DNA of 64,000 bases from Labyrinthula sp. Ha (taxonomy: Eukaryota; Sar; Bigyra; Labyrinthulida; Labyrinthulaceae): contig JAALGZ010000007.1 of NCBI GenBank assembly GCA_015227615.1, forward strand, positions 992,001-1,056,000, written 5' to 3'. Of the stretch, positions 1 through 64,000 are shown piece after piece; position 1 is the stretch's first letter; each line of letters starts with the position of its first letter. Made by a program: the position numbers and the translations under genes. The notes under the pieces were generated by a model. That model was not told where the DNA came from, did not search any database, and worked only from the letters and a program-made list of their open reading frames with translations.

Positions 1-3000
1 GATAAAAAATTCTCGTATTTTCCTCATCCATATTTGAGAATAAGCTTCGCTAAAATATCTTTCTCTTCTTCATACCATCCTATTTTATTTCCAGCATTAG
101 ATAAAACGAATTTAGTTTTCTTTAAAAATCGAATGATGTTTTTTCTTTTTGGTTTCCCCCTCTTTTTTGATTTTTTAGTTCCTTCCTTCTTATCATGTCT
201 TCGAAGTAGTTGCAGCAAAGCTTCTTTCGTATATTTGTTCTTAACTTCTTCCATAGTAAAACGTCGTACTAAAAGTGGGAGATCTTCGTAAAATGATATC
301 AAATCTTGAAAATCGTTGTCACTGGAATCGAATCCGAGCCATTTAACTTCCATTTTGTATCTAGTTCGTCTTTCTCATGTTAACCTCAAGGAAACAATAC
401 GATCCGCTTCTAGGCTAGAAAAGTTGTGTACAAATAATTTCTTCATCTGTTCTTTGTTAGGTGGTTGGGCGTTCGAATAGAGCCACATACGTGCACCGCG
501 TACGGTTCTTCGTTTAGCTAATAAACTTTCCACAATATAAGCATTCTAGCTGATGGATTCAAGGACTTTATATGGTCCAATCCAGTTCAAACAAGTTTTT
601 TCTGTAGCATTTAGAGTACCATGTTCGGAGATGAGAACATAATCTCTGGCCGAGTATTGTAACATTGGACCCCTGTTTTGATTTCTTTTAGAGTTTTCAC
701 GATCTCTTTGAAGTTTTAAATTTTCAAAAATTTTGATCTTACAGTCTCTCTAGCTCATTCCTAATATTATTAGATGTGTTCACCACTTCCTCAACATTAA
801 GGGGTTGAATGAGGTTCCCCTTATAAGAGGTAGCGAAAAATCTGGGAGGTTTGTGAATAATAGGCCCAGCCAGTTGATAATATAAAAATAGTTCATTCGG
901 AGTCTTGTTCATTCGTCTTGGATTAGGGGAATTATTTATATGTTAGGAAATAATTTCAATGAGAGTTGGCCATTCCGATTCATGCATCTCAAACTGTGAG
1001 GTTAAGATTTTGATGAAATGTAGAGTGACGGTATTCATAGTTTCGACAGATCTATTTGTCCATGGAGAATAAGCAACTGTATAAGTTTGATCAAATTCAA
1101 ATGCTTTTGCAATAAGGTTAAGTAACTTGTTGGCAAAATGCAATCCATTGTCGCTAGTGATGAGAAAAGAGTGGGAGAATCCCAGATCACATCTCCAGCG
1201 CATCAAGACTCTTACCATGCCATCCGTTTTAGGTGATTCCTCATGTGTTAATAAAACTTTCCGCGCACAGAAGTCTAGTAGTACTAAAATATGGCCATGA
1301 ATATTAATGTAGAGATAGTCAGCTCTGATGATGTCTCTAGAGCGTTTTGCTAAATAAGTGAGATTGTAAGGTCTTCGTATGAAGTTAGTAGTTCCATTAC
1401 AATGTAAGCATCGTTATCGATGAGATATTAATAATAGCTTAAAGTATTTCTTTGGCATACTATGAAAGTAAATTTTGCTTAAATATTTCTTCTCCGCTGA
1501 AAAAGACGGATGAAATTTATGAATGTGGTTCAAAATGATGTTTTCGGCTGCTAGGGATCTGGAAATTATCAGCTGATTTTGAAAATATCATAGACCATCT
1601 TTTTCGTGACAGTCTTTTCCTATAAATTCTGACGGGAGTTTCTCTTGATGTTGAATAATTTAATGATCATCAAGTTTGTAATCTTTATTTTCAAAGTGAA
1701 ATGATTATAAAAAGGAGATGTGATTTTGCAAAAGTTCATCCTTCAGAGGGCTAATCTTCATTAACAAAATAAGTGGCAGGACGAAGTAGTCCATTGTTGA
1801 TCTCCTCCATCCTTTCCGAGTAGAAAACGGCGTCAATGTTATACAATCTTCTAATTCTAGCCACATCGAATGTAGAGTTTTGTAAGTAATTATCAAAATC
1901 CGCGACATGTTGAGGATCATCTTCGAAATCCGGCAGTATTTCTTCCGAATAAGTGTCTTGGAAACTATACAAAGTAGAAAAACTGCTAATTAAAGACAAA
2001 TCAACATCTCGAATAAAATGACACCTGGCTAAAGAAGTTGCGATATTCTCTTGTTTCCCTCAATGCGTCAGCAAGTCGCTGACGAAATCATCTCTTGAAG
2101 AGATATGATGCACTGTCATATCTGCAGACTGTAATTTGAGTACCCATCGGTATGTTCTGTCCCAATGCACGCGTTTTTCGTTTTGTTTTTGTTTGAATCA
2201 CGGATAGTAATGCCCAATGTTTGGTATAGACATATATTCTTCCTTCATGTGTACGCAAAAGAAAACCCAATCTTTCGAATGAATGAATAATTGGGCACAG
2301 TTCTTTAGAGGCAATAAACCATCTAACTTTAGAAATTGTAAGTGACCGCTCAAAAATATAAGAGGTCTTGATTCTAGGGATCTCACATCAATAGTAATGC
2401 TCTATTGCTTCTCTTGAAATACAGCACACAATCAAGTATCGGATGAACTATTTGTAAAGAATAGAATTGGATCCTTTGTTTCGTAGCTACTAAGGTGTCT
2501 TTGACTTGATTGAACGATATTTTATAATAATTGTTGGTAAGCCTTGTCCAGATCGTCAATCCATTTTATTTCAATGCGAGCACATTCTAAGTCAGATAAC
2601 CTTTTCCCTTTTAGATTAGCGAAATCTGCAAATGGCCTGTGCAGTGTTGCCATCTTTGGAACACTAGATGCAATCCAATTGCATAAATAAACTAACTGAG
2701 CCACTTCATGTTAATAAATTGGTTTTGAATGGTTAAGGGTTTTCTGAAAGAAGGTGGGATCAAAGTTCCAGCGCCCATGTTTTATTTGCTTTCTAGAGTA
2801 AATTTTCGTTGGTTCACATAATCCACACTTGCGTAGGTTAAGACGTACATTCATTTTAGCCACCTGCATTAACAAAGATTCAAAAATGTACAATAAACTA
2901 CCAAAAGATTCATCGTAAAATAATAGATCATCAAGCCACGCAATGCAACCATTGTCTGGTTTTACAAAGAACTTCTCGTCTTGACCATTAATGATGTCTG

Positions 3001-6000
3001 TAACGATGCGTTCACAGAACAGAGCCGGGGTGTTTCTCCATTCCATCAGCGCTCCTAGCATCTTCCATGCTGATCTTCTTGAAACTAGTGTAACTATTTC
3101 CTGGTCTCTTTCTAATATGGGTAAAAAATCGAAGCCACTGAGAATATCAAGTGTAAGGAAGAAATGTGAATTATTAACACCTAAAAATTGCCTCTCCAAA
3201 TTAGGTTATTGCAACGAAGTTGGCACTGTTATTTTGTTGAGCTTGATCATATTAGCTATAATTCTGTGGCGATTTAATATGTTTTTCTGTTTCCAATCCT
3301 CTCGTTGATCATTAAGTGCAATTAATCCAATCTGACGGCGTTGGCATCTTCTTCGGGACTACGAATACGGGATGACCCCAGACGGGGGTGTTCTGTCGCT
3401 TGACTATCCCTGCTTTTTCTAATGCTGCGAATTTGAGTTCAAGAAAACTTTCTTATTCCCTAGTTAAGTGGTATCCATCGGAGTGGAGTATTGAATGGCC
3501 GGGGTAAAAGCAACTTCTATCGGATGCATTTCCGACATCCTCACAATACTCTGTCGGATCCCCCATGAAGAAAGATTTCGTAGCATAATTTCCTCCAACT
3601 CCGACTTTTGGACGTCTGAAAGAATAGCTTGCGAGAATTTTTCCTTGATCATTGCATTGATTGTGTCTTGTTTCTCCTTGAGATCGATATTCCCCTCACC
3701 GATCCCCGTCTCATTAGACTCATCTGGGACATTATCGATGAGATCGGAAACGAGTACTGGAGGGTTCTGGTGGTCAGGTGGGAGTTTCTCGAAGTTCTCA
3801 AAGTGTTGTGAATCTAAATCTTCTTTTTTTTTTTGCATGGACTCGATAAATTTTGACTCGATCCTCCTTAATAAAAGATTCAGTTGGATTAAATGTTGGA
3901 GGTAAAATACCCACTTCTACGCTATGATTTGGAGAATCGATACGATTAGATAAAATGTGAATCAATCTGTCTTCATGATTAATCGCGTCAGTTGAAACGT
4001 CGGTATATTTCTGGTGATGAATAGGAGGTAACTTCCTTCTTGCTGATCTGAATAAAAAATAACGTTGATGTGATTGAATAAAAAGAGCTGGCTCTTCCGT
4101 TATCGTGGCCATTTCTTCTTCGTAAAATATATAGGAGTCAGCCAGTTTGAAGGCATGATCCTGAAAAAGTTGTAGCAAGCTGTTCCATTGCATTCTATTT
4201 CCCCTCACATATATGAAATCTAGTGTGGGTAGCCGTCTCGTTAACCCATTGACATCTGAAATGATCTTCTCTACGTTGTGAATTATGGCAGAGAAATATT
4301 GTAAAGGTTCTCCTACAGGCACCTGAGATTGAGTTTCTTCCTTGCCAACTTCCTAGTCCGTTCTGACTGCTTTCGGAGCATCTTTAATTTTCAAAGACAC
4401 ACCATGGTATTTTAAAGTGCGGTCACCAATGATCAGTTCTTTGACTTCTGGAACCTCAAAGCAGAAGAAACGTTGGCTGCCAATGTCCAGTTTGTATCCT
4501 TCTTGAATTAGAACAATGTTGGCTAAAGAAACTGTGGTGACGGGGTAGCGTTTGCCATCAAACATCTGTACTTCCTTAACGACACGAGGTTTTTCCTCCT
4601 TGATTTGGTAAGGTATGATAAGATGTGTTGGCGCTACGTTCATGTCCACACCAGTATCTGTAAGACCCTGAATTTTTTGTACTGTTTAGAAATGGGTTCA
4701 TAGATTATCATAGTTATGTAACTAGCTGTTTCTCTAACCCTACTAACCTTGATGCATCTAGCTTTAATATTCCTTCTTTCTAGAGGAGACGAACTCAAAG
4801 CGTGATTCTGGGGTTGTCTTGAAGGTTTCTTAGAATTAGCAATGGTATCCACAATGCTGCTATGTTTGATTAATAATCTTCTGAGTTTAGATAATGAGAA
4901 GGCGTGATTTAAGAGAGTGTATTCTTCAAAGGTTAATCCATATCTTCTAGGCACTTTTTCGAGGATGATCTTGAAAATCTTCTTCCTATGAGTATTTACT
5001 TCTTTCTCTTTGAAATATTTTAGGATGTTGTTGATTTGATCAAAGAAAGTTTAGATTTGATCCTCTGGGATTCTAACTGTCGTTGGCCATGAAAGCTGGT
5101 ATTTCAAATTGGTTAAACATTTCTTCCTCTTTCTGATACTATATATTTGTAGATGTTGATGTAAATACTTTAGCACTGATCCGCTATTCGTGACTTTAAC
5201 TCCTCTTAGAAATAAATAATCTAAAACCTTCTTTGTAAGTAAACTTTGAATAGTTAATCCTGGTACTGAATGTGCCACCAAAGTTTATTCATGAATAAAT
5301 ATTTCTATAGTTTTGCTTGTAAGTTCAGACAGTTTCTCAGGAAAAGAGACTTGAACTAAAGGATAACCAGATCTAGCTGGTGCATTTGTAATAACTTCAG
5401 GTAAAGGTATTTGTTTAAATGGTCTAATGAATTGTCCCCTGTCAATAACAGAACTGCCCGTCCCAGACCTGCCACCTATTTCAGACGTATTTAAAGTGAT
5501 CTGCGATCTGAACACTGAATGTTTATCCTTGGCATCTTATTTCTTGCTGGAAAGAGATAAAGTGTACCTAGGGGATGGTACATTAGTTGAATAAGAGGGC
5601 AGAGAGGATGGAGAGTTTGGACCTTTTGTGGGAGATATAGCCGACTTTGTTGGAGAACTTGATTCCTTTTGCATTTCTTTCTTGATTTAAATATTTCTTG
5701 CATCATAGCACTTCTCTGCGGCGTCAGCTACTACTTCCTTACTTTTGAATGGTGATGTTTTTTCCATGTTCGTATTCTCAGGAATGGGAAAAGTAGTATC
5801 ATCATAAAATGTAGATTCTTTCTGAAGGGTATTGGATTTAGTTTGCGGTACTTTCACCAATTGGACTTCCCATTTTGAAATGGTTTGCGCTTTTAGTTGT
5901 AACTCCAATTCCTTAGTTTCTAAAGTTTTCCTTAAATTCTCTAAGCGAGATCTTTCTCGAGCTTCCTTCGGAGCTCTGTCCAGATCGGAGAAGGAAAACT

Positions 6001-6280
6001 CAGCTTTTCCGGAGCAACATCAGAGTTTGGGATTATTTGAGGGGGATTTTGGTTCTAACTGTTCGCATGAAGACTTGGGGACGGTGATTGGATGTGCCTG
6101 TGATTTTGAAATAGGGCTGACTGCTTCTGGATTAAGCAGCTCATCTATTGGATTGGGAGTAGGTGGACTATCGAGGGTTACATCCTTGATTTCTCAGCCT
6201 TTGTCATTAGTTTATTCATCATTTGCTTCAGCCATTGAAGTGAGTCGATTTATGTCTTTCTGTGATCACTGACCTGAATA
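1..6280 (-). mobile_element. Ty3/Gypsy chromovirus-like LTR retrotransposon, fossil, left end outside window
   Basis: Read on the minus strand, the parts follow the usual Ty3/Gypsy order. A gag-like region rich in charged and polar residues lies at about 4.7-6.27 kb, an aspartic-protease-like segment at about 4.35-4.7 kb, reverse transcriptase at about 2.5-3.5 kb (a catalytic-site motif reading AWLDDLLFYDES), RNase H at about 2.0-2.4 kb, an integrase core at about 0.9-1.4 kb (TSDNGLHF, then AYSPWTNRSVE), and a chromodomain-like tail with a basic end at about 24-353 (EVKWLGF). Integrase after RT/RNase H together with the chromodomain points to a chromovirus. The element is clearly broken, with many interruptions (well over ten), so it is inactive and moderately old, although all domains can still be recognised. 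I cannot identify LTRs: one would lie beyond base 1, and only about 225 bp separate the gag end from the next host gene. Confidence 0.85.
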
Positions 6281-6505
6281 AAAGGTTAGGTTCTTAACGC
6301 TTAATAACAAGTTATATATTCGCTACGAAATAAATGAGATCTTAGGTCCATATGACAGCCTGGACAAAACTATGGTAAAAACAAAACGTTTCAGAGTGCC
6401 CGGATATATTAGAACGATCGGAATACTTGAGAACGGCGTGTCTTGGTATGACCGAGACAGGAGATATACACAGAAGACTTGGCAGAATTTTCTTTTTTGC
6501 TCAAG

Positions 6506-7093
6506 ATGACATTACCCTGGATAGAGAACAAAATGATTCATCGATATGCCTACCAATACCAAAAGGTGATCCAAAGAGATCTTCAATCAATGTTTCTAAC
6601 TAGAAACTCCATGAATCTACCGAAACTTAAATCTATAGATGCACAGATATCTATTCGAGAGTCTTCTCATATCTTACCAGCACTATCAGCCCTTGAGTTA
6701 ATCACTGGACAAAAAGCAAAGGTTAACATATCAAATGCAATTGGAACCAAAGGACAAGTTGCCAGTGTGTCTACAAAGTTACGCAAGCGCAATATGTACG
6801 ATTTTCTTGATATCCTAGTGAACATATATGTTCCCGCAATGAAAAGAGCTGATGTATTGAAAAGAGCTGCTATTGCGAAGGAGCTTGAAATGTTAAATTT
6901 CGAACACATCCTCACCAAAGGTTCATCAACTCAATTTACCTTAGAAAGCATTGGATATTTGTTGCCTATCGAAAGAGAATTTGAGATATTTGGAGCTAAA
7001 CAAGTATCAGATACCCTGTCTCTTCAGGTCAGCATAAACTGTTCCAATGAAATTGATGGCAGAGCAAAGAGGAGATCTTTGAGAGAATCGTAA
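6506..7093 (+). CDS. Mitochondrial-type ribosomal protein uL5 (L5 family)
   Basis: Encodes about 195 residues. The core ALELITGQKAKV aligns with the bacterial signature LALITGQKP, and the following LRKRNMYDFLDILVNI matches the L5 segment LRGERMYEFLDKLINV. Family knowledge: uL5 binds 5S rRNA and contacts the P-site tRNA elbow in the large ribosomal subunit. The divergent sequence suggests a mitochondrial rather than cytosolic ribosome; this is inferred, and no clear targeting peptide is visible. I start at the first in-frame ATG. The frame is open upstream to about 6452 but contains no ATG. The tail (residues 150-195) is diverged and ends in a basic stretch. No intron is seen. The retroelement fossil lies just upstream, so the native promoter may be short or altered. 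Confidence 0.72.
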   Translation: MTLPWIENKMIHRYAYQYQKVIQRDLQSMFLTRNSMNLPKLKSIDAQISIRESSHILPALSALELITGQKAKVNISNAIGTKGQVASVSTKLRKRNMYDFLDILVNIYVPAMKRADVLKRAAIAKELEMLNFEHILTKGSSTQFTLESIGYLLPIEREFEIFGAKQVSDTLSLQVSINCSNEIDGRAKRRSLRES

Positions 7094-10000
7094 GTAAGTA
7101 ACCTGGTATACCCTCTATCCCTACGTTTTTATCTTTAGATAGCATTATTTCCGAAAATTTTTTTTTCTACTTGAGAGCTACTACCTTTAGGGGCATGACA
7201 GCTTCTTAATTTACCCCATCCGTATCTCGCATTCTAATTCTTTTTCCATAGTTTTGTACTCTTGCATACAAAACTTGATTCATACAAGTGCAAAGCAAAA
7301 AAGTAATTATCATCGTTTTTTAAAGAGATCAATGTCTAAGTATGAGATCACTGTCCAGGTGCTGACACGGTATGCTCTAGTTAGCTTGTGCTGACACTTC
7401 TGTCAAACACTTTGAGTACACTGAGTAACAATAGTCAAGATATTGTCTTTAAATAACCTTTGCTTATCAGTACTTTAAATAAAGGAGTGTCAGTTCTTCC
7501 ATGAATGTGTACCATATTTCAGTAAGTTTTTATAACTTTTACTCTATAATCTGAAAAACAATCTGAATGGCATCGACGATAATACTCTCTAAAATTATCA
7601 AGATAGATCTATGTATAGATGAAACTGCATCTATGAGATCCTACAGGTCAGTTTTTCACAAAATATAAATTGTTTAAAATATTTTTTGTTTCTGCAGCAC
7701 ACGAAAGAAAAATAATATTCAAAAATTATATCAAAATTCGTGACCTAATCATAGAAAGCGCATAAAATTTTGCGAAAGTAATGTAGTATTACATAATCTC
7801 TGGAAGTCTCTGTGTTTATCCTTTTCCTTAACAAAATCAGCGAAGTTATTGGTCAATTCTTAAGCTAGCCTCAAGAAAAATGACTTTTCCTAACGATAGG
7901 GTCAAGTTTTGAGCTTTTGGATTAGTTAGAGGAAACTGCTACAAGTTTGAAAACATTTACAATAGGAGATTGTAATGGCCATTGCCAATGAAATTTAAAT
8001 CAGTTACCTCTGCTACAGTAACATGGAAAGCCTGAAGAACCCTTAGATAACTCAAGAATAAGTATTGGCATTTTCTTATTAGCTTTCAGTCATTTAACCT
8101 TTGAAAGATTGGTATGAATTCAAGTTTGTATCTTTAGCTTTACTCAAGGGAACTAGCTGCATATGAAGTAGGTCCTCAAAATTTGGCTTTTGTGTTTCAG
8201 GGTCAGTTTAAAACAAAGAGGCAGTCAAGTCGATTTAATAATCCAAGAAAAGAATATCAGTGACTTGAAATACGTACAGTGCTCTACGTTCTGAATTTTT
8301 TAAGTTTAACAACCGCTTACTTTTGTTTTTCAATTCCCACCTCCCTTATGCGATGGGCCTAGGTCGCACTGCAAGAGAAGTCTATACCCATGGCATTTAC
8401 CCTAACAAGTCCATGTTACAACAATTAGGTATTTAAGTTCGCTAACTCATAGAAATCTATTGCCGCTTTGTGTGTCGATTTTACAGGCAAGAATTTAACA
8501 CTACGGAGAAGTTTCCATTACAGCTTCTTCATCTATTGCAAGAATTAAGCTCTGTAGTTACCCCTATTATAGCTCTATTTCCTCTGAATCTCTCCCTAAA
8601 AGAAAGCCATATTCACGCATCTTCAATCGTTAGACACTAACAATAATTTGCAAATTAAATATGTTAATAACCAAATTAGTCTTAACAACACTGAATTGTT
8701 AAAACTACTTAAGTTTCTAGTTGGAGGTTCCCATTAACATGTGTAGGTCGGGTCATGTTGTTTTGCTTTAATCGGGCTTTTCCTAGATCAAGTTAATGAA
8801 TGCTTCAGTTCTCATTGGGTAAAGTCAATAAAAAGAGAATCAAAAGCTGTTAAGAGAATTTTCTGTCTTCTTTTCAAATATATCTGTTATTCTTTATTTG
8901 TCTTTAGTTTTAACGTATCCTTGATCAGCTTGTTCTTAAATTCTCCTAAAATAACAACATTAACTCAACAACGTGTAGTTTTACGAAGTTTAATATGTTA
9001 CATGATATATATCCCAAAATGAGCATACGATCAGTTAGAACAAACTCATATTGATGAATTTATTTTTCAGAGATCACACTTGTTGCTGTAGTTCATTGAG
9101 ACTGCATCCATTCATCATCTTGTAAATTATAATCTTAAGTAATTTATCCTCCTGTTTGTCTTATGGTAAAATTTAACCTAATTTCGAGATCGCTTTGAAT
9201 TCAGATCTAAAAGGTGAGCTCTTCTTTTATTCTCATCAGCAAAAAGTGTTGAATTCTCTAGTGTCGTGTTACATGCATTTATAGATCTTGTCTTTATTGG
9301 GATAGTGTCACTCTTGCATACTTTGGATACTATTAGGCATTACTCTACTTTTCAGTAAGCGTTTTATACAACATATGTTGCTCTAATCCACGAATTTTTT
9401 TTTGTGAATTCCCTTTTACTATCATAATACTATTGCAATGAAACTGTTGACTAATATTCTCAAAACAACAATGCTGCAACATTGGTTAAAATATTTCTGT
9501 CTAAATACTGATAAAATTCCCCAGGTACTCTGTTCTAGACAGTTAGAAACTGTAGCACAAGCCATAATGTAATGTCGATGATAAATACTGGTGATGAATT
9601 CTTGTTATTTCATATGTGTTTACAACATATGGAATAATAATATCATTGATTGAATCAAGATTTTGGTATTTAAATACGAATTTGCACCCTTTTCATAATG
9701 ATTTTCTTACAGAGCTTAACGCTGACAGAATCCTTCACCAAGTTAGTCAACATATCAATCGAAATACTGCTATTGTTTTAATATGTGAAAGTACTTTCTT
9801 TAATATGCTACCTTAAAGAATTATGACAAAGCCACTGTCTTTTTCACAGTATCTATAAGATGAGCCCCCTATGCTCAGGTTTTCAATATAGCATATGTCT
9901 GTACTCGGTAAACAACCAAAAAAATACCAAATGCTCCCTACAGCGTCGCACCTGGTCTCCATAAAACTAATTGTATTTACACAAAGTGGCCTGCTGTAGG

Positions 10001-13000
10001 CACATCAAGCTATTTTCTCCAAGACTCGGATATAATTGCGAGTGTATTGGAATTAGTTCTCAGCCATAAAACAATAAAATTCTTTGCTTCGCCTAACTTA
10101 GAGCCTACAACAATAAAGCTTGGTTTTCTTTCTAGTACCTGACTCTGGTCCGTGGCTGGCCAAAACTATTATTATACATAGATGCACCTCCCAGACTAAA
10201 CATAGAAAAAAAAAACACAAATGATGCTAATGATTCTAATGCTTCTATCGAAAGAACAGAGTTTTTGGAGTATAAAACTAGTTTTTTGTTAAAAAAATAG
10301 AGTTCTGATAAATTTCTCTAGAAATAGTATTGATATTTATTTTTGTCAGAAAGTAAAAAATATCACCTTTAAGAAAAATGAAAAACCTTCCCCGTTTGCA
10401 GAGATGAATTCAAAAATAACCTCGAACTATTATGTGTAAATAAACTTGCCGTTATATCAAATGCTATTACTAAATGCGGTCACGGTACTGTTAGCATTTT
10501 CTAGCTTCTTTCATTTTCTCTAAACCCTTTATCTCCGACATCTTAGAAGAGGCAACCACAAGAAGCAGAAACTAACCTCTAGGATTCAACTTAAAAATGA
10601 CATAAACATCAAACTTCTTACCCAAATCATTATTGAAAGTCAAAATTTGTAAAACATATTTTCTATTTAACTCTAAATTCAAGATACTGAAAGTTGTTAA
10701 GTATGATGTCCACAAATACCTAATTTATAGACTCATAAATTTTCATGAACTAAGCTATGTGTTTTCTGGTTTTGTACACCCCTTCACACTTTACTAAATA
10801 AATTATAGTAATATAATTTTACAGACCGTCAGAGTCTTTTTTCTTTTCCTGAGAAACCATGTTTTAAAATTAAACTCATATCATCTTCGTTTGCATGGCA
10901 TTTTCTTGAAGAATTCTTATTTAGATTCTTATTCGCGTATCTTTTTTCGACTCTCATCGCTTACTCTATCTTTATCATTCACTCTATGACTTATAAATAA
11001 ATTATTTTCTATTTGTAATTTTTACTTGAAATAATAATCTTCAGTACTTAAAAGTACTGGGTTCGAGTACAGTGTTGAGTTGTAGAAAAATACAAATTTT
11101 ACTAAAAAGCTAACGTAATTCTATTGAACTTTATTATTCCTGTGATTTAAGTGTACTTGCTTTGCACCATATTGAACAAAACATATATATATATATGTAT
11201 ATTAATTATAACTTATTTTATTTTTTATTTTTTAAACGTTGAGTATATTCATATAATATTAGACTTGCCTCTGATATTTTCATCATAAGATTTGAATTCT
11301 TACTTTTGTATATTTACGTTCTTTGGCTTGAAACTAAAGAGTAAATATTAAAACTACCATTTAAAGTGATTGACCAGCTTAGATTATCTAAGCTTAACTT
11401 TTCATATTCGATCTATAACCGCATAAAACGATTAACCAAACCTTGGGCTAGCTTAGAGGAGAAGGTCTTTTCTCTGGCAATAGTTCGTTCATGAGTCATC
11501 TATTATAACAGTGCCTAAAGAGTATTGAGTGGTTAAAGATACAGAGAAGTCAGGCAAGGATTAATTCAACAAAAATATATATTATATATGAACACTGCAT
11601 AAAATCATGGTATTAGGTCAAAAAATATATAACAAAATAAAAGGCCTCAACTGACACGAAGAGGTTATATGCCATGACGTCTCTTTGACATTTTCCTGTC
11701 AAAATATTTCCACGTCTTACAAGAATATATATTTTCCCTACTTCGCTATCTTTTATCTTGGCCGGATAATAATAAATAAAATTGTAATATTAACTGCTAA
11801 TTACTATTTAACCACAGTTTATATTTTAGCATTTTAAATAAATTTAAAGCTGAATAATTGGTTACATACCTGGAATTCATTGAAACTTATTACTAAGCAT
11901 TCTTGCAGAAATGTTCGTATAATAACCCATACAAATAAGTTATTTTAAAAGATTTGGTGAAGAAAGTAAACATTTTAAGTTATACCTCCAAGAGTAGAAT
12001 AGCACTTAATAGAAGAGAAGTTGGTAGAGATCTCAGACGTGTCTGAAAACGTTAAAAATAATAAGAAATAATAAAAAAAACTAGCTGTACATTAAACTTT
12101 CCCAGTTTCTGAGAAGGCATCGACTGCTTTCTTCAATTAAGATTAATTAAAATAACAGAAGCTGTCACGAAAAAAGATTGATTTACTTTGAGGCAAAGAT
12201 TTTCCCAAAGAATTGATACTAAGGTAATTATAATTTAAGGCACAATTTTGCTCATGCTTGATGCGTATATAGTTAACTTCATGGTAATTCAAAAAATTTA
12301 TATCTTTAAACTTAACTTCAGTTGTTTACAGAGGCGAAAGTTATAATAAAATAAAATTTTAATCTCAGCATCCAGGTTCCTGTGCTACATGAAAGTTGCA
12401 TTGTGCCAAAAGAAATCATACATCATAGTGCAAAATAACCATAATTAATATGTATTGTTACATAATATAAGTCTGAAATTTAAAATATCATTGGTACGGA
12501 GTAGAATGAACACATGATATTCCAATTTTTATGCATTTTTTACCGTAAAAACTAGGCATAGTGGATGCTATAAATTTACAGGTATTTATACCTACTTACT
12601 TGAAAAAAATCTCGCAGTTTAGGGAAAAATCATATGATTATGTAAATAGACTAAACATATCTTCATGGAATCCGATTTTACCTCTTTCACAGATACCGCA
12701 TCATACATTTAAGAAATGCCAATGCTAGCTGCATGCATTTCGTGACTAAAAATATTGAAGTAGAATTGAATGAATCAGGTCATATTAACCTTGAAATTAA
12801 TTAATAATATGTATTATTCGATATATTAATGGGCAAAACTAGGTTTCAAGATCATAGGAATTTTTGCACCTAGAGCCTTTATGTTAAGATCACCAATTGA
12901 TGTATCCTAGATCTTAAGAAGAACATTAATATATTGTAGGGTAGCAAAAAATACTACTAGAAATAAAAATTACTTAATGGATATCTTAAAGGCCTCCGCA

Positions 13001-13347
13001 ACCTTAAAGTAAAATGGCTTATCCTTATTTAAATTTAAGCTAGTATGCATGCAAACTTCTTCTTAAACACGCAGCTGATAATACAAGGGTATTTTTACTA
13101 AAAATACTCTGAAAAATATACGGATTAGTAGGAACTTTTTTTTTAATACCTCTCATCCAAAATGTTGCGCGTAAGGAGCTTTCTCCAACTCAACGTTCAA
13201 ATTGTTCTATCTCAGAATTTTGTCTTGAACACAGGGTTGCATTACCACCATTGTGTTACTAAAATTATTGAACTAAATCTAGCCACTAGTCACACCCAGC
13301 AGCGAGAAAGGCTCTTCCATTGAACCTACTTTCTATCAAGGTAAGAT
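7094..13347. other. Gene-poor stretch, no supported gene
   Basis: About 6.2 kb of AT-rich sequence. No open frame carries a recognisable domain, and stops are dense in all frames. An 18-bp self-complementary AT run lies at 11181-11198. A possible first-exon region for the TPR gene lies at 13162-13340 and is described with that gene. No tRNA or rRNA gene was seen. Confidence 0.6.
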
Positions 13348-14374
13348 ATGAGTATTGAAAACTCAGAGAAAAACTTTGATGTTGTTTTCATACCATCCTC
13401 ATCTACCTCCCCAATGGAAACTCAGACAATCCTCCAGCCCGAAGGGAAAGCCTTACAAGCCATGACTCAGTTCTGTAACAAACACTTTTCAAAGACCCAA
13501 CTCTCTGCTACCCAGAAAATGAATTTTACCTCAAAACTTTCCAAAGAGAATAAATCTGCCCAAGTTTCAGCGTTAAATCACTTGGCTCAAATTACAACGA
13601 CTGATGTCATTAAGCTTCAACCCAACATTAGTGAAACAAAATTCATAGGGGTAAACATGTATGTGGATGATAAAGGAGTTGCAAAGAATCTCCGTAAAAT
13701 TTGAATTTCCCTTTATTTTAGCACTTAATCAGCGAGCTATGGCCATTGCGCATGCTGCCGGTGTTCCTCAAAATATACATGGAGATGTTTTTATAGCAAA
13801 ACAGTTCGATGATGAAGAAGGATTTAATAGGTTAAATTTTACAGAAAAAGATTTAGATTCTTCACAGACGTGGTTTCAAACAGCAAGGAAAATAAATTCC
13901 AAAAGGAAATCACAAGTGAACAAGAGTCCTTTTACTGACAAAGTGAATACTTTGACCAATTTCAAAGCTAAACTGCTAGAAGTTGTGAAAGAAAAAGGAA
14001 ATAGTTTTGTATCCTCTGGGAAGATAGATAAGGCAATTGCTGAATACAAGAAAGCACATGATGTATTAGACAGAAACCAGGAAAACTTCGACTTTAACAC
14101 CCTTGACAAAGAGTCAAGACTAATCGCGGGATCCATATTTTCGAATGTTGCTCTATGTTACTCAAAACTAAACAAACATGTAGAAGCTAGACTATATGCA
14201 AAGTTAGCTGTTAACTGCAGGCCAAAGTGGTTCAAAGGGTGGGCAAGATTGGCTTCAGCAGAGGCAGCCCTAGAAAACAGCGAGGAAGCTCTTAAGCATG
14301 CTCACCAGGCACTTCTCTATTCTCCAAATAACACACAAATTTTGACATTGATTACTGCCCTGGAAAGTAAATAG
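13348..14374 (+). CDS. TPR-repeat protein, one 28-nt intron
   Basis: Spliced model 13348-13693 joined to 13722-14374 gives 332 residues. The 28-nt intron (13694-13721, GTAAAA...TTTTAG) is needed because removing it joins KNL to PLNQRAMAIAHAAG and bypasses a stop. Residues about 120-165 contain a GDVFIAKQFDDEEGF segment. The last ~135 residues form tetratricopeptide-type helical pairs (EKGNSFVSSGKIDKAIAEY, then ALCYSKLNKHVEARLYAKLA, then EEALKHAHQALLYSPNN). TPRs are protein-interaction scaffolds, often in chaperone adaptors; the partner is unknown. A longer model is possible: ATG at 13162, a 28-nt intron at 13255-13282 and a 26-nt intron at 13341-13366 enter the same frame (376 residues), adding an N-terminus rich in R, L, F and Q that could be a targeting peptide. 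Convergent with the TAF13 gene, 68 bp away. Confidence 0.75.
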
Positions 14375-14442
14375 GCGCCCCAGGAACCTTAATGTACCTA
14401 CCACCTTTAAAATGAAAACAATAGTTGTTCGGTTGGAAGCAA

Positions 14443-14766
14443 CTATGCGCCATCTCTTAAGTTCTGTTTTCTTTGTTTTGTTATTTCCTTAAAATCCTTT
14501 TGCAGTTCAATGACTCTATTTTCTTGCTCAGAATCTCCTCTGGTTCGTAAAACAAACTTCAGTACTTCAGCATCTAAGCTCTTGAGCTTCTCTACATCAC
14601 CTCTTTTCTCTAGGTTTGAACCGAGGGCATCCAAACAGTCATATATCAAAATTTTCATATAATCCTGTGCTAAACCATCCAGCATTTCAGTGGTCTCTTT
14701 TATGTGCGTGGTACATCCACCAAATCCATAAACCATCGAAATAATTTCATCTTCAAAGTTTGTCAT
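14443..14766 (-). CDS. TAF13: TFIID subunit TAF13-like histone-fold protein
   Basis: A 107-residue intronless gene. Residues 4-16 (FEDEIISMVYGFG) match the TAF13 opening FxxDLRxMMYGFGD. They are followed by a histone-fold helix (KETTEMLDGLAQDYMKILIYDCLDAL) and a charged C-terminal helix ending in a basic tail. Family knowledge: TAF13 pairs with TAF11 through the histone fold inside TFIID and contacts TBP, acting in RNA polymerase II initiation in the nucleus. The length is typical of TAF13 (about 110-130 residues), and the start is the only sensible ATG. The gene lies head-to-head with the diphosphatase gene, sharing about 150 bp of upstream DNA, and tail-to-tail with the TPR gene. SPT3 N-terminal domains look similar, but the short length favours TAF13. 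Confidence 0.82.
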   Translation of the reverse strand: MTNFEDEIISMVYGFGGCTTHIKETTEMLDGLAQDYMKILIYDCLDALGSNLEKRGDVEKLKSLDAEVLKFVLRTRGDSEQENRVIELQKDFKEITKQRKQNLRDGA

Positions 14767-14901
14767 TGTATCTTTCCAAAATTTTTGGGCAAAATACAGA
14801 TTTTGGGAAATTTAATATTTACAAATCGCGTGATAGTTTTAAGCGAAAGTTAGGAAAGAGAAGTTAGATAGCTTAGTTGGAGACGATAGACTATCATTTG
14901 C
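14767..14901. promoter_or_regulatory. Shared divergent promoter region
   Basis: The only DNA between the start of the TAF13-like gene (leftward) and the earliest start of the diphosphatase gene (rightward). Both 5' untranslated regions and both core promoters must fit into about 135-155 bp. No clear TATA box or other named element was identified; the function is inferred from position alone. Confidence 0.4.
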
Positions 14902-14919
14902 ATGAACCTGGTTAGAAAA

Positions 14920-16040
14920 ATGGCACAAAATATGCAACAAAAACGTATTTTTAGGTTTGGACTGATATCTGATATTCAAACCGCTGATATAGATGGTTCG
15001 TAGCCTTGTTTGTTTATGTGTAGATGCACCAAACTTTGTAGGAACAGAGATTAGGCATTATAGAGGAGCTCTCGAAGCAGCTAAGCTTGCAGTTCAAGAT
15101 TTTAATCTAGAGGAGGTTGATTTTGTATTGCAGGTAGGAGACATCATTGATGGGCAGAATGCAGGCAACTATGGCCAACTAAAAGGAAAAGAACCTCAAA
15201 GTCACCAAGCTTTCCAAAGGATATTTTCTGTGCTTGATAAGGTACATCCTAAGGCAATGACATATCATTCAGTAGGTGCAATATCTTTTCTGTTTTATCA
15301 TTTTAGGAAATCATGAACTTTACAATTTTAGTTTTACTGAACTCAAGTCTTTGCTAAACAGACCAAACAGGCACAAAATTAGTGAAGGTGATAGATTTTA
15401 CTTTTCTTTTTCTCCTTCACCAGGGTGGAGAATAATTCAGCTTAATGCTTATGAAGTTTCAATTTTGAACCAAGAAAATAAAATAAATTTTGAAGAAGCG
15501 AAACGTGTGATTAAGGAAAATAATCCTAATTGGAAAGTCTTGTTTGCTGCTGAGCTAGAGGGAAAAGATCAGGGCACTGTAAATTATGCAGAGGGTCTTT
15601 CTGGTGGGCAACTTCGTTTTGTTCCTTATAATGGAGGCTTGGGTGAGAAGCAACTTAATTGGTGTAAAACTGAATTAGAAGCTGCTTCAAAAAATAAGGA
15701 GAATGTTATTGTGCTGTCTCATATACCAGTTCATCCTAATTCATCTATAGCAACTTACCGCACTCTTATATTTGATTATGATAAACTACTTCATCTGTTT
15801 CATACAGTTGGAAAGAAGATAGAAGACAGCAAGCAGAGTTGTGTCAAGATAGTGTTTTGTGGCCATGCACACAAAGGTGGTTTTTATGAAGATAAAGAAA
15901 AAGGAATTAATTACATTACCGTACAGTCTCCTTTGGCCAAAGGTCTTTCGCATGGCGTAGTTGACGTGTTTGATGAGAAGGTGTTGATTCGAGGGGTGGG
16001 AAGTTTGCCATCGCGTGAAATAAGTTTGACTAAGCGGTAG
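14920..16040 (+). CDS. Mn-dependent ADP-ribose/CDP-alcohol diphosphatase (ADPRM family), two tiny introns
   Basis: Exons 14920-14995, 15024-15275 and 15307-16040 give 353 residues; the introns are 28 and 31 nt. Splicing restores two family motifs split in the genome: FGLISDIQTADIDDAPNF and HSVGNHELYNFS. The calcineurin-like metallophosphatase motifs appear in order: SDIQ (in place of DxH, usual for this family), VGDIIDG, GNHE, LSHIPVHP and FCGHAHKGG. Family knowledge: these enzymes hydrolyse ADP-ribose, cyclic ADP-ribose and CDP-alcohols with Mn2+, acting in nucleotide or phospholipid-precursor turnover, probably in the cytosol. An in-frame ATG six codons upstream (14902) would add MNLVRK; a stop lies just before it. 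The length matches animal and plant homologues (about 310-350). Divergent from the TAF13-like gene. Confidence 0.9.
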
Positions 16041-19000
16041 TACAGTTTTTTTTCTCAAAGTTTTAGTGGAAGTCTCTGATTGAGTTTTAGGGGACTGTTT
16101 AATGGGGTTCAGTACACGCAACGTTCTGGTTTTTAAGCTTCTGTGATCTTCATCCTATGAAATCTTAAATAAATACATCATGCAAAATCCCTTATTGAGT
16201 GTGAGTTAAGTGAAGAAGAGATTCTTATTAAAATGTAGTAGGGCTGCTCATTTCCTGCGAAACAGGCACGATATTTCAAGCACTTACCGAGGGTACTGTT
16301 TGGTTCATGGAATGTAGACTATACCTAGTTGACCCCTTATTGCAGAACTGGCTTGAATATAACAATATCCAATGAAGAATCCATTCTTTGTGGAAATTCT
16401 GGACCAGCACTTTGACATCAGCGCGGATGTTCCTACGCTTGAAACCTCTTCCAGGAATAAATTTTATAATGATTGGATTGATAGAATTCTATGCGTCTGA
16501 CTATGCGGTATATAGTTATTAGATATACTCCTGTCGGCGGACAGGTGAGAAAGACTCCTCATTTAAACCATAATATTCAGGTTAACAACAAAGAGGTATA
16601 AAGTCTGTACTTAAACAACTTAAGTAGAAAGAAACTGTCTTGGGGTATAGGGAGACTAACTTTGCTATCTTGTTCATTTATTAAAGCTAAAAATAACATT
16701 GGCCCTGCCATGTTACAGCATCGTTGAACTTATGTTTCTAGTATTATTACGGCTTATTTTGTAGAAGTGATACTCAGTTTTAAGGTTCAGGTGTCAAGCT
16801 TGGTTACAGTACATGACCCCAAAACTTTCCATTGCCTCTCAGATTCTCTGTATTATACACACTGCTAGTCATGCTCTAGCGGTTATGTGGGAGTTAATTG
16901 TATGACTTGTTATATAGTCCATATGTAGTTAAAGCATCCTGAAATTTCATGGCTAACTAAGTTAAGTGATAGCAACATATCCAACACCTCGTAAGTCTAA
17001 ACCCATGATCCACGGAAAGCTTAACATTCATTGAAAGTCCACCATCGAGACAGCTTAAAACTTAATGCCAAGAAACATTTAATGTAGTCCTCATAATAAA
17101 GAAACATCGCTAAAGACTTAAATTGCATTAGTCAATATGTTTAACTCTAAGGAGTGATTCACTAAACACGTTGCACATGCTAGCCTACTAATGATCTAAT
17201 GTCAGTGGAAGCTGATCTTCACACTCTAAGGGTTCCACCAACAAAAAATAGTAGTTAAAAGTACCACTCAAAGAAGATTCCAAGCACAAACACCTTGTAG
17301 ACTTCACGTGCTAGACTAAGCATATATTTTGGGCAAAGTGAGAATGTCACAGAAAGGCGTCTGAGAGAGTTTCATTGCATTGAGATACGATTTTAACAGA
17401 TCCGCGGACTATGCGAGCCTTCGTGAAATTTGAACATCCTATGTTCTTTCGATTTATGAATTAGGTCTTACTCAAAATAAACTAAACCCACTAGAGAAAT
17501 TCCACTTCTCAACACCTTTTCTAGCCATTTTACTGATCCAGAAATCCGAATGGAAATGTCTGGAGAGCCTTGAAAAGATTCAAGAAAAGATGATAAACTG
17601 TTAGCCAATTTAAGAGATTAATTCATTTACAGAGACCACCAAATTATCTTCTGGTATAGCTACTGTCGTAGTCTAGCAGCTTGTTTCTAGTCTTTTTTGT
17701 ACCTTTGGAGACACAGACAGGATTCTTGCTACAAAGTTTTCCTTTAATGTCAAAAAAATGCTAGCATTAGCGAGCAACTATGCTCCATACAGTTGTTTTG
17801 GAATACAAACCTGTAAAATTTTCCTAAAGCTACTTGGACACGAGTCTTTAAGGAGACTCCCAAGAGAAAGGAGTTAGTATCAATGGCGGGATTTAGCTTC
17901 CAATTTAATAGAAACCTAAGGCTTCTCGAACATAGCTCAGGTCTATCTAACATAACCAACATTAACGGAAAGATGCTGACCGACACATTAGTTCAATATG
18001 ATCTACAGCTATTAAACATTCATTTCGCCGTAGGAAAAATGGATTCAGGAACTATATACCATATTTTACAAAAGACAGGGACCACAAAAATGAAAATAGG
18101 CTTCGGAATAGCTGATAGACTTGAAATAGTAATAAGCTTGAGAATGAATGAAGGCATTAGTAGAAGAATAAATCGCAAAGCATTTTAAGAATACATCTGC
18201 AGAGAAGCCAAATTCATCCATAGAAGCACAGTATCTTCACCTAACAACTGGGTAAAAATAAACATATTGCCTTTTTAGGAAATTGGAAGGGCCTCCTTTA
18301 TACAAAACTCTTGACATAAAGGATGGTAACCACCTAGACATTTGATTAATTTCCTATTAAGAGTTTGCTAGATCTTTTCAGGAACCGATACAGGTACTAA
18401 TGCCTGAAAGATGACTATTGAACTTCAGAAGATCCGACTACCTGCACGCAAATCGTCTTCTAGAACCAAAAAAAGAGAACATGAAGTTACTTGAGCCAGT
18501 AACAGCGCAAGATAACAAACAGGATTTACAACGTAGCCCTAAGAGATTGCAGGCAATGGATAAATAAATTATACTCATAACTGCAATTGAACTGCGATAA
18601 TAATAACAGAAGAGAAGCTTGAAGGATTATTTAGAAGTTTTATTTAATGAAAGCCATCTACTTAAAACTGATCAAGATCAATGGTGAGTATCGAATTGAC
18701 ATAGGAAAACGCCATAGCATCACGGATAATATATAGTTCTGAACAAAGGATACTAGCAATGTTACTGCAATTATCTAACGCGAGAATAATAGGACAATAT
18801 ACTGGAATCAAGGGAAAAATATATCGAAGAACAATATATCAACACGCTATCATCAACTCCATATAAAATCTAACTCGTTCTCATCACGATAAGGAATAGT
18901 AAACTACCAGTGGAAGATTATTCCCAAAACGAAAAGAAATGAAGGGATTTTTAAGCAACATTACCAAGATTATCAGGCATATATTGAGAATAAATCAACT

Positions 19001-22000
19001 AATTAACTGAGATGAAAAATGGAACGGAAAGATTCGCTTCATGTCTAATGGTAAAGGTGAGAGACGCGGACGGGGAAATGCCTGCCCTGTAACCCTTCTT
19101 AGTACAGCCCCGAGCTCTTGACTAAGCCAGTTAACAAAAATAACAAACACTAATAGATCAACGCTTATGCCAAAAGCAGATTTTGAAAAATGGAGGTCAC
19201 CGCTTTGAAAGATAAACAATTGAAAGAACTCTACACAATAGCGTAACGAAAAATTTGGTTCCTCGTATAATCTTTATCAACTTTAAGAAAGATGTTTTCA
19301 CTCCCTCACGTAAATTTATTAAAGTAGCTATTTTGACAAACAATTTCTCTAAAAGTTTAACAAACAAATTAAATTAACCTTTCATACTAGTAAAATACAT
19401 TGTAATTAATAGGAACTGTATCTTTAAGTATATAAACCAAGCTGAGAAGGTTGTGTAAGATGAATCATTATGATTGAGCTTATTTATCATAGTTTGGAAA
19501 ACTAAAGTTTCCAAACTAAACCAGTATACATATGAAAAATAGTCCACTTTGATGAAGAAATCACTCAACTGTTATTCAGTGCGAATAATATACCTGATTT
19601 AGTATATTGGAACCGTGGGACACTAGTTTTTAAAACTTCTGCGTGTAATTCATCATCCAAAACCAAGAGAAAAGCGTTAATATAAAAGAGAAAGTAAATG
19701 TGATATATTAAGCCCCCAAAAAAGTTACTTACACAATTTTCAGAGGGCACAGCGCTAAAAACACCTCTGTCATTTAGAAAAATGTAGAATACAACTCTCG
19801 CAGCAGTCCAGATCTTTCTCGTGGAACTGATTATAAAAAAAAACGTAAGCAACATCGTTATACATACTAGAAAGATTTTTCTAATTGCTTAGGGAAACTA
19901 CACTCAACATCCCATGGAATGTGTTGGGTTTGAAGGCGTCATATCTATGAAGTATCTTAAACCTATTTTATTGTCGATGGCTTATCAAAATCAGATGTAC
20001 TAGATAAGACTCAAAATCCTGAATATACATTGAGAAATTACCGTGACTCACTTAGATCTGGCCTGCCGAAACGGAACTAAACTATATGTTGTAAGGTCAA
20101 TTATTTTAGGTTCGGTTCATGGTAAATCAGAGATATGGGCTTTGATTAGTAAAGAAAATATAAATCTGAGAAAGAGTCATAAGCAAGTGAAAATCTACGG
20201 AGATAATAATGGTCAAAAATGTTCTCACTAAACAACTATATCTTCCAGGTTGATAGAACTGTTATTGAAAAAATCTCTAACTATAGACAGCGCATCCCGG
20301 CGGTTGCTGCATTAATAATAATAATACCAGGAACTAATTTTGCCATAGAATTTTAGGAAGAACTATAATATCAAGAATAAAAAGTGTCAGTTATGATTGA
20401 ACTAGTAGAGATTCTATATAGACCAATTCAACCAACCCGTTATCTCGGGATATGGCATTCAGGTAGGTCATTACTACATCCAGCCTAACCACAGAAAACA
20501 CAGAGGACTTGAATTAACCTTTATTCTCCTCCGTCGTGTCATCATCTATTCTTTCTTTGCCAAGGAAAATACTGCGAACAAGCTCTAAAGGATCTGAGTA
20601 GGCAAGCTAGATTCTGAATTGTTGATCTTGTGAACCTTATGGAATAAGACATAGAGAGCTTTGAACATCAGGGCACGAAACTTACACCTCCCTTTGCATT
20701 GACATATTTGAAGCCAGTCAGTACGTGTAAGATAATATAGTTGAGAAGAAAAAGGTCAATTAGGTAATATTTTCCACGGCAATAGAGCTCAGTAACAGAA
20801 AAAATAGAGGCAGCAATTTTTTACGAATATATGATACACTCATCAAATAAAACAATGATCTCAAAGCTCACCTTTTACAAAGTGGTCGTGCAATTGATTA
20901 CAGTAGTTTGAAAAGATATAAAAAAAATAGTTAGAAAACACACTCAGCATTGAATACCCGGAATCCATATCACTATATTACCACCTTCAACTGCTTGGAA
21001 CATTTCATATAGGCATACAAGGGGTATTGACCATCTTTCACGATGTTTCACACTTATTTATTTTATTCGCGAGCTTTGGGTGGGTACTTCATATATTTTA
21101 ATAATAGATGCTAGGGGGGTCTAAGTAATAGGATCCTGTTCTGGTGGGACAGGGATACCGATCAAGAGATATACACGAAGCCAGAACAAGCCATAGTGAC
21201 TCTAAGTAAAGAACAAGGAGAACGAGCAATAAAAGACCAAATTCACACGAATCTCATAGTTAATGACAAACGACGATGTAATAACATAAAATAGGTCCAT
21301 CAGTTTCTAGAAAGGTCCCCTCTGGGCTCATAAGGGTTTAGACAATAGTGTCAATGGGTAGTATCATGGAGAATCCATAACAAGTAGATTAAAACTAAAA
21401 AGTACAATAGCAAACTCAAACCTCTTACTCGATCTTGGCCATTCTCAATTCCAAATTTATTTTGAGAGGAGAAAATCGTTTTTCAATGTTCCAATTTTGC
21501 AATAACTCTTCGTTGTTCATTTTATTTTTCTGAGTCATAGTTGCAACCAAAGTGATAAAATTAAATTTTAGAATAAGTGTAAAAAATACTTTATGTCCTA
21601 TATACATAGGGCAAATTAAATGGCACACATTTCGTCAATCTATGTTAGGAATTTCTATTTGGTACTATTTCCTCAGAAAATGGGATGATAGATACAGGTA
21701 TCCAGACAATATTCTCTTAAGGATGTAGTCTAGAAGTCTAGCTTCACTAATTTAAGTCAAGACCCAACCTTGATTGGTTCTCTGAAAAGTGGGGCCAACC
21801 TAAATCCAGCTACTGCCCGAAATAAATGAAAACATAAGTTATCAAACAAGGTACTCTCTCTTCAATGATAAATTATGATGCACAACGCAAGCTTTTCTTA
21901 TCAGCATAAATTCATTCTTTATTGTAGAAGCCAGAATAGACATTCTTAGCCACTGATGATATGAAACACCATTCACATTCTTAAGTGAACATTAGAGTTA

Positions 22001-25000
22001 TTGCAGAAATCATGCCAGGTAGCGAAAGTTTATGGGCTGATTCTTTCCCGTTATATGTTATAAGTAAAATAAAAAAAATGAAAATAGAGTATCGACAATA
22101 TTTCTTGGTATCTAATTTTTTGCTTCAGAAATCTAGTATTTTCGGTGGATTTTGCTTCTGGTCAAAGTTGTGGCTTTTAGATGATAACGGTCCTTTTAAC
22201 TCTTTCAAAAGGCTTTTAGTTCTTTTTTGGAAGTTATGGGTGTGTAATTTAATCCACCTGAAAAAGGCTTTAACAAACTTTTTGGTAGAATTATTTTAAT
22301 TTGATGAACATGTGCTGCAAGTGCATAAAAAGTTAGATATGAATTTGTTTGTAGAAAAATATTTGTAGAGTAGGATAGTTTGGTAATTATTCTCAAATAA
22401 ATACTTCCACATTATTTTGATCAACGACACGCACATTTTATAGTAAATAAATGTAATGTCTTTGTTTATTAATGCCCCAGTCACTATAGATACTAGGGGG
22501 GGAATAAATAGCACACAAAGTACCCATTCAATTATAGTACCTGAGACGACGCTACCAATCAGTCACTCAAGGAAAATACCCTACCGTTTAATTCAATACC
22601 TATTGTTTATATTGCTAAGTTTCTCATCGCACTATAACTATACTGCTTATGCTAATATTTATTACATGGAAAAACCAATATGCTTCATTCTTACCAGGTT
22701 TGTGAATCATGTACAACTGATACATTTTTCATCCACCACTTCTTAGATTCGTTGAAGAAAAAGTAAATCTTCTCATATATTTATTTATTTCCTTGTCTTA
22801 TCTTATTGGGGGCGCTACCGGTGCATTTATAATTCACTCAAGAAGAGTTCCTGAGACAGTAAATTCATTGAAGTGCCTTCCTAGTTCCATAGACCAAAGA
22901 CATGTATAAGGATCTTAGTTAATACATTAAACATTTATCTTAGTCTTTAATAAGAGGTAAGGTGCATCTTTGAGTATTCATCTAATATGGCAGCTATTTT
23001 TTTACAGGAAACATGATACGACTCTTATGCCATCACCTAGCATTGGGAACAGAGTTTTTATTAACCCTTCTTAATGTTTTGGTATCAATACAGGTTGGTT
23101 CGACATGGTATCAATAGTTTGATCATGTGGAAAGATCTGGTTACCTGGTTTCTCCTTGATTCATGAGGAGGAAGTATTTCAGGTAATATTACGAAGGTAT
23201 AGCCCTGCACAAAGCAATGGAGCCTCTTAATATCTGCGTATTGATACGGTAATAAATATATATTTTAAGACATGGATCTTAATGTAGGTATGAAGAATAG
23301 GAAATTTTTGAAGTTATCTTGTTGTAAGACCAATAACCCTATCTCTTGCCAAAAACAATACCGCCAAGGAAGTTATTGGAGATTAATCTGGGCATCACAT
23401 TATAGGTTTGATAGCATCCCTAATCATTGCTCAAAAAACTCTCTTTTGCGTGTTCCTAGGTACGGTCACAAATAATAATTCTCTGGAGATGTTTTCTAGA
23501 ATTATATGCCTTCGAACACAAGTTTTAGATACTTCAAACAATCCTTATCTACAAGTGTTAATCATATTAAACAGCAAGGCTATTAAAACACAAATGGCAT
23601 TAGAAACCAAGACAACATAGAGTCAATAAAAGGCTACACACTGTTTTGGTGATTTCGTTTGTGCCTGTTTAGTTTAAATTACTTATATACTATTGGAGGA
23701 GATTCTGGTAAAAGCCAGCGATGTAAAACTAATACCACGAGAATGATTTTTTTTGGATTTGCTTGTTTAATCATTTCTTAACATGCCATCAATATTCAAA
23801 ACTAATACTGACTAAACTATAACTTAGCCTCAAATTTTCAAAATATTACAGGACAAGATGGTAATCCAGTTTTAAAGACATTATCATCCTTTAACAGCTA
23901 TCACCTGAAATGATTCATCGTGAACTTACTAATGTTTATATGCATTGCTCCTAACATTATTAAAGATTTTAGGATCTTTGATCACCTGAGTTAATATAAC
24001 ATTTTGCAGAATAACCGACCCTTAACAATCCTTATAAGCAATATATGAAAATATGGTTAAACCTTCTTGCTCAACCCACATTCTCTCGCGACATGGTACC
24101 TCTTGCTTATAAATTCACACAATTTAGGATGGGGTAACCATTTGAAATTAAAAATCTTGTCAGAATCTCCTTGAAAGAAGCTATAGGTATTGGCCATCTC
24201 CTCTCTCTCTTTTGTAATATAGCTTTTATACGTTTATGAGTCTGCACAACTTAACTTAAAGGGAAGACTGTGAACAACGCAGATATTTCGTTTCCTGTCT
24301 CTTTACTATATTTGGTTAATATGAAATACTACTGTTTAGTACTTTCCCTCTTCTTGGAAACTATGGCTGACAACTAAATGCCGGGATGGCTGAGAACGAC
24401 GCAGTAAGGAATGGTTCATAACAATGCATTGATAATAAAGCGCAACTTTACTTACAGTTCTGTCTTACTAAACCTAACTTAAGCGAAGGAGAGGAACTTG
24501 ACAGTATATTTTAAGCCTAAAACAGGAAAGCCAAATTTTGTTGACAACAAAATGTTTAATTACAAAAAAGATAATTTTAAGTTAAACCTTGCTATATTGT
24601 GTTGTAGATCTCCAAGAGCTCTATTGCGCCTATATTAGTCATGCATCTTTCTCTTCAAAACATGGAAAACTTAAAGAGAATCAACCATCAGTACAGAATA
24701 ACTCTCAAGAGCGGGATTTCAGGGTACAAGAGGAACTAAAAGCTTTGTACGATATCCATGTCCTGTTGCAGACTTTCTTGTGCAGTATTCAAGTGAGGCC
24801 CCTCCATTTGTCGATTCTTTTCCTGATAGTCCTCCTTGTTCATTGCAATAACGGTGTAGAGATCCTGTTCTCAGATACTGTCTGCAATATATACATCAAT
24901 GAAGGGTTTACGGATTTGAGCCAGAGGGTATCAATTTTGTACGTCAATTTCTTCTTTGTAGAGTAAGGAAATGATCTCTACTGCAGAAGCAGTCAAGAGC

Positions 25001-26764
25001 CTCGGAGTTAATGGTATCTGGCCGCAAACAGTAACCAGCTACATTGAAAATAATACTTGAAAAATGAATAACTCTTATCAAAAACTTTATTTTAACTCCC
25101 TCCTGCAGTGAAACTTTTTTGATATTTTTGCAGAGCTGAAGGTATAAAATTGTCGGTTCATGCTATTAACTAGTATTTTACAAAGGTGCTTCAAGTTAGT
25201 TTTTTCCTGGTCCACCACGAACCAAATCAGCAAAGTTATCAAGAATAATTATTAGCCCTGGATCGCTCTGAAGAGGAGGTAATATTGTTCATTAAATGAG
25301 CTTTCATGAGTGATTTAGTCTTGAAAGTGAACAAGAACTGGCTCTAACGGTTCAGTAAGAAATTCTCGAAGCAAAGTTGGTCATCTGCGCTGCAGAAGTG
25401 ATTCTAATATCATTATTCCTTTGGTACTCTTTTGGGCGGAATAAAATTTATGAGCACCAGCCTAATTTGAACCAAAAGGTTGCTCATGCGCATAAACATT
25501 ATTTCAAAGACGAAAAAATGTGACAATAGCACGAGAATGTGAAGAACACTATCTCAGGTTTGCCACAATCCTATTTCTTAAGCCATTTTTAAACTATCGC
25601 TACTCTCGAGGCTTTAACCAATAGGTGTGACGCCTTCTAAAAAAGATAAATCATCGAATGGCGAAACACACGAAACCGTTTGCATAACTCTAAGAGAGAT
25701 GTAAAAATATCAGACTCCTGTTTTGGGTAGATGGACTAGAGAATCAAAACCTATTTCCCATTTAATTCTTGTTCTCTTGTATACTGAAATCAATTGGGCT
25801 GCTCTTAGAAACTAATTTTTTAATTTTGCAATCATGTAGTGATTGTTTTTAGTGGCAATCGATGCTTGAAAAGAGTATTAGTTCTTGCCAGAAAAATTTA
25901 TTTGCTCTTCTCTCTAGACAAGCTTTCTATTGCTCCCCATGACTGTTCACTGCGTAGCAAAAAGAATGTTCCTCATATCTTGGTGAGAATTTTTTTGTCG
26001 AAAAATCATTAGAAGTCAAATTCGAACATGCAAAGTTAGATTTAATTCTCATTACAAATATTAATAATTTCGCTATAGAAACTATTTTTTGTCCTTTATG
26101 TTTTCTTCTAAGAGTAAAACCTAGAGACGGTGTCTCTGGAACATTCCACAACCAGTAACAACAGTTTGTAGGCGGGTTCTTGCAATCCAAGCCAATGTAG
26201 CACCAAGTTTTCGTAAAATGCCCTTTCATAACATAAGTTGTCTTTTTGGAGTTTTGATCATTAACAATCAATTGTGTCTATAATTTTTCTCTTCTAGAAG
26301 TTTTTAAGATGTAAATTCTTAAAGATAATGTTGTCATTCTTTGTCTGTTTTGGTTATTTTATTTGTAATATATCTTAGTTTTGCTACGCAGAATATCCAA
26401 TATTAAATCAAGTGTGTTTTCTTTATCAACCCACCGGGCATATCTTACTTCTTATTTTTATTTTAATCATAATCTTAATTAAAACAAAAAATTAAATATC
26501 TTGTCTCAAATATTAAAACATAAAGAAAACATTCTACAAATATTAAATTTATTAAACGAGAGATATCTCGATATGTCTCAATTATTATACTTTGTATATA
26601 TATATTCATGTTAATTACTGACTATAATATTCTTTGATGGGAACTTCCCACTTTTTTTCACTTGCACCCTCTCAATACAGATCTCAATATCTTCATCTTA
26701 TCGACCGGATCCTTTCAATTCTTCCGTTAAACTGAGCCAAAATTGAATCAAAGAAAGAGTTCAA
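16041..26764. other. Gene desert with decayed mobile DNA
   Basis: About 10.7 kb with no supported host gene. A LINE-type endonuclease remnant lies at about 17750-18190 (separate entry), and a short coding-like stretch lies near 16371-16500. Several open frames of 60-125 codons exist (for example around 24589-24966 on the plus strand and 25927-26271 on the minus strand), but none shows a recognisable domain and their lengths are within chance for this much AT-rich sequence. No tRNA, rRNA or CRISPR-like array was seen. Confidence 0.6.
17750..18190 (+). mobile_element. Decayed non-LTR retrotransposon endonuclease segment (LINE-like)
   Basis: The 101-codon open stretch from 17883 contains NINGKMLTDTLVQYDLQLLN followed about 15 residues later by YHILQKTGTTK. 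This resembles the endonuclease/exonuclease/phosphatase domain of LINEs, where an N-x-NG-xLL-x(7)-L-x-LLN segment precedes a T-x(4)-GxxTxID segment. In another frame just upstream, ASNYAPYS resembles the family's NxYAP strand, and MAGFSFQFN at the start of the stretch sits where GDFN is expected. The next frame loss and the absence of a recognisable reverse transcriptase downstream show that the copy is dead. Family placement within non-LTR elements is not possible by eye, and a host EEP-domain pseudogene is an alternative. Confidence 0.35.
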
Positions 26765-27784
26765 ATGACAGAAAACAATAATCGCAACAACAACTTTCTC
26801 CTGAACGAAGGTATTCTTGTACCCATACAAAACCAAGATTCTAACGGAGAGTTACATTTTTCTGGTCCACCGCAGAAGAAACTGTCCAGGGCTGATCTCG
26901 AGGAAGTTGCAACTAGGTTGATCCACGAAGGGAACGGGGTTTTGACAGAAGCCCAAACAGCAAGTAGGTTGTACCTGGAGGAAATAAGAATTAGATTTGA
27001 AGATGTCCAGAGAAGGTTTGATGACTTTTACAATGCGTACCTTGCGCCCAAGTCCTTCTCTTTTCGAACTGTTAACAACTCCAGTTCGTTCAAATCCAAT
27101 GAAGCCTCTTCAAGTTTCATTAAGAAGAAAAACATCACCGATGTAGCGCTAGGCTTTTTCGGAAAACCGGTTATAAAAACAAATTTAAAGGCAGAGTTTT
27201 TAGATACAAGAACAGAACTCGCTAGAGCCTACCCAGATCTATTAATAAAGAGCCAACGTGTAGAAAAACGAAAACTGCGTCATGGTTCTATTTGTGGGAT
27301 ATTTAATCCTTTGACAGGGGAAGTCGAATGGAAGCAAAGGAGCAATGGAGGTTGCTTTGGAGTGTGGAACCCTCTTAAGGAAAGAATAGAGTGGAGGCAA
27401 AATATCAACCGCGCCGTTTGTGGTGTTTGGAATCCAGATATGGAACAGATCGAGTGGAAAGATCGGTTTGGGGGAGGTATTTGTGGAGTTTGGCATCCTA
27501 TTAAAAGAAAAATTTATTGGAACACAACAACAAGGGGTGGCATTTGCGGAGTATGGAACCCCTACAGTGAAGAGATTGAATGGAGAACAGAAAAAGATGC
27601 AGGAGTTTGTGGATATTTTTCTCCAAGTTATGGTGGCGTTGAGTGGATCGTAGAACCAGATTCTGGTGTTTGTTGTGTCATAAAAAATCCAGAAGGTAAT
27701 GGATACATAACAAGTTGCAGTAACTTACCTAGGGCAACTGGGTTTGTGGGTAGAATGGATCTGTCAGATGATACTGAAAATTAG
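26765..27784 (+). CDS. Protein with seven 21-residue CGVWNP repeats, unknown function
   Basis: A 339-residue intronless gene. Residues about 1-55 are polar. Residues about 45-95 are predicted helical and charged (LEEVATRLIHEG, then YLEEIRIRFEDVQRRFDDFY). A Ser/Phe-rich linker follows, and residues 176-322 are seven back-to-back units of exactly 21 residues with consensus (I/V)CGVWNPxxxxIEWxxxxxGG. Units 1-6 keep the NP/HP/SP turn and the xxW tryptophan; unit 7 is degenerate. I do not recognise the family. The Gly/Trp/aromatic spacing suggests short beta-hairpins, as in MORN or WG repeats, but the spacing and the Cys are not theirs. No signal peptide or membrane segment is seen. The start is the first ATG of the frame, followed by an Asn-rich stretch. 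A surface or scaffold role is possible but unsupported. Confidence 0.85.
   Translation: MTENNNRNNNFLLNEGILVPIQNQDSNGELHFSGPPQKKLSRADLEEVATRLIHEGNGVLTEAQTASRLYLEEIRIRFEDVQRRFDDFYNAYLAPKSFSFRTVNNSSSFKSNEASSSFIKKKNITDVALGFFGKPVIKTNLKAEFLDTRTELARAYPDLLIKSQRVEKRKLRHGSICGIFNPLTGEVEWKQRSNGGCFGVWNPLKERIEWRQNINRAVCGVWNPDMEQIEWKDRFGGGICGVWHPIKRKIYWNTTTRGGICGVWNPYSEEIEWRTEKDAGVCGYFSPSYGGVEWIVEPDSGVCCVIKNPEGNGYITSCSNLPRATGFVGRMDLSDDTEN
27290..27730 (+). repeat. Seven tandem 63-bp coding units (CGVWNP repeat)
   Basis: Seven in-frame 63-bp units encode the 21-residue repeat of the gene at 26765-27784. There is no insertion or deletion between units, while the DNA of the units has diverged considerably, so the array is old and held in phase by selection on the protein. 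Confidence 0.9.
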
Positions 27785-29179
27785 TCATCGGTATCAAATC
27801 ATTTTGTTGTTTCTAGAAGGTTGTTGTAATTTTAATACAGCTTTGAATGGGCCTGTAGTGTTTTCCCCAGTCTAAAGTTCTGGTTGTTTTGACCACTACA
27901 ATGTTAATAGGAAAAGTATTATTTGCGAAACTATAAGCTATAAGCTGTTTATTTGAGCTTTAACATGGGTTTTCAATATAAATGGAAATTGTTCTTGTTT
28001 CAATCGTTAATGCGCTGTAGAGGGAGGAAGTTGTGGAGAGTTTCATATGACAATAATATTGGTTCATTTTTCAAGTTATTGTTTGCTCCTAAAAAGCTAA
28101 ATTTTCTAGGGGAGAAAGGTCTTAATAAACTGCATCTGAGATATATTTCAGAAAATTGTTGTGTTAAACTTGCGTGCAAGTCCTAATGGTAATCAGATGC
28201 TATAAAGTAGCTACATATTTTCAACTGTAGAAATAACTTCTGGCAAACCAAAGTTTCAACGAAATAATATATAAGTGGAATATAATGATTCAAGATTAAA
28301 TTACTTGAAACTCTTGTTCTATATTAACAGGAGCGTCTCTATGATATTTGATAAAGCCAAAACGCAGAGAACCCTCTTCTAAAGCAACCATGAATAATAC
28401 TTAAGAAAACATAACTATTTTTTGCTATCGTTTATTTGTTTGATGTCACAGTTAGTATGAGCTTCAATTATCGGTCTTAATAGTGTTGGCGAAACACGCA
28501 ATCATGTTCTCGAAATTACAATCTGGTTAGAATAACCTCAAATATTTCGTAAGACTGAAATTTTATCAAAGTTTTCCTATTATCCCAAAATAAAATTGGT
28601 AGCTTGATAGATAATATTGATATTTTTGGTAGCCCAAAAACTATAGTTAAGAAATTGTTGTGAAGAAGCCAGTCTTTTGCTCTGTAACATAGGTTGACTT
28701 AGTGTTGACCTATTTTTTGTCTCGTCTAAATCATCATATGCAAACTATATTTGGAAAATTATTCAAACTTTTTCGAATACAATTTATATATTGGTGTTTA
28801 CAGTTCGGTTCTAATGACCTTTTATTGCGTGAGTAATTAGGCGTAGTTATTAGAACCAAAGGCGCAGTAAGGTGTGAGTCAATGAAGGCAAATTGGGTTT
28901 TAATTATCGCAATGACATACTTCAGAAAAGTAAATTTAGATTTCCACCACTATAACACTTGAATTCAATCCCTACGTAGCTTTTAGCAGTGATAGTTATG
29001 CTAAACCACAAACACATTAGATATTTCTATGAATCTGCATGTCTTGGTAATGCAGTATTGTTATTCCTTTTGTTTTCCCATCTTTTTCAGTTCCAATACC
29101 ACACGAAAATAGTGCTGTACGAAGATTCAAAATAGCCTAAAACGTCCGATATAACAGAAGATAAAACTTAAACAGTCTT
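27785..29179. other. Intergenic, nothing recognised
   Basis: About 1.4 kb between the CGVWNP-repeat gene and the GARP-like gene. It must hold the 3' end of the first and the promoter of the second. No conserved element or further gene was identified. Confidence 0.5.
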
Positions 29180-29635
29180 ATGGACCAAACTAGGAGTTTA
29201 TCTCCAGAAAAAAAAAACACAAAGAAGAGATTTACATGGTCTTCTGAGTTACATAAAAAATTCCTTCTAACTATTTTTCAAATTGGATTGGAAAAATCTA
29301 AGCCAAAGCTTCTGCTGGATGAGCTGGAAAACAATTTGTCTGTCTGCGGATTTAAGCGAAGAGGGGAAATTCTAACCTTTGAATGTTCTGATATTGAAAT
29401 ATCAATGGGGAAAGTAAAGAGAAACTTGACCAAGTATCGGAACAATACTGAGAATACTGAACATACCTTCCTCAAGCAAGTAGATCGAGCAATGGAGAGA
29501 GCTCAAGTAACTCATGAGCTGATTTCTGAATCATCCCCCGTCAAAAAACGTACAAAAAAATCCCTAAAAGTTGCATTTCATACTTATCCTTTTGTTGGTG
29601 ATGGCTCGAAAAAAAACGCGTCAACCAAAAACTGA
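29180..29635 (+). CDS. GARP/Myb-like DNA-binding protein
   Basis: A 151-residue intronless gene. Residues 16-28 (KKRFTWSSELHKK) match the first helix of GARP-type Myb domains (RLRWTPELHxxF), and VKRNLTKYR near residue 85 matches the recognition-helix end (VxSHLQKYR). The two are separated by about 55 residues, longer than the usual ~35, because of an insert around residues 50-72. The C-terminal third is basic and Ser-rich. Family knowledge: GARP domains bind DNA in plant, algal and some protist transcription factors. A nuclear role as a small single-domain regulator is inferred. The start is the first ATG, after a stop-rich leader. The gene lies upstream of mL43 on the same strand with a 450-bp gap. 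Confidence 0.6.
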   Translation: MDQTRSLSPEKKNTKKRFTWSSELHKKFLLTIFQIGLEKSKPKLLLDELENNLSVCGFKRRGEILTFECSDIEISMGKVKRNLTKYRNNTENTEHTFLKQVDRAMERAQVTHELISESSPVKKRTKKSLKVAFHTYPFVGDGSKKNASTKN

Positions 29636-30088
29636 TCATTTATTAATACCTGACCAAGTTCAAGTTTTATTTCTTAAACTCTGTCCAAACTTTCCAGTTC
29701 CAGAATACTATTGCCCCTTATGACTACCTTTCCAATTTCATCTACTTCATCTTCCTTAAGAACGTGAACAGCTTGGTCAACCACAAGATTCATATACTAA
29801 GAGTAATACCAGAAAATATAAGTTACGACGTCAAAACCACGCAGAAATCCTCGTATTTTCCGCTTGCCATTCAATTTCAGCACAACCTGCTTGTTAAGAT
29901 ACCTAAGCATAAAAAAAGCACAGTAATGAACTTCCTCATATCAGGTCCCCTGGAATTGTTCATGATTTTATCTTTTGAGCGTTAGTTTGAGTCTGCACAG
30001 GGTCGAACCCACGGCCTTTAGAATAAAAATAAACTCAACAATATCACATTACCGTTGGCTGTCTATTGTTCCTAACCAGAAATTTAAA

Positions 30089-30575
30089 ATGGATAAAAAC
30101 AGAGTTTGGCAACTTCAAAGAGTTACATTGCGCTATTGCCCCATAGGTGGAAGCTCACGACGAATGAGAAATTTTATCAGGAGTGTAAGAAATTTTTTTT
30201 TACTTAAAATAGGACTTGAAGAATTTTGCAGAAGATCACCCATGGATTGAATTTCGAACTGAGATTAAGAAAAACAAACACCCAATCGTTGTTGGAGAAT
30301 ATAAAAATTATCTCGATGAGAAAAAAAGAAAAGAAAATAAAGATTTTACCTTTAAAGATCTAGTGAGAGACCATAAACCAATTCAACCTAAAGTAGTTGA
30401 TGTTAAGAAAATGGAAAGAAAAGAAATATTCTCTGTGCTCGAAATGATGCGAAACGAAACTGGTAATAAAGTAGGAAAGAGATACAAAAAACCTGTGATA
30501 GTGGAGAATGAGAGCATTCAGGGACTCTGGGAGCACGGATGCACCGAAGGAGTTGAGTTCAAGGTGGAGCTGTAG
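30089..30575 (+). CDS. Mitochondrial ribosomal protein mL43 (L51/S25/CI-B8 domain), one 28-nt intron
   Basis: Exons 30089-30184 and 30213-30575 give 152 residues. The 28-nt intron (30185-30212, GTAAGA...AAATAG) joins MRNFIRS to DLKNFAEDHPWIEF. The opening WQLQRVTLRYCPIGGSSRRMR is the hallmark of mL43 (LxxLxxRYCxxGGSSRGMR in fungi and plants), followed by the family's FAxxHPxxxF and a beta strand HPIVVGEY. Family knowledge: mL43 has a thioredoxin-like fold without redox cysteines and sits in the mitochondrial large subunit. Length is close to fungal homologues. The first in-frame ATG is used; the frame is open upstream without an ATG. NDUFA2 shares the fold but not the GGSSR motif. With uL5m this is the second mitoribosomal gene in the window. 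Confidence 0.85.
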
Positions 30576-33500
30576 AGTCGCTAAACTTGGAAGCTTTTTC
30601 TGTTCAGTTCACACCTGAGTTGAAACTATGGAATAATTATATGAAATGTTTTCCTCTTAAATGCATTGTTAAAACATAGGGTTATTTCAACTCTCATTCT
30701 TGAAGATTAGTCTCACAAACACGCGTTATCCGACTACTCCAATCTTCATCTATGCTTGAGGGTAAGGTTGTCATGACTTATATCTCACTACTTACAACAA
30801 CAAGAGATCTCAATATACTTAGGTTGATTTTCTGAGCTAGGGTAGTTAAAGATAAAAAAAGAACTTAGAAATTAAATCTCTTGCTTCCAACATTTTCTTT
30901 GCTTAAATTGGGGTTATACCAGCACCTTCAGCAAGAATTGCAGCACTCAAATATTGTGCTCTTGACGTCTGTTCATTGGCTAAGGATATCTGTAATATTT
31001 TATGCCCTTTAGCCCCCCATTGAAAAATTTTATGTCATGGACTAACCTCAACTCTGTATTTTAATTTCGTACCAGTGACAATTTTAGGATTAAAGAAATA
31101 ATCCCTGTGACATACAGGTATTTCCAAGTACTTCAAAGTTAATGAGAGTTAGGTAATTAGTACATTGGATATGGGTTGAATCAAGGGAGTATGATTTACA
31201 TCTTTGCTAAGTGAGCTCGAGCAGCTTACCGGCTCAAGCCACAGATACGCAGTTTTCCATATACTCGATATCTGTATTAAATTTTATTTTCGAATTCCCT
31301 TATGAACTCCCCATGTATCCAAGTTTAAAGTAAATTGCAGATTCTCAAGTCATATACATGTCTATTAAAAGTGTGTAAAATGTAGCGAACTATTGCATTT
31401 ATTGTTATTCCAGGTAATACATGTCGATGGATTTACCTAGTGTCTTTCACTCTCAAGGTGTTACTTCTTATTTAAATCAACCTAACCTTGTGCCTACCTT
31501 TTTCGAAAGTAGTACCTCGAATAATTATATTCTCAATACCGTAGAAATTAAAATTTAAAACTAGAATCACTGTTTGCTAGCTCAATTTAAAGCTTGAATA
31601 GAGTTTCTATTTTAAGCAAGCCTATTCGAATATACTGATTTACTGGAGATCTTTTTGTGCTATTTACCAGAGTTTTTGGCATTTTATTACTGATTGCTGG
31701 CTGGCCTAAAATAGATAGTTTTTGCAGTGGTGGTTGATAAGTGCCGTTTTCTTGTCCAGGTAAAGAATGAAGTTGCACCAGGCTATAATAGGTACTGGCA
31801 GCTGAGGGAAACCCAGTTTCTTGTCCCAGCTGTGTTTTGTAGATATTTGTTCACCTCTATTGTTATATGCTCTTCCTTGTATGCACTGTTGTAATCCGAA
31901 TATACTGATGTGGTTGGATGACAGCCTTGACTTGGCACTGCATTTGATAAAATTTATTAATAACTATTTGAAGATTATTTTGGTTCTCATAATCAATAGC
32001 AGAGTTTGGGGATTGACTTGTATCAAATTATTTTAATTTTATTCTGCTGATAAATTAACTATCCATAATCAATCAAAAGGGCTGGGGAATTATAAGATAT
32101 ATCCATAAGAAAAGTATAGGCAAAGTCTTAATGATAAACTATTAACAAAACAAACCCGATCCGTATTCTTGATCTCGAAAGACTAGCCTTGTACCACGAA
32201 GAGTATTTCCTCATGAGGCTACTTCTTATCAGGTTAAGCCGTAGATGGAGTTTATTACGAATTTTTTTATTTACGGATACAAAGACTAGAAATGACCACT
32301 TAGCCTACTGCAGGACATGTCCAATACCCTCGCATTAACAAATGTTGGAAACAGTCGAGTTCGCACGTACCAGGATAAAGGATGCTGTGCGACTAAGTGG
32401 ACAACCGTTGCGGGGGCAATATAGTGAGACTACTTAGCTTTTTCTTTGCTTATTGTACTGTATGGTCTCAGGCTCTTAATTTTTTTTGTTTATTCACTTA
32501 CATAAGTTTATTATTGATTTTAGTACTAGTTATTTATTCATTTATTAACTTCATTTTTGTACAAAGCCTTAATTCCTTCACAAAATATTTACTCGAGCTG
32601 ATTTACAAATTTAGTTCCTAAGCGCTTAATTTTCTGTTAACCAGGAACTCTGCGTACGGACTTAGTTCTATTTTTTTCTGTGAATACAGTTTTTTCGTAG
32701 ACTATTTATTCCTATTGCCAATGGGCATCCTAACTATGTCTATACTATGTGAAGCAAGCTACCTTCTCTTGCATAGGTTATAGAGAACAGAGTTATCCTC
32801 TGACAGAGATATTAAAAGTTGTAAAGAACATTTAGAGACACAAGACGCAACCCAAGTTTGGCTTCTTCCAAACAAAGCTTCAAATTCGATACAGTATCCA
32901 AAGAGTTGAATTTACCTTAGCAAGTTGAAACACTGCAGAAAAAATAGTAGAATAACCCATTAGGGAAACCAAGGAGCAAACAGCTATTATGTGGGTTCAA
33001 GAGGTAATGATATTCGATTCTAATACATCAAGAATCAAGGCGTTAAACAAACTTTTAATTTAGATGATTAATGGGATTTTTGAAGGCTTATGTAGGATTA
33101 TTGTTATTTGACTGACTTTGAGACTAATAGTGACCAAATAGAGTACCCGAAATCACAATTCTATCAAGATAGGGATCTTGTTTAATCGATATCTTTGTTT
33201 TCATAAGTCTCCAATACAAAAAGTAAAACATCTCTGTAAAAACAGGAAATATTGAGACAAATTCATTAAAAAATAATAATTTGGATCTATGAAGCATAGT
33301 TTGAAAATTTAAAATAGGGTCAATCGGGTAGCCGGGTTAAGTCCCATATACCTAAAGTGCATCATTTATTTTTCATGAGGCAATTCAACATTTTGGTACC
33401 AGTGGGCAAGGACTTGTAATAAATACATATTTTTAAGAAACACTTTTTTTTGATACGTTCAAGGTTTAACTTTCTACGAGAATTTTTAAAAATGATTATA

Positions 33501-36343
33501 TGTGAAGGAAAGCCCAAAGTATAGTTGAGAATCTTTATAAATTCTGGCAGTTAAGCCGCAACTACAGAAAATGCTGCAAGTAAACTGAAATTCAATGGGG
33601 ATGATAGGTAAAATAGTTGCTTGGACTTTGCGTCAATTTTCACACAAAGTAGTATCTATGTTTAGTTTTATTACTAGGCTTCTTTCTTAGGAAAGACAGC
33701 TCCTGATAACCATTTTTCAAGATGAGAGTATTAAGAAACCTGTCTAACAGCTGAATTCTTACAAAACTCTATATTGAAACTGGAGGGTACTACCAGTTGA
33801 TATACCGTAAAGAACTTTTTAAAATTTTGAATCAATCTGCATTAACCACTCTAAGCCTCTTATTATAGTAACCTATGAGTTAAGTTCCCATTAAGACTCA
33901 GCTATTATCCTCCTTAGAATGAAAATATTATTAGAGTTTGACATCTTCTGAAAGAGAAAAATATTACATTTCAAATTAAGAGAAAATAATATAGAACGTA
34001 GTGGTAACCTCATTTTATGTTTGAAAATATGGCTCATCAGAAGCTTACATGGCTTGTCAAGATGCAGCTAGACAATTTTCTAAATTGCATGCAAGAACAT
34101 TTTGTATTCAGAACCTCCGACATTATTTTGATCATTAAAATTATGAAATCTCAAGTTTATAGAAGAGCTTTGGATTTATTATACTTGAGAAACATAAGTT
34201 TGTAAGTTTTTATTCATTGTTTCTGGTTTTATTCTTCTTGTGCACGTTTTTTACACTAGTTATATCAAAGATTATATAAATCCATCGTAAGATCGGTAGC
34301 TACTATTATTCAATCAACATTTAAATGTTTATTTGGTCAAGCCAAGAATAAAATTCTCTGTACTTAAGAATATTTTTTCAAATCAACATGTACTAAGAGT
34401 TGCTTAGTAAGTGTCAAACTGCGTTAATTTTTTAATTAATTCTTGTTAAATATCACTTCTTATTTGTGGTGAACATCTTATCTTGTGATAGTTTTGATAT
34501 AATAATACACCTCAATGGTTTTATTAAACAATTCTTGAATTTGCTTTAAATATAAAAAAATTACGCTTGTTTGTTGAAAATATTGAAATGTGCAAACCCT
34601 TGTCTTTTCATGTGCATCTATGATAGTCAGATGAGGTAAGTCAATGCAAAATACATTGAAGACTTGAACTAGAAAACATTTACAGTTTCAACCTTATGAC
34701 AACCTGCTGCTATATTTATCTGCTATTATACCCAAATGATTAACTAAATTCCCTGGTATATTATAAAATAAGAAAAATGAAATTTCGGTTATTTTCTTAG
34801 TTTCTGCTCATAATGATGTACGAAAGGGGTACACAAACCTTGAATGTTTTTCTATTGAAACACAGCCGCTTTTAGATACACTGTGATTATTTGATTAAGA
34901 AAAGATAGCTAAACTATGCGGTGCTATTCTTGCAACTAAATGAAATATTCGAAATAGCAGATTTATAGCATTTATGACATTTTAAATTGTTTTCAATTGC
35001 TTCAAATATCTAATCCCATTTGAAATGGTAAGAGTAAGAGAGAAAACTACATAACTGGAACAAAATCAAACGTGAAAAACCTAAGTTAAAAGTAGCAAAT
35101 ATATGATGTTGCAGTTTAATAACCATTATAGTTAAGAAATAGGTTATTAGGAATAATTACCTACCAACGGAAGATTTTCCTCTTCACGATAATCCCCAGG
35201 AAGAATGCATGTGCCCCTCTCTTCAAACCATGACATATAAAACTGAAAACAACCCAACTTATGTTCTTAGAAAGAGCTAAAAACTCAAGGAACAAGAAGA
35301 ATAGTTGAATTAGTCACCATAAACTTGGAGGATTGAAAAGATCCAGTTTGAATTCATTTCTTGCAAGCTTGCGTAATCCCCTTTTTTCTAAAAGAATTCA
35401 GCCGACTTCAAGATTTTTTAGCAAAAAATTGTGTTAAAAAAAGTGAATAATATAGATTTCTGCTACAAACCAAGTTTTTAGATTCAATTTTTTATTTTAG
35501 TATGCATGTAGCTCCCATGATGTTATGGCTAAAGTTCAACAACCAATTGTTGCTGCTAGGTTCTCACTTCAGTAGTAAAAAAATATAGTTAGCTGTGTAG
35601 TATATATACAGATACAAAGTATATCAATTAAATCCAAATAAATTAAAAAAAAAATTGAGATATGTGAGATTGAAAGAACAAGGTAGCATATTCTCACTAT
35701 TCTTCGGAACTCTAGTCCACCCAGCAAACCTAATAAACATAAGTTATTATTTTTCTAAGAAGTGATTAAAATATATTTGAACATATTATGAAGCAAAAAT
35801 TTTGAAAGATTAATTATATTTTTTGGTTTCTTCATATTTGTTTCAAATTAAAACTGGCTTATATGTTTCATTGAAAGGTAGTAAGAATTGAGAATGAAAT
35901 TGTGCTGGTTTATATTAACTTAAAAAACTAAAAAGAGAACATATATATAAATATATTATTAAAGCAGAACTATAATAATTTTAAGCCTTTAACATATTCC
36001 ATGTCCTCTAATGTTCCAATTCAATACCCTTTCAGCCAAACCAAGGCGAACAACCATTTGTAAAGGTTTACACTTTGGCATTTAAAGCTGTGTCTAAACT
36101 AAAATTTGAAAACAAATAAACGATTCCTTTGAAAATTTATATCGATTCTCATTTTAATATATACAAAAATTAAAATTCCAATATTCATATTAGTTTATGT
36201 TTTTATGCACATCGTGAATTCTCCGATATAATCTCTTAATTTCTACACAGATCGCTTCTAGTTGGACAATATGACGTTACCACATCTCTTCAAAACCTGA
36301 AAGAACAAATTTAACATTCAAAAGAAATAAGTATCATTTCACA
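30576..36343. other. Gene desert
   Basis: About 5.8 kb with no supported gene. One copy of a dispersed repeat lies at 32057-32162 (separate entry). Short AT-rich open frames near 31821, 32397 and 34017 show no domain and look like chance. No RNA gene was seen. Confidence 0.6.
32057..32162 (+). repeat. Dispersed repeat, copy 1
   Basis: About 106 bp that aligns almost without gaps to 61459-61566 in the same orientation, sharing blocks such as ATAATCAATCAAA near the start and TGATAAA near the end. By eye roughly seven of ten positions agree. This looks like an old interspersed repeat (a MITE or the edge of another element); its family and true ends are unknown. Confidence 0.5.
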
Positions 36344-37066
36344 ATGGGAGACTCCGCATACAGCTATTCGCTTACAACTTTTTCTAATAGCGGTAAACTA
36401 ATTCAAATTGAACATGCGTTACGTGGAGTACAAGAACGTGGAAAGCTCCTTGTTGGTATATGTGCAACGGATGGTGTTGTTCTTGCAACGACAAAGAAGC
36501 TACCTACCCTTTCGGTGCCCTCAACATTCAAAAAAGTGTGTCCTGTTTCCCCCCACATTATTACATCTTATTCTGGAATGTCTCCGGACTTTCGAATTTT
36601 GCTTTCTAAATCCAGAAAAGAGAGTCAAACCTATCATCAGAAGTTCGGAGTGTCAATTTCCACAACTCAATTAACAAAGAAAACAGCTGAGGTAATGCAA
36701 GAATTTACGCAACAAGGAGGAGTTAGACCTTTTGGAGTAAGTGTTCTCATTGCTGGCTGGGATGAAGATCTAGGGGCTAAACTCTATCAAGCAGATGCGT
36801 CAGGGGCGTACTTTGAATGGAAAGCAACAGCAATTGGAAATAAGTTTGTTGATGCAAAAAGTTTCTTAGAAAAAAGGTTGTTTCAGGAAAGCGACGATAT
36901 AACTTATGATTACGAGCAAGCCGTGGATGAGGCTGTACGTTGTTTGAAACAGAACTCTGATACTGAGCTTAAACCAGATGATTTGGAAATTGGTGTTGTT
37001 GATCGAAGAGGATACAGGTTATTGAACTTGCAAGAGATCCAAACTATTCTGGAAAACATAAATTAA
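36344..37066 (+). CDS. PSMA2: 20S proteasome subunit alpha-2
   Basis: A 240-residue intronless gene. The N-terminus YSYSLTTFSNSGKLIQIEHAL is the alpha-subunit signature (YDxxxTxFSPxGxLxQxEYA) in its alpha-2 form, where [21 protein letters not shown] is typical. Downstream GVVLATxKK, SGMSPDFR, MQEFTQQGGVRPFGVSVLIAGWDE and DASGAYFEWKATAIG follow alpha-2 closely. Family knowledge: the subunit sits in the outer heptameric ring of the 20S core, is not proteolytic and helps gate the channel; it acts in cytosol and nucleus. Length is close to the human protein (234). The only notable change is His for the usual Tyr in the signature QIEYA. Convergent with the nucleoredoxin-like gene, 155 bp between stops. 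Confidence 0.95.
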   Translation: MGDSAYSYSLTTFSNSGKLIQIEHALRGVQERGKLLVGICATDGVVLATTKKLPTLSVPSTFKKVCPVSPHIITSYSGMSPDFRILLSKSRKESQTYHQKFGVSISTTQLTKKTAEVMQEFTQQGGVRPFGVSVLIAGWDEDLGAKLYQADASGAYFEWKATAIGNKFVDAKSFLEKRLFQESDDITYDYEQAVDEAVRCLKQNSDTELKPDDLEIGVVDRRGYRLLNLQEIQTILENIN

Positions 37067-37221
37067 ACGTTAATATTGTAACGTAAACGTTAAGTTTTTC
37101 AAAGAAAAACAAAGTTTGAACTTCATTATAGAAACTAATTTCTTAGAATGAAGAATATATAATAGGAAACGAAGTATAATATATCCAAATATATGTATCA
37201 GCGGTTCAGCTTGTAGCATGA

Positions 37222-37863
37222 TTACAACAGGTTTGTGAGAAAAGGAATCTTCTTTAGTTGAAGAAACGATTTAATCTTTTGTTGAAAAAGAATTCCATAA
37301 AGTGCTACGCTATAATTTGCTTTTCCTTGATTCCACAATTGCACAGAATCTTCAGGTTTAAATTTCACAGAAAGATTTGCTTGCCGGTCAATCAATTCAC
37401 AGTTCTTGATCACCGCTATGACCGTTTTTCTTCCTTTTCTCCCAGCAACTTGTGACGCAAGTGATAATCTTGTGTTTGGACTCTCAAAGGGAATCGCATA
37501 GAAATCAGCCAACTCTATTGACAGGAGAAAGTTCTCAAAAGCTGCTTTATCTTCTTCCACAGATAAGAAAACAACTTTCGTGTCGCCTCTCTGGGAAAGC
37601 GTTTTGAGCCCAGAAAGGGTAGAACGAGCTAAAAGTCCACCTTTCTCCAAAATTACAAGGACAACAACTTTCCCAAACAGTTCATGAATAGTTTTTTTCG
37701 CTAGATTTTTCTCGTTGGTTTTTTTCAAGATATTTCGTGTCCCAAAGAAATAAGTTAGCTCCGCAGTTTCTCTGATAACCTGCTCTTGTTCCTCGGGCAA
37801 AAGAAAGCGCACTCTCTTCTTCACTTTCACCTTACTTTGTTTTTCATTCTCTCCTCTTACCAT
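37222..37863 (-). CDS. Nucleoredoxin/tryparedoxin-like protein without redox cysteines
   Basis: A 213-residue intronless gene. Residues about 60-165 follow the order of a tryparedoxin/nucleoredoxin fold: a hydrophobic strand (KVVVLVILE), a helix, a strand VVFLSVEEDKAAFENFL (compare VVFVSSDRDxxxFxxYF), a YAIPFE segment (compare ALPFED), then a helix and a strand VIAVIKNCELIDR. The expected WCPPC site after the first strand is absent, the cis-Pro region (GIPT in the family) reads GRKT, and the whole protein has only one cysteine, so classical disulfide chemistry is not possible. The first 22 residues are Lys/Arg-rich, which could favour RNA or nuclear association. Function is unknown; the fold assignment rests on pattern alone. 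Confidence 0.5.
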   Translation of the reverse strand: MVRGENEKQSKVKVKKRVRFLLPEEQEQVIRETAELTYFFGTRNILKKTNEKNLAKKTIHELFGKVVVLVILEKGGLLARSTLSGLKTLSQRGDTKVVFLSVEEDKAAFENFLLSIELADFYAIPFESPNTRLSLASQVAGRKGRKTVIAVIKNCELIDRQANLSVKFKPEDSVQLWNQGKANYSVALYGILFQQKIKSFLQLKKIPFLTNLL

Positions 37864-38277
37864 TTTCTAGTTTATTCTAATTATAGATCGATTTCAGTTT
37901 GAAATATAACAAAGGCTGTCTTCGATTTTGGTAAACCAATAATAAGAGTTCGGGGGTTGGTTATTTTAATTCTTCTTCTCGTCGCAATCTGCAAGTCTAA
38001 GGCTGTTGATTCAGCACAATTAAAGTGGTTTAAGTTGTACTATCAGAACTGAAATTAATAGAATACCAAGAGATTTACCTATAATTTTGTGATGAGGATC
38101 GTATTGGTATGTTGATACAAGTTTCAAACTGCCCATATATCCCGGTGGCACATAAGGACTATCGAACAGGACAGGAAGAGCTACTTGGGCACCAAATATA
38201 ACCCCGGTTTTGTATCAAAATAACAATAGAATACCAATAGAGTTCTTATCGGAAAACAGCGGTTCATATATAATAAT

Positions 38278-38299
38278 ACAGTATCACCCTTGATACTGT
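38278..38299. repeat. Perfect 9-bp hairpin
   Basis: ACAGTATCA, a CCCT loop, then TGATACTGT: a perfect 9-bp inverted repeat. It lies about 415 bp upstream of the nucleoredoxin-like gene start. Nearby, 38105-38125 (ATTGGTAT...GATACAAG) and 38216-38241 (GTATCAAAAT...ATACCAAT) form a looser inverted pair, so the hairpin may belong to a small non-autonomous transposon. Confidence 0.35.
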
Positions 38300-39991
38300 T
38301 GCAGTTTTGACAATTGATTCCGTTATTAATGTAACGGTATAAAGTCTATCCTTAGCAAAATGATTGTTTTCTTATCGATAGGCATGACTAATTAGTGCTA
38401 GTTTTTGGGCAATTAGCTTGATATATATATATTTATAAGTAGTCAGATATCGCCGTAGAATTAATAGACTTGTCCAATTATATACTTTACATTCAACTAA
38501 AATGCAAAAGAACAAAGGTATTTAGCTGTTGCAAAATTCTTCTTAGTGACATAAATCACTAATGCACAAGGTTTTGTTGAAAATTGTTGCTCTCAGGAGT
38601 GTTTGTCGTCTTCCAGTTACTAGGTCTAAACTTGATGAGGATTAAGTCTTAACTGTCTACAATTAACCTCCGTAGAAATATTAGTTCGAGAGCAACGCAT
38701 TCGGTCTTAGCTGGCAAAACCATTAATCGCCTTATCACAGTTTAAATACATGATGGGAAACCTTCCCACTCTTAGTTTAACCTGATTTTACTAATGGAAA
38801 CAACTTGCCAATTTTTGACTGATTAATGAACCTACAAAACTCACACCATCTACATCTTATGAACCATAAAATCCTTCTTTTTCAGAACCATCGGGGGATG
38901 GTTCATCCACGGCTCTGAGGAGTTGCATCGTTGGCTCCATGATCAACATTTCACCGTTTATACAATAAACTATTCCTTGCCAGTTCAAATCAAAAACTTA
39001 TTTTGGGCCAAGCCACCAGCAAACGAGTTACTCATTCAATAGTGAAGACTAAAGAAAAAGAATACGGAAAACAAAACCAATATTCCTGTGCAGTCTCCAA
39101 ATAGTTAGCGTCTTGTGTCGTCGGAGCATGTAAGTTACCGAAATGTACATGACCTGAACTAAGTCTGACCTTGGGGTCTGGGATAAGAAAACTCCATCTT
39201 CCAGTATCCAAAACGGCAAGTGAACAAAGTGTCTTTAACTATAGGTCCATCCAGTTGATCATTTTTTGCAGTATTTCACCAATAACTATAAGCACGATAT
39301 TTTTTTTAAGGAACCTGAATAAAAGCCTCCGAACTAAGCTATAGCAGATTTGTTAACTATCTGTTAGGGGTACTCAAGATTTTAAAATGATAATTTGCCA
39401 CTAGTATTAACACCTTCGTAAATATCACTCGAAGGGATTGCTAATCTCCAACAACATATCTTTGTCAAGATTTTGGTGTAGCTAGAAGCAATTGCATCTA
39501 TTACTCCTATTGTTATTATATACGGAGAATCCTCTCAATTTTGTTGCATCAAAGAAAAAAACTCTTCCCAATATTGAAACTGTTTGATGTCGACTTGTTA
39601 TAGGAGCAAAAAATTATGTTTGGATATTTTGCCCTAGCATCAACACAACAATAAACGGGTTGAAGAAAATGGAAAAAAATAAGGCGTTCCTTATTACATC
39701 ATTAATATCATTTAACTGGTTTCAGTTTCGTAGCTTTACTAATTGGAAATTAACAAGTTTCTGGATTGGATTCAATGTTTGATGCAATGTACTCATTCCA
39801 AGGGCTTGCGGTTTTATCTGAGAAAAATCATTACTTGCACTCCTCTTTGTATGTTTTTAGTTAATATCTCCTTCATCTCATGGGGAGGGCGGGATTAACA
39901 CTAAGAACTGAAACTGACTGGTCATATACTATCAGCGAATGTTCCTCTTAGCAGAACTATTCTTGGGTGGGTTATTGTTAGATTGTAACTT

Positions 39992-40837
39992 ATGTACATG
40001 ATTAGAAAGGAACATTTCATGTTCCGAAAGATCTCCCTTCATGACTGGTTGACACAAGTTCCAGAAATTAAAAACTTTGATCACTTAAAACAAACGGCTG
40101 ATGATTTTAAGCGCCTGTCTCAAACACTCGTTTTAAATATTTCTTTTGGAAGATTTGTGGCGGTGAACTTTTTTTCTTGTCTTTCCTTGTTCCCATTCCT
40201 TGTTAGCAGACTCCATTGCACCTGAATGAATTATTTGGAAAAGGCTGAAATCAATAGCAACAGGTTTAGCTATTTTAAATTAAATAACTTAGATGACATT
40301 TTCTACTTAGTAAAACATCCGAGAAGATTTATACCTATGTTCATTTTCGAAATCAAATCACGTTGTCTATATTTTCAGCAAATACTACTTAAAGCCATAA
40401 AAGTATATCATTGTGAAGTATTAGTCGCTCTAGAGAGATCTGCACAGTCGATTTTCAAACCCGTTTAATACAAAATCACAACAGGTCACAAGAAATTATA
40501 GAATGTGGCGCTGTGGAAAGAAATGATTGTAAGTTGCGCTTCAGTTTCCACTTTCCATGTAGTAGTTAATACCTTATGCATGAAATTAAGTTTTTATGTT
40601 ACAGCGCAGGTCTACTTTGATTTTTCCTTGAGTAGCTGCATTTTGGAGCAACTTATCATAACGTTTAATCAAATGAAATATTTCAGAAACAAAACTCGCT
40701 GTCACCATTCATTCAAAAGGATAAGTGAGATTCTTCGAATCTATGTATTAAGGAGGTTTTGCAATGGTAACATACCCATAAGTAGTAAGGGTTGTATCAT
40801 TTCTACTCGAAGAGTGCTCAATTTCAACCCTGAATGA
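39992..40837 (+). pseudogene. Decayed protein-coding frame of unknown origin
   Basis: One plus-strand frame runs for about 280 codons with only a few stops, where an AT-rich random frame would be expected to contain about twenty. It includes MFRKISLHDWLTQVPEI and NNLDDIFYLVKHPRRF-type segments with ordinary amino-acid composition. I recognise no family. Either this is a dead gene or mobile-element protein, or it is a multi-exon gene I could not resolve; tiny introns did not give a clean open frame when I tried the most pyrimidine-rich candidate. No initiation context or neighbouring part supports a working gene. Confidence 0.35.
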
Positions 40838-42634
40838 GAATTTGTAGATTGAGCTCAACAAAAAGTTATTTAGTTATGAAAATTTCATCTAACCTAGATG
40901 GTTTCTATGTGTAGACGATAAACTACACATTGAAACTAAGTATTGCATTTTCTCAAAGCAATAGTGACTAAAACCATACCCCTGCCTTCAAGTCCTGTCG
41001 TTTACTATTCACATGTTTTCAAAGATGTTCACAATTTATCCTAGAAGATACATTGCACGATAAAAATGACAGAGCTTAGTGGAGGCTTGAATACTACTTA
41101 TCAATTTCTGGAAGTACAATGTCAGGGGAAATAGTGAGTCTTAAATTATATAAAAAAACTTGTCCCTTACTTTTATTTTGCGCTTAGTATTAGTGCGTTT
41201 ATGTCACACCCATGTCGTTTACATTTGAGCCTGAATGCAGAGTAAAATGAGCAATCAATATATATATATATATTTACTTAGTTCCATTCTTTACAAGTTA
41301 GTAAGGTACAAAACTTTGAAGATGTGTGCTGTCTCTTATAGCTCAGAATAGCTATATATGCAGATAGATGAAATTTGAGCTTCCTAAAATTAACTGTAAA
41401 GAACCAAAAAAGGTATATTGAAAGAACAAGGAGTTTGATATATCTAATATTGCTTCGTACAATCTCTTTTATTCCAGGAATATTTTAATAAATCGGATCT
41501 AAAGATCTTAACAAGGTATCAATATATCATAGGTTGTTTACACAATCAGAATTCAAGAATGTTATTTTGATCATAGTAGCGTATCCATGTATATTAACTC
41601 TCCCTCCTTTGACATACAACGTAATATTAGCATAAAATAAGATAACCATGTGAAGAGGGAAAATCAGCAGGAAATATTGAATAGAATTTTAAATTAATGC
41701 ATTTAAAAACAGGATTTGTCTCACTAAACTACCACACCATTCATTGGACTTATCACAACTAATTATCGAAGGGAATTAACAAACTATTCAACAAGGTTTC
41801 TTCGGTTATTCATAGCAATTATACTCATATCCAGCTCTTTTAGTTTCACATCAAACTTATGACCTTTTAGCTTTTAGGCGTAAAGCCTGTTAATATTCAT
41901 GTAGGCTGTAGAAATTGAGTTTTCCCATGAGGTTAATCTGTGTTGGAGTGTTATTCAATCCGATGAAGAGAAAAATAAACATCGAGTAGAAAAATTAAGG
42001 TATCTGCAATGTTTAATAAAACCACATCAGACTGCAATGTGCTGTATATTACAAAGAAACTGAAATAAAATATAGTGTTGTGGAAGAGCTTCTTAGTAGT
42101 TATAATTTTAAGTATGAAATGTTTGAAACCTAAGTTCACTACAGAGGAATGGCAGATAGTGTGCTGAACACAATGGTAAACATCTTCATGTTTTACATTA
42201 AGCATATTCCCCGATCATTTTACGTACTCACAGCTTCCTGGCGTAGTTATTTTCTGCTACTACCTCGTACAAACACAATTCTCACCTCAGATGCGAACAT
42301 AATTTTGTGCCTTCTTCTGATCCAAATATATGTGGCCACAAAGATTCTTTCTAAGCACATGCGCATTAAATCATCTGAAGATGCACAGTCAGTGTTTAAG
42401 AATAGCAACTCATAGAACTTAGTTTCAATATGATATCAGCACATTTGCTGCTGATAAGTGCCGTCATGTTTATAGTTTTGATACAACAGTCTATAGAAAC
42501 ACTCAATTTTCACGAAGGCACTCAATAAAGATTTCTATATTTTTAAAAGGAATTAAATTATGTTGTCGTGCACGCCATCTACTATGTTTCTCGATTTCAA
42601 ACGAACGCATTTACACAAATGTTAATCATTAATA

Positions 42635-43489
42635 CTATACATGGACATTTCCTGCAAGAATGTTCAAAATATCAGCTGGAAACTCTATTTTCTGTTCAAA
42701 GCTAAGCTTCTTCAGCGTCCCATTTTTTTCCAAACTCTTTTCCAACTTCTTCCAAAATTCCTCATTTAACAGTTCAAAAGAATGTTTAGCCCTAAAGTAA
42801 AATGAAACAAACTGTGTACAATGTCAATCTTGCAAGTGTTTTTGAGACCTTTCCATGAAGCAGCGTAAATAAAGTTCTTTCAAAAACCTTTAAACTCTCA
42901 TGAACATTCCAAATAGAAACCACATTCAGTCCTTCATGTTCCGATATTGCTTGTGCAATAAATTTTACAGCATAGTCATCCATATTGCAATAAATCCTAA
43001 ATTGATTATAGTTTAGAAAGTACTCTATATGCTTTAGGTTTGGTTGCACGTTCAAAATTCTGGGAATAAACTTGTAATCTGGAATAGTAACCTCTTCTCC
43101 CACACTAACATAATAAAAGTTAAAAAAAAAAATCTACATAATCTGCTTTAACTCAATTTGATTCAGTACCTCTACCGCATTTGACAACCCGCCATGATGA
43201 AAACTAAAATGATACGAGGAATTACAAGCTTACACAAATCCTATTAACTTCGTGCATCTTCTCACAGCAGCTACAATTTCGCTTGGTTTTCTCTGGGAAT
43301 CCCAATAGTGAAACCTAGGAAATAATCCAACACTTAAAGAGATACATTATATGTTCAACTTGGTCTAGTTCCTCTGTCTCAGTACAAAACTTGTCAAAAT
43401 CATCCTTGAACCTTATCATACATAGTTTTTCTAAGGATAAAAGAAGTCTTCTATTTACTATTTTGTGAATATGAAGGAGGGGAAAACAT
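42635..43489 (-). CDS. Orphan six-exon gene, possibly leucine-rich-repeat-like
   Basis: Six exons (43489-43459, 43430-43346, 43314-43234, 43203-43138, 43104-42820, 42791-42635) separated by introns of 28, 31, 30, 33 and 28 nt, all GT...AG, give an uninterrupted 234-residue protein beginning MFSPPSYSQN and ending LAGNVHV. Every junction keeps the frame, and each intron would stop or shift it if retained. Leucine/isoleucine spacing in VRRCTKLIGFVFHHGG, VQPNLKHIEYFLNY and EKNGTLKKLSFEQ suggests a leucine-rich-repeat-like solenoid, but no unit fits the canonical LxxLxLxxN consensus well. No signal peptide or membrane span is seen. I do not recognise the family. Just upstream (43549-43567) lies a doubled TAACCGTTAACC motif. 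Confidence 0.72.
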
Positions 43490-45081
43490 TTCTTCTGTTT
43501 TTCGTTTGGGAACGACTTATCTTCTTCCCGGAAAACCGTGTGTACAGAGTTAACCGTTAACCGTAACTATTTAACGCACCAGTGTTAAACGGATATATTT
43601 TCAATGGGTTTGAGAGTGGAAAATATTTTGGGCAGAAGATAGTTTGATAATGAAGTGGCGTTCTTGGTGTATTGTATGAAGAATAAAAGTTAAGTGTTAG
43701 GAAAGAAGTTTGACTTTATTTGCATTAGGTTGTGTGAAAGCAACATGAAACATAGTTTGCAGAGCGGGTCCTATACTGAGTTAGATTGAGCAGAGGTTTT
43801 CCCTAGAGTCAAGAAAAAGTTTACTGCTCCGTGTAGAGATCGACATTGTATAGTAGAATTATTTAGGTAGGGGAGCTAGTTTGTTTCCAGATTTTCCTGA
43901 TGTACATTATTCATTTAAGCTTTAGTCATAGAGAGTAAACAAAGCAGCTCTTTCGAGAGTACTTTTGCCGTAGTCGTAATCCTATCTAACCCAGTTTCTG
44001 TCAATTCAAGTATTCAAATTAAATATTAAACTTGCAAATCAAGTAACGAACGATCAGTCTTACGCTAGTGAAATCGTTTCAATAATAATTTTGTTGTCTG
44101 CGTGATAGTTTATAAAAGGGCTTCATAAATGAACTAAAATCTGTTTTAAATAACTCCTATATAAAAGAAATAATATATTGGTTAACTGATGAACAGTCCT
44201 TTCATACCTTTAACTTAATATTATTTGCTTAGTAAGCAATGTGAGCTATATTTAAAACAACTACTTTCTATTATCCCAAAGTTCACCATGTAACCACATT
44301 GCTTTATGCAAAGTTTGTTCGCTTCAATCAGAAAGAACTAAGCGAAAAGAATTTTAACATATGACAAGAACACGTTTTGAGAGAAATTAAATATATTCAG
44401 TGTCGAATATTTCCTGCAACAAAAACACAAATAATGCAAAGCTACAGCAAGAATGCACGAGCAGAGCAATTTTTATTGATTATCAGATTATTTTCGAAGG
44501 GTTTTGCTATCATTCTAGGATCAAACAAAGCCTAGAAACTCAAAAGAAATAATCTCATCTCAAGATTACACGGAAGAAAAACGCTATTTTTACCAAGAAA
44601 AGCGACAAAACTTCCCAGTTTTATTTGTTGAAACTATATTCAGCAGCTTATGCGTAATGATGATAACCTCTTCTTTCTTCGTAACGATTGCAACCCAAGA
44701 CAGCATATCTTAATATTTGGATCGGACTGTACAACGCTCAGTCTCCACCATAATGTTAGTTCTTAAACAAGATTTCTTTTCTCGTCCTTTCTTCAAAAGA
44801 AGTCATTTATTAATGTTTCGTGTTTATCTTAATATGGAATTACCATTTAGAGAGCTTGTTTGACTTCGATAAACGTGATATCTTCTTCCCAGCAATTTCA
44901 GATGCTTGACCGAACGCGAATGGATTATGACAATTTTTTTCTTGACTTTGCAAGCTGGAACTTAATACACTATAATCCCAACAGTATTAAGTTAGTTAGT
45001 CATGATGTATCAACTCACGACCTCTAGAAAAGGAAGTGACGAAAAACTTTCTCCTCGTTCGAAACAACAATAGAAAACGAA
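43490..45081. other. Intergenic between divergent genes
   Basis: About 1.6 kb between the orphan six-exon gene (leftward) and the first 7TM gene (rightward). GTTAACCGTTAACCGTAAC at 43549-43567 is two overlapping copies of TAACCGTTA-like sequence, 60-78 bp upstream of the orphan gene's start, resembling Myb-type sites (core AACNG). No further gene was seen. Confidence 0.4.
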
Positions 45082-46164
45082 ATGGGGAAAGAGTGTTTTG
45101 AGGTTAATAATTTAGGACCCTGTGGATTTGGTGGTACATGTGAGATAACAGATCTAAACGAGACAAATGGTTTAGATGAAGTTTGTCGATGCTTCAAAGG
45201 GTGGCGACAATCCAAGGAGATGGCGATTTTCTTTTTAGATGAACAAGACATTGGAGAGGAAGGAATCGCTCTTTGTCAAGAACACGTACTTGCAACACAA
45301 TCAATTTATTGTTTGATACTGTTGACCACAATAATTGCTCTTGGATCACAGTTTTTGTCTCTCAGAAAAAAACAACAAATACTTCGGATTTGGCCCTTTC
45401 TTCTTGGAAACTTACTTCAAATTAGTTTTGCTGTGTATAAGTTAGTTGATCCGGTGGATGCTGTACTTGGGTTGAATCTGAGGTTTACATTCCTAGTGGC
45501 AAACTCAATACTCTTTTTTCTTATATCAATGATAATATTTTTTGAGAAGTATATTTCATATATAATTCGCTGTACCATGATGAGAACCCATGGCATAATT
45601 AAAGCGGCCCAGCAACATAGAAAACAAACACCTGTTGTTATTGTGTATGATATCTTGATCTGCCAGGCATTATGGTGTGCTGGCTTTTTAACACGGCCGC
45701 AAAATTATGCAGCTATAAGAATCGTTTTCTCGTTGTTCATTCTCAGAATTGTATATACTGGTGTTTTATTATATGTTTTATATGGGATTTTGATAAAAGA
45801 TATGAAAATGTTTCTGTCATTGGAAGTTCCCACTACTGCCGCCTCAGTAAGAAATGAGGAAAGAGAAGAAAAGAGACGCATTGTGTCAAAAACTGTAGTT
45901 CGAATTATTGTTCTTAGAAGAATTTCTATGTGTTTGGTCATCTTCTGTTTCTTTTTCTGGTTTCTACCCTCAGTTTTTGACATTTTGCTGTATTACTTTG
46001 GGTACTCTTTCACAATGGTAATGCTAATCTGGAATATTATTTCTATTACTTCAATAAGAGCTCGTGCAGTCAAGCTTAAGAAAAAAGGCAAATCTGCACT
46101 TAGACAAACAAAACTTCTAAAAACTAGTTCCCAGCAGGATGAACACACAGCTATCAGAGTTTAG
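45082..46164 (+). CDS. Cys-rich N-terminus seven-transmembrane protein, paralogue A
   Basis: A 360-residue intronless gene. Residues 1-65 hold six cysteines (5, 14, 20, 35, 37, 65) with an EGF-like ending CxCFKGW and a possible N-glycosylation site (NET at 26-28). Seven hydrophobic segments follow at about 68-92, 101-122, 128-156, 182-203, 210-236, 270-297 and 303-325, then a basic, Ser/Thr-containing tail. The topology fits a receptor-like protein with the Cys-rich part outside and the basic tail inside. No classical GPCR signature (DRY, NPxxY) is visible and I cannot assign a class. No signal peptide precedes the Cys-rich region. The neighbour at 48047-49120 shares the same cysteine pattern and topology, so the pair arose by duplication. 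Ligand and signalling route are unknown. Confidence 0.82.
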   Translation: MGKECFEVNNLGPCGFGGTCEITDLNETNGLDEVCRCFKGWRQSKEMAIFFLDEQDIGEEGIALCQEHVLATQSIYCLILLTTIIALGSQFLSLRKKQQILRIWPFLLGNLLQISFAVYKLVDPVDAVLGLNLRFTFLVANSILFFLISMIIFFEKYISYIIRCTMMRTHGIIKAAQQHRKQTPVVIVYDILICQALWCAGFLTRPQNYAAIRIVFSLFILRIVYTGVLLYVLYGILIKDMKMFLSLEVPTTAASVRNEEREEKRRIVSKTVVRIIVLRRISMCLVIFCFFFWFLPSVFDILLYYFGYSFTMVMLIWNIISITSIRARAVKLKKKGKSALRQTKLLKTSSQQDEHTAIRV

Positions 46165-48046
46165 AAGCTACGTTTTATGTTTTATATCTGAAATAAACTG
46201 AGGAGTTTCATCATAATAAAGGATAGTGCCTTTAGTTAACTTATTATCTTTAATCCATTACACCTGAGGTCATTTATTTTACTTTTCCCTCACGCGATTC
46301 ATGCTAATTTTTACTAAGATACTGATCTACTGCTCCCAAGGGGTGCTTCTAGATATTAGCCAGTAACAATAGTCGCATAAGTTATTATATACAGTGACCA
46401 CGCAGGATTTGCTATTCAGTCTCCCTATCCGAGAGTACAAGTAGCTAATCAGTACATAAATTGAGAAATAATAATAACTATAGTATGAACTGTCTCCAAG
46501 ACCGGTAAAGGGTGTCAGAAAATATTGTTAATAGAACTAGCTTTAAGTTTATCAATTAGGGCTTATACTATATAGGTTGTGGATATGATTTCTCATACAA
46601 CAAAGGCCATGATGTAATTACTCTCTATATCTTCCATCATCGGAGTAGGCTCACAGTTTCTCTCCTATTCTGTTGATCTTAAATACGCTCTCCTATAAAA
46701 TCTAGAGCCGTTAGAACTCAAACAGGCAGAATTGCTTTGCACTGTTGTTGAAGAAGCTATGAACTGAACTAATTTAAGAGTGCTCTAGGGCTTTCAAAAA
46801 CTAACCTGAATATCAATAACTTTTAGGGAATTCTTAGTGCGATGTAATAGGTTTCTGCACTTCATTTTATTTCTAGCATCGAAAAGTTGCCGTGGGTTGG
46901 TACATTACTATAACATTTATTCTGTTGTCGTGCGTTACGTTGCTTCTTAAAGTTTTATGATGCTTGATTTGTTTCTTGAACTAGAGCCCTGCATTTTATT
47001 TAGTAAGAATTGCATGAGTAACGAAAAGATACAATCGGTACTTATATAAAAAGGCAGAGTTGAGTAGCTTGTGTCAGCTTTGTTGAAGTAACTTTCAAGG
47101 ACACACTTTTCAGCACGTGGGTGACTTCTATGCAGTTATAGGCTCCACTAAAAGGAAGAAAACAGGGTTTCTCTCAATCTCCTTGCTCGACATTTAGTAT
47201 GACGTTATAGTAGCTGACATTATTTTTAACAAAAAAAGATTGGTAGAAATAATGACAAAATTTCACTGCTACAACTCCTAAAGTAAAAAATTCTTGAGAG
47301 AGGATCGGGGCACATCCCAGTCTTGTCAATAACAATAGTTGTTGCTATAGGAAGATGCCTACAACGAGAGAGCAGTAAATACCCATCAATTTTTGCCATT
47401 CTTGAAACTATGAGTCACTTATTCTTCAAATGAAAATCTTATTTCCCGTTAATTGTCAATATGTTACCAAATTAGTCGGGTGCATGTCAGAATCAATCAA
47501 TAAGAAAAATATAACTAAAAATTTCTTTACAAGGCTATAAACACATAATATGTTATATCTAACCCTAGGTACCTCTCTCTTACAATTCAAGTTTGGTATA
47601 TCCCTAGACAAATCTTTAGAATACCTTCAATAGTTGAACAAGAAAAAAACACCTTCAAATAAGATGTCATCTCTCTTTCAAAACATCTAAGAAATGTCTA
47701 GCTTCTTTGTTTTTCTCAACTAGATTATCCCATGTCACTGCCTTTTGAGCATAACACAACTCCGTAACATGTACACAGGGTTTGCTCCTCCCTATATACT
47801 ATTTCTTACTCAGAATCATTGAGGCACTTTAACGTTAGAGATATGGTACATTTCTAATAAATAATAAGTACCGTTAATTAACGTTTGGTCTGATATGTAA
47901 TTTGGTCGGAGTTTTATTCAGTGGTAAATTCGCGATAAATATTATCTTCCATGGCTAAATATACACTGGATAAAGTGTAACTTTATTACATTATATTGAC
48001 AAACTTAGTAACATAAACAACTAGAAGCTCTGGACAGAAAATAATA
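46165..48046. other. Intergenic between the two 7TM paralogues
   Basis: About 1.9 kb with no supported gene, repeat or RNA. It separates the two same-strand paralogues and should contain the promoter of paralogue B. Confidence 0.5.
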
Positions 48047-49120
48047 ATGTGTGAAACTTTTAGTGGAAATATTTGTGGTTTAGGTACTTGTGAGTTAAAT
48101 ATATCAACACAAGAAGAATTCTGCAGCTGTTTTGGTAGTTGGGAAAGTTCGCCAGAATTGACTTTCCAATTTGGTTCTGGTCTAAACAAAACTGCTTTCG
48201 CATGTATAAGAAATTCTGGTGCGTTATTTTCTATCTGGTCTTTAACTTTCCTCATTACAATTTCAGGGTTAACTTTACATCTATCTTCAATGAGGAGACC
48301 TTCTCAATTAAAACGAGCTTTACCTTACATTCTCTTTGTTTCCAGTGGTGCCACAATATCAGTCCTGCGAGTTGTTGATGCACTTTCTCAAAATACTCGT
48401 TTCCCATTAGGTGTTGATCTTTGGGTCAATCTCTTAACAGCACTTTCTTTTTTTACTCTTTCAATGTCTCACGCTATATTTAATTACAAATTTTTAAGTT
48501 CACAGTATAAGACTTTACATGTGAAAGGAAATGTTTTTGTTCTTAAGCTTCGAGCTGTTCAATATATTTCATATTTATTATGGGTAGTTAGTGCAATACT
48601 TTCAGTGTGTCTTGCGTGTATAAATTTAGTAAACAAAGATAAAAAAGAACTATTTTTTAGAGCTGTGAATTTACTATCTGGAGTATCAATTATTTCACAT
48701 GGTCTTTTATTATTTGTAGGTGCAACTTTTTTACTTGGAGATTACAAAACAATTATTGAGTTTTCTAATGTGGAAAGTGAAAGAGTGAGAATAACAAAAA
48801 TAGCAAGAAATATAAAAAAGACAAGAAATTGTACTATGTTGAGTTGTATTCTCAATGGTGCATTATTAGCATCAATTTTCTTTTCTGAAGTTGCTCTGAG
48901 AGTATTTCAATATACTTATGCTATCTTTTTCATATCTTCTGTTTCTGCAACAATGATAAATTTGTATTATTTTAAGAAGAACTTGAAACTTAGACATCCA
49001 CCTTCTCACATAAATAATGGTTCGAGTGGTGCGAAAAAACTTTATTCAAAGAGTAATAGACATTTAACAACCTGGCAAGCAGATAAAGGAAACTTGACTT
49101 CTGAGAGGATTCATACTTAA
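48047..49120 (+). CDS. Cys-rich N-terminus seven-transmembrane protein, paralogue B
   Basis: A 357-residue intronless gene. Cysteines at 2, 10, 15, 26, 28 and 53 reproduce the spacing of paralogue A, again ending in CxCF..W, and NKT (47-49) and NIS (18-20) are possible glycosylation sites. Seven hydrophobic segments follow at about 56-80, 90-108, 122-145, 170-192, 203-228, 262-285 and 290-310, then a polar tail. Identity to A is low outside the cysteine frame, so the duplication is old. The first cysteine is residue 2, so the true start may be upstream: the frame is open back to 48017 but has no earlier ATG and no visible signal-peptide exon. It ends 76 bp from the convergent eIF3j gene. Receptor-like role inferred only. 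Confidence 0.8.
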   Translation: MCETFSGNICGLGTCELNISTQEEFCSCFGSWESSPELTFQFGSGLNKTAFACIRNSGALFSIWSLTFLITISGLTLHLSSMRRPSQLKRALPYILFVSSGATISVLRVVDALSQNTRFPLGVDLWVNLLTALSFFTLSMSHAIFNYKFLSSQYKTLHVKGNVFVLKLRAVQYISYLLWVVSAILSVCLACINLVNKDKKELFFRAVNLLSGVSIISHGLLLFVGATFLLGDYKTIIEFSNVESERVRITKIARNIKKTRNCTMLSCILNGALLASIFFSEVALRVFQYTYAIFFISSVSATMINLYYFKKNLKLRHPPSHINNGSSGAKKLYSKSNRHLTTWQADKGNLTSERIHT

Positions 49121-49196
49121 TGGAGTAATATAGAAACCTTGTGAATAACCAAGCACTTCAAAGTTGGTTTGAAAAGTAGTTTAGCACAATCAACTT

Positions 49197-50077
49197 CTAC
49201 ATAAAGTCATCGTACTGATCGTAATCAGCATATTTATCGTATCCTCCTCCTGCACTGTCTCCTAACACTCCACCACGTTCCATTTTAATTGTAGGTTTAC
49301 CTGCTTTCTTCTTTTTTTTGGTTAACGTTTTTTTCACTTTGGTGTTCTTCACTACAGCTAAAACATTTTCCACCTCAGCTAAATCCTCGTAGTTCATAAT
49401 TCGGCCTGCATGTCGGACAATGTCTTTCATAAATTCTTTCACATCTTTATCCTTTCCATCTAACTCTATTCTTTTAGCTACTGCTTCTGCAAAGTTTTTA
49501 TAATCCTTGAACTTTTTTAGGTCGAAGCGATTAAGCACTGAAAGGAATCCATCGACAGATGTGTCTAAGATTGGCTTGGCTCCAACGTTTCTTGTATGGT
49601 TCGTTCCTTCGTTGTCTTCCGTGCCCATGTTTGATCCAGATATCCCACCTGAAAAAAGCTCTTCGGTTAGTTTATTATCTTGCTCTTCAACTAACTTTTG
49701 AATGCGCAACTTTTCTGCCATTTTTTCTTCCTCTGTTAATGCTTCAGACTTTAAAGCCGCTTCCTCTTCTAATCTTCGTATTTCTTCTTTCTGTTTCTCT
49801 ATCTCTTTTTTGGATTTCTATTTAAAAATAACAATAATTCATACTTTCTTAGCAACTATTCTTTGTGTTTTATTTGGGTTGCTACGTGGCTGTTCAAAAA
49901 CCTCATCTTTGTCTGACTCCACTACTTCCTGGTCGTCATCAGAAAAGGCAGGTTGGTTATTACTATCTTCCTGCACGTCACTACAGATATAAAGAAACAT
50001 TTTTGACATACTCCGGCACATCCCACTCATCGTCCTCTAAATATTAAGAAAAATAAAATTATTCTACCCCACGACAT
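49197..50077 (-). CDS. EIF3J: Translation initiation factor eIF3 subunit J, three tiny introns
   Basis: Exons 50077-50068, 50036-50012, 49980-49845 and 49817-49197 (introns 31, 31 and 27 nt) give 263 residues, very near the human 258. The spliced start MSWEDDEWDVPDD matches the acidic, Trp-rich opening of eIF3j; the first exon is only 10 nt. The middle has a Lys/Glu coiled coil (KKEIEKQKEEIRRLEEE), a FLSVLNRFDLKKFKDYKNFAEAV segment matches the family core, and the end has the basic KKTLTKKKKKAGKPTIKMERGG stretch followed by the acidic, aromatic tail YDQYDDFM. Family knowledge: eIF3j binds the 40S decoding centre and helps recruit and recycle subunits in the cytosol. The second intron starts with GTATGT. 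Convergent with 7TM paralogue B. Confidence 0.9.
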
Positions 50078-53000
50078 TTTCCTTTAATTATTTACTGGTA
50101 TTAAAAGTCTATTCTATTGGTTAATCCATCCAATCACATGTGAATATGGATTTACTCAATAGAGTACAAAATAGATATAGAGTTGAGCAATGAAAGGACC
50201 CTACGACCTAATCTACAACCAACCAGGTGAACTCTGTCAATCTTGGGGTGACTGGGTGCTCATTTTTTGGTATGCCCTGTTTATGGCAGTAACAAATTGC
50301 CACTGACAATCTGACTTATTTCTAGTATCTTATATTATTGTTAGCCTTTGTCATTGGTTGCCAGTAAGATAGCCATTAAACACTAGCAAAGAACTGAACC
50401 GAGATTAACATACTGCACTTAGTTCTACATACTGAAAGGTTTCTTTATCATATTGAACATAATGTGCTGTTACCGCTATTCTCTTTGACATATACTGATC
50501 CAAATTCCTGGTTTCATTGAGTTTCTTGATCAGAACAATTGTTTTAATTCAAGCGACGACTGGCTTGCTACAGTTCACGCCCAATAGCTCATTACCAAAG
50601 TAATAACTCCCATCTATAGCCAAAGTGAAAATATTGAATCTTTTATTTAGAGAATTGATATATACCACACAAGGAATCTACTCCGCGAAATAAAATAAAG
50701 AATGCTTTCAGAAAACAAATTATGGTACGTTGAAAACCTTTTAGGGGAGCTGTTATTCATAACAGGGTCAAGAATATTTTGTGGGTTCATAAGTTAATTA
50801 TTGCCAACCCGATTAGATTACGGTTGGGTTTGAATCCAGACCTTTCAATTAAGACAAACCGTTCATAGTGGTGTGTAAAAAGCGCCAGCCTCGATTAACA
50901 TTGAACACTTTATGTGTCTCTTTGACTCACAAAAATACACCCTATTGTCTAACTAACAAATCATTTACCAAAAGAGATGGAAACTAAGATCTTTTCTTAT
51001 ATTTCTTCTAGTGCACTTCCTTAGTAAGTATTTGTTCATTGTTCAAGGTAGAACTTTCCACGGCATTTTTTAAGTTTATCTAAGCTGGATATTTAGTAAC
51101 TGGTAAATTGTAGGAATAAAATTTCAAGCCTGTTTTCCTTGAACTCTTTTAAGATTGTTTTCAGTAAAATTGAATACCATTTCATAGACAAACACTTCAC
51201 AATCTGGAAAAATTAGTTTTCCGTTCCTATAGGAAACATTCAAATTAGACTGACCAAGGATAGTGAAAAAACTTACTTATTATTGATGTACTTGTAGGTA
51301 GCGACACTATTAAATTTTATCTTGATATATTAAACTATATATGTCATTTTTCATTTTTCTGAGGAATAGAATTTTTTATGCACCCCTTTGAATGAGCTGT
51401 GAAACTATCAAGGGCATTCTTAGAGGCCTTGGCGTCATAGCCTGTTTTTTTTTGGTATTTTTGATACCTTATTTTTCTTGTGTTTTTTTGGGGGGGGGGG
51501 TGAAACTAGTACTAGTATTCCACAATCGTACTGTTGCTCTGCATTGATCCATATGAGTAAAATCCATGCCCAGGCTTTTCCTATGTATAATTTAACTTCT
51601 GGAGCGATCAGCGTTCTTATTTATAATATTTTAACGATAGTAAAATATGAACTTATTATTAATTACCAATCTTTTTACCCATCTCAAAGCTTTGCTCTAA
51701 TAAAAACATAACAGACAATACACCTTTCCGGCAAATACCCTTTTGATGCCAGCTACTTCTTGGATATTATTCAACCATATATCCCGTTTACCATGGATTT
51801 CATACAACGCAAGAATGCTGCAATGAATAGTTGGAGCATTTGGAACTTGGTCATGTGGCGCAAATTTCACTTGAGGTATTATGATATATAAGAGAAAAAT
51901 AAAATATCATTTTTGGATATCAAAGTTCAAAGAAATTATCAAAACTAACACTTTTTTGATAATGCCCTTTGATTTTTAATGGTTTATCCTTAGGCGGTAC
52001 CCCTACACACTAGGCAGAATATTTTCTTACCTTTGTCATCAATTCATTTTCATCACTGGTTTTAACTCTAGAAAATTTTTTAATCTTGTTGGAATAAAAC
52101 CACATTATCTTCATGCATTTTCGTGTAGGAGCATTTCTCATAAGTTCAAATTGAAATCAAATTTCACTTAACAAAAACTTTGGGCCCATTACAAAAAAAC
52201 ATATATTTTCTTATTTTGCAGTGCAGGCACATCTAGTCTCGAGATCTTGTGAAAAGACATTTCAAATTTACATAAAACATTAGGAAGTAAATATTTGAGA
52301 AAAAATATCTTATATCCAAATTTTCTTGATGTGGGTTTTGGGAGTTGAAGAGTTTTCGGGAATAGGTGTACAGGTATGACAATATCAAAACCTTTTAACG
52401 AACATCACAGCTTAACATTTTACTAACATATGTCAAACATTTAATCTGGTTTTGTTATCCTTTTGATGGAGAAGTGCTTTATTCGTCATCAGGATGCATG
52501 TAGATAGAATCCGTGTAAGAGCTTTAGTGTGAATAGTACACGAAGCTGTATCCCTCTCTAACAGAGATAGTTCAACTAAAAATATAAATCATTAAATGAA
52601 ATACATAATTAACCCGCACACAGCCATATTACATTCATGCTGTAGCCGTGGAAATTTATCTTCACAAGTAGAAATGTCCATTTGTTTTTTCTTGACCAAA
52701 CAACAGAACCGAGCATTTTGTAGAACACTAGTAAGCATTACATTAGTTAAAGATGACAGAAGGAAAATGGAAACATCTCGACAATGAACTAAGGGTTCCC
52801 AAGATTATTACTGAGAATATAAATTAGGTTTAAATGTTGCGAAAGAAACAGAAAAAATCACCGGGCAACTGTCTTAAGTGAAACTAGAAAACAACTAATG
52901 TTCAGAGTTAACAAAGAAGAGGCTAACGTAAATATTTTTAAACCCCAGAATATGATAGCAAATAAGCGCTTAAGTTCAAAGGAAATTCGAGAGTTAACAT

Positions 53001-55554
53001 TTCTATCAGAACACATTTCGTTTATAATATTCTTCAGATTCTCATTTCCGCTCATACCGGTCAGCAATATCTTACACTTATGACATAAACTTGATCAGGT
53101 ATGCTTTAGAAACAATAAATTTTCTTTAGATCTTAATAAATATGCTATCACTAATATCATTTTTTAAGCACCAATGCCAATGGATCGAGGATTCAAGAAT
53201 AGGGTAAGAGTACTAAATCTTCTCAAAAATTATTCTTAGCAGGATCACCCTCTTTGTCCAAAGATTCGATTCAAAATCAATCATCATACTTGAACATTAG
53301 GCATTTCTGCGCCTGTTTCAGAACTTGATTATGTTGCTTATAATGTTTCTATGCCATCGCTCCTGTCTTACTTCATCTCATGCTTAAAGAATTTCTTGGA
53401 GTAGATTTTATGGTAGATTCCTGAAAACCTTGCAAATTAAGACCCAGATATTGCAGTTCCTGATATTCTGAATTTAAAATGAGACAGGAAAATCGAAATG
53501 AAACTGCTTCAGAAATGTGAAATCAAAAAGTACTAGTTAATACAAAATCATTCAGAATCATTCTGCCAAAGAACATAGTTTCATCACAACAGTTTATGCT
53601 AAGTTTAACCTAGCATGGTCCTACAGTAAGAAGTAAACTTTAACATATAAAAAAATTCTTTAGGGTATAGAGCGTATCCTCAGTCTTCTAAGAAAAAAAT
53701 ATAATTTATTAATCAAGATAGGATTCCTTCTTAGTTTTCAAATAGCGAAGAATCTCATGAGCATATCTTAAGCTAAAGCTATTAACTACGAAGAGGACTT
53801 ATTGCTATGTTCCATCTGCAAGTTTTGAGAAAAGTAAATTTCTCGTTTAATCTTAGTGAAAATTAGCGTTCCTTTAGCGAAAGACGCCATAGACCCTAGA
53901 TATGAGCTCTGTCCTTTTGAAATGAATACTACAACTGGCGGATCATTGTGTATTATTAATATTTTGCCACTCCAATTTGTGCCTGAAACTTTTTTTTTTC
54001 GGTTTTAATAGCTCCACACCTAGTTTGATAGTATATTTACTAGTAACTAATAACAAGAAGAAAAACAAAAATATTTGATATGAATCAAAAACTCTTTTTT
54101 TTTGTTAATATCCAGAACAAAATGAATAATTTTTTGATTATTGATAAGTCTCATCAGAATGTTTAAATAATTTTGGCAAGAATACGCCAAGGCCATATGG
54201 AACAAAAACTCCCTCAATATAAATTCATGTAGCGATTTTACCAGGAGATAAAAGTTTCGTTCAACCTTGGTTACATTTATTTCTTAGCATGCAACTTTAG
54301 ACTTGATCGTGAAACGTAAGCTCATAGTTTTGTAGGGCAAGAGCTTCTATCTACAAAAGTTGTTTCTTTTAGCCATTTTTTGATTATGATGTTTCAATAA
54401 TAGAACCTTCAAATAGTGAAGTTTGCTTTATAAAAACATCTTACGCTAAAGTTTCTCACAGTTGATCCCTACATAATACGGAAGAATGTCTTATTACAGA
54501 GGGTTATACTTAGATCAGATATGTTTCGTTTCTTCAGAAGCAAAACTATGAAGTAACTTAATTGAACTGAGGCTTCTCAAAGATATGAACAATTGGCTAG
54601 TTATCCTTTAGATCTGTACTTAATTGAATATCTTCTATTCTTTGAAGACAGGTCCGGTTATTACAGAGTTATGTTTTTTAGCTTCTTATTATCACCGCGA
54701 GTTTTGCCGGGTGGCAATGGAGGAAAGATGACTGGGCCCTCCACGAGTTTGGAAACTAAATGGAGTTTTCTGTGTGATCTGAGAAAAACTTGATGAAGCA
54801 AGATGAAGCTCGAAACTAGGATTATAGTAAAAGCAGGGAGCTTGCATTGGGTTTATAATGTAGGTGGATGGTGATATTATAGCAATACTTACTAAAACCT
54901 CTTGCTAAAGTGTATGCCTTATATTAAGATCAAGTTTTAACATCTATTTTAGAGCTCCTTGTTAGTTTAAAAAAACAAACGGAGAGTTTAATATAGGCTT
55001 GAGGGAACTTCCTAAAATGGAGGTTTACCTTGACTTCCAAAGGCTTCTTGTCCTAGAGATAAGATTTCTCCTAGTTCGGCATCATTTCAGGTTGAAAATG
55101 TGCTTTGAATCATTTTGGAACTTAGCTAGCAGTATCACTAACACGCTGGACAGAAACAAAGCTGAAAATGTTGATTAAAAAAGCTTGACTTTATATTTGT
55201 TAGCCAGATACGTCTCGGGTGAAGATATCTTATGATAATTACCTTCCAACCTCTATTCAGTAAAACATTTTTTATTCAGGATGTATTCTGATTTATTAAT
55301 AAGTTACCTTCAAATTTGTTATCTTAATTTTTTCTTATTGATAATCACGAAAATTTGAAAAACTGCTTCGATTGATTATTAATTTTTAATAACAAATCCA
55401 TCCCTTTTAAAGGCACAATAGTAAATCGGCATATCATGCATTAACGTAACGGCAAGCGAAACTCAAACGATATATTCCCGATTAACTCAATACAGCGTTT
55501 CCCTGGAAACCTATAGGATAGACATCAGCATAATATCGGTGTCACAATCGTAAC
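50078..55554. other. Gene desert
   Basis: About 5.5 kb without a supported gene. A run of ten G preceded by seven T lies at 51483-51499, striking in such AT-rich DNA. A short frame at 54593-54793 shows no domain. No RNA gene was recognised. Confidence 0.6.
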
Positions 55555-57336
55555 TTGACTATGAAACATGAAAAGGTTGTATCCGAAGTTCAAGAAGGAT
55601 ACTTTCAATTGGTCTCCGCTATGCTACATAATGTAGATATCAACACGATATTCTATGTAGAACAATTTGAGATACTTCACGAGTTACTTGAAGATGTGAA
55701 AAAGATTATGAAAGAACAGGATGTACGACTTTATACTCATGACAAGTTTTCGCACGACTTAATTTCTTGCTTGTCTGAATTTTTCAGAATATATTTAGTT
55801 GAGTTTGATATCCCTGAAAATAATAAGAAACTTTCAGTTGTTAGAAGGCTTCGTGCATATTCTCAATCTCAGTTTCTCAAGACGCACTTAATCTCCTTAT
55901 TTCGTAAGTTAACAACCAGTTTGCTAACAGTTGATAAATTTCAGAATAATAAAGCTTTGGTAAAAAAAATAAGGGATTTAACTGAAGAGTTCTCTACCTT
56001 TTATGAAGAAGATATGCATACTGCTTTCACTAAGGATTTACTTCGTTATCATTATTTATACCCTGAAAGTGACTTGAGCCAATATATCGGTAAACAACCA
56101 CAAGTTTTTGCTGATCTTATGATATTGCCAAAATCATCAGATAAATTTTATGAACATCAAAATTCATATATGAGAAACTACTCTGGGTATATTTTTGAGG
56201 AGAGATGGTTTGAACTATTATCAGATTCATTACCTTCCCAACAAATTAAAGTAGATCTGCGAAAACCTTTGATAACAGGTATATTTTCGCAAACTATGTT
56301 TCCTGCTTTGTTTAAAACAGGAGACAAAGTTAAACCGGCTACTATATTTATTACACGAACTACTGATGCTTCGCGGTTACCTTCAACCGTACGTGGAGAA
56401 TTTGCATACAAACTTCAAACAGCAATTAAAGAGAAGAACTTTTTACAGAATGATTTTCGCGACTCTTTATTTTCGGCAAAAGAGAATTCAGATCATTTAC
56501 TACACTTGTATGGGTTTGGTTCAATCAGTGAAAAAGGCAACTTTTTAATTGTTGAGAGCGTATTCTGTTCTCTTCAGGAAGTTATGGTTCTCCCTGAGGT
56601 TGAAAATCCAGAATCTTTTTTTAAGACTCTTATAGATGAAAACAAAAATTTCAGAAATCTTGGTTTTGAAGAAGCTCTTTGTTGTTTTTATGAGTTAGCT
56701 TTAGGTCTCTCCCATCTTCATGAGTCCTTTCAAATCCACGGGTTTTTAACTTCAGCAAGTGTATTTATTGTTGCGAAACAAACATCTTCCGGACTTAAAA
56801 AGACCATTAAGTTAAATGAGCACACTCTTAAGTTAGGACTGAATAATCATGAGGGCTTTAATACTAGGAATCTACTTCATGAACTGCCATGGTGGAAAAT
56901 AGCAACTGTTCCTCCTGATATAGTACAGGCAACTATAAACACACAGGCCTCTGATATTTACTCGTATGCAATGTTATTTTACAATGCACTATCCTCCTGT
57001 TTTCCGTATAGTGATGTGCTAAAAGCTATCGAAAAAAAGGTTACACCAACTTTAAGAAAGAGAAAAGAATATATGTTTAAAGCTCCTCAGGTCATAAGGA
57101 ATGAAATGCTACTTAGACATATAATGAAAGGAAACAAACCAAATATGAATTTTTTAAATAAAGGAAAATCAGAAACTCATGGAAAGAAAGTGGTAGGTCT
57201 TATAGAGTCTTGCTTGAATAAAGAGCCTCATGAAAGAGCCTATACTACAGAAACAGTTGAATGGTTAGACGAAATACTAACAGATCTTAAGATTAACAAG
57301 GCCCAAGTAATGAGTAGGATTGGTGAGAATTTTTAA
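55555..57336 (+). CDS. Pseudokinase with N-terminal helical region
   Basis: A 593-residue intronless gene. Residues 1-185 are strongly helical and charged, resembling a helical bundle. Residues about 250-580 align to a protein kinase fold: LLHLYGFGSI and FLIVESVFCSLQEV (hinge), ALCCFYELALGLSHLHES (helix E), IHGFLTSASVFIV where the catalytic loop HRDxxxxNxxx should be, KLGL where DFG should be, VPPDIV for APE, and SDIYSYAMLFYNALS for the helix F DxWSxG, whose Asp is kept. No glycine-rich loop and no clear VAIK lysine are seen, so catalysis is very unlikely. Family knowledge: pseudokinases usually act as allosteric partners or scaffolds, and a helical domain before a pseudokinase recalls MLKL-type architecture. 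Convergent with an Ste20-like kinase, 91 bp between stops. Confidence 0.78.
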   Translation: MTMKHEKVVSEVQEGYFQLVSAMLHNVDINTIFYVEQFEILHELLEDVKKIMKEQDVRLYTHDKFSHDLISCLSEFFRIYLVEFDIPENNKKLSVVRRLRAYSQSQFLKTHLISLFRKLTTSLLTVDKFQNNKALVKKIRDLTEEFSTFYEEDMHTAFTKDLLRYHYLYPESDLSQYIGKQPQVFADLMILPKSSDKFYEHQNSYMRNYSGYIFEERWFELLSDSLPSQQIKVDLRKPLITGIFSQTMFPALFKTGDKVKPATIFITRTTDASRLPSTVRGEFAYKLQTAIKEKNFLQNDFRDSLFSAKENSDHLLHLYGFGSISEKGNFLIVESVFCSLQEVMVLPEVENPESFFKTLIDENKNFRNLGFEEALCCFYELALGLSHLHESFQIHGFLTSASVFIVAKQTSSGLKKTIKLNEHTLKLGLNNHEGFNTRNLLHELPWWKIATVPPDIVQATINTQASDIYSYAMLFYNALSSCFPYSDVLKAIEKKVTPTLRKRKEYMFKAPQVIRNEMLLRHIMKGNKPNMNFLNKGKSETHGKKVVGLIESCLNKEPHERAYTTETVEWLDEILTDLKINKAQVMSRIGENF

Positions 57337-57427
57337 TTTATACTGCAGTTTAGCTTGATATTGAATACTATTATATTATCCCTTAGTACTGAGCACAACA
57401 TATGGTTACAGAATACGATTAAATCCT

Positions 57428-59092
57428 TTATAGTTGTTGTTTTTCCAAACCTCTCAAACGCTGCAAGATTTTTTCAGCTCTATCTATGGCTTCTTTACTT
57501 GCTTTACCCTTCTTCAACTGCGAAACGTTAATCTCATAATCTTTTTCAGGCCGCAAAAAAGAACCTCTTAAATTCCTAGCACCAGCGTAGATGCTTCTTC
57601 TGTATGCATGAGCCTGTAGACTTTGTTTTCTTTCTGCTGGATTAGATGCCATGCTTCCAATCCTAGTTTTCCTACCAAGTCTCGATCTGTGATCTTTAGT
57701 TAAGTGTTTAGGTTTCATTGTACCCTTTGGTCTTTTCAACTTTGTATTTCCTTTATTCCTTCTTCTTAACCTTTTCAACATAGCTTCCTTTTCCTCTTTT
57801 TCAAACTCATTAATAACAGTTTCATTGATGGCTATAGAGTTTACCGAACTTTTTTTCTTAGCCTTCTTTCTAGCAATTTTATTTTGCCTATTTGAAACTA
57901 TAAAATCATCCTCATCACTGTCCTCTTCACTAGAAAAATCTTCTGAATCAGAGCCAACCTCAACTTCTCCATCTTCAATGCCCTCTTCTTCATCGGGAAA
58001 TTCACCTTCTCCATATTCAAAATCAAAATCATCATCCTCAAGTCCATTACGAAACTGCTGAACATCCTCTAAACATACTTCTGCTAATTTTTTCAAAATA
58101 GCATGCTCTCCTTTATGTGCTTTTTTAACTTCGTTGATGACAAATTCATGAGCTAGCATACTATGACTACTCTTTCTCTCCTCTGGGTCTTTTTGACATA
58201 AAGCGCTAAGAAAAGATCTCAAAGCCCCTGTGTATTGTCTAGGATTAGAAAACATAGGAGCTGCTCTTTTTGGAATTAGAGAAATCACGTTGATAGGAGG
58301 AACATCTTCAAAGGGAGGATGACCTTCAACAAGCTCAAACAGAGTAATTCCCAAGGACCTAATATGTAATTTTCTATGAAAGATATACCATACATCACAC
58401 TTTTGAGTAATTTCATCTCCAGACAAAATTTCAGGCGCCATCCAATGAGGTGACCTAGGAGTCAACTACAAAACTTTTGTTACCCTGAAACCGTGCCGCG
58501 ATTTTGGTTTACATTTGTCACACTCGCTGCTACTCCAAAATCTGCCAACTTTACCTCACCCTTAAGCGTTAGAAGAATATTTTTCGCTTTAATATCTTGA
58601 TGCACCAAACCTAACATGCATGAGTCAAGAAATCTATTTATACCTTTGCTGTGCACGTAACTTAGTCCAAGGAGGGATCTTGCAAATAGAGCAGCCAGTT
58701 CAGATTCAGTAAAAACATGTTCACAAACTAACATAATTCCTTCAAGACTTCCTAGTTCAGCAAGTTCCATAACGATCCAAATATTTTGATTCTCTTCCTC
58801 AAACCAAGTTCCGTAGTAGCTGATAACAAAATCAGATTTAAATTGATCAAGAAAAGTTATTTCACTCTTCAGTTCACCTAGAAACTCTTCACTAAACTCC
58901 ATTACTTTAATAGCAACTTCTTCATCATTTTTAGAATTAATTCTCTTCCCTCTCCAAACCTAGAATAATATAAGAAGTATGGGATACAGCTCCAAATGCA
59001 CCTTCATCAAGACAGGCTTCCAGTTTGAATTTTGTTTTTGGATCACCAGTACTCCAAGGTAAAGCATCACGAAGTTTTATTGGGGCTGACAT
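57428..59092 (-). CDS. Ste20/MST-like protein kinase, four tiny introns
   Basis: Exons 59092-58988, 58959-58644, 58610-58484, 58454-58389 and 58358-57428 (introns 28, 33, 29 and 30 nt) give 514 residues. Splicing rebuilds DEGAFGAVWRGK (glycine loop), VAIKVMEF, HSKGLVHQDIKAKNILL, LADFGVAA, GSPHWMAPEIL and KCDVWSLGITLFELVEGHPPF. IKAKNILL, GSPxWMAPE and the PPINVISLIP segment are typical of the GCK/MST branch. The catalytic loop is HQD, not HRD; Asp, Lys and Asn are kept, so activity is likely. After the kinase domain comes a Glu/Asp/Ser-rich stretch (about residues 305-365) and a Lys/Arg-rich tail. Family knowledge: MST-type kinases act in stress, polarity and Hippo-like pathways; no SARAH domain is evident. 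Two introns are multiples of three with no in-frame stop. Confidence 0.88.
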
Positions 59093-59183
59093 GAAAATGG
59101 GTTTACTTATGTTAATCTATATTTCTTACTTTGCTCCCTGTATTTAGAACTTACCTGTTGCTCCTATGTCGTAATTTACACCG

Positions 59184-59249
59184 AATTCAGATCCTCACAA
59201 GAATTTTGGGAAATTCAGATCCTCACAAGAATTTTGGGAAATTCATATC
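59184..59249. repeat. 28-bp direct tandem repeat, 2.3 copies
   Basis: Two identical adjacent 28-bp units (59184-59211 and 59212-59239), each starting AATTCAGATCCTC and ending TTTTGGGA, followed by a partial, slightly changed third (59240-59249). It lies 92 bp upstream of the kinase start, so it is in the kinase promoter or 5' untranslated region. Identity of the copies shows a recent duplication. Confidence 0.85.
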
Positions 59250-61108
59250 GTAAAAAATATTAAAGTATGATAATTGTAGTCATAATTCTGATTGATTCTT
59301 CTATTAGAAAGATTCTTCTATCAGATAGATTATCTCCAGATTCTATATAAAGAAAATATGTATTAGACAATTGAAGATATAAAAACGATTAAACTTATGT
59401 TTTTTATATTTCTTGGAATATTTCCACAGGCAAGTTAGACGTATTCATTCTTCATATGTAAATAATTTCTAGTGTCACTTTCCATCCTGCACTCACTGCC
59501 TACATGGGGGAAATTAGGTTGAGCAAATGCTATTGGAGATATTAAACATGTTAAATTATCAAGTTTGAAAATTTTACTATTGACGTTCCTTGAAAAATGT
59601 TATCAGACGGAAGGGTATTTCTTTAGGCTTGAATGAACTTTAGATTGACAGATCCTTCTGGCCTCCAACCTGAGTAGAATACTGTAACTGGCAATATATA
59701 AACTTATTTTAGCAGGTAAACACACGTTTACAATATAAAAAATCAGAATATACAAGAGGATACTCCATAGTTTCCTAGAGATCAAATACTATTGTCTGTG
59801 TTAAAAGTCTTGGAGGTTATTTTTCTGTAGAGTTGGAGTACTAACCTATGTTTCCACTGCCAGTACGAAAGTACTATACATTTACCAAAAAACCATTAAT
59901 TCAGTTTATGGGCTAAACATTTTGCAACTCAAATATTCTCTTTGTTGTAGTTATAATTATTTCTATGGTGCAATTCTATTCAGCGTCATCGTTAACCTTA
60001 GTTAAGAATTCTTAAAGAAATATATATATGGATCAATTTTCAACATTACAAGATCATCAATGGTCATGTAGTAGATACAGTAAGTTGATGAAAACTTGAT
60101 TATGCAAAGGAAATGTAATAACCAGTCGATAGAGCTATAGGACAATATTTTCTGCTGTTTCTGTAATAAAAATGGCTTATGTTTCTCTTACATCTAAATT
60201 CTCGATTCCCGTAATAGAGTTTTAAAATCACAATATCTTGAGAGATCATCTACTACTACCATGTAATTTTCTACCCGTTTGCTTCAGTTTATACATTTTC
60301 CTAAAGCGGGATATTCTTATTTACTCAAGCAGTTTGTGTCTGGTGCTACAGTTCCTCTATGTTAACGCATGCTGTTCAGGATACTCCAACTTCTTTTGTG
60401 GCTCTACTCCTTCACTCGCAGAATTCGAAAAACAAGACGCAAGCTCTATACCAATGTAACTAAAATTTTAGCTATGTTATATGGAATTTATTGGGTGTAA
60501 CTCATTTCTCAGATGTAACTGTGTCTACTTTAATGGTCTTTCAGAGAATTAAGGGTCTATATCCTTTCATTAACCTTTTGAAAACGTAACCAAAATAGTT
60601 ATATGGATCAATTGCTACCTTCATGTTCCTGAGTAAAGAAATAATTCAATCAGCAACTAGGGTTTTCTTTTAAATGCTTGCAAATATTTTAGGTATCAAT
60701 AAAAATATATTTAAATGAATATGTATTATTCTGGTAGCTGTACATTTGTGGTTCAATGTGAAAAGAGATTGTTATAAACTATAGTTTAGAAAAGATATAT
60801 GGAACAAAGTTAAGAAAACTATTGAAAGAAGAATTGATCTTGTGATATTAAAAATGCGGGGTCTTTAGAAAACTTAAGCTAAATCTATAGACATAGCAGT
60901 GAAACCATTAATTCTGATTTTTATTTTGTTATTATGGAGTTTATTATGGATAATCAGTTACACTCTCAGTATTAGTTATCCTCATTAGCTTACTAAATGT
61001 AAATGACCTATTACTATAATATGTATTAGCCAAGTTAGTCGTTCTTAGTAACTCCATTATCAAAACCTGTGAGTTGAATTGCATCTATCATCACAGCTAG
61101 GATTGGGG

Positions 61109-61223
61109 TTTGATAAGAATTATTATTAATTAGTTGATAATCATTTTGATTTTGATTTTAATTAAGAGAATTGGGATATTAATTCTTGTCAAATGATGCT
61201 TATTTCATCTTGATTATCAAACT
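61109..61223. repeat. Nested inverted-repeat cluster, MITE-like
   Basis: AGTTGATAATCA at 61132-61143 pairs with TGATTATCAAACT at 61211-61223 (one-base offset), and TTTGATAAGAATTATTATTAA near 61109-61129 pairs imperfectly with ATTAATTCTTGTCAAA near 61179-61194. The strands could fold into crossing hairpins. This suits a decayed non-autonomous transposon; no target-site duplication was established. Confidence 0.4.
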
Positions 61224-61442
61224 AAAGATGAGCCACACCGCCGTTAACGAAACGACCCAGTAAGACATTTCTTATTTATGCACTGCATAAAACTCCATAT
61301 GAAAAGGTCACATGGTCCAGGAATGATCCGGTTATAGAATGCACCAGAGCCATATGCCCGGTATTTTGTAGAATTTCATACGGTGGCAAAATGAAATACA
61401 TAATTTTTGGGCTGTTGGTGCGAGGCCGTGTGACCCATTAAG

Positions 61443-61470
61443 TTATTGATAACTAATTAATTATCAATAA
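61443..61470. repeat. Perfect 10-bp hairpin
   Basis: TTATTGATAA, an 8-base AT-rich loop, then TTATCAATAA: a perfect 10-bp inverted repeat. Its right arm runs into the dispersed repeat at 61459-61566, so it may mark that repeat's end. Confidence 0.6.
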
Positions 61471-61566
61471 TCAATCAAATTGATTAGGGACTTATCAGAA
61501 CCAATCAAAAAGGAAATTATATGCAAACTTCTTACTGATAAATTGTCAATAAATAAAATCCCACCC
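61459..61566 (+). repeat. Dispersed repeat, copy 2
   Basis: About 108 bp aligning almost colinearly with 32057-32162 in the same orientation. The left end lies at or near a hairpin. Flanking DNA of the two copies does not align clearly, so these 106-108 bp may be close to the full conserved unit. Confidence 0.5.
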
Positions 61567-64000
61567 ATAGTCACAGCTCTGCCAGACGTTATTATACATT
61601 GCCGTGAAGGCTTGTGTCTTCCTATTCTTATATTAAGTTTATAATGATTAGGATAAGTACAACTAAAAGAAAAAGTTTAACAAAGTTCATCGTTACCAAT
61701 GGCTGCAATTGAGTCTTTTTTCTACCTCTAAACACAAGTGCAATGTTAGTGTACAATGTAGCACTAGCGAGGTACTCCAACAACCAGGAATGCTACATTG
61801 AGTACAAAGGTAGCATCAAAACTAAAAACCCCTATATGTCGTGTATTTTTCAATACAAAGGATTCACATAGAGTATCTCTAGAGCGACATAGCAATTCTG
61901 TTTGGATTCATATATTGATATAAAATATTTACATTGCATCGTGAATTTGTTTGTCTTTCTATATGAGTAACTTTGAGTTACTTTGACTTTTTAATCTAAA
62001 CTCTAACCATACATAGAAGAACGAGCACTCACTTCTCTATTTCATTGCATAATTGCGCTACATCCAGATACCTTATCTGTTCTAGAGCTCAAATTAATTC
62101 TCTACAGCATCGATTTTATGGGAAAATTGAACAGGGCTTCTTTTACTAAAGAAAAATATTTAACAAAATAAATAAATTGAATTGGTATAAATTTAGATTT
62201 TATTCGGAAGGGGTCTTTCCTATTAGTATTGATGACATATTGCGTGGAAACATATCTTGCAAAAACATTCTTGATTTTCTCTTTTAAGTGGGTAGGGATT
62301 ATAAATTATAATATGAAAATATTTAAACTAGTATAAATGTAAATAATTACAGCAGTTAGCGACTATTAACTTAATAGTTATCCTGAAGTTGGGGCTAAGG
62401 TTAACTCTATGCACACAATAAGTTGGCACACTAAACATTTTTATGTGTCAAATTCGTCTTCTTGATTGCAGTGTACCAGAAAAGGGAAAAATTAGTCATT
62501 TATAATTTATTGGCTTTGAAAACGAATCATACAAGAATATTTGGCGAAATAGTACTTTTGTAAATGTAGGGAATATGAGCTATATATTTTTTGGTAAAAG
62601 AACAAAGATAGTTATATTTGTTTCATTTGCAACAACTGAAAAATCAAAGGAACAAAAGGCACAGATAAATAGCTGACAAAGATTACATTTAAAAAATTAG
62701 GAAAATACTTTTGAGTAAGCCTTTCAGAAATCAATGTGTGTAATAAGATATCCATAATTGTGTTCCACAAGTAAGATCAATACCTTTCTGCTTGGAAGTT
62801 ACAAATTTTACAGGAAAGAGTACCAAAAGAACCTCGTGACCAAGTAATCGAAATTGGGTATAGATTTTGAGTTTTACAGCGAGAAGTATGCAAAGACTGG
62901 GTATTTCTATTTACTCATGATACCAAATACTTGATATTTTCTCTTCCTGAAAGAAGTTTTATAGAAAGTGTTTGATGTAAATATAGATTACCTAACCATA
63001 GCAAAGCAAAAAATTTATAAATTATGGAAGTATGTATCACTTATTAATTATGTTAAGTTAGGATTTCGAGTTAACTTTGCATAGCATAATGGTAAAAGAC
63101 ACCACTTGTAGTACTAAGCATTATCAAACAAAATAAATGGCAACTCTTTCAATTATACTTTGAAATGAAGATTTAATGAGCTAACTCGTTTTCGGGACCC
63201 CCTCATCATGTTGCTTTCTGTACATGGTTTCTTAAAGCTGGAAGTAGAACCTGAGCATATCTAAACTATTTTTGCTCGTTTCCCTATTAGTGTATTCTAA
63301 CATGAGTAACAAATAACGGATGTTAATATTTGGTATCTACATTTTATTTGTTTCTATAACTATAAAGCTAAAGTAACAAGTGAAGATACTTGTTACAGAG
63401 ATAGAGAACATGAATAAATATACATCTCTTTCAGATGATAGTATATTATAAGAATAAATATCATGATATTACATGATGTGAAGAGTCTAGTAAAGAATAG
63501 AATGAAAAGAGTTAAATTGAATAGAATTGACGAAAATATAGCAGCCCTGAACTGCTACCTGTAGTTATACCGGGAATTAAACCTCACTTCGTATTTTTTA
63601 TAACATTAATTATTTGTTTTCTTATATTTTAAAATATTTAAAGCCGTTAAGAGAAGGTATATATCTCACATACAATGCTTTAGGATTCACATTATAAATT
63701 AGTACTAGATACCATCATACTTTGTTTACATGGGATGATCCCTAATGGAAGTTATGCAAAAGGTAGGAAAAACTGCAGTATGTCTTAATCTTAAAACAGA
63801 TTTATTAAAACATACAAAAAACTAACAAGATGAAATGTTTTCATTCTTCAAAATAAGCTAGTTCTTATTTTTAAATATACAACTTCATTGACATATATAA
63901 TTGTGACACAGACTCTACATACATTCTTTGTTTAGGGTTTCATGGTAAGCTCACAGTCGTGAAGGAGCAAATACATATATAGGGGAAATTATAGCGTATG

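What the first reader, a model, noticed from the sequence alone, without database searches (positions are those of the whole stretch)
13694..58960. A genome with introns of only 27-33 nt
Sixteen introns were needed to restore family-consistent frames in five genes (TPR, ADPRM-like, mL43, eIF3j, Ste20-like kinase) and one orphan. Lengths are 27 (1), 28 (6), 29 (1), 30 (2), 31 (4) and 33 (2). All start GT and end AG, most begin GTA and end TTAG or ATAG. No longer intron was needed anywhere. Introns this short leave almost no room between branch point and splice sites and are known from only a few lineages. The splice sites in ADPRM, eIF3j, mL43 and the kinase rest on conserved residues on both sides.
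Basis: partly seen in the sequence, partly recalled or inferred. Interest (0 to 1): 0.8.

Follow-up and report, generated by a model that had tools for sequence, protein, structure and literature searches.

The report
Protist genome with ~30-base introns
A slime-net-related protist removes introns of only about 27-34 bases from its genes, and the splicing RNA that reads the start of introns carries a rare one-letter change that may go with this.

Summary
The window lies in a 50.8-Mb nuclear genome, and 11 introns of 27-33 nt, all GT-AG, sit in the five named genes. For ADPRM the protein spliced by hand (28- and 31-nt introns) is 100% identical to a public EukProt/MAKER model with three exons, whose quality string gives full transcript support for its splice sites (field meaning recalled). 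An ab initio decoder without length preference recovers 7 of the 11. In 7-nt length windows from 13 to 306 nt, only 27-33 gives GTA...TAG introns in bulk (40 of 84, against 3-16% elsewhere). Kinase, ARFRP1-like and ThrRS genes elsewhere add introns of 28-34 nt, one GC-AG. A ThrRS tree makes the organism a deep relative of thraustochytrids (Stramenopiles). Introns this short are a known kind (Blastocystis mode 30, Paramecium 25, Stentor 15-16). What may be new: the one U6 snRNA gene found reads AUAGAGA instead of ACAGAGA in the 5'-splice-site box. U1 and the U2 branch-site element are canonical, U4 has co-varied with U6, and intron position +5 is mostly a purine (A 12, G 7 of 25) rather than G. 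I read this as U2-type splicing under tight intron definition with a co-adapted U6/5' splice site; the co-adaptation is inferred.

The parts
13694..13721 (+). 28-nt GT-AG intron, TPR-protein gene
   Evidence: joins two frames; found by flat-length decoder; 5' exon has no family match, so frame evidence only
14996..15023 (+). 28-nt intron 1, ADPRM-like gene
   Evidence: spliced protein 100% identical over 359 aa to EukProt MAKER model with 3 exons; flat-length decoder
15276..15306 (+). 31-nt intron 2, ADPRM-like gene
   Evidence: as above; restores GNHELYNF, present in homologues P0003, P0004 and P0025
30185..30212 (+). 28-nt intron, mL43 gene
   Evidence: joins exon 1 to an L51_S25_CI-B8 match that is below Pfam's cut-off (20.3 of 26.6 bits); decoder, missed by the flat-length decoder; exon-1 similarity recalled
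50037..50067 (-). 31-nt intron 1, eIF3j gene
   Evidence: missed by the flat-length decoder
49981..50011 (-). 31-nt intron 2, eIF3j gene
49818..49844 (-). 27-nt intron 3, eIF3j gene
   Evidence: abuts the eIF3_subunit match of exon 4
58960..58987 (-). 28-nt intron 1, Ste20-like kinase
   Evidence: gives EGAFGAVWRGK (glycine loop, recalled motif)
58611..58643 (-). 33-nt intron 2, Ste20-like kinase, in frame without a stop
   Evidence: read through, it gives an 11-residue insertion before the HxD motif against MST1; not called by the decoders
58455..58483 (-). 29-nt intron 3, Ste20-like kinase
   Evidence: joins Pkinase profile pieces 19-152 and 160-263
58359..58388 (-). 30-nt intron 4, Ste20-like kinase, in frame without a stop
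   Evidence: restores KCDVWSLGITLFEL (motif recalled); not called by the decoders
42792..43345 (-). orphan with 4 decoder introns (43315-43345, 43204-43233, 43105-43137, 42792-42819)
   Evidence: only; gene score 13, no homologue tested

Best explanation
The organism is a deep-branching relative of the thraustochytrids (labyrinthulomycete side of the Stramenopiles). Its genes carry U2-type introns of about 27-34 nt. The spliceosome most likely recognises each intron as one compact unit (intron definition): donor GTA, mostly with a purine at +5, a T-rich middle, a weak branch site whose A lies roughly 6-10 nt before the 3' end, and TAG at the end. U1 pairs with the donor through its canonical 5' end, and U2 offers the canonical GUAGUA. 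The donor is then handed to a U6 whose box reads AUAGAGA; the U at the place of the usual C (human C42) can pair with A or wobble with G at +5, which matches the purine preference there. Shown: the introns, their size, the matching public model for ADPRM, the snRNA sequences, and U4/U6 co-variation. Inferred: intron definition, branch-site position, and the link between the U6 change and +5. The confidence given is for the tiny U2-type introns; for the U6 link alone I give 0.42.
For: ADPRM model 100% identical, 3 exons, QI 114/1/1/1/0.5/0.33/3/6... Kinase insertion against MST1. Nine introns of 28-33 nt in 7 kinase loci; four of 30-34 nt in an ARFRP1-like gene; ThrRS 31-nt GT-AG intron shared with the MAKER model, and a 30-nt GC-AG intron that makes ThrRS colinear with its relatives. 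Length-window control. 25 GT-AG introns: TAG 24 of 25, +3 A 23 of 25, +5 purine 19 of 25 against 20 of 50 at +4 and +6 (Fisher p=0.003), G at +5 in 7 of 25. U1 5' end AUACUUACCUG, U2 GUGUAGUA, U4 present. U6 box AUAGAGA in the one gene found by profile, and by a 21-letter pattern with up to 3 mismatches. Own U4 with own U6 -26.7 kcal/mol, own U4 with Rfam-consensus U6 -14.1, consensus U4 with own U6 -13.1, both consensus -33.4. SF1, U2AF2-like, METTL16-family (CNPPF motif) and SNRNP27 (YMNR) proteins found.
Against: Only ADPRM has full RNA-level support, and I saw its MAKER string, not reads; for ThrRS the same field is 0.5. The 25-intron set was partly chosen by eye from displays filtered for A/T content (and, for the 9 kinase introns, for A at +3 and Y at -3), which inflates +3 and -3 and slightly favours A at +5; one of the 25 (TPR) rests on frame only. 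In the wider decoder set +5 is A 19, T 10, G 6, C 5 of 40, a weaker purine excess. Stentor and the B. natans nucleomorph have tiny introns with a conserved ACAGAGA, so weak donors need no U6 change. The branch-site motif beat shuffles only modestly (3 of 200 as high) and was written after looking at the sequences. U5 was not found. The U6 profile search scored 48 of 6155 first-look candidates.
Confidence: 0.9

Rival explanations
1. The segments are sequencing or assembly indels, pseudogene decay or programmed frameshifts, not introns.
For: The window also holds retroelement-like frames with sub-threshold matches, and the decoder joins frames with spurious 'introns' at any length.
Against: Shared GTA...T-rich...TAG anatomy only at 27-33 nt; same-size insertions inside kinase domains; public MAKER model with exactly these ADPRM junctions.
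Confidence: 0.03
2. Tiny introns are real, but the U6 change is neutral or an assembly error and +5 simply lost its G, as in other tiny-intron lineages.
For: A single U6 copy, no reads seen; Stentor and B. natans nucleomorph keep ACAGAGA; U1, which also pairs with +5, is canonical here; +5 is only 25 of 40 purine in the decoder set.
Against: U6 co-varies with U4; +5 is the only position among +4 to +9 that is mainly purine (19 of 25, others 8-11).
Confidence: 0.45
3. The genome also has ordinary long introns, and the sample is biased to short ones because these can be read through.
For: Only about 0.35 Mb read; the 7 kinase loci were chosen because the domain held stops (6) or was broken (1). 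Of the 84 flat-length decoder introns 57 are longer than 34 nt, and I re-read only some of these.
Against: In the genes checked by homology no longer intron was needed. The decoder introns of 41, 47, 55 and 96 nt that I re-read contain a 27-32-nt GT-AG or a 30-nt GC-AG alternative. No other length window shows GTA...TAG enrichment.
Confidence: 0.15

Closest known systems
Blastocystis (Bigyra, Stramenopiles) introns
   Same: Modal intron length 30 bp, mostly GT-AG with about 0.5% GC-AG (PMC5608401, passages)
   Different: Blastocystis ST1 is intron-rich (35,412 introns in 16.5 Mb) and has minor-type introns; here introns look sparser in a 50.8-Mb genome (84 decoder introns, many spurious, in 314 kb). 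I saw no Blastocystis U6 sequence.
Paramecium and Nyctotherus ultra-short introns
   Same: About 25 bp, unimodal in Paramecium (PMC5014332, passages)
   Different: Ciliates, not stramenopiles; Paramecium's genetic code differs (recalled)
Stentor coeruleus 15-16-nt introns; Bigelowiella nucleomorph 18-21-nt introns
   Same: Tiny introns; all snRNAs reported present (PMC9505925, abstract start and passages; PMC6461891, passages)
   Different: Even shorter; both keep ACAGAGA in U6
Mikrocytos and Paramikrocytos (Rhizaria)
   Same: Very short introns (PMC11069148, passages)
   Different: Only few introns, reduced parasites
Cyanidioschyzon merolae U6 box variant
   Same: A natural change in the U6 ACAGA box (PMC10581693, passage)
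   Different: There the central A is U, and U1 is lost (PMC11732430, passage); here the C is U and U1 is canonical

Membership tests
U2-type spliceosomal introns | GT-AG (or GC-AG) ends | tested here: met
   25 GT-AG, 1 GC-AG by colinearity
U2-type spliceosomal introns | U1, U2, U4, U5, U6 snRNAs in the genome | tested here: inconclusive
   U1, U2, U4, U6 found; U5 not found by the Rfam model, which rang in no control either
U2-type spliceosomal introns | Excision shown in RNA | tested here: inconclusive
   MAKER quality strings for ADPRM (1) and ThrRS (0.5) only; reads not available
Ultra-short-intron genomes | Narrow length peak below about 35 nt | tested here: met
Ultra-short-intron genomes | No long introns genome-wide | not tested
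   only about 0.35 Mb could be fetched
Labyrinthulomycetes | Groups with thraustochytrids in a gene tree | tested here: met
   one gene, ThrRS, 27 rows: sister to the clade of the three named thraustochytrids, joint support 99/98
Labyrinthulomycetes | 18S rRNA placement | not tested
   the 18S search did not complete
Canonical eukaryotic U6 | ACAGAGA box | tested here: not met
   AUAGAGA, the one gene found
Canonical eukaryotic U6 | AGC triad region and pairing with U4 | tested here: met
   GAUUAGCAUGGCC kept; U4/U6 pairing

The most novel reading that the evidence does not exclude
A natural spliceosome in which the 5'-splice-site box of the only U6 gene has changed from ACAGAGA to AUAGAGA, and the whole intron population has shifted from G to purine (A>G) at +5 in step with it, while U1 stays canonical and METTL16 and SNRNP27 are kept, all in a genome of 27-34-nt introns.
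Probability: 0.42. Interest if true: 0.82.

Novelty: new variant of a known kind. Interest (0 to 1): 0.58.

Why it matters
Tiny introns set a lower bound on what a spliceosome needs, and this adds a stramenopile with a fairly large, gene-sparse genome, so shortness need not come from genome compaction. The U6 change matters more. The ACAGA box was 100% conserved in 240 species surveyed (230 yeasts and 10 outgroups; PMC10581693, passages). A natural C-to-U variant with a matching +5 preference would be a ready-made test of whether U6, rather than U1, sets the +5 base, and of whether METTL16 still methylates a changed target.

Tried and rejected
Genome-wide pattern count of GTA-N21-TTAG: no excess over the reversed pattern, uninformative at this composition. 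Raw decoder intron counts per length window: not discriminating, replaced by the GTA...TAG share (its coding model came from the run). Idea that the organism is a dicyemid, orthonectid or apicomplexan (recalled candidates): not pursued; an ASADH-like gene recognised by eye and the ThrRS tree point to stramenopiles. Literature: searches listed no paper on this genome or on AUAGAGA in U6. Most of these were capped listings (one search showed 15 of 190, 20 of 383), and subscription papers are not held, so this is no proof of absence from print. Two stramenopile genome papers (PMC8163842, PMC6050695; word search of main text) do not contain the word intron. U6 box elsewhere: 0 matches in viral contigs, 1 in genome contigs (a bacterial MAG record whose match reads ACAGAGA, probably eukaryotic contamination). 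ThrRS tree: 27 of the 120 listed hits used; P0123 (labelled Strigamia, second by bits but 47% identical, 1324 aa) was left out.

Full report
Setting. The window is G000:C121:992001-1056000 of a 50,840,425-base, 153-contig genome, G+C 34%, with no tRNA found. Pfam shows ordinary eukaryotic genes: Metallophos (ADPRM), eIF3 subunit, protein kinases, a proteasome alpha subunit and TPR over their cut-offs; L51_S25_CI-B8 (mL43) and TFIID-18kDa under theirs; and sub-threshold retroelement pieces.

The claimed introns. I located 11 introns in the five named genes, at the coordinates given or implied: lengths 27 (1), 28 (4), 29 (1), 30 (1), 31 (3), 33 (1), all GT-AG. Four decoder introns in an orphan on the minus strand bring the tally to 15 of the 16 claimed. 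Evidence differs by gene. ADPRM is strongest: the hand-spliced 359-aa protein is identical over its full length to EukProt P0002, a MAKER model whose quality string begins QI:114/1/1/1/0.5/0.33/3/6. As I recall that format, this means 3 exons with all splice sites confirmed by transcript alignments. For the Ste20-like kinase, reading the 33-nt intron through gives an 11-residue insertion before the HxD motif against MST1, and its 29-nt intron joins two Pkinase profile pieces. The TPR intron rests on frame only. For mL43 and eIF3j the upstream-exon similarity is recalled, with profile matches only downstream.

Unbiased checks. I wrote a small gene decoder (coding log-odds, GT and AG required, intron length flat from 12 to 600). 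On 314 kb (C1:100001-300000 and C121:942001-1056000) it gave 84 introns after four rounds with learned splice-site weights: 22 at 27-33 nt, 5 shorter, 57 longer and scattered up to 600. It recovered 7 of the 11 window introns. A sharper control decodes in 7-nt length windows with no splice-site weights. GTA...TAG makes up 40 of 84 distinct introns at 27-33 nt and 3-16% in the 22 other windows from 13-19 to 300-306. The T content inside is 0.43 at 27-33 nt against 0.31-0.38, and the total score is highest at 27-33. Against this, raw intron counts do not peak there, and a fixed genome-wide pattern shows no excess.

Other genes. A Pkinase search gave 132 matches (120 of 320 first-look candidates scored), 11 with in-frame stops inside the domain. 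They show 9 introns of 28-33 nt that restore kinase sequence, found by eye with a display filter on +3, -3 and A/T content. An ARFRP1-like gene next to SNRNP27 has introns of 30, 31, 30 and 34 nt (gene name and exon joins by recalled similarity). ThrRS has a 31-nt GT-AG intron and, by colinearity with its relatives, a 30-nt GC-AG intron. The public model of the latter instead keeps eight extra residues and skips six bases (P0122), which I read as an annotation artefact.

Signals. Over 25 GT-AG introns (11 window, 9 kinase, 4 ARFRP1-like, 1 ThrRS): lengths 27-34; +3 A in 23; TAG in 24, CAG in 1; inner T 57%; +5 A 12, G 7, C 3, T 3. Purine at +5 is 19 of 25, against 11, 9, 8, 10 and 11 of 25 at +4, +6, +7, +8 and +9. 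In the 40 decoder introns the excess is weaker (25 of 40 at +5, 18 at +4, 12 at +6). A branch-site-like YTNAY most often puts its A 6-10 nt before the 3' end, but the test is weak and partly circular.

Machinery. U2 has 3 copies and U1 has 3 (66.2 bits, just under the Rfam cut-off of 69.5), with U4 and U3 beside U1. The U1 5' end AUACUUACCUG and U2 GUGUAGUA are canonical. One U6 gene was found; no second copy showed up by profile or by ANAGAGAAGATTAGCATGGCC with up to three mismatches (this gene, plus one 3-mismatch site on C1 that lacks the rest of U6 by eye). Its box is AUAGAGA. U6 and U4 have changed together, so it is very probably the working gene. A METTL16-family protein (CNPPF), SNRNP27 (YMNR), SF1 and a U2AF2-like protein (250 bits, below the family's curated 310) are present. 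U5 was not detected, which shows nothing by itself. I therefore see no clear sign of a reduced spliceosome, but I tested few proteins.

Lineage. ThrRS's nearest named thraustochytrids are Hondaea, Aurantiochytrium and Mucochytrium at 56-58%. In a 27-row tree the organism and three metagenome proteins form a clade (100/98) that is sister to the clade holding these thraustochytrids (joint support 99/98). This is one gene. An 18S check could not be run. Two more EukProt models match this genome at 98-99%, so the organism or a very near one is in EukProt; its name was not shown.

Known or new. Introns near 30 nt are known in Blastocystis (mode 30) and about 25 in Paramecium and Nyctotherus; shorter ones are known in Stentor and in nucleomorphs. 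The length finding is thus a new member of a known kind, from a labyrinthulomycete relative for which the listings I saw show no printed account. The U6 box is the surprising part. A survey of 240 species found the ACAGA box fully conserved, and the paper names C. merolae (central A to U) as a case outside it (PMC10581693, passages). Stentor and the B. natans nucleomorph keep ACAGAGA. The methylated A43 faces intron +4, so its neighbour C42 faces +5; a U there would accept A or G, which is what most of the introns show. I put the causal reading at about 0.42, because one gene copy was found, no reads were seen, and the intron set is small.

Noticed in passing
L024:1501-1609 (-), i.e. G000:C46:223545-223653: The one U6 snRNA gene found has AUAGAGA in place of ACAGAGA and a changed U4-pairing region that is matched by U4.
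   Followed up: yes
G000:C96:200293-222920 and C135:72694-77477 (L001-L003, L030-L032): U1, U4, U3 and U2 genes lie in a cluster present as two opposed copies on C96 and a third copy on C135.
   Followed up: partly
P0122 (ThrRS) and P0001 (window 48047-49117): The public MAKER models appear to misplace or invent introns: 6 bases skipped in ThrRS, 6 residues missing from a single-frame gene.
   Followed up: partly
window 45082-46164 and 48047-49120 (+): Two nearby proteins that look related by eye, with an N-terminal Cys-rich EGF-like piece and several hydrophobic segments; no Pfam match for the first, and the second finds only a 98% identical EukProt model among 5.8 billion proteins.
   Followed up: partly
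window 26765-27784 (+): Protein with six or seven repeats of a CGVWNP....IEW-like motif and no Pfam match.
   Followed up: no
window 946-3205 (-): Retroelement-like frames: rve and RVT_1 matches below cut-off.
   Followed up: no
G000:C1:144640-149723 and 155997-161091: Two similar large decoder genes in opposite orientation with nearly the same decoder introns.
   Followed up: no
G000:C1:214025-216479 (ThrRS): A 30-nt GC-AG intron inferred by colinearity, so the tiny-intron class is not strictly GT-AG.
   Followed up: yes
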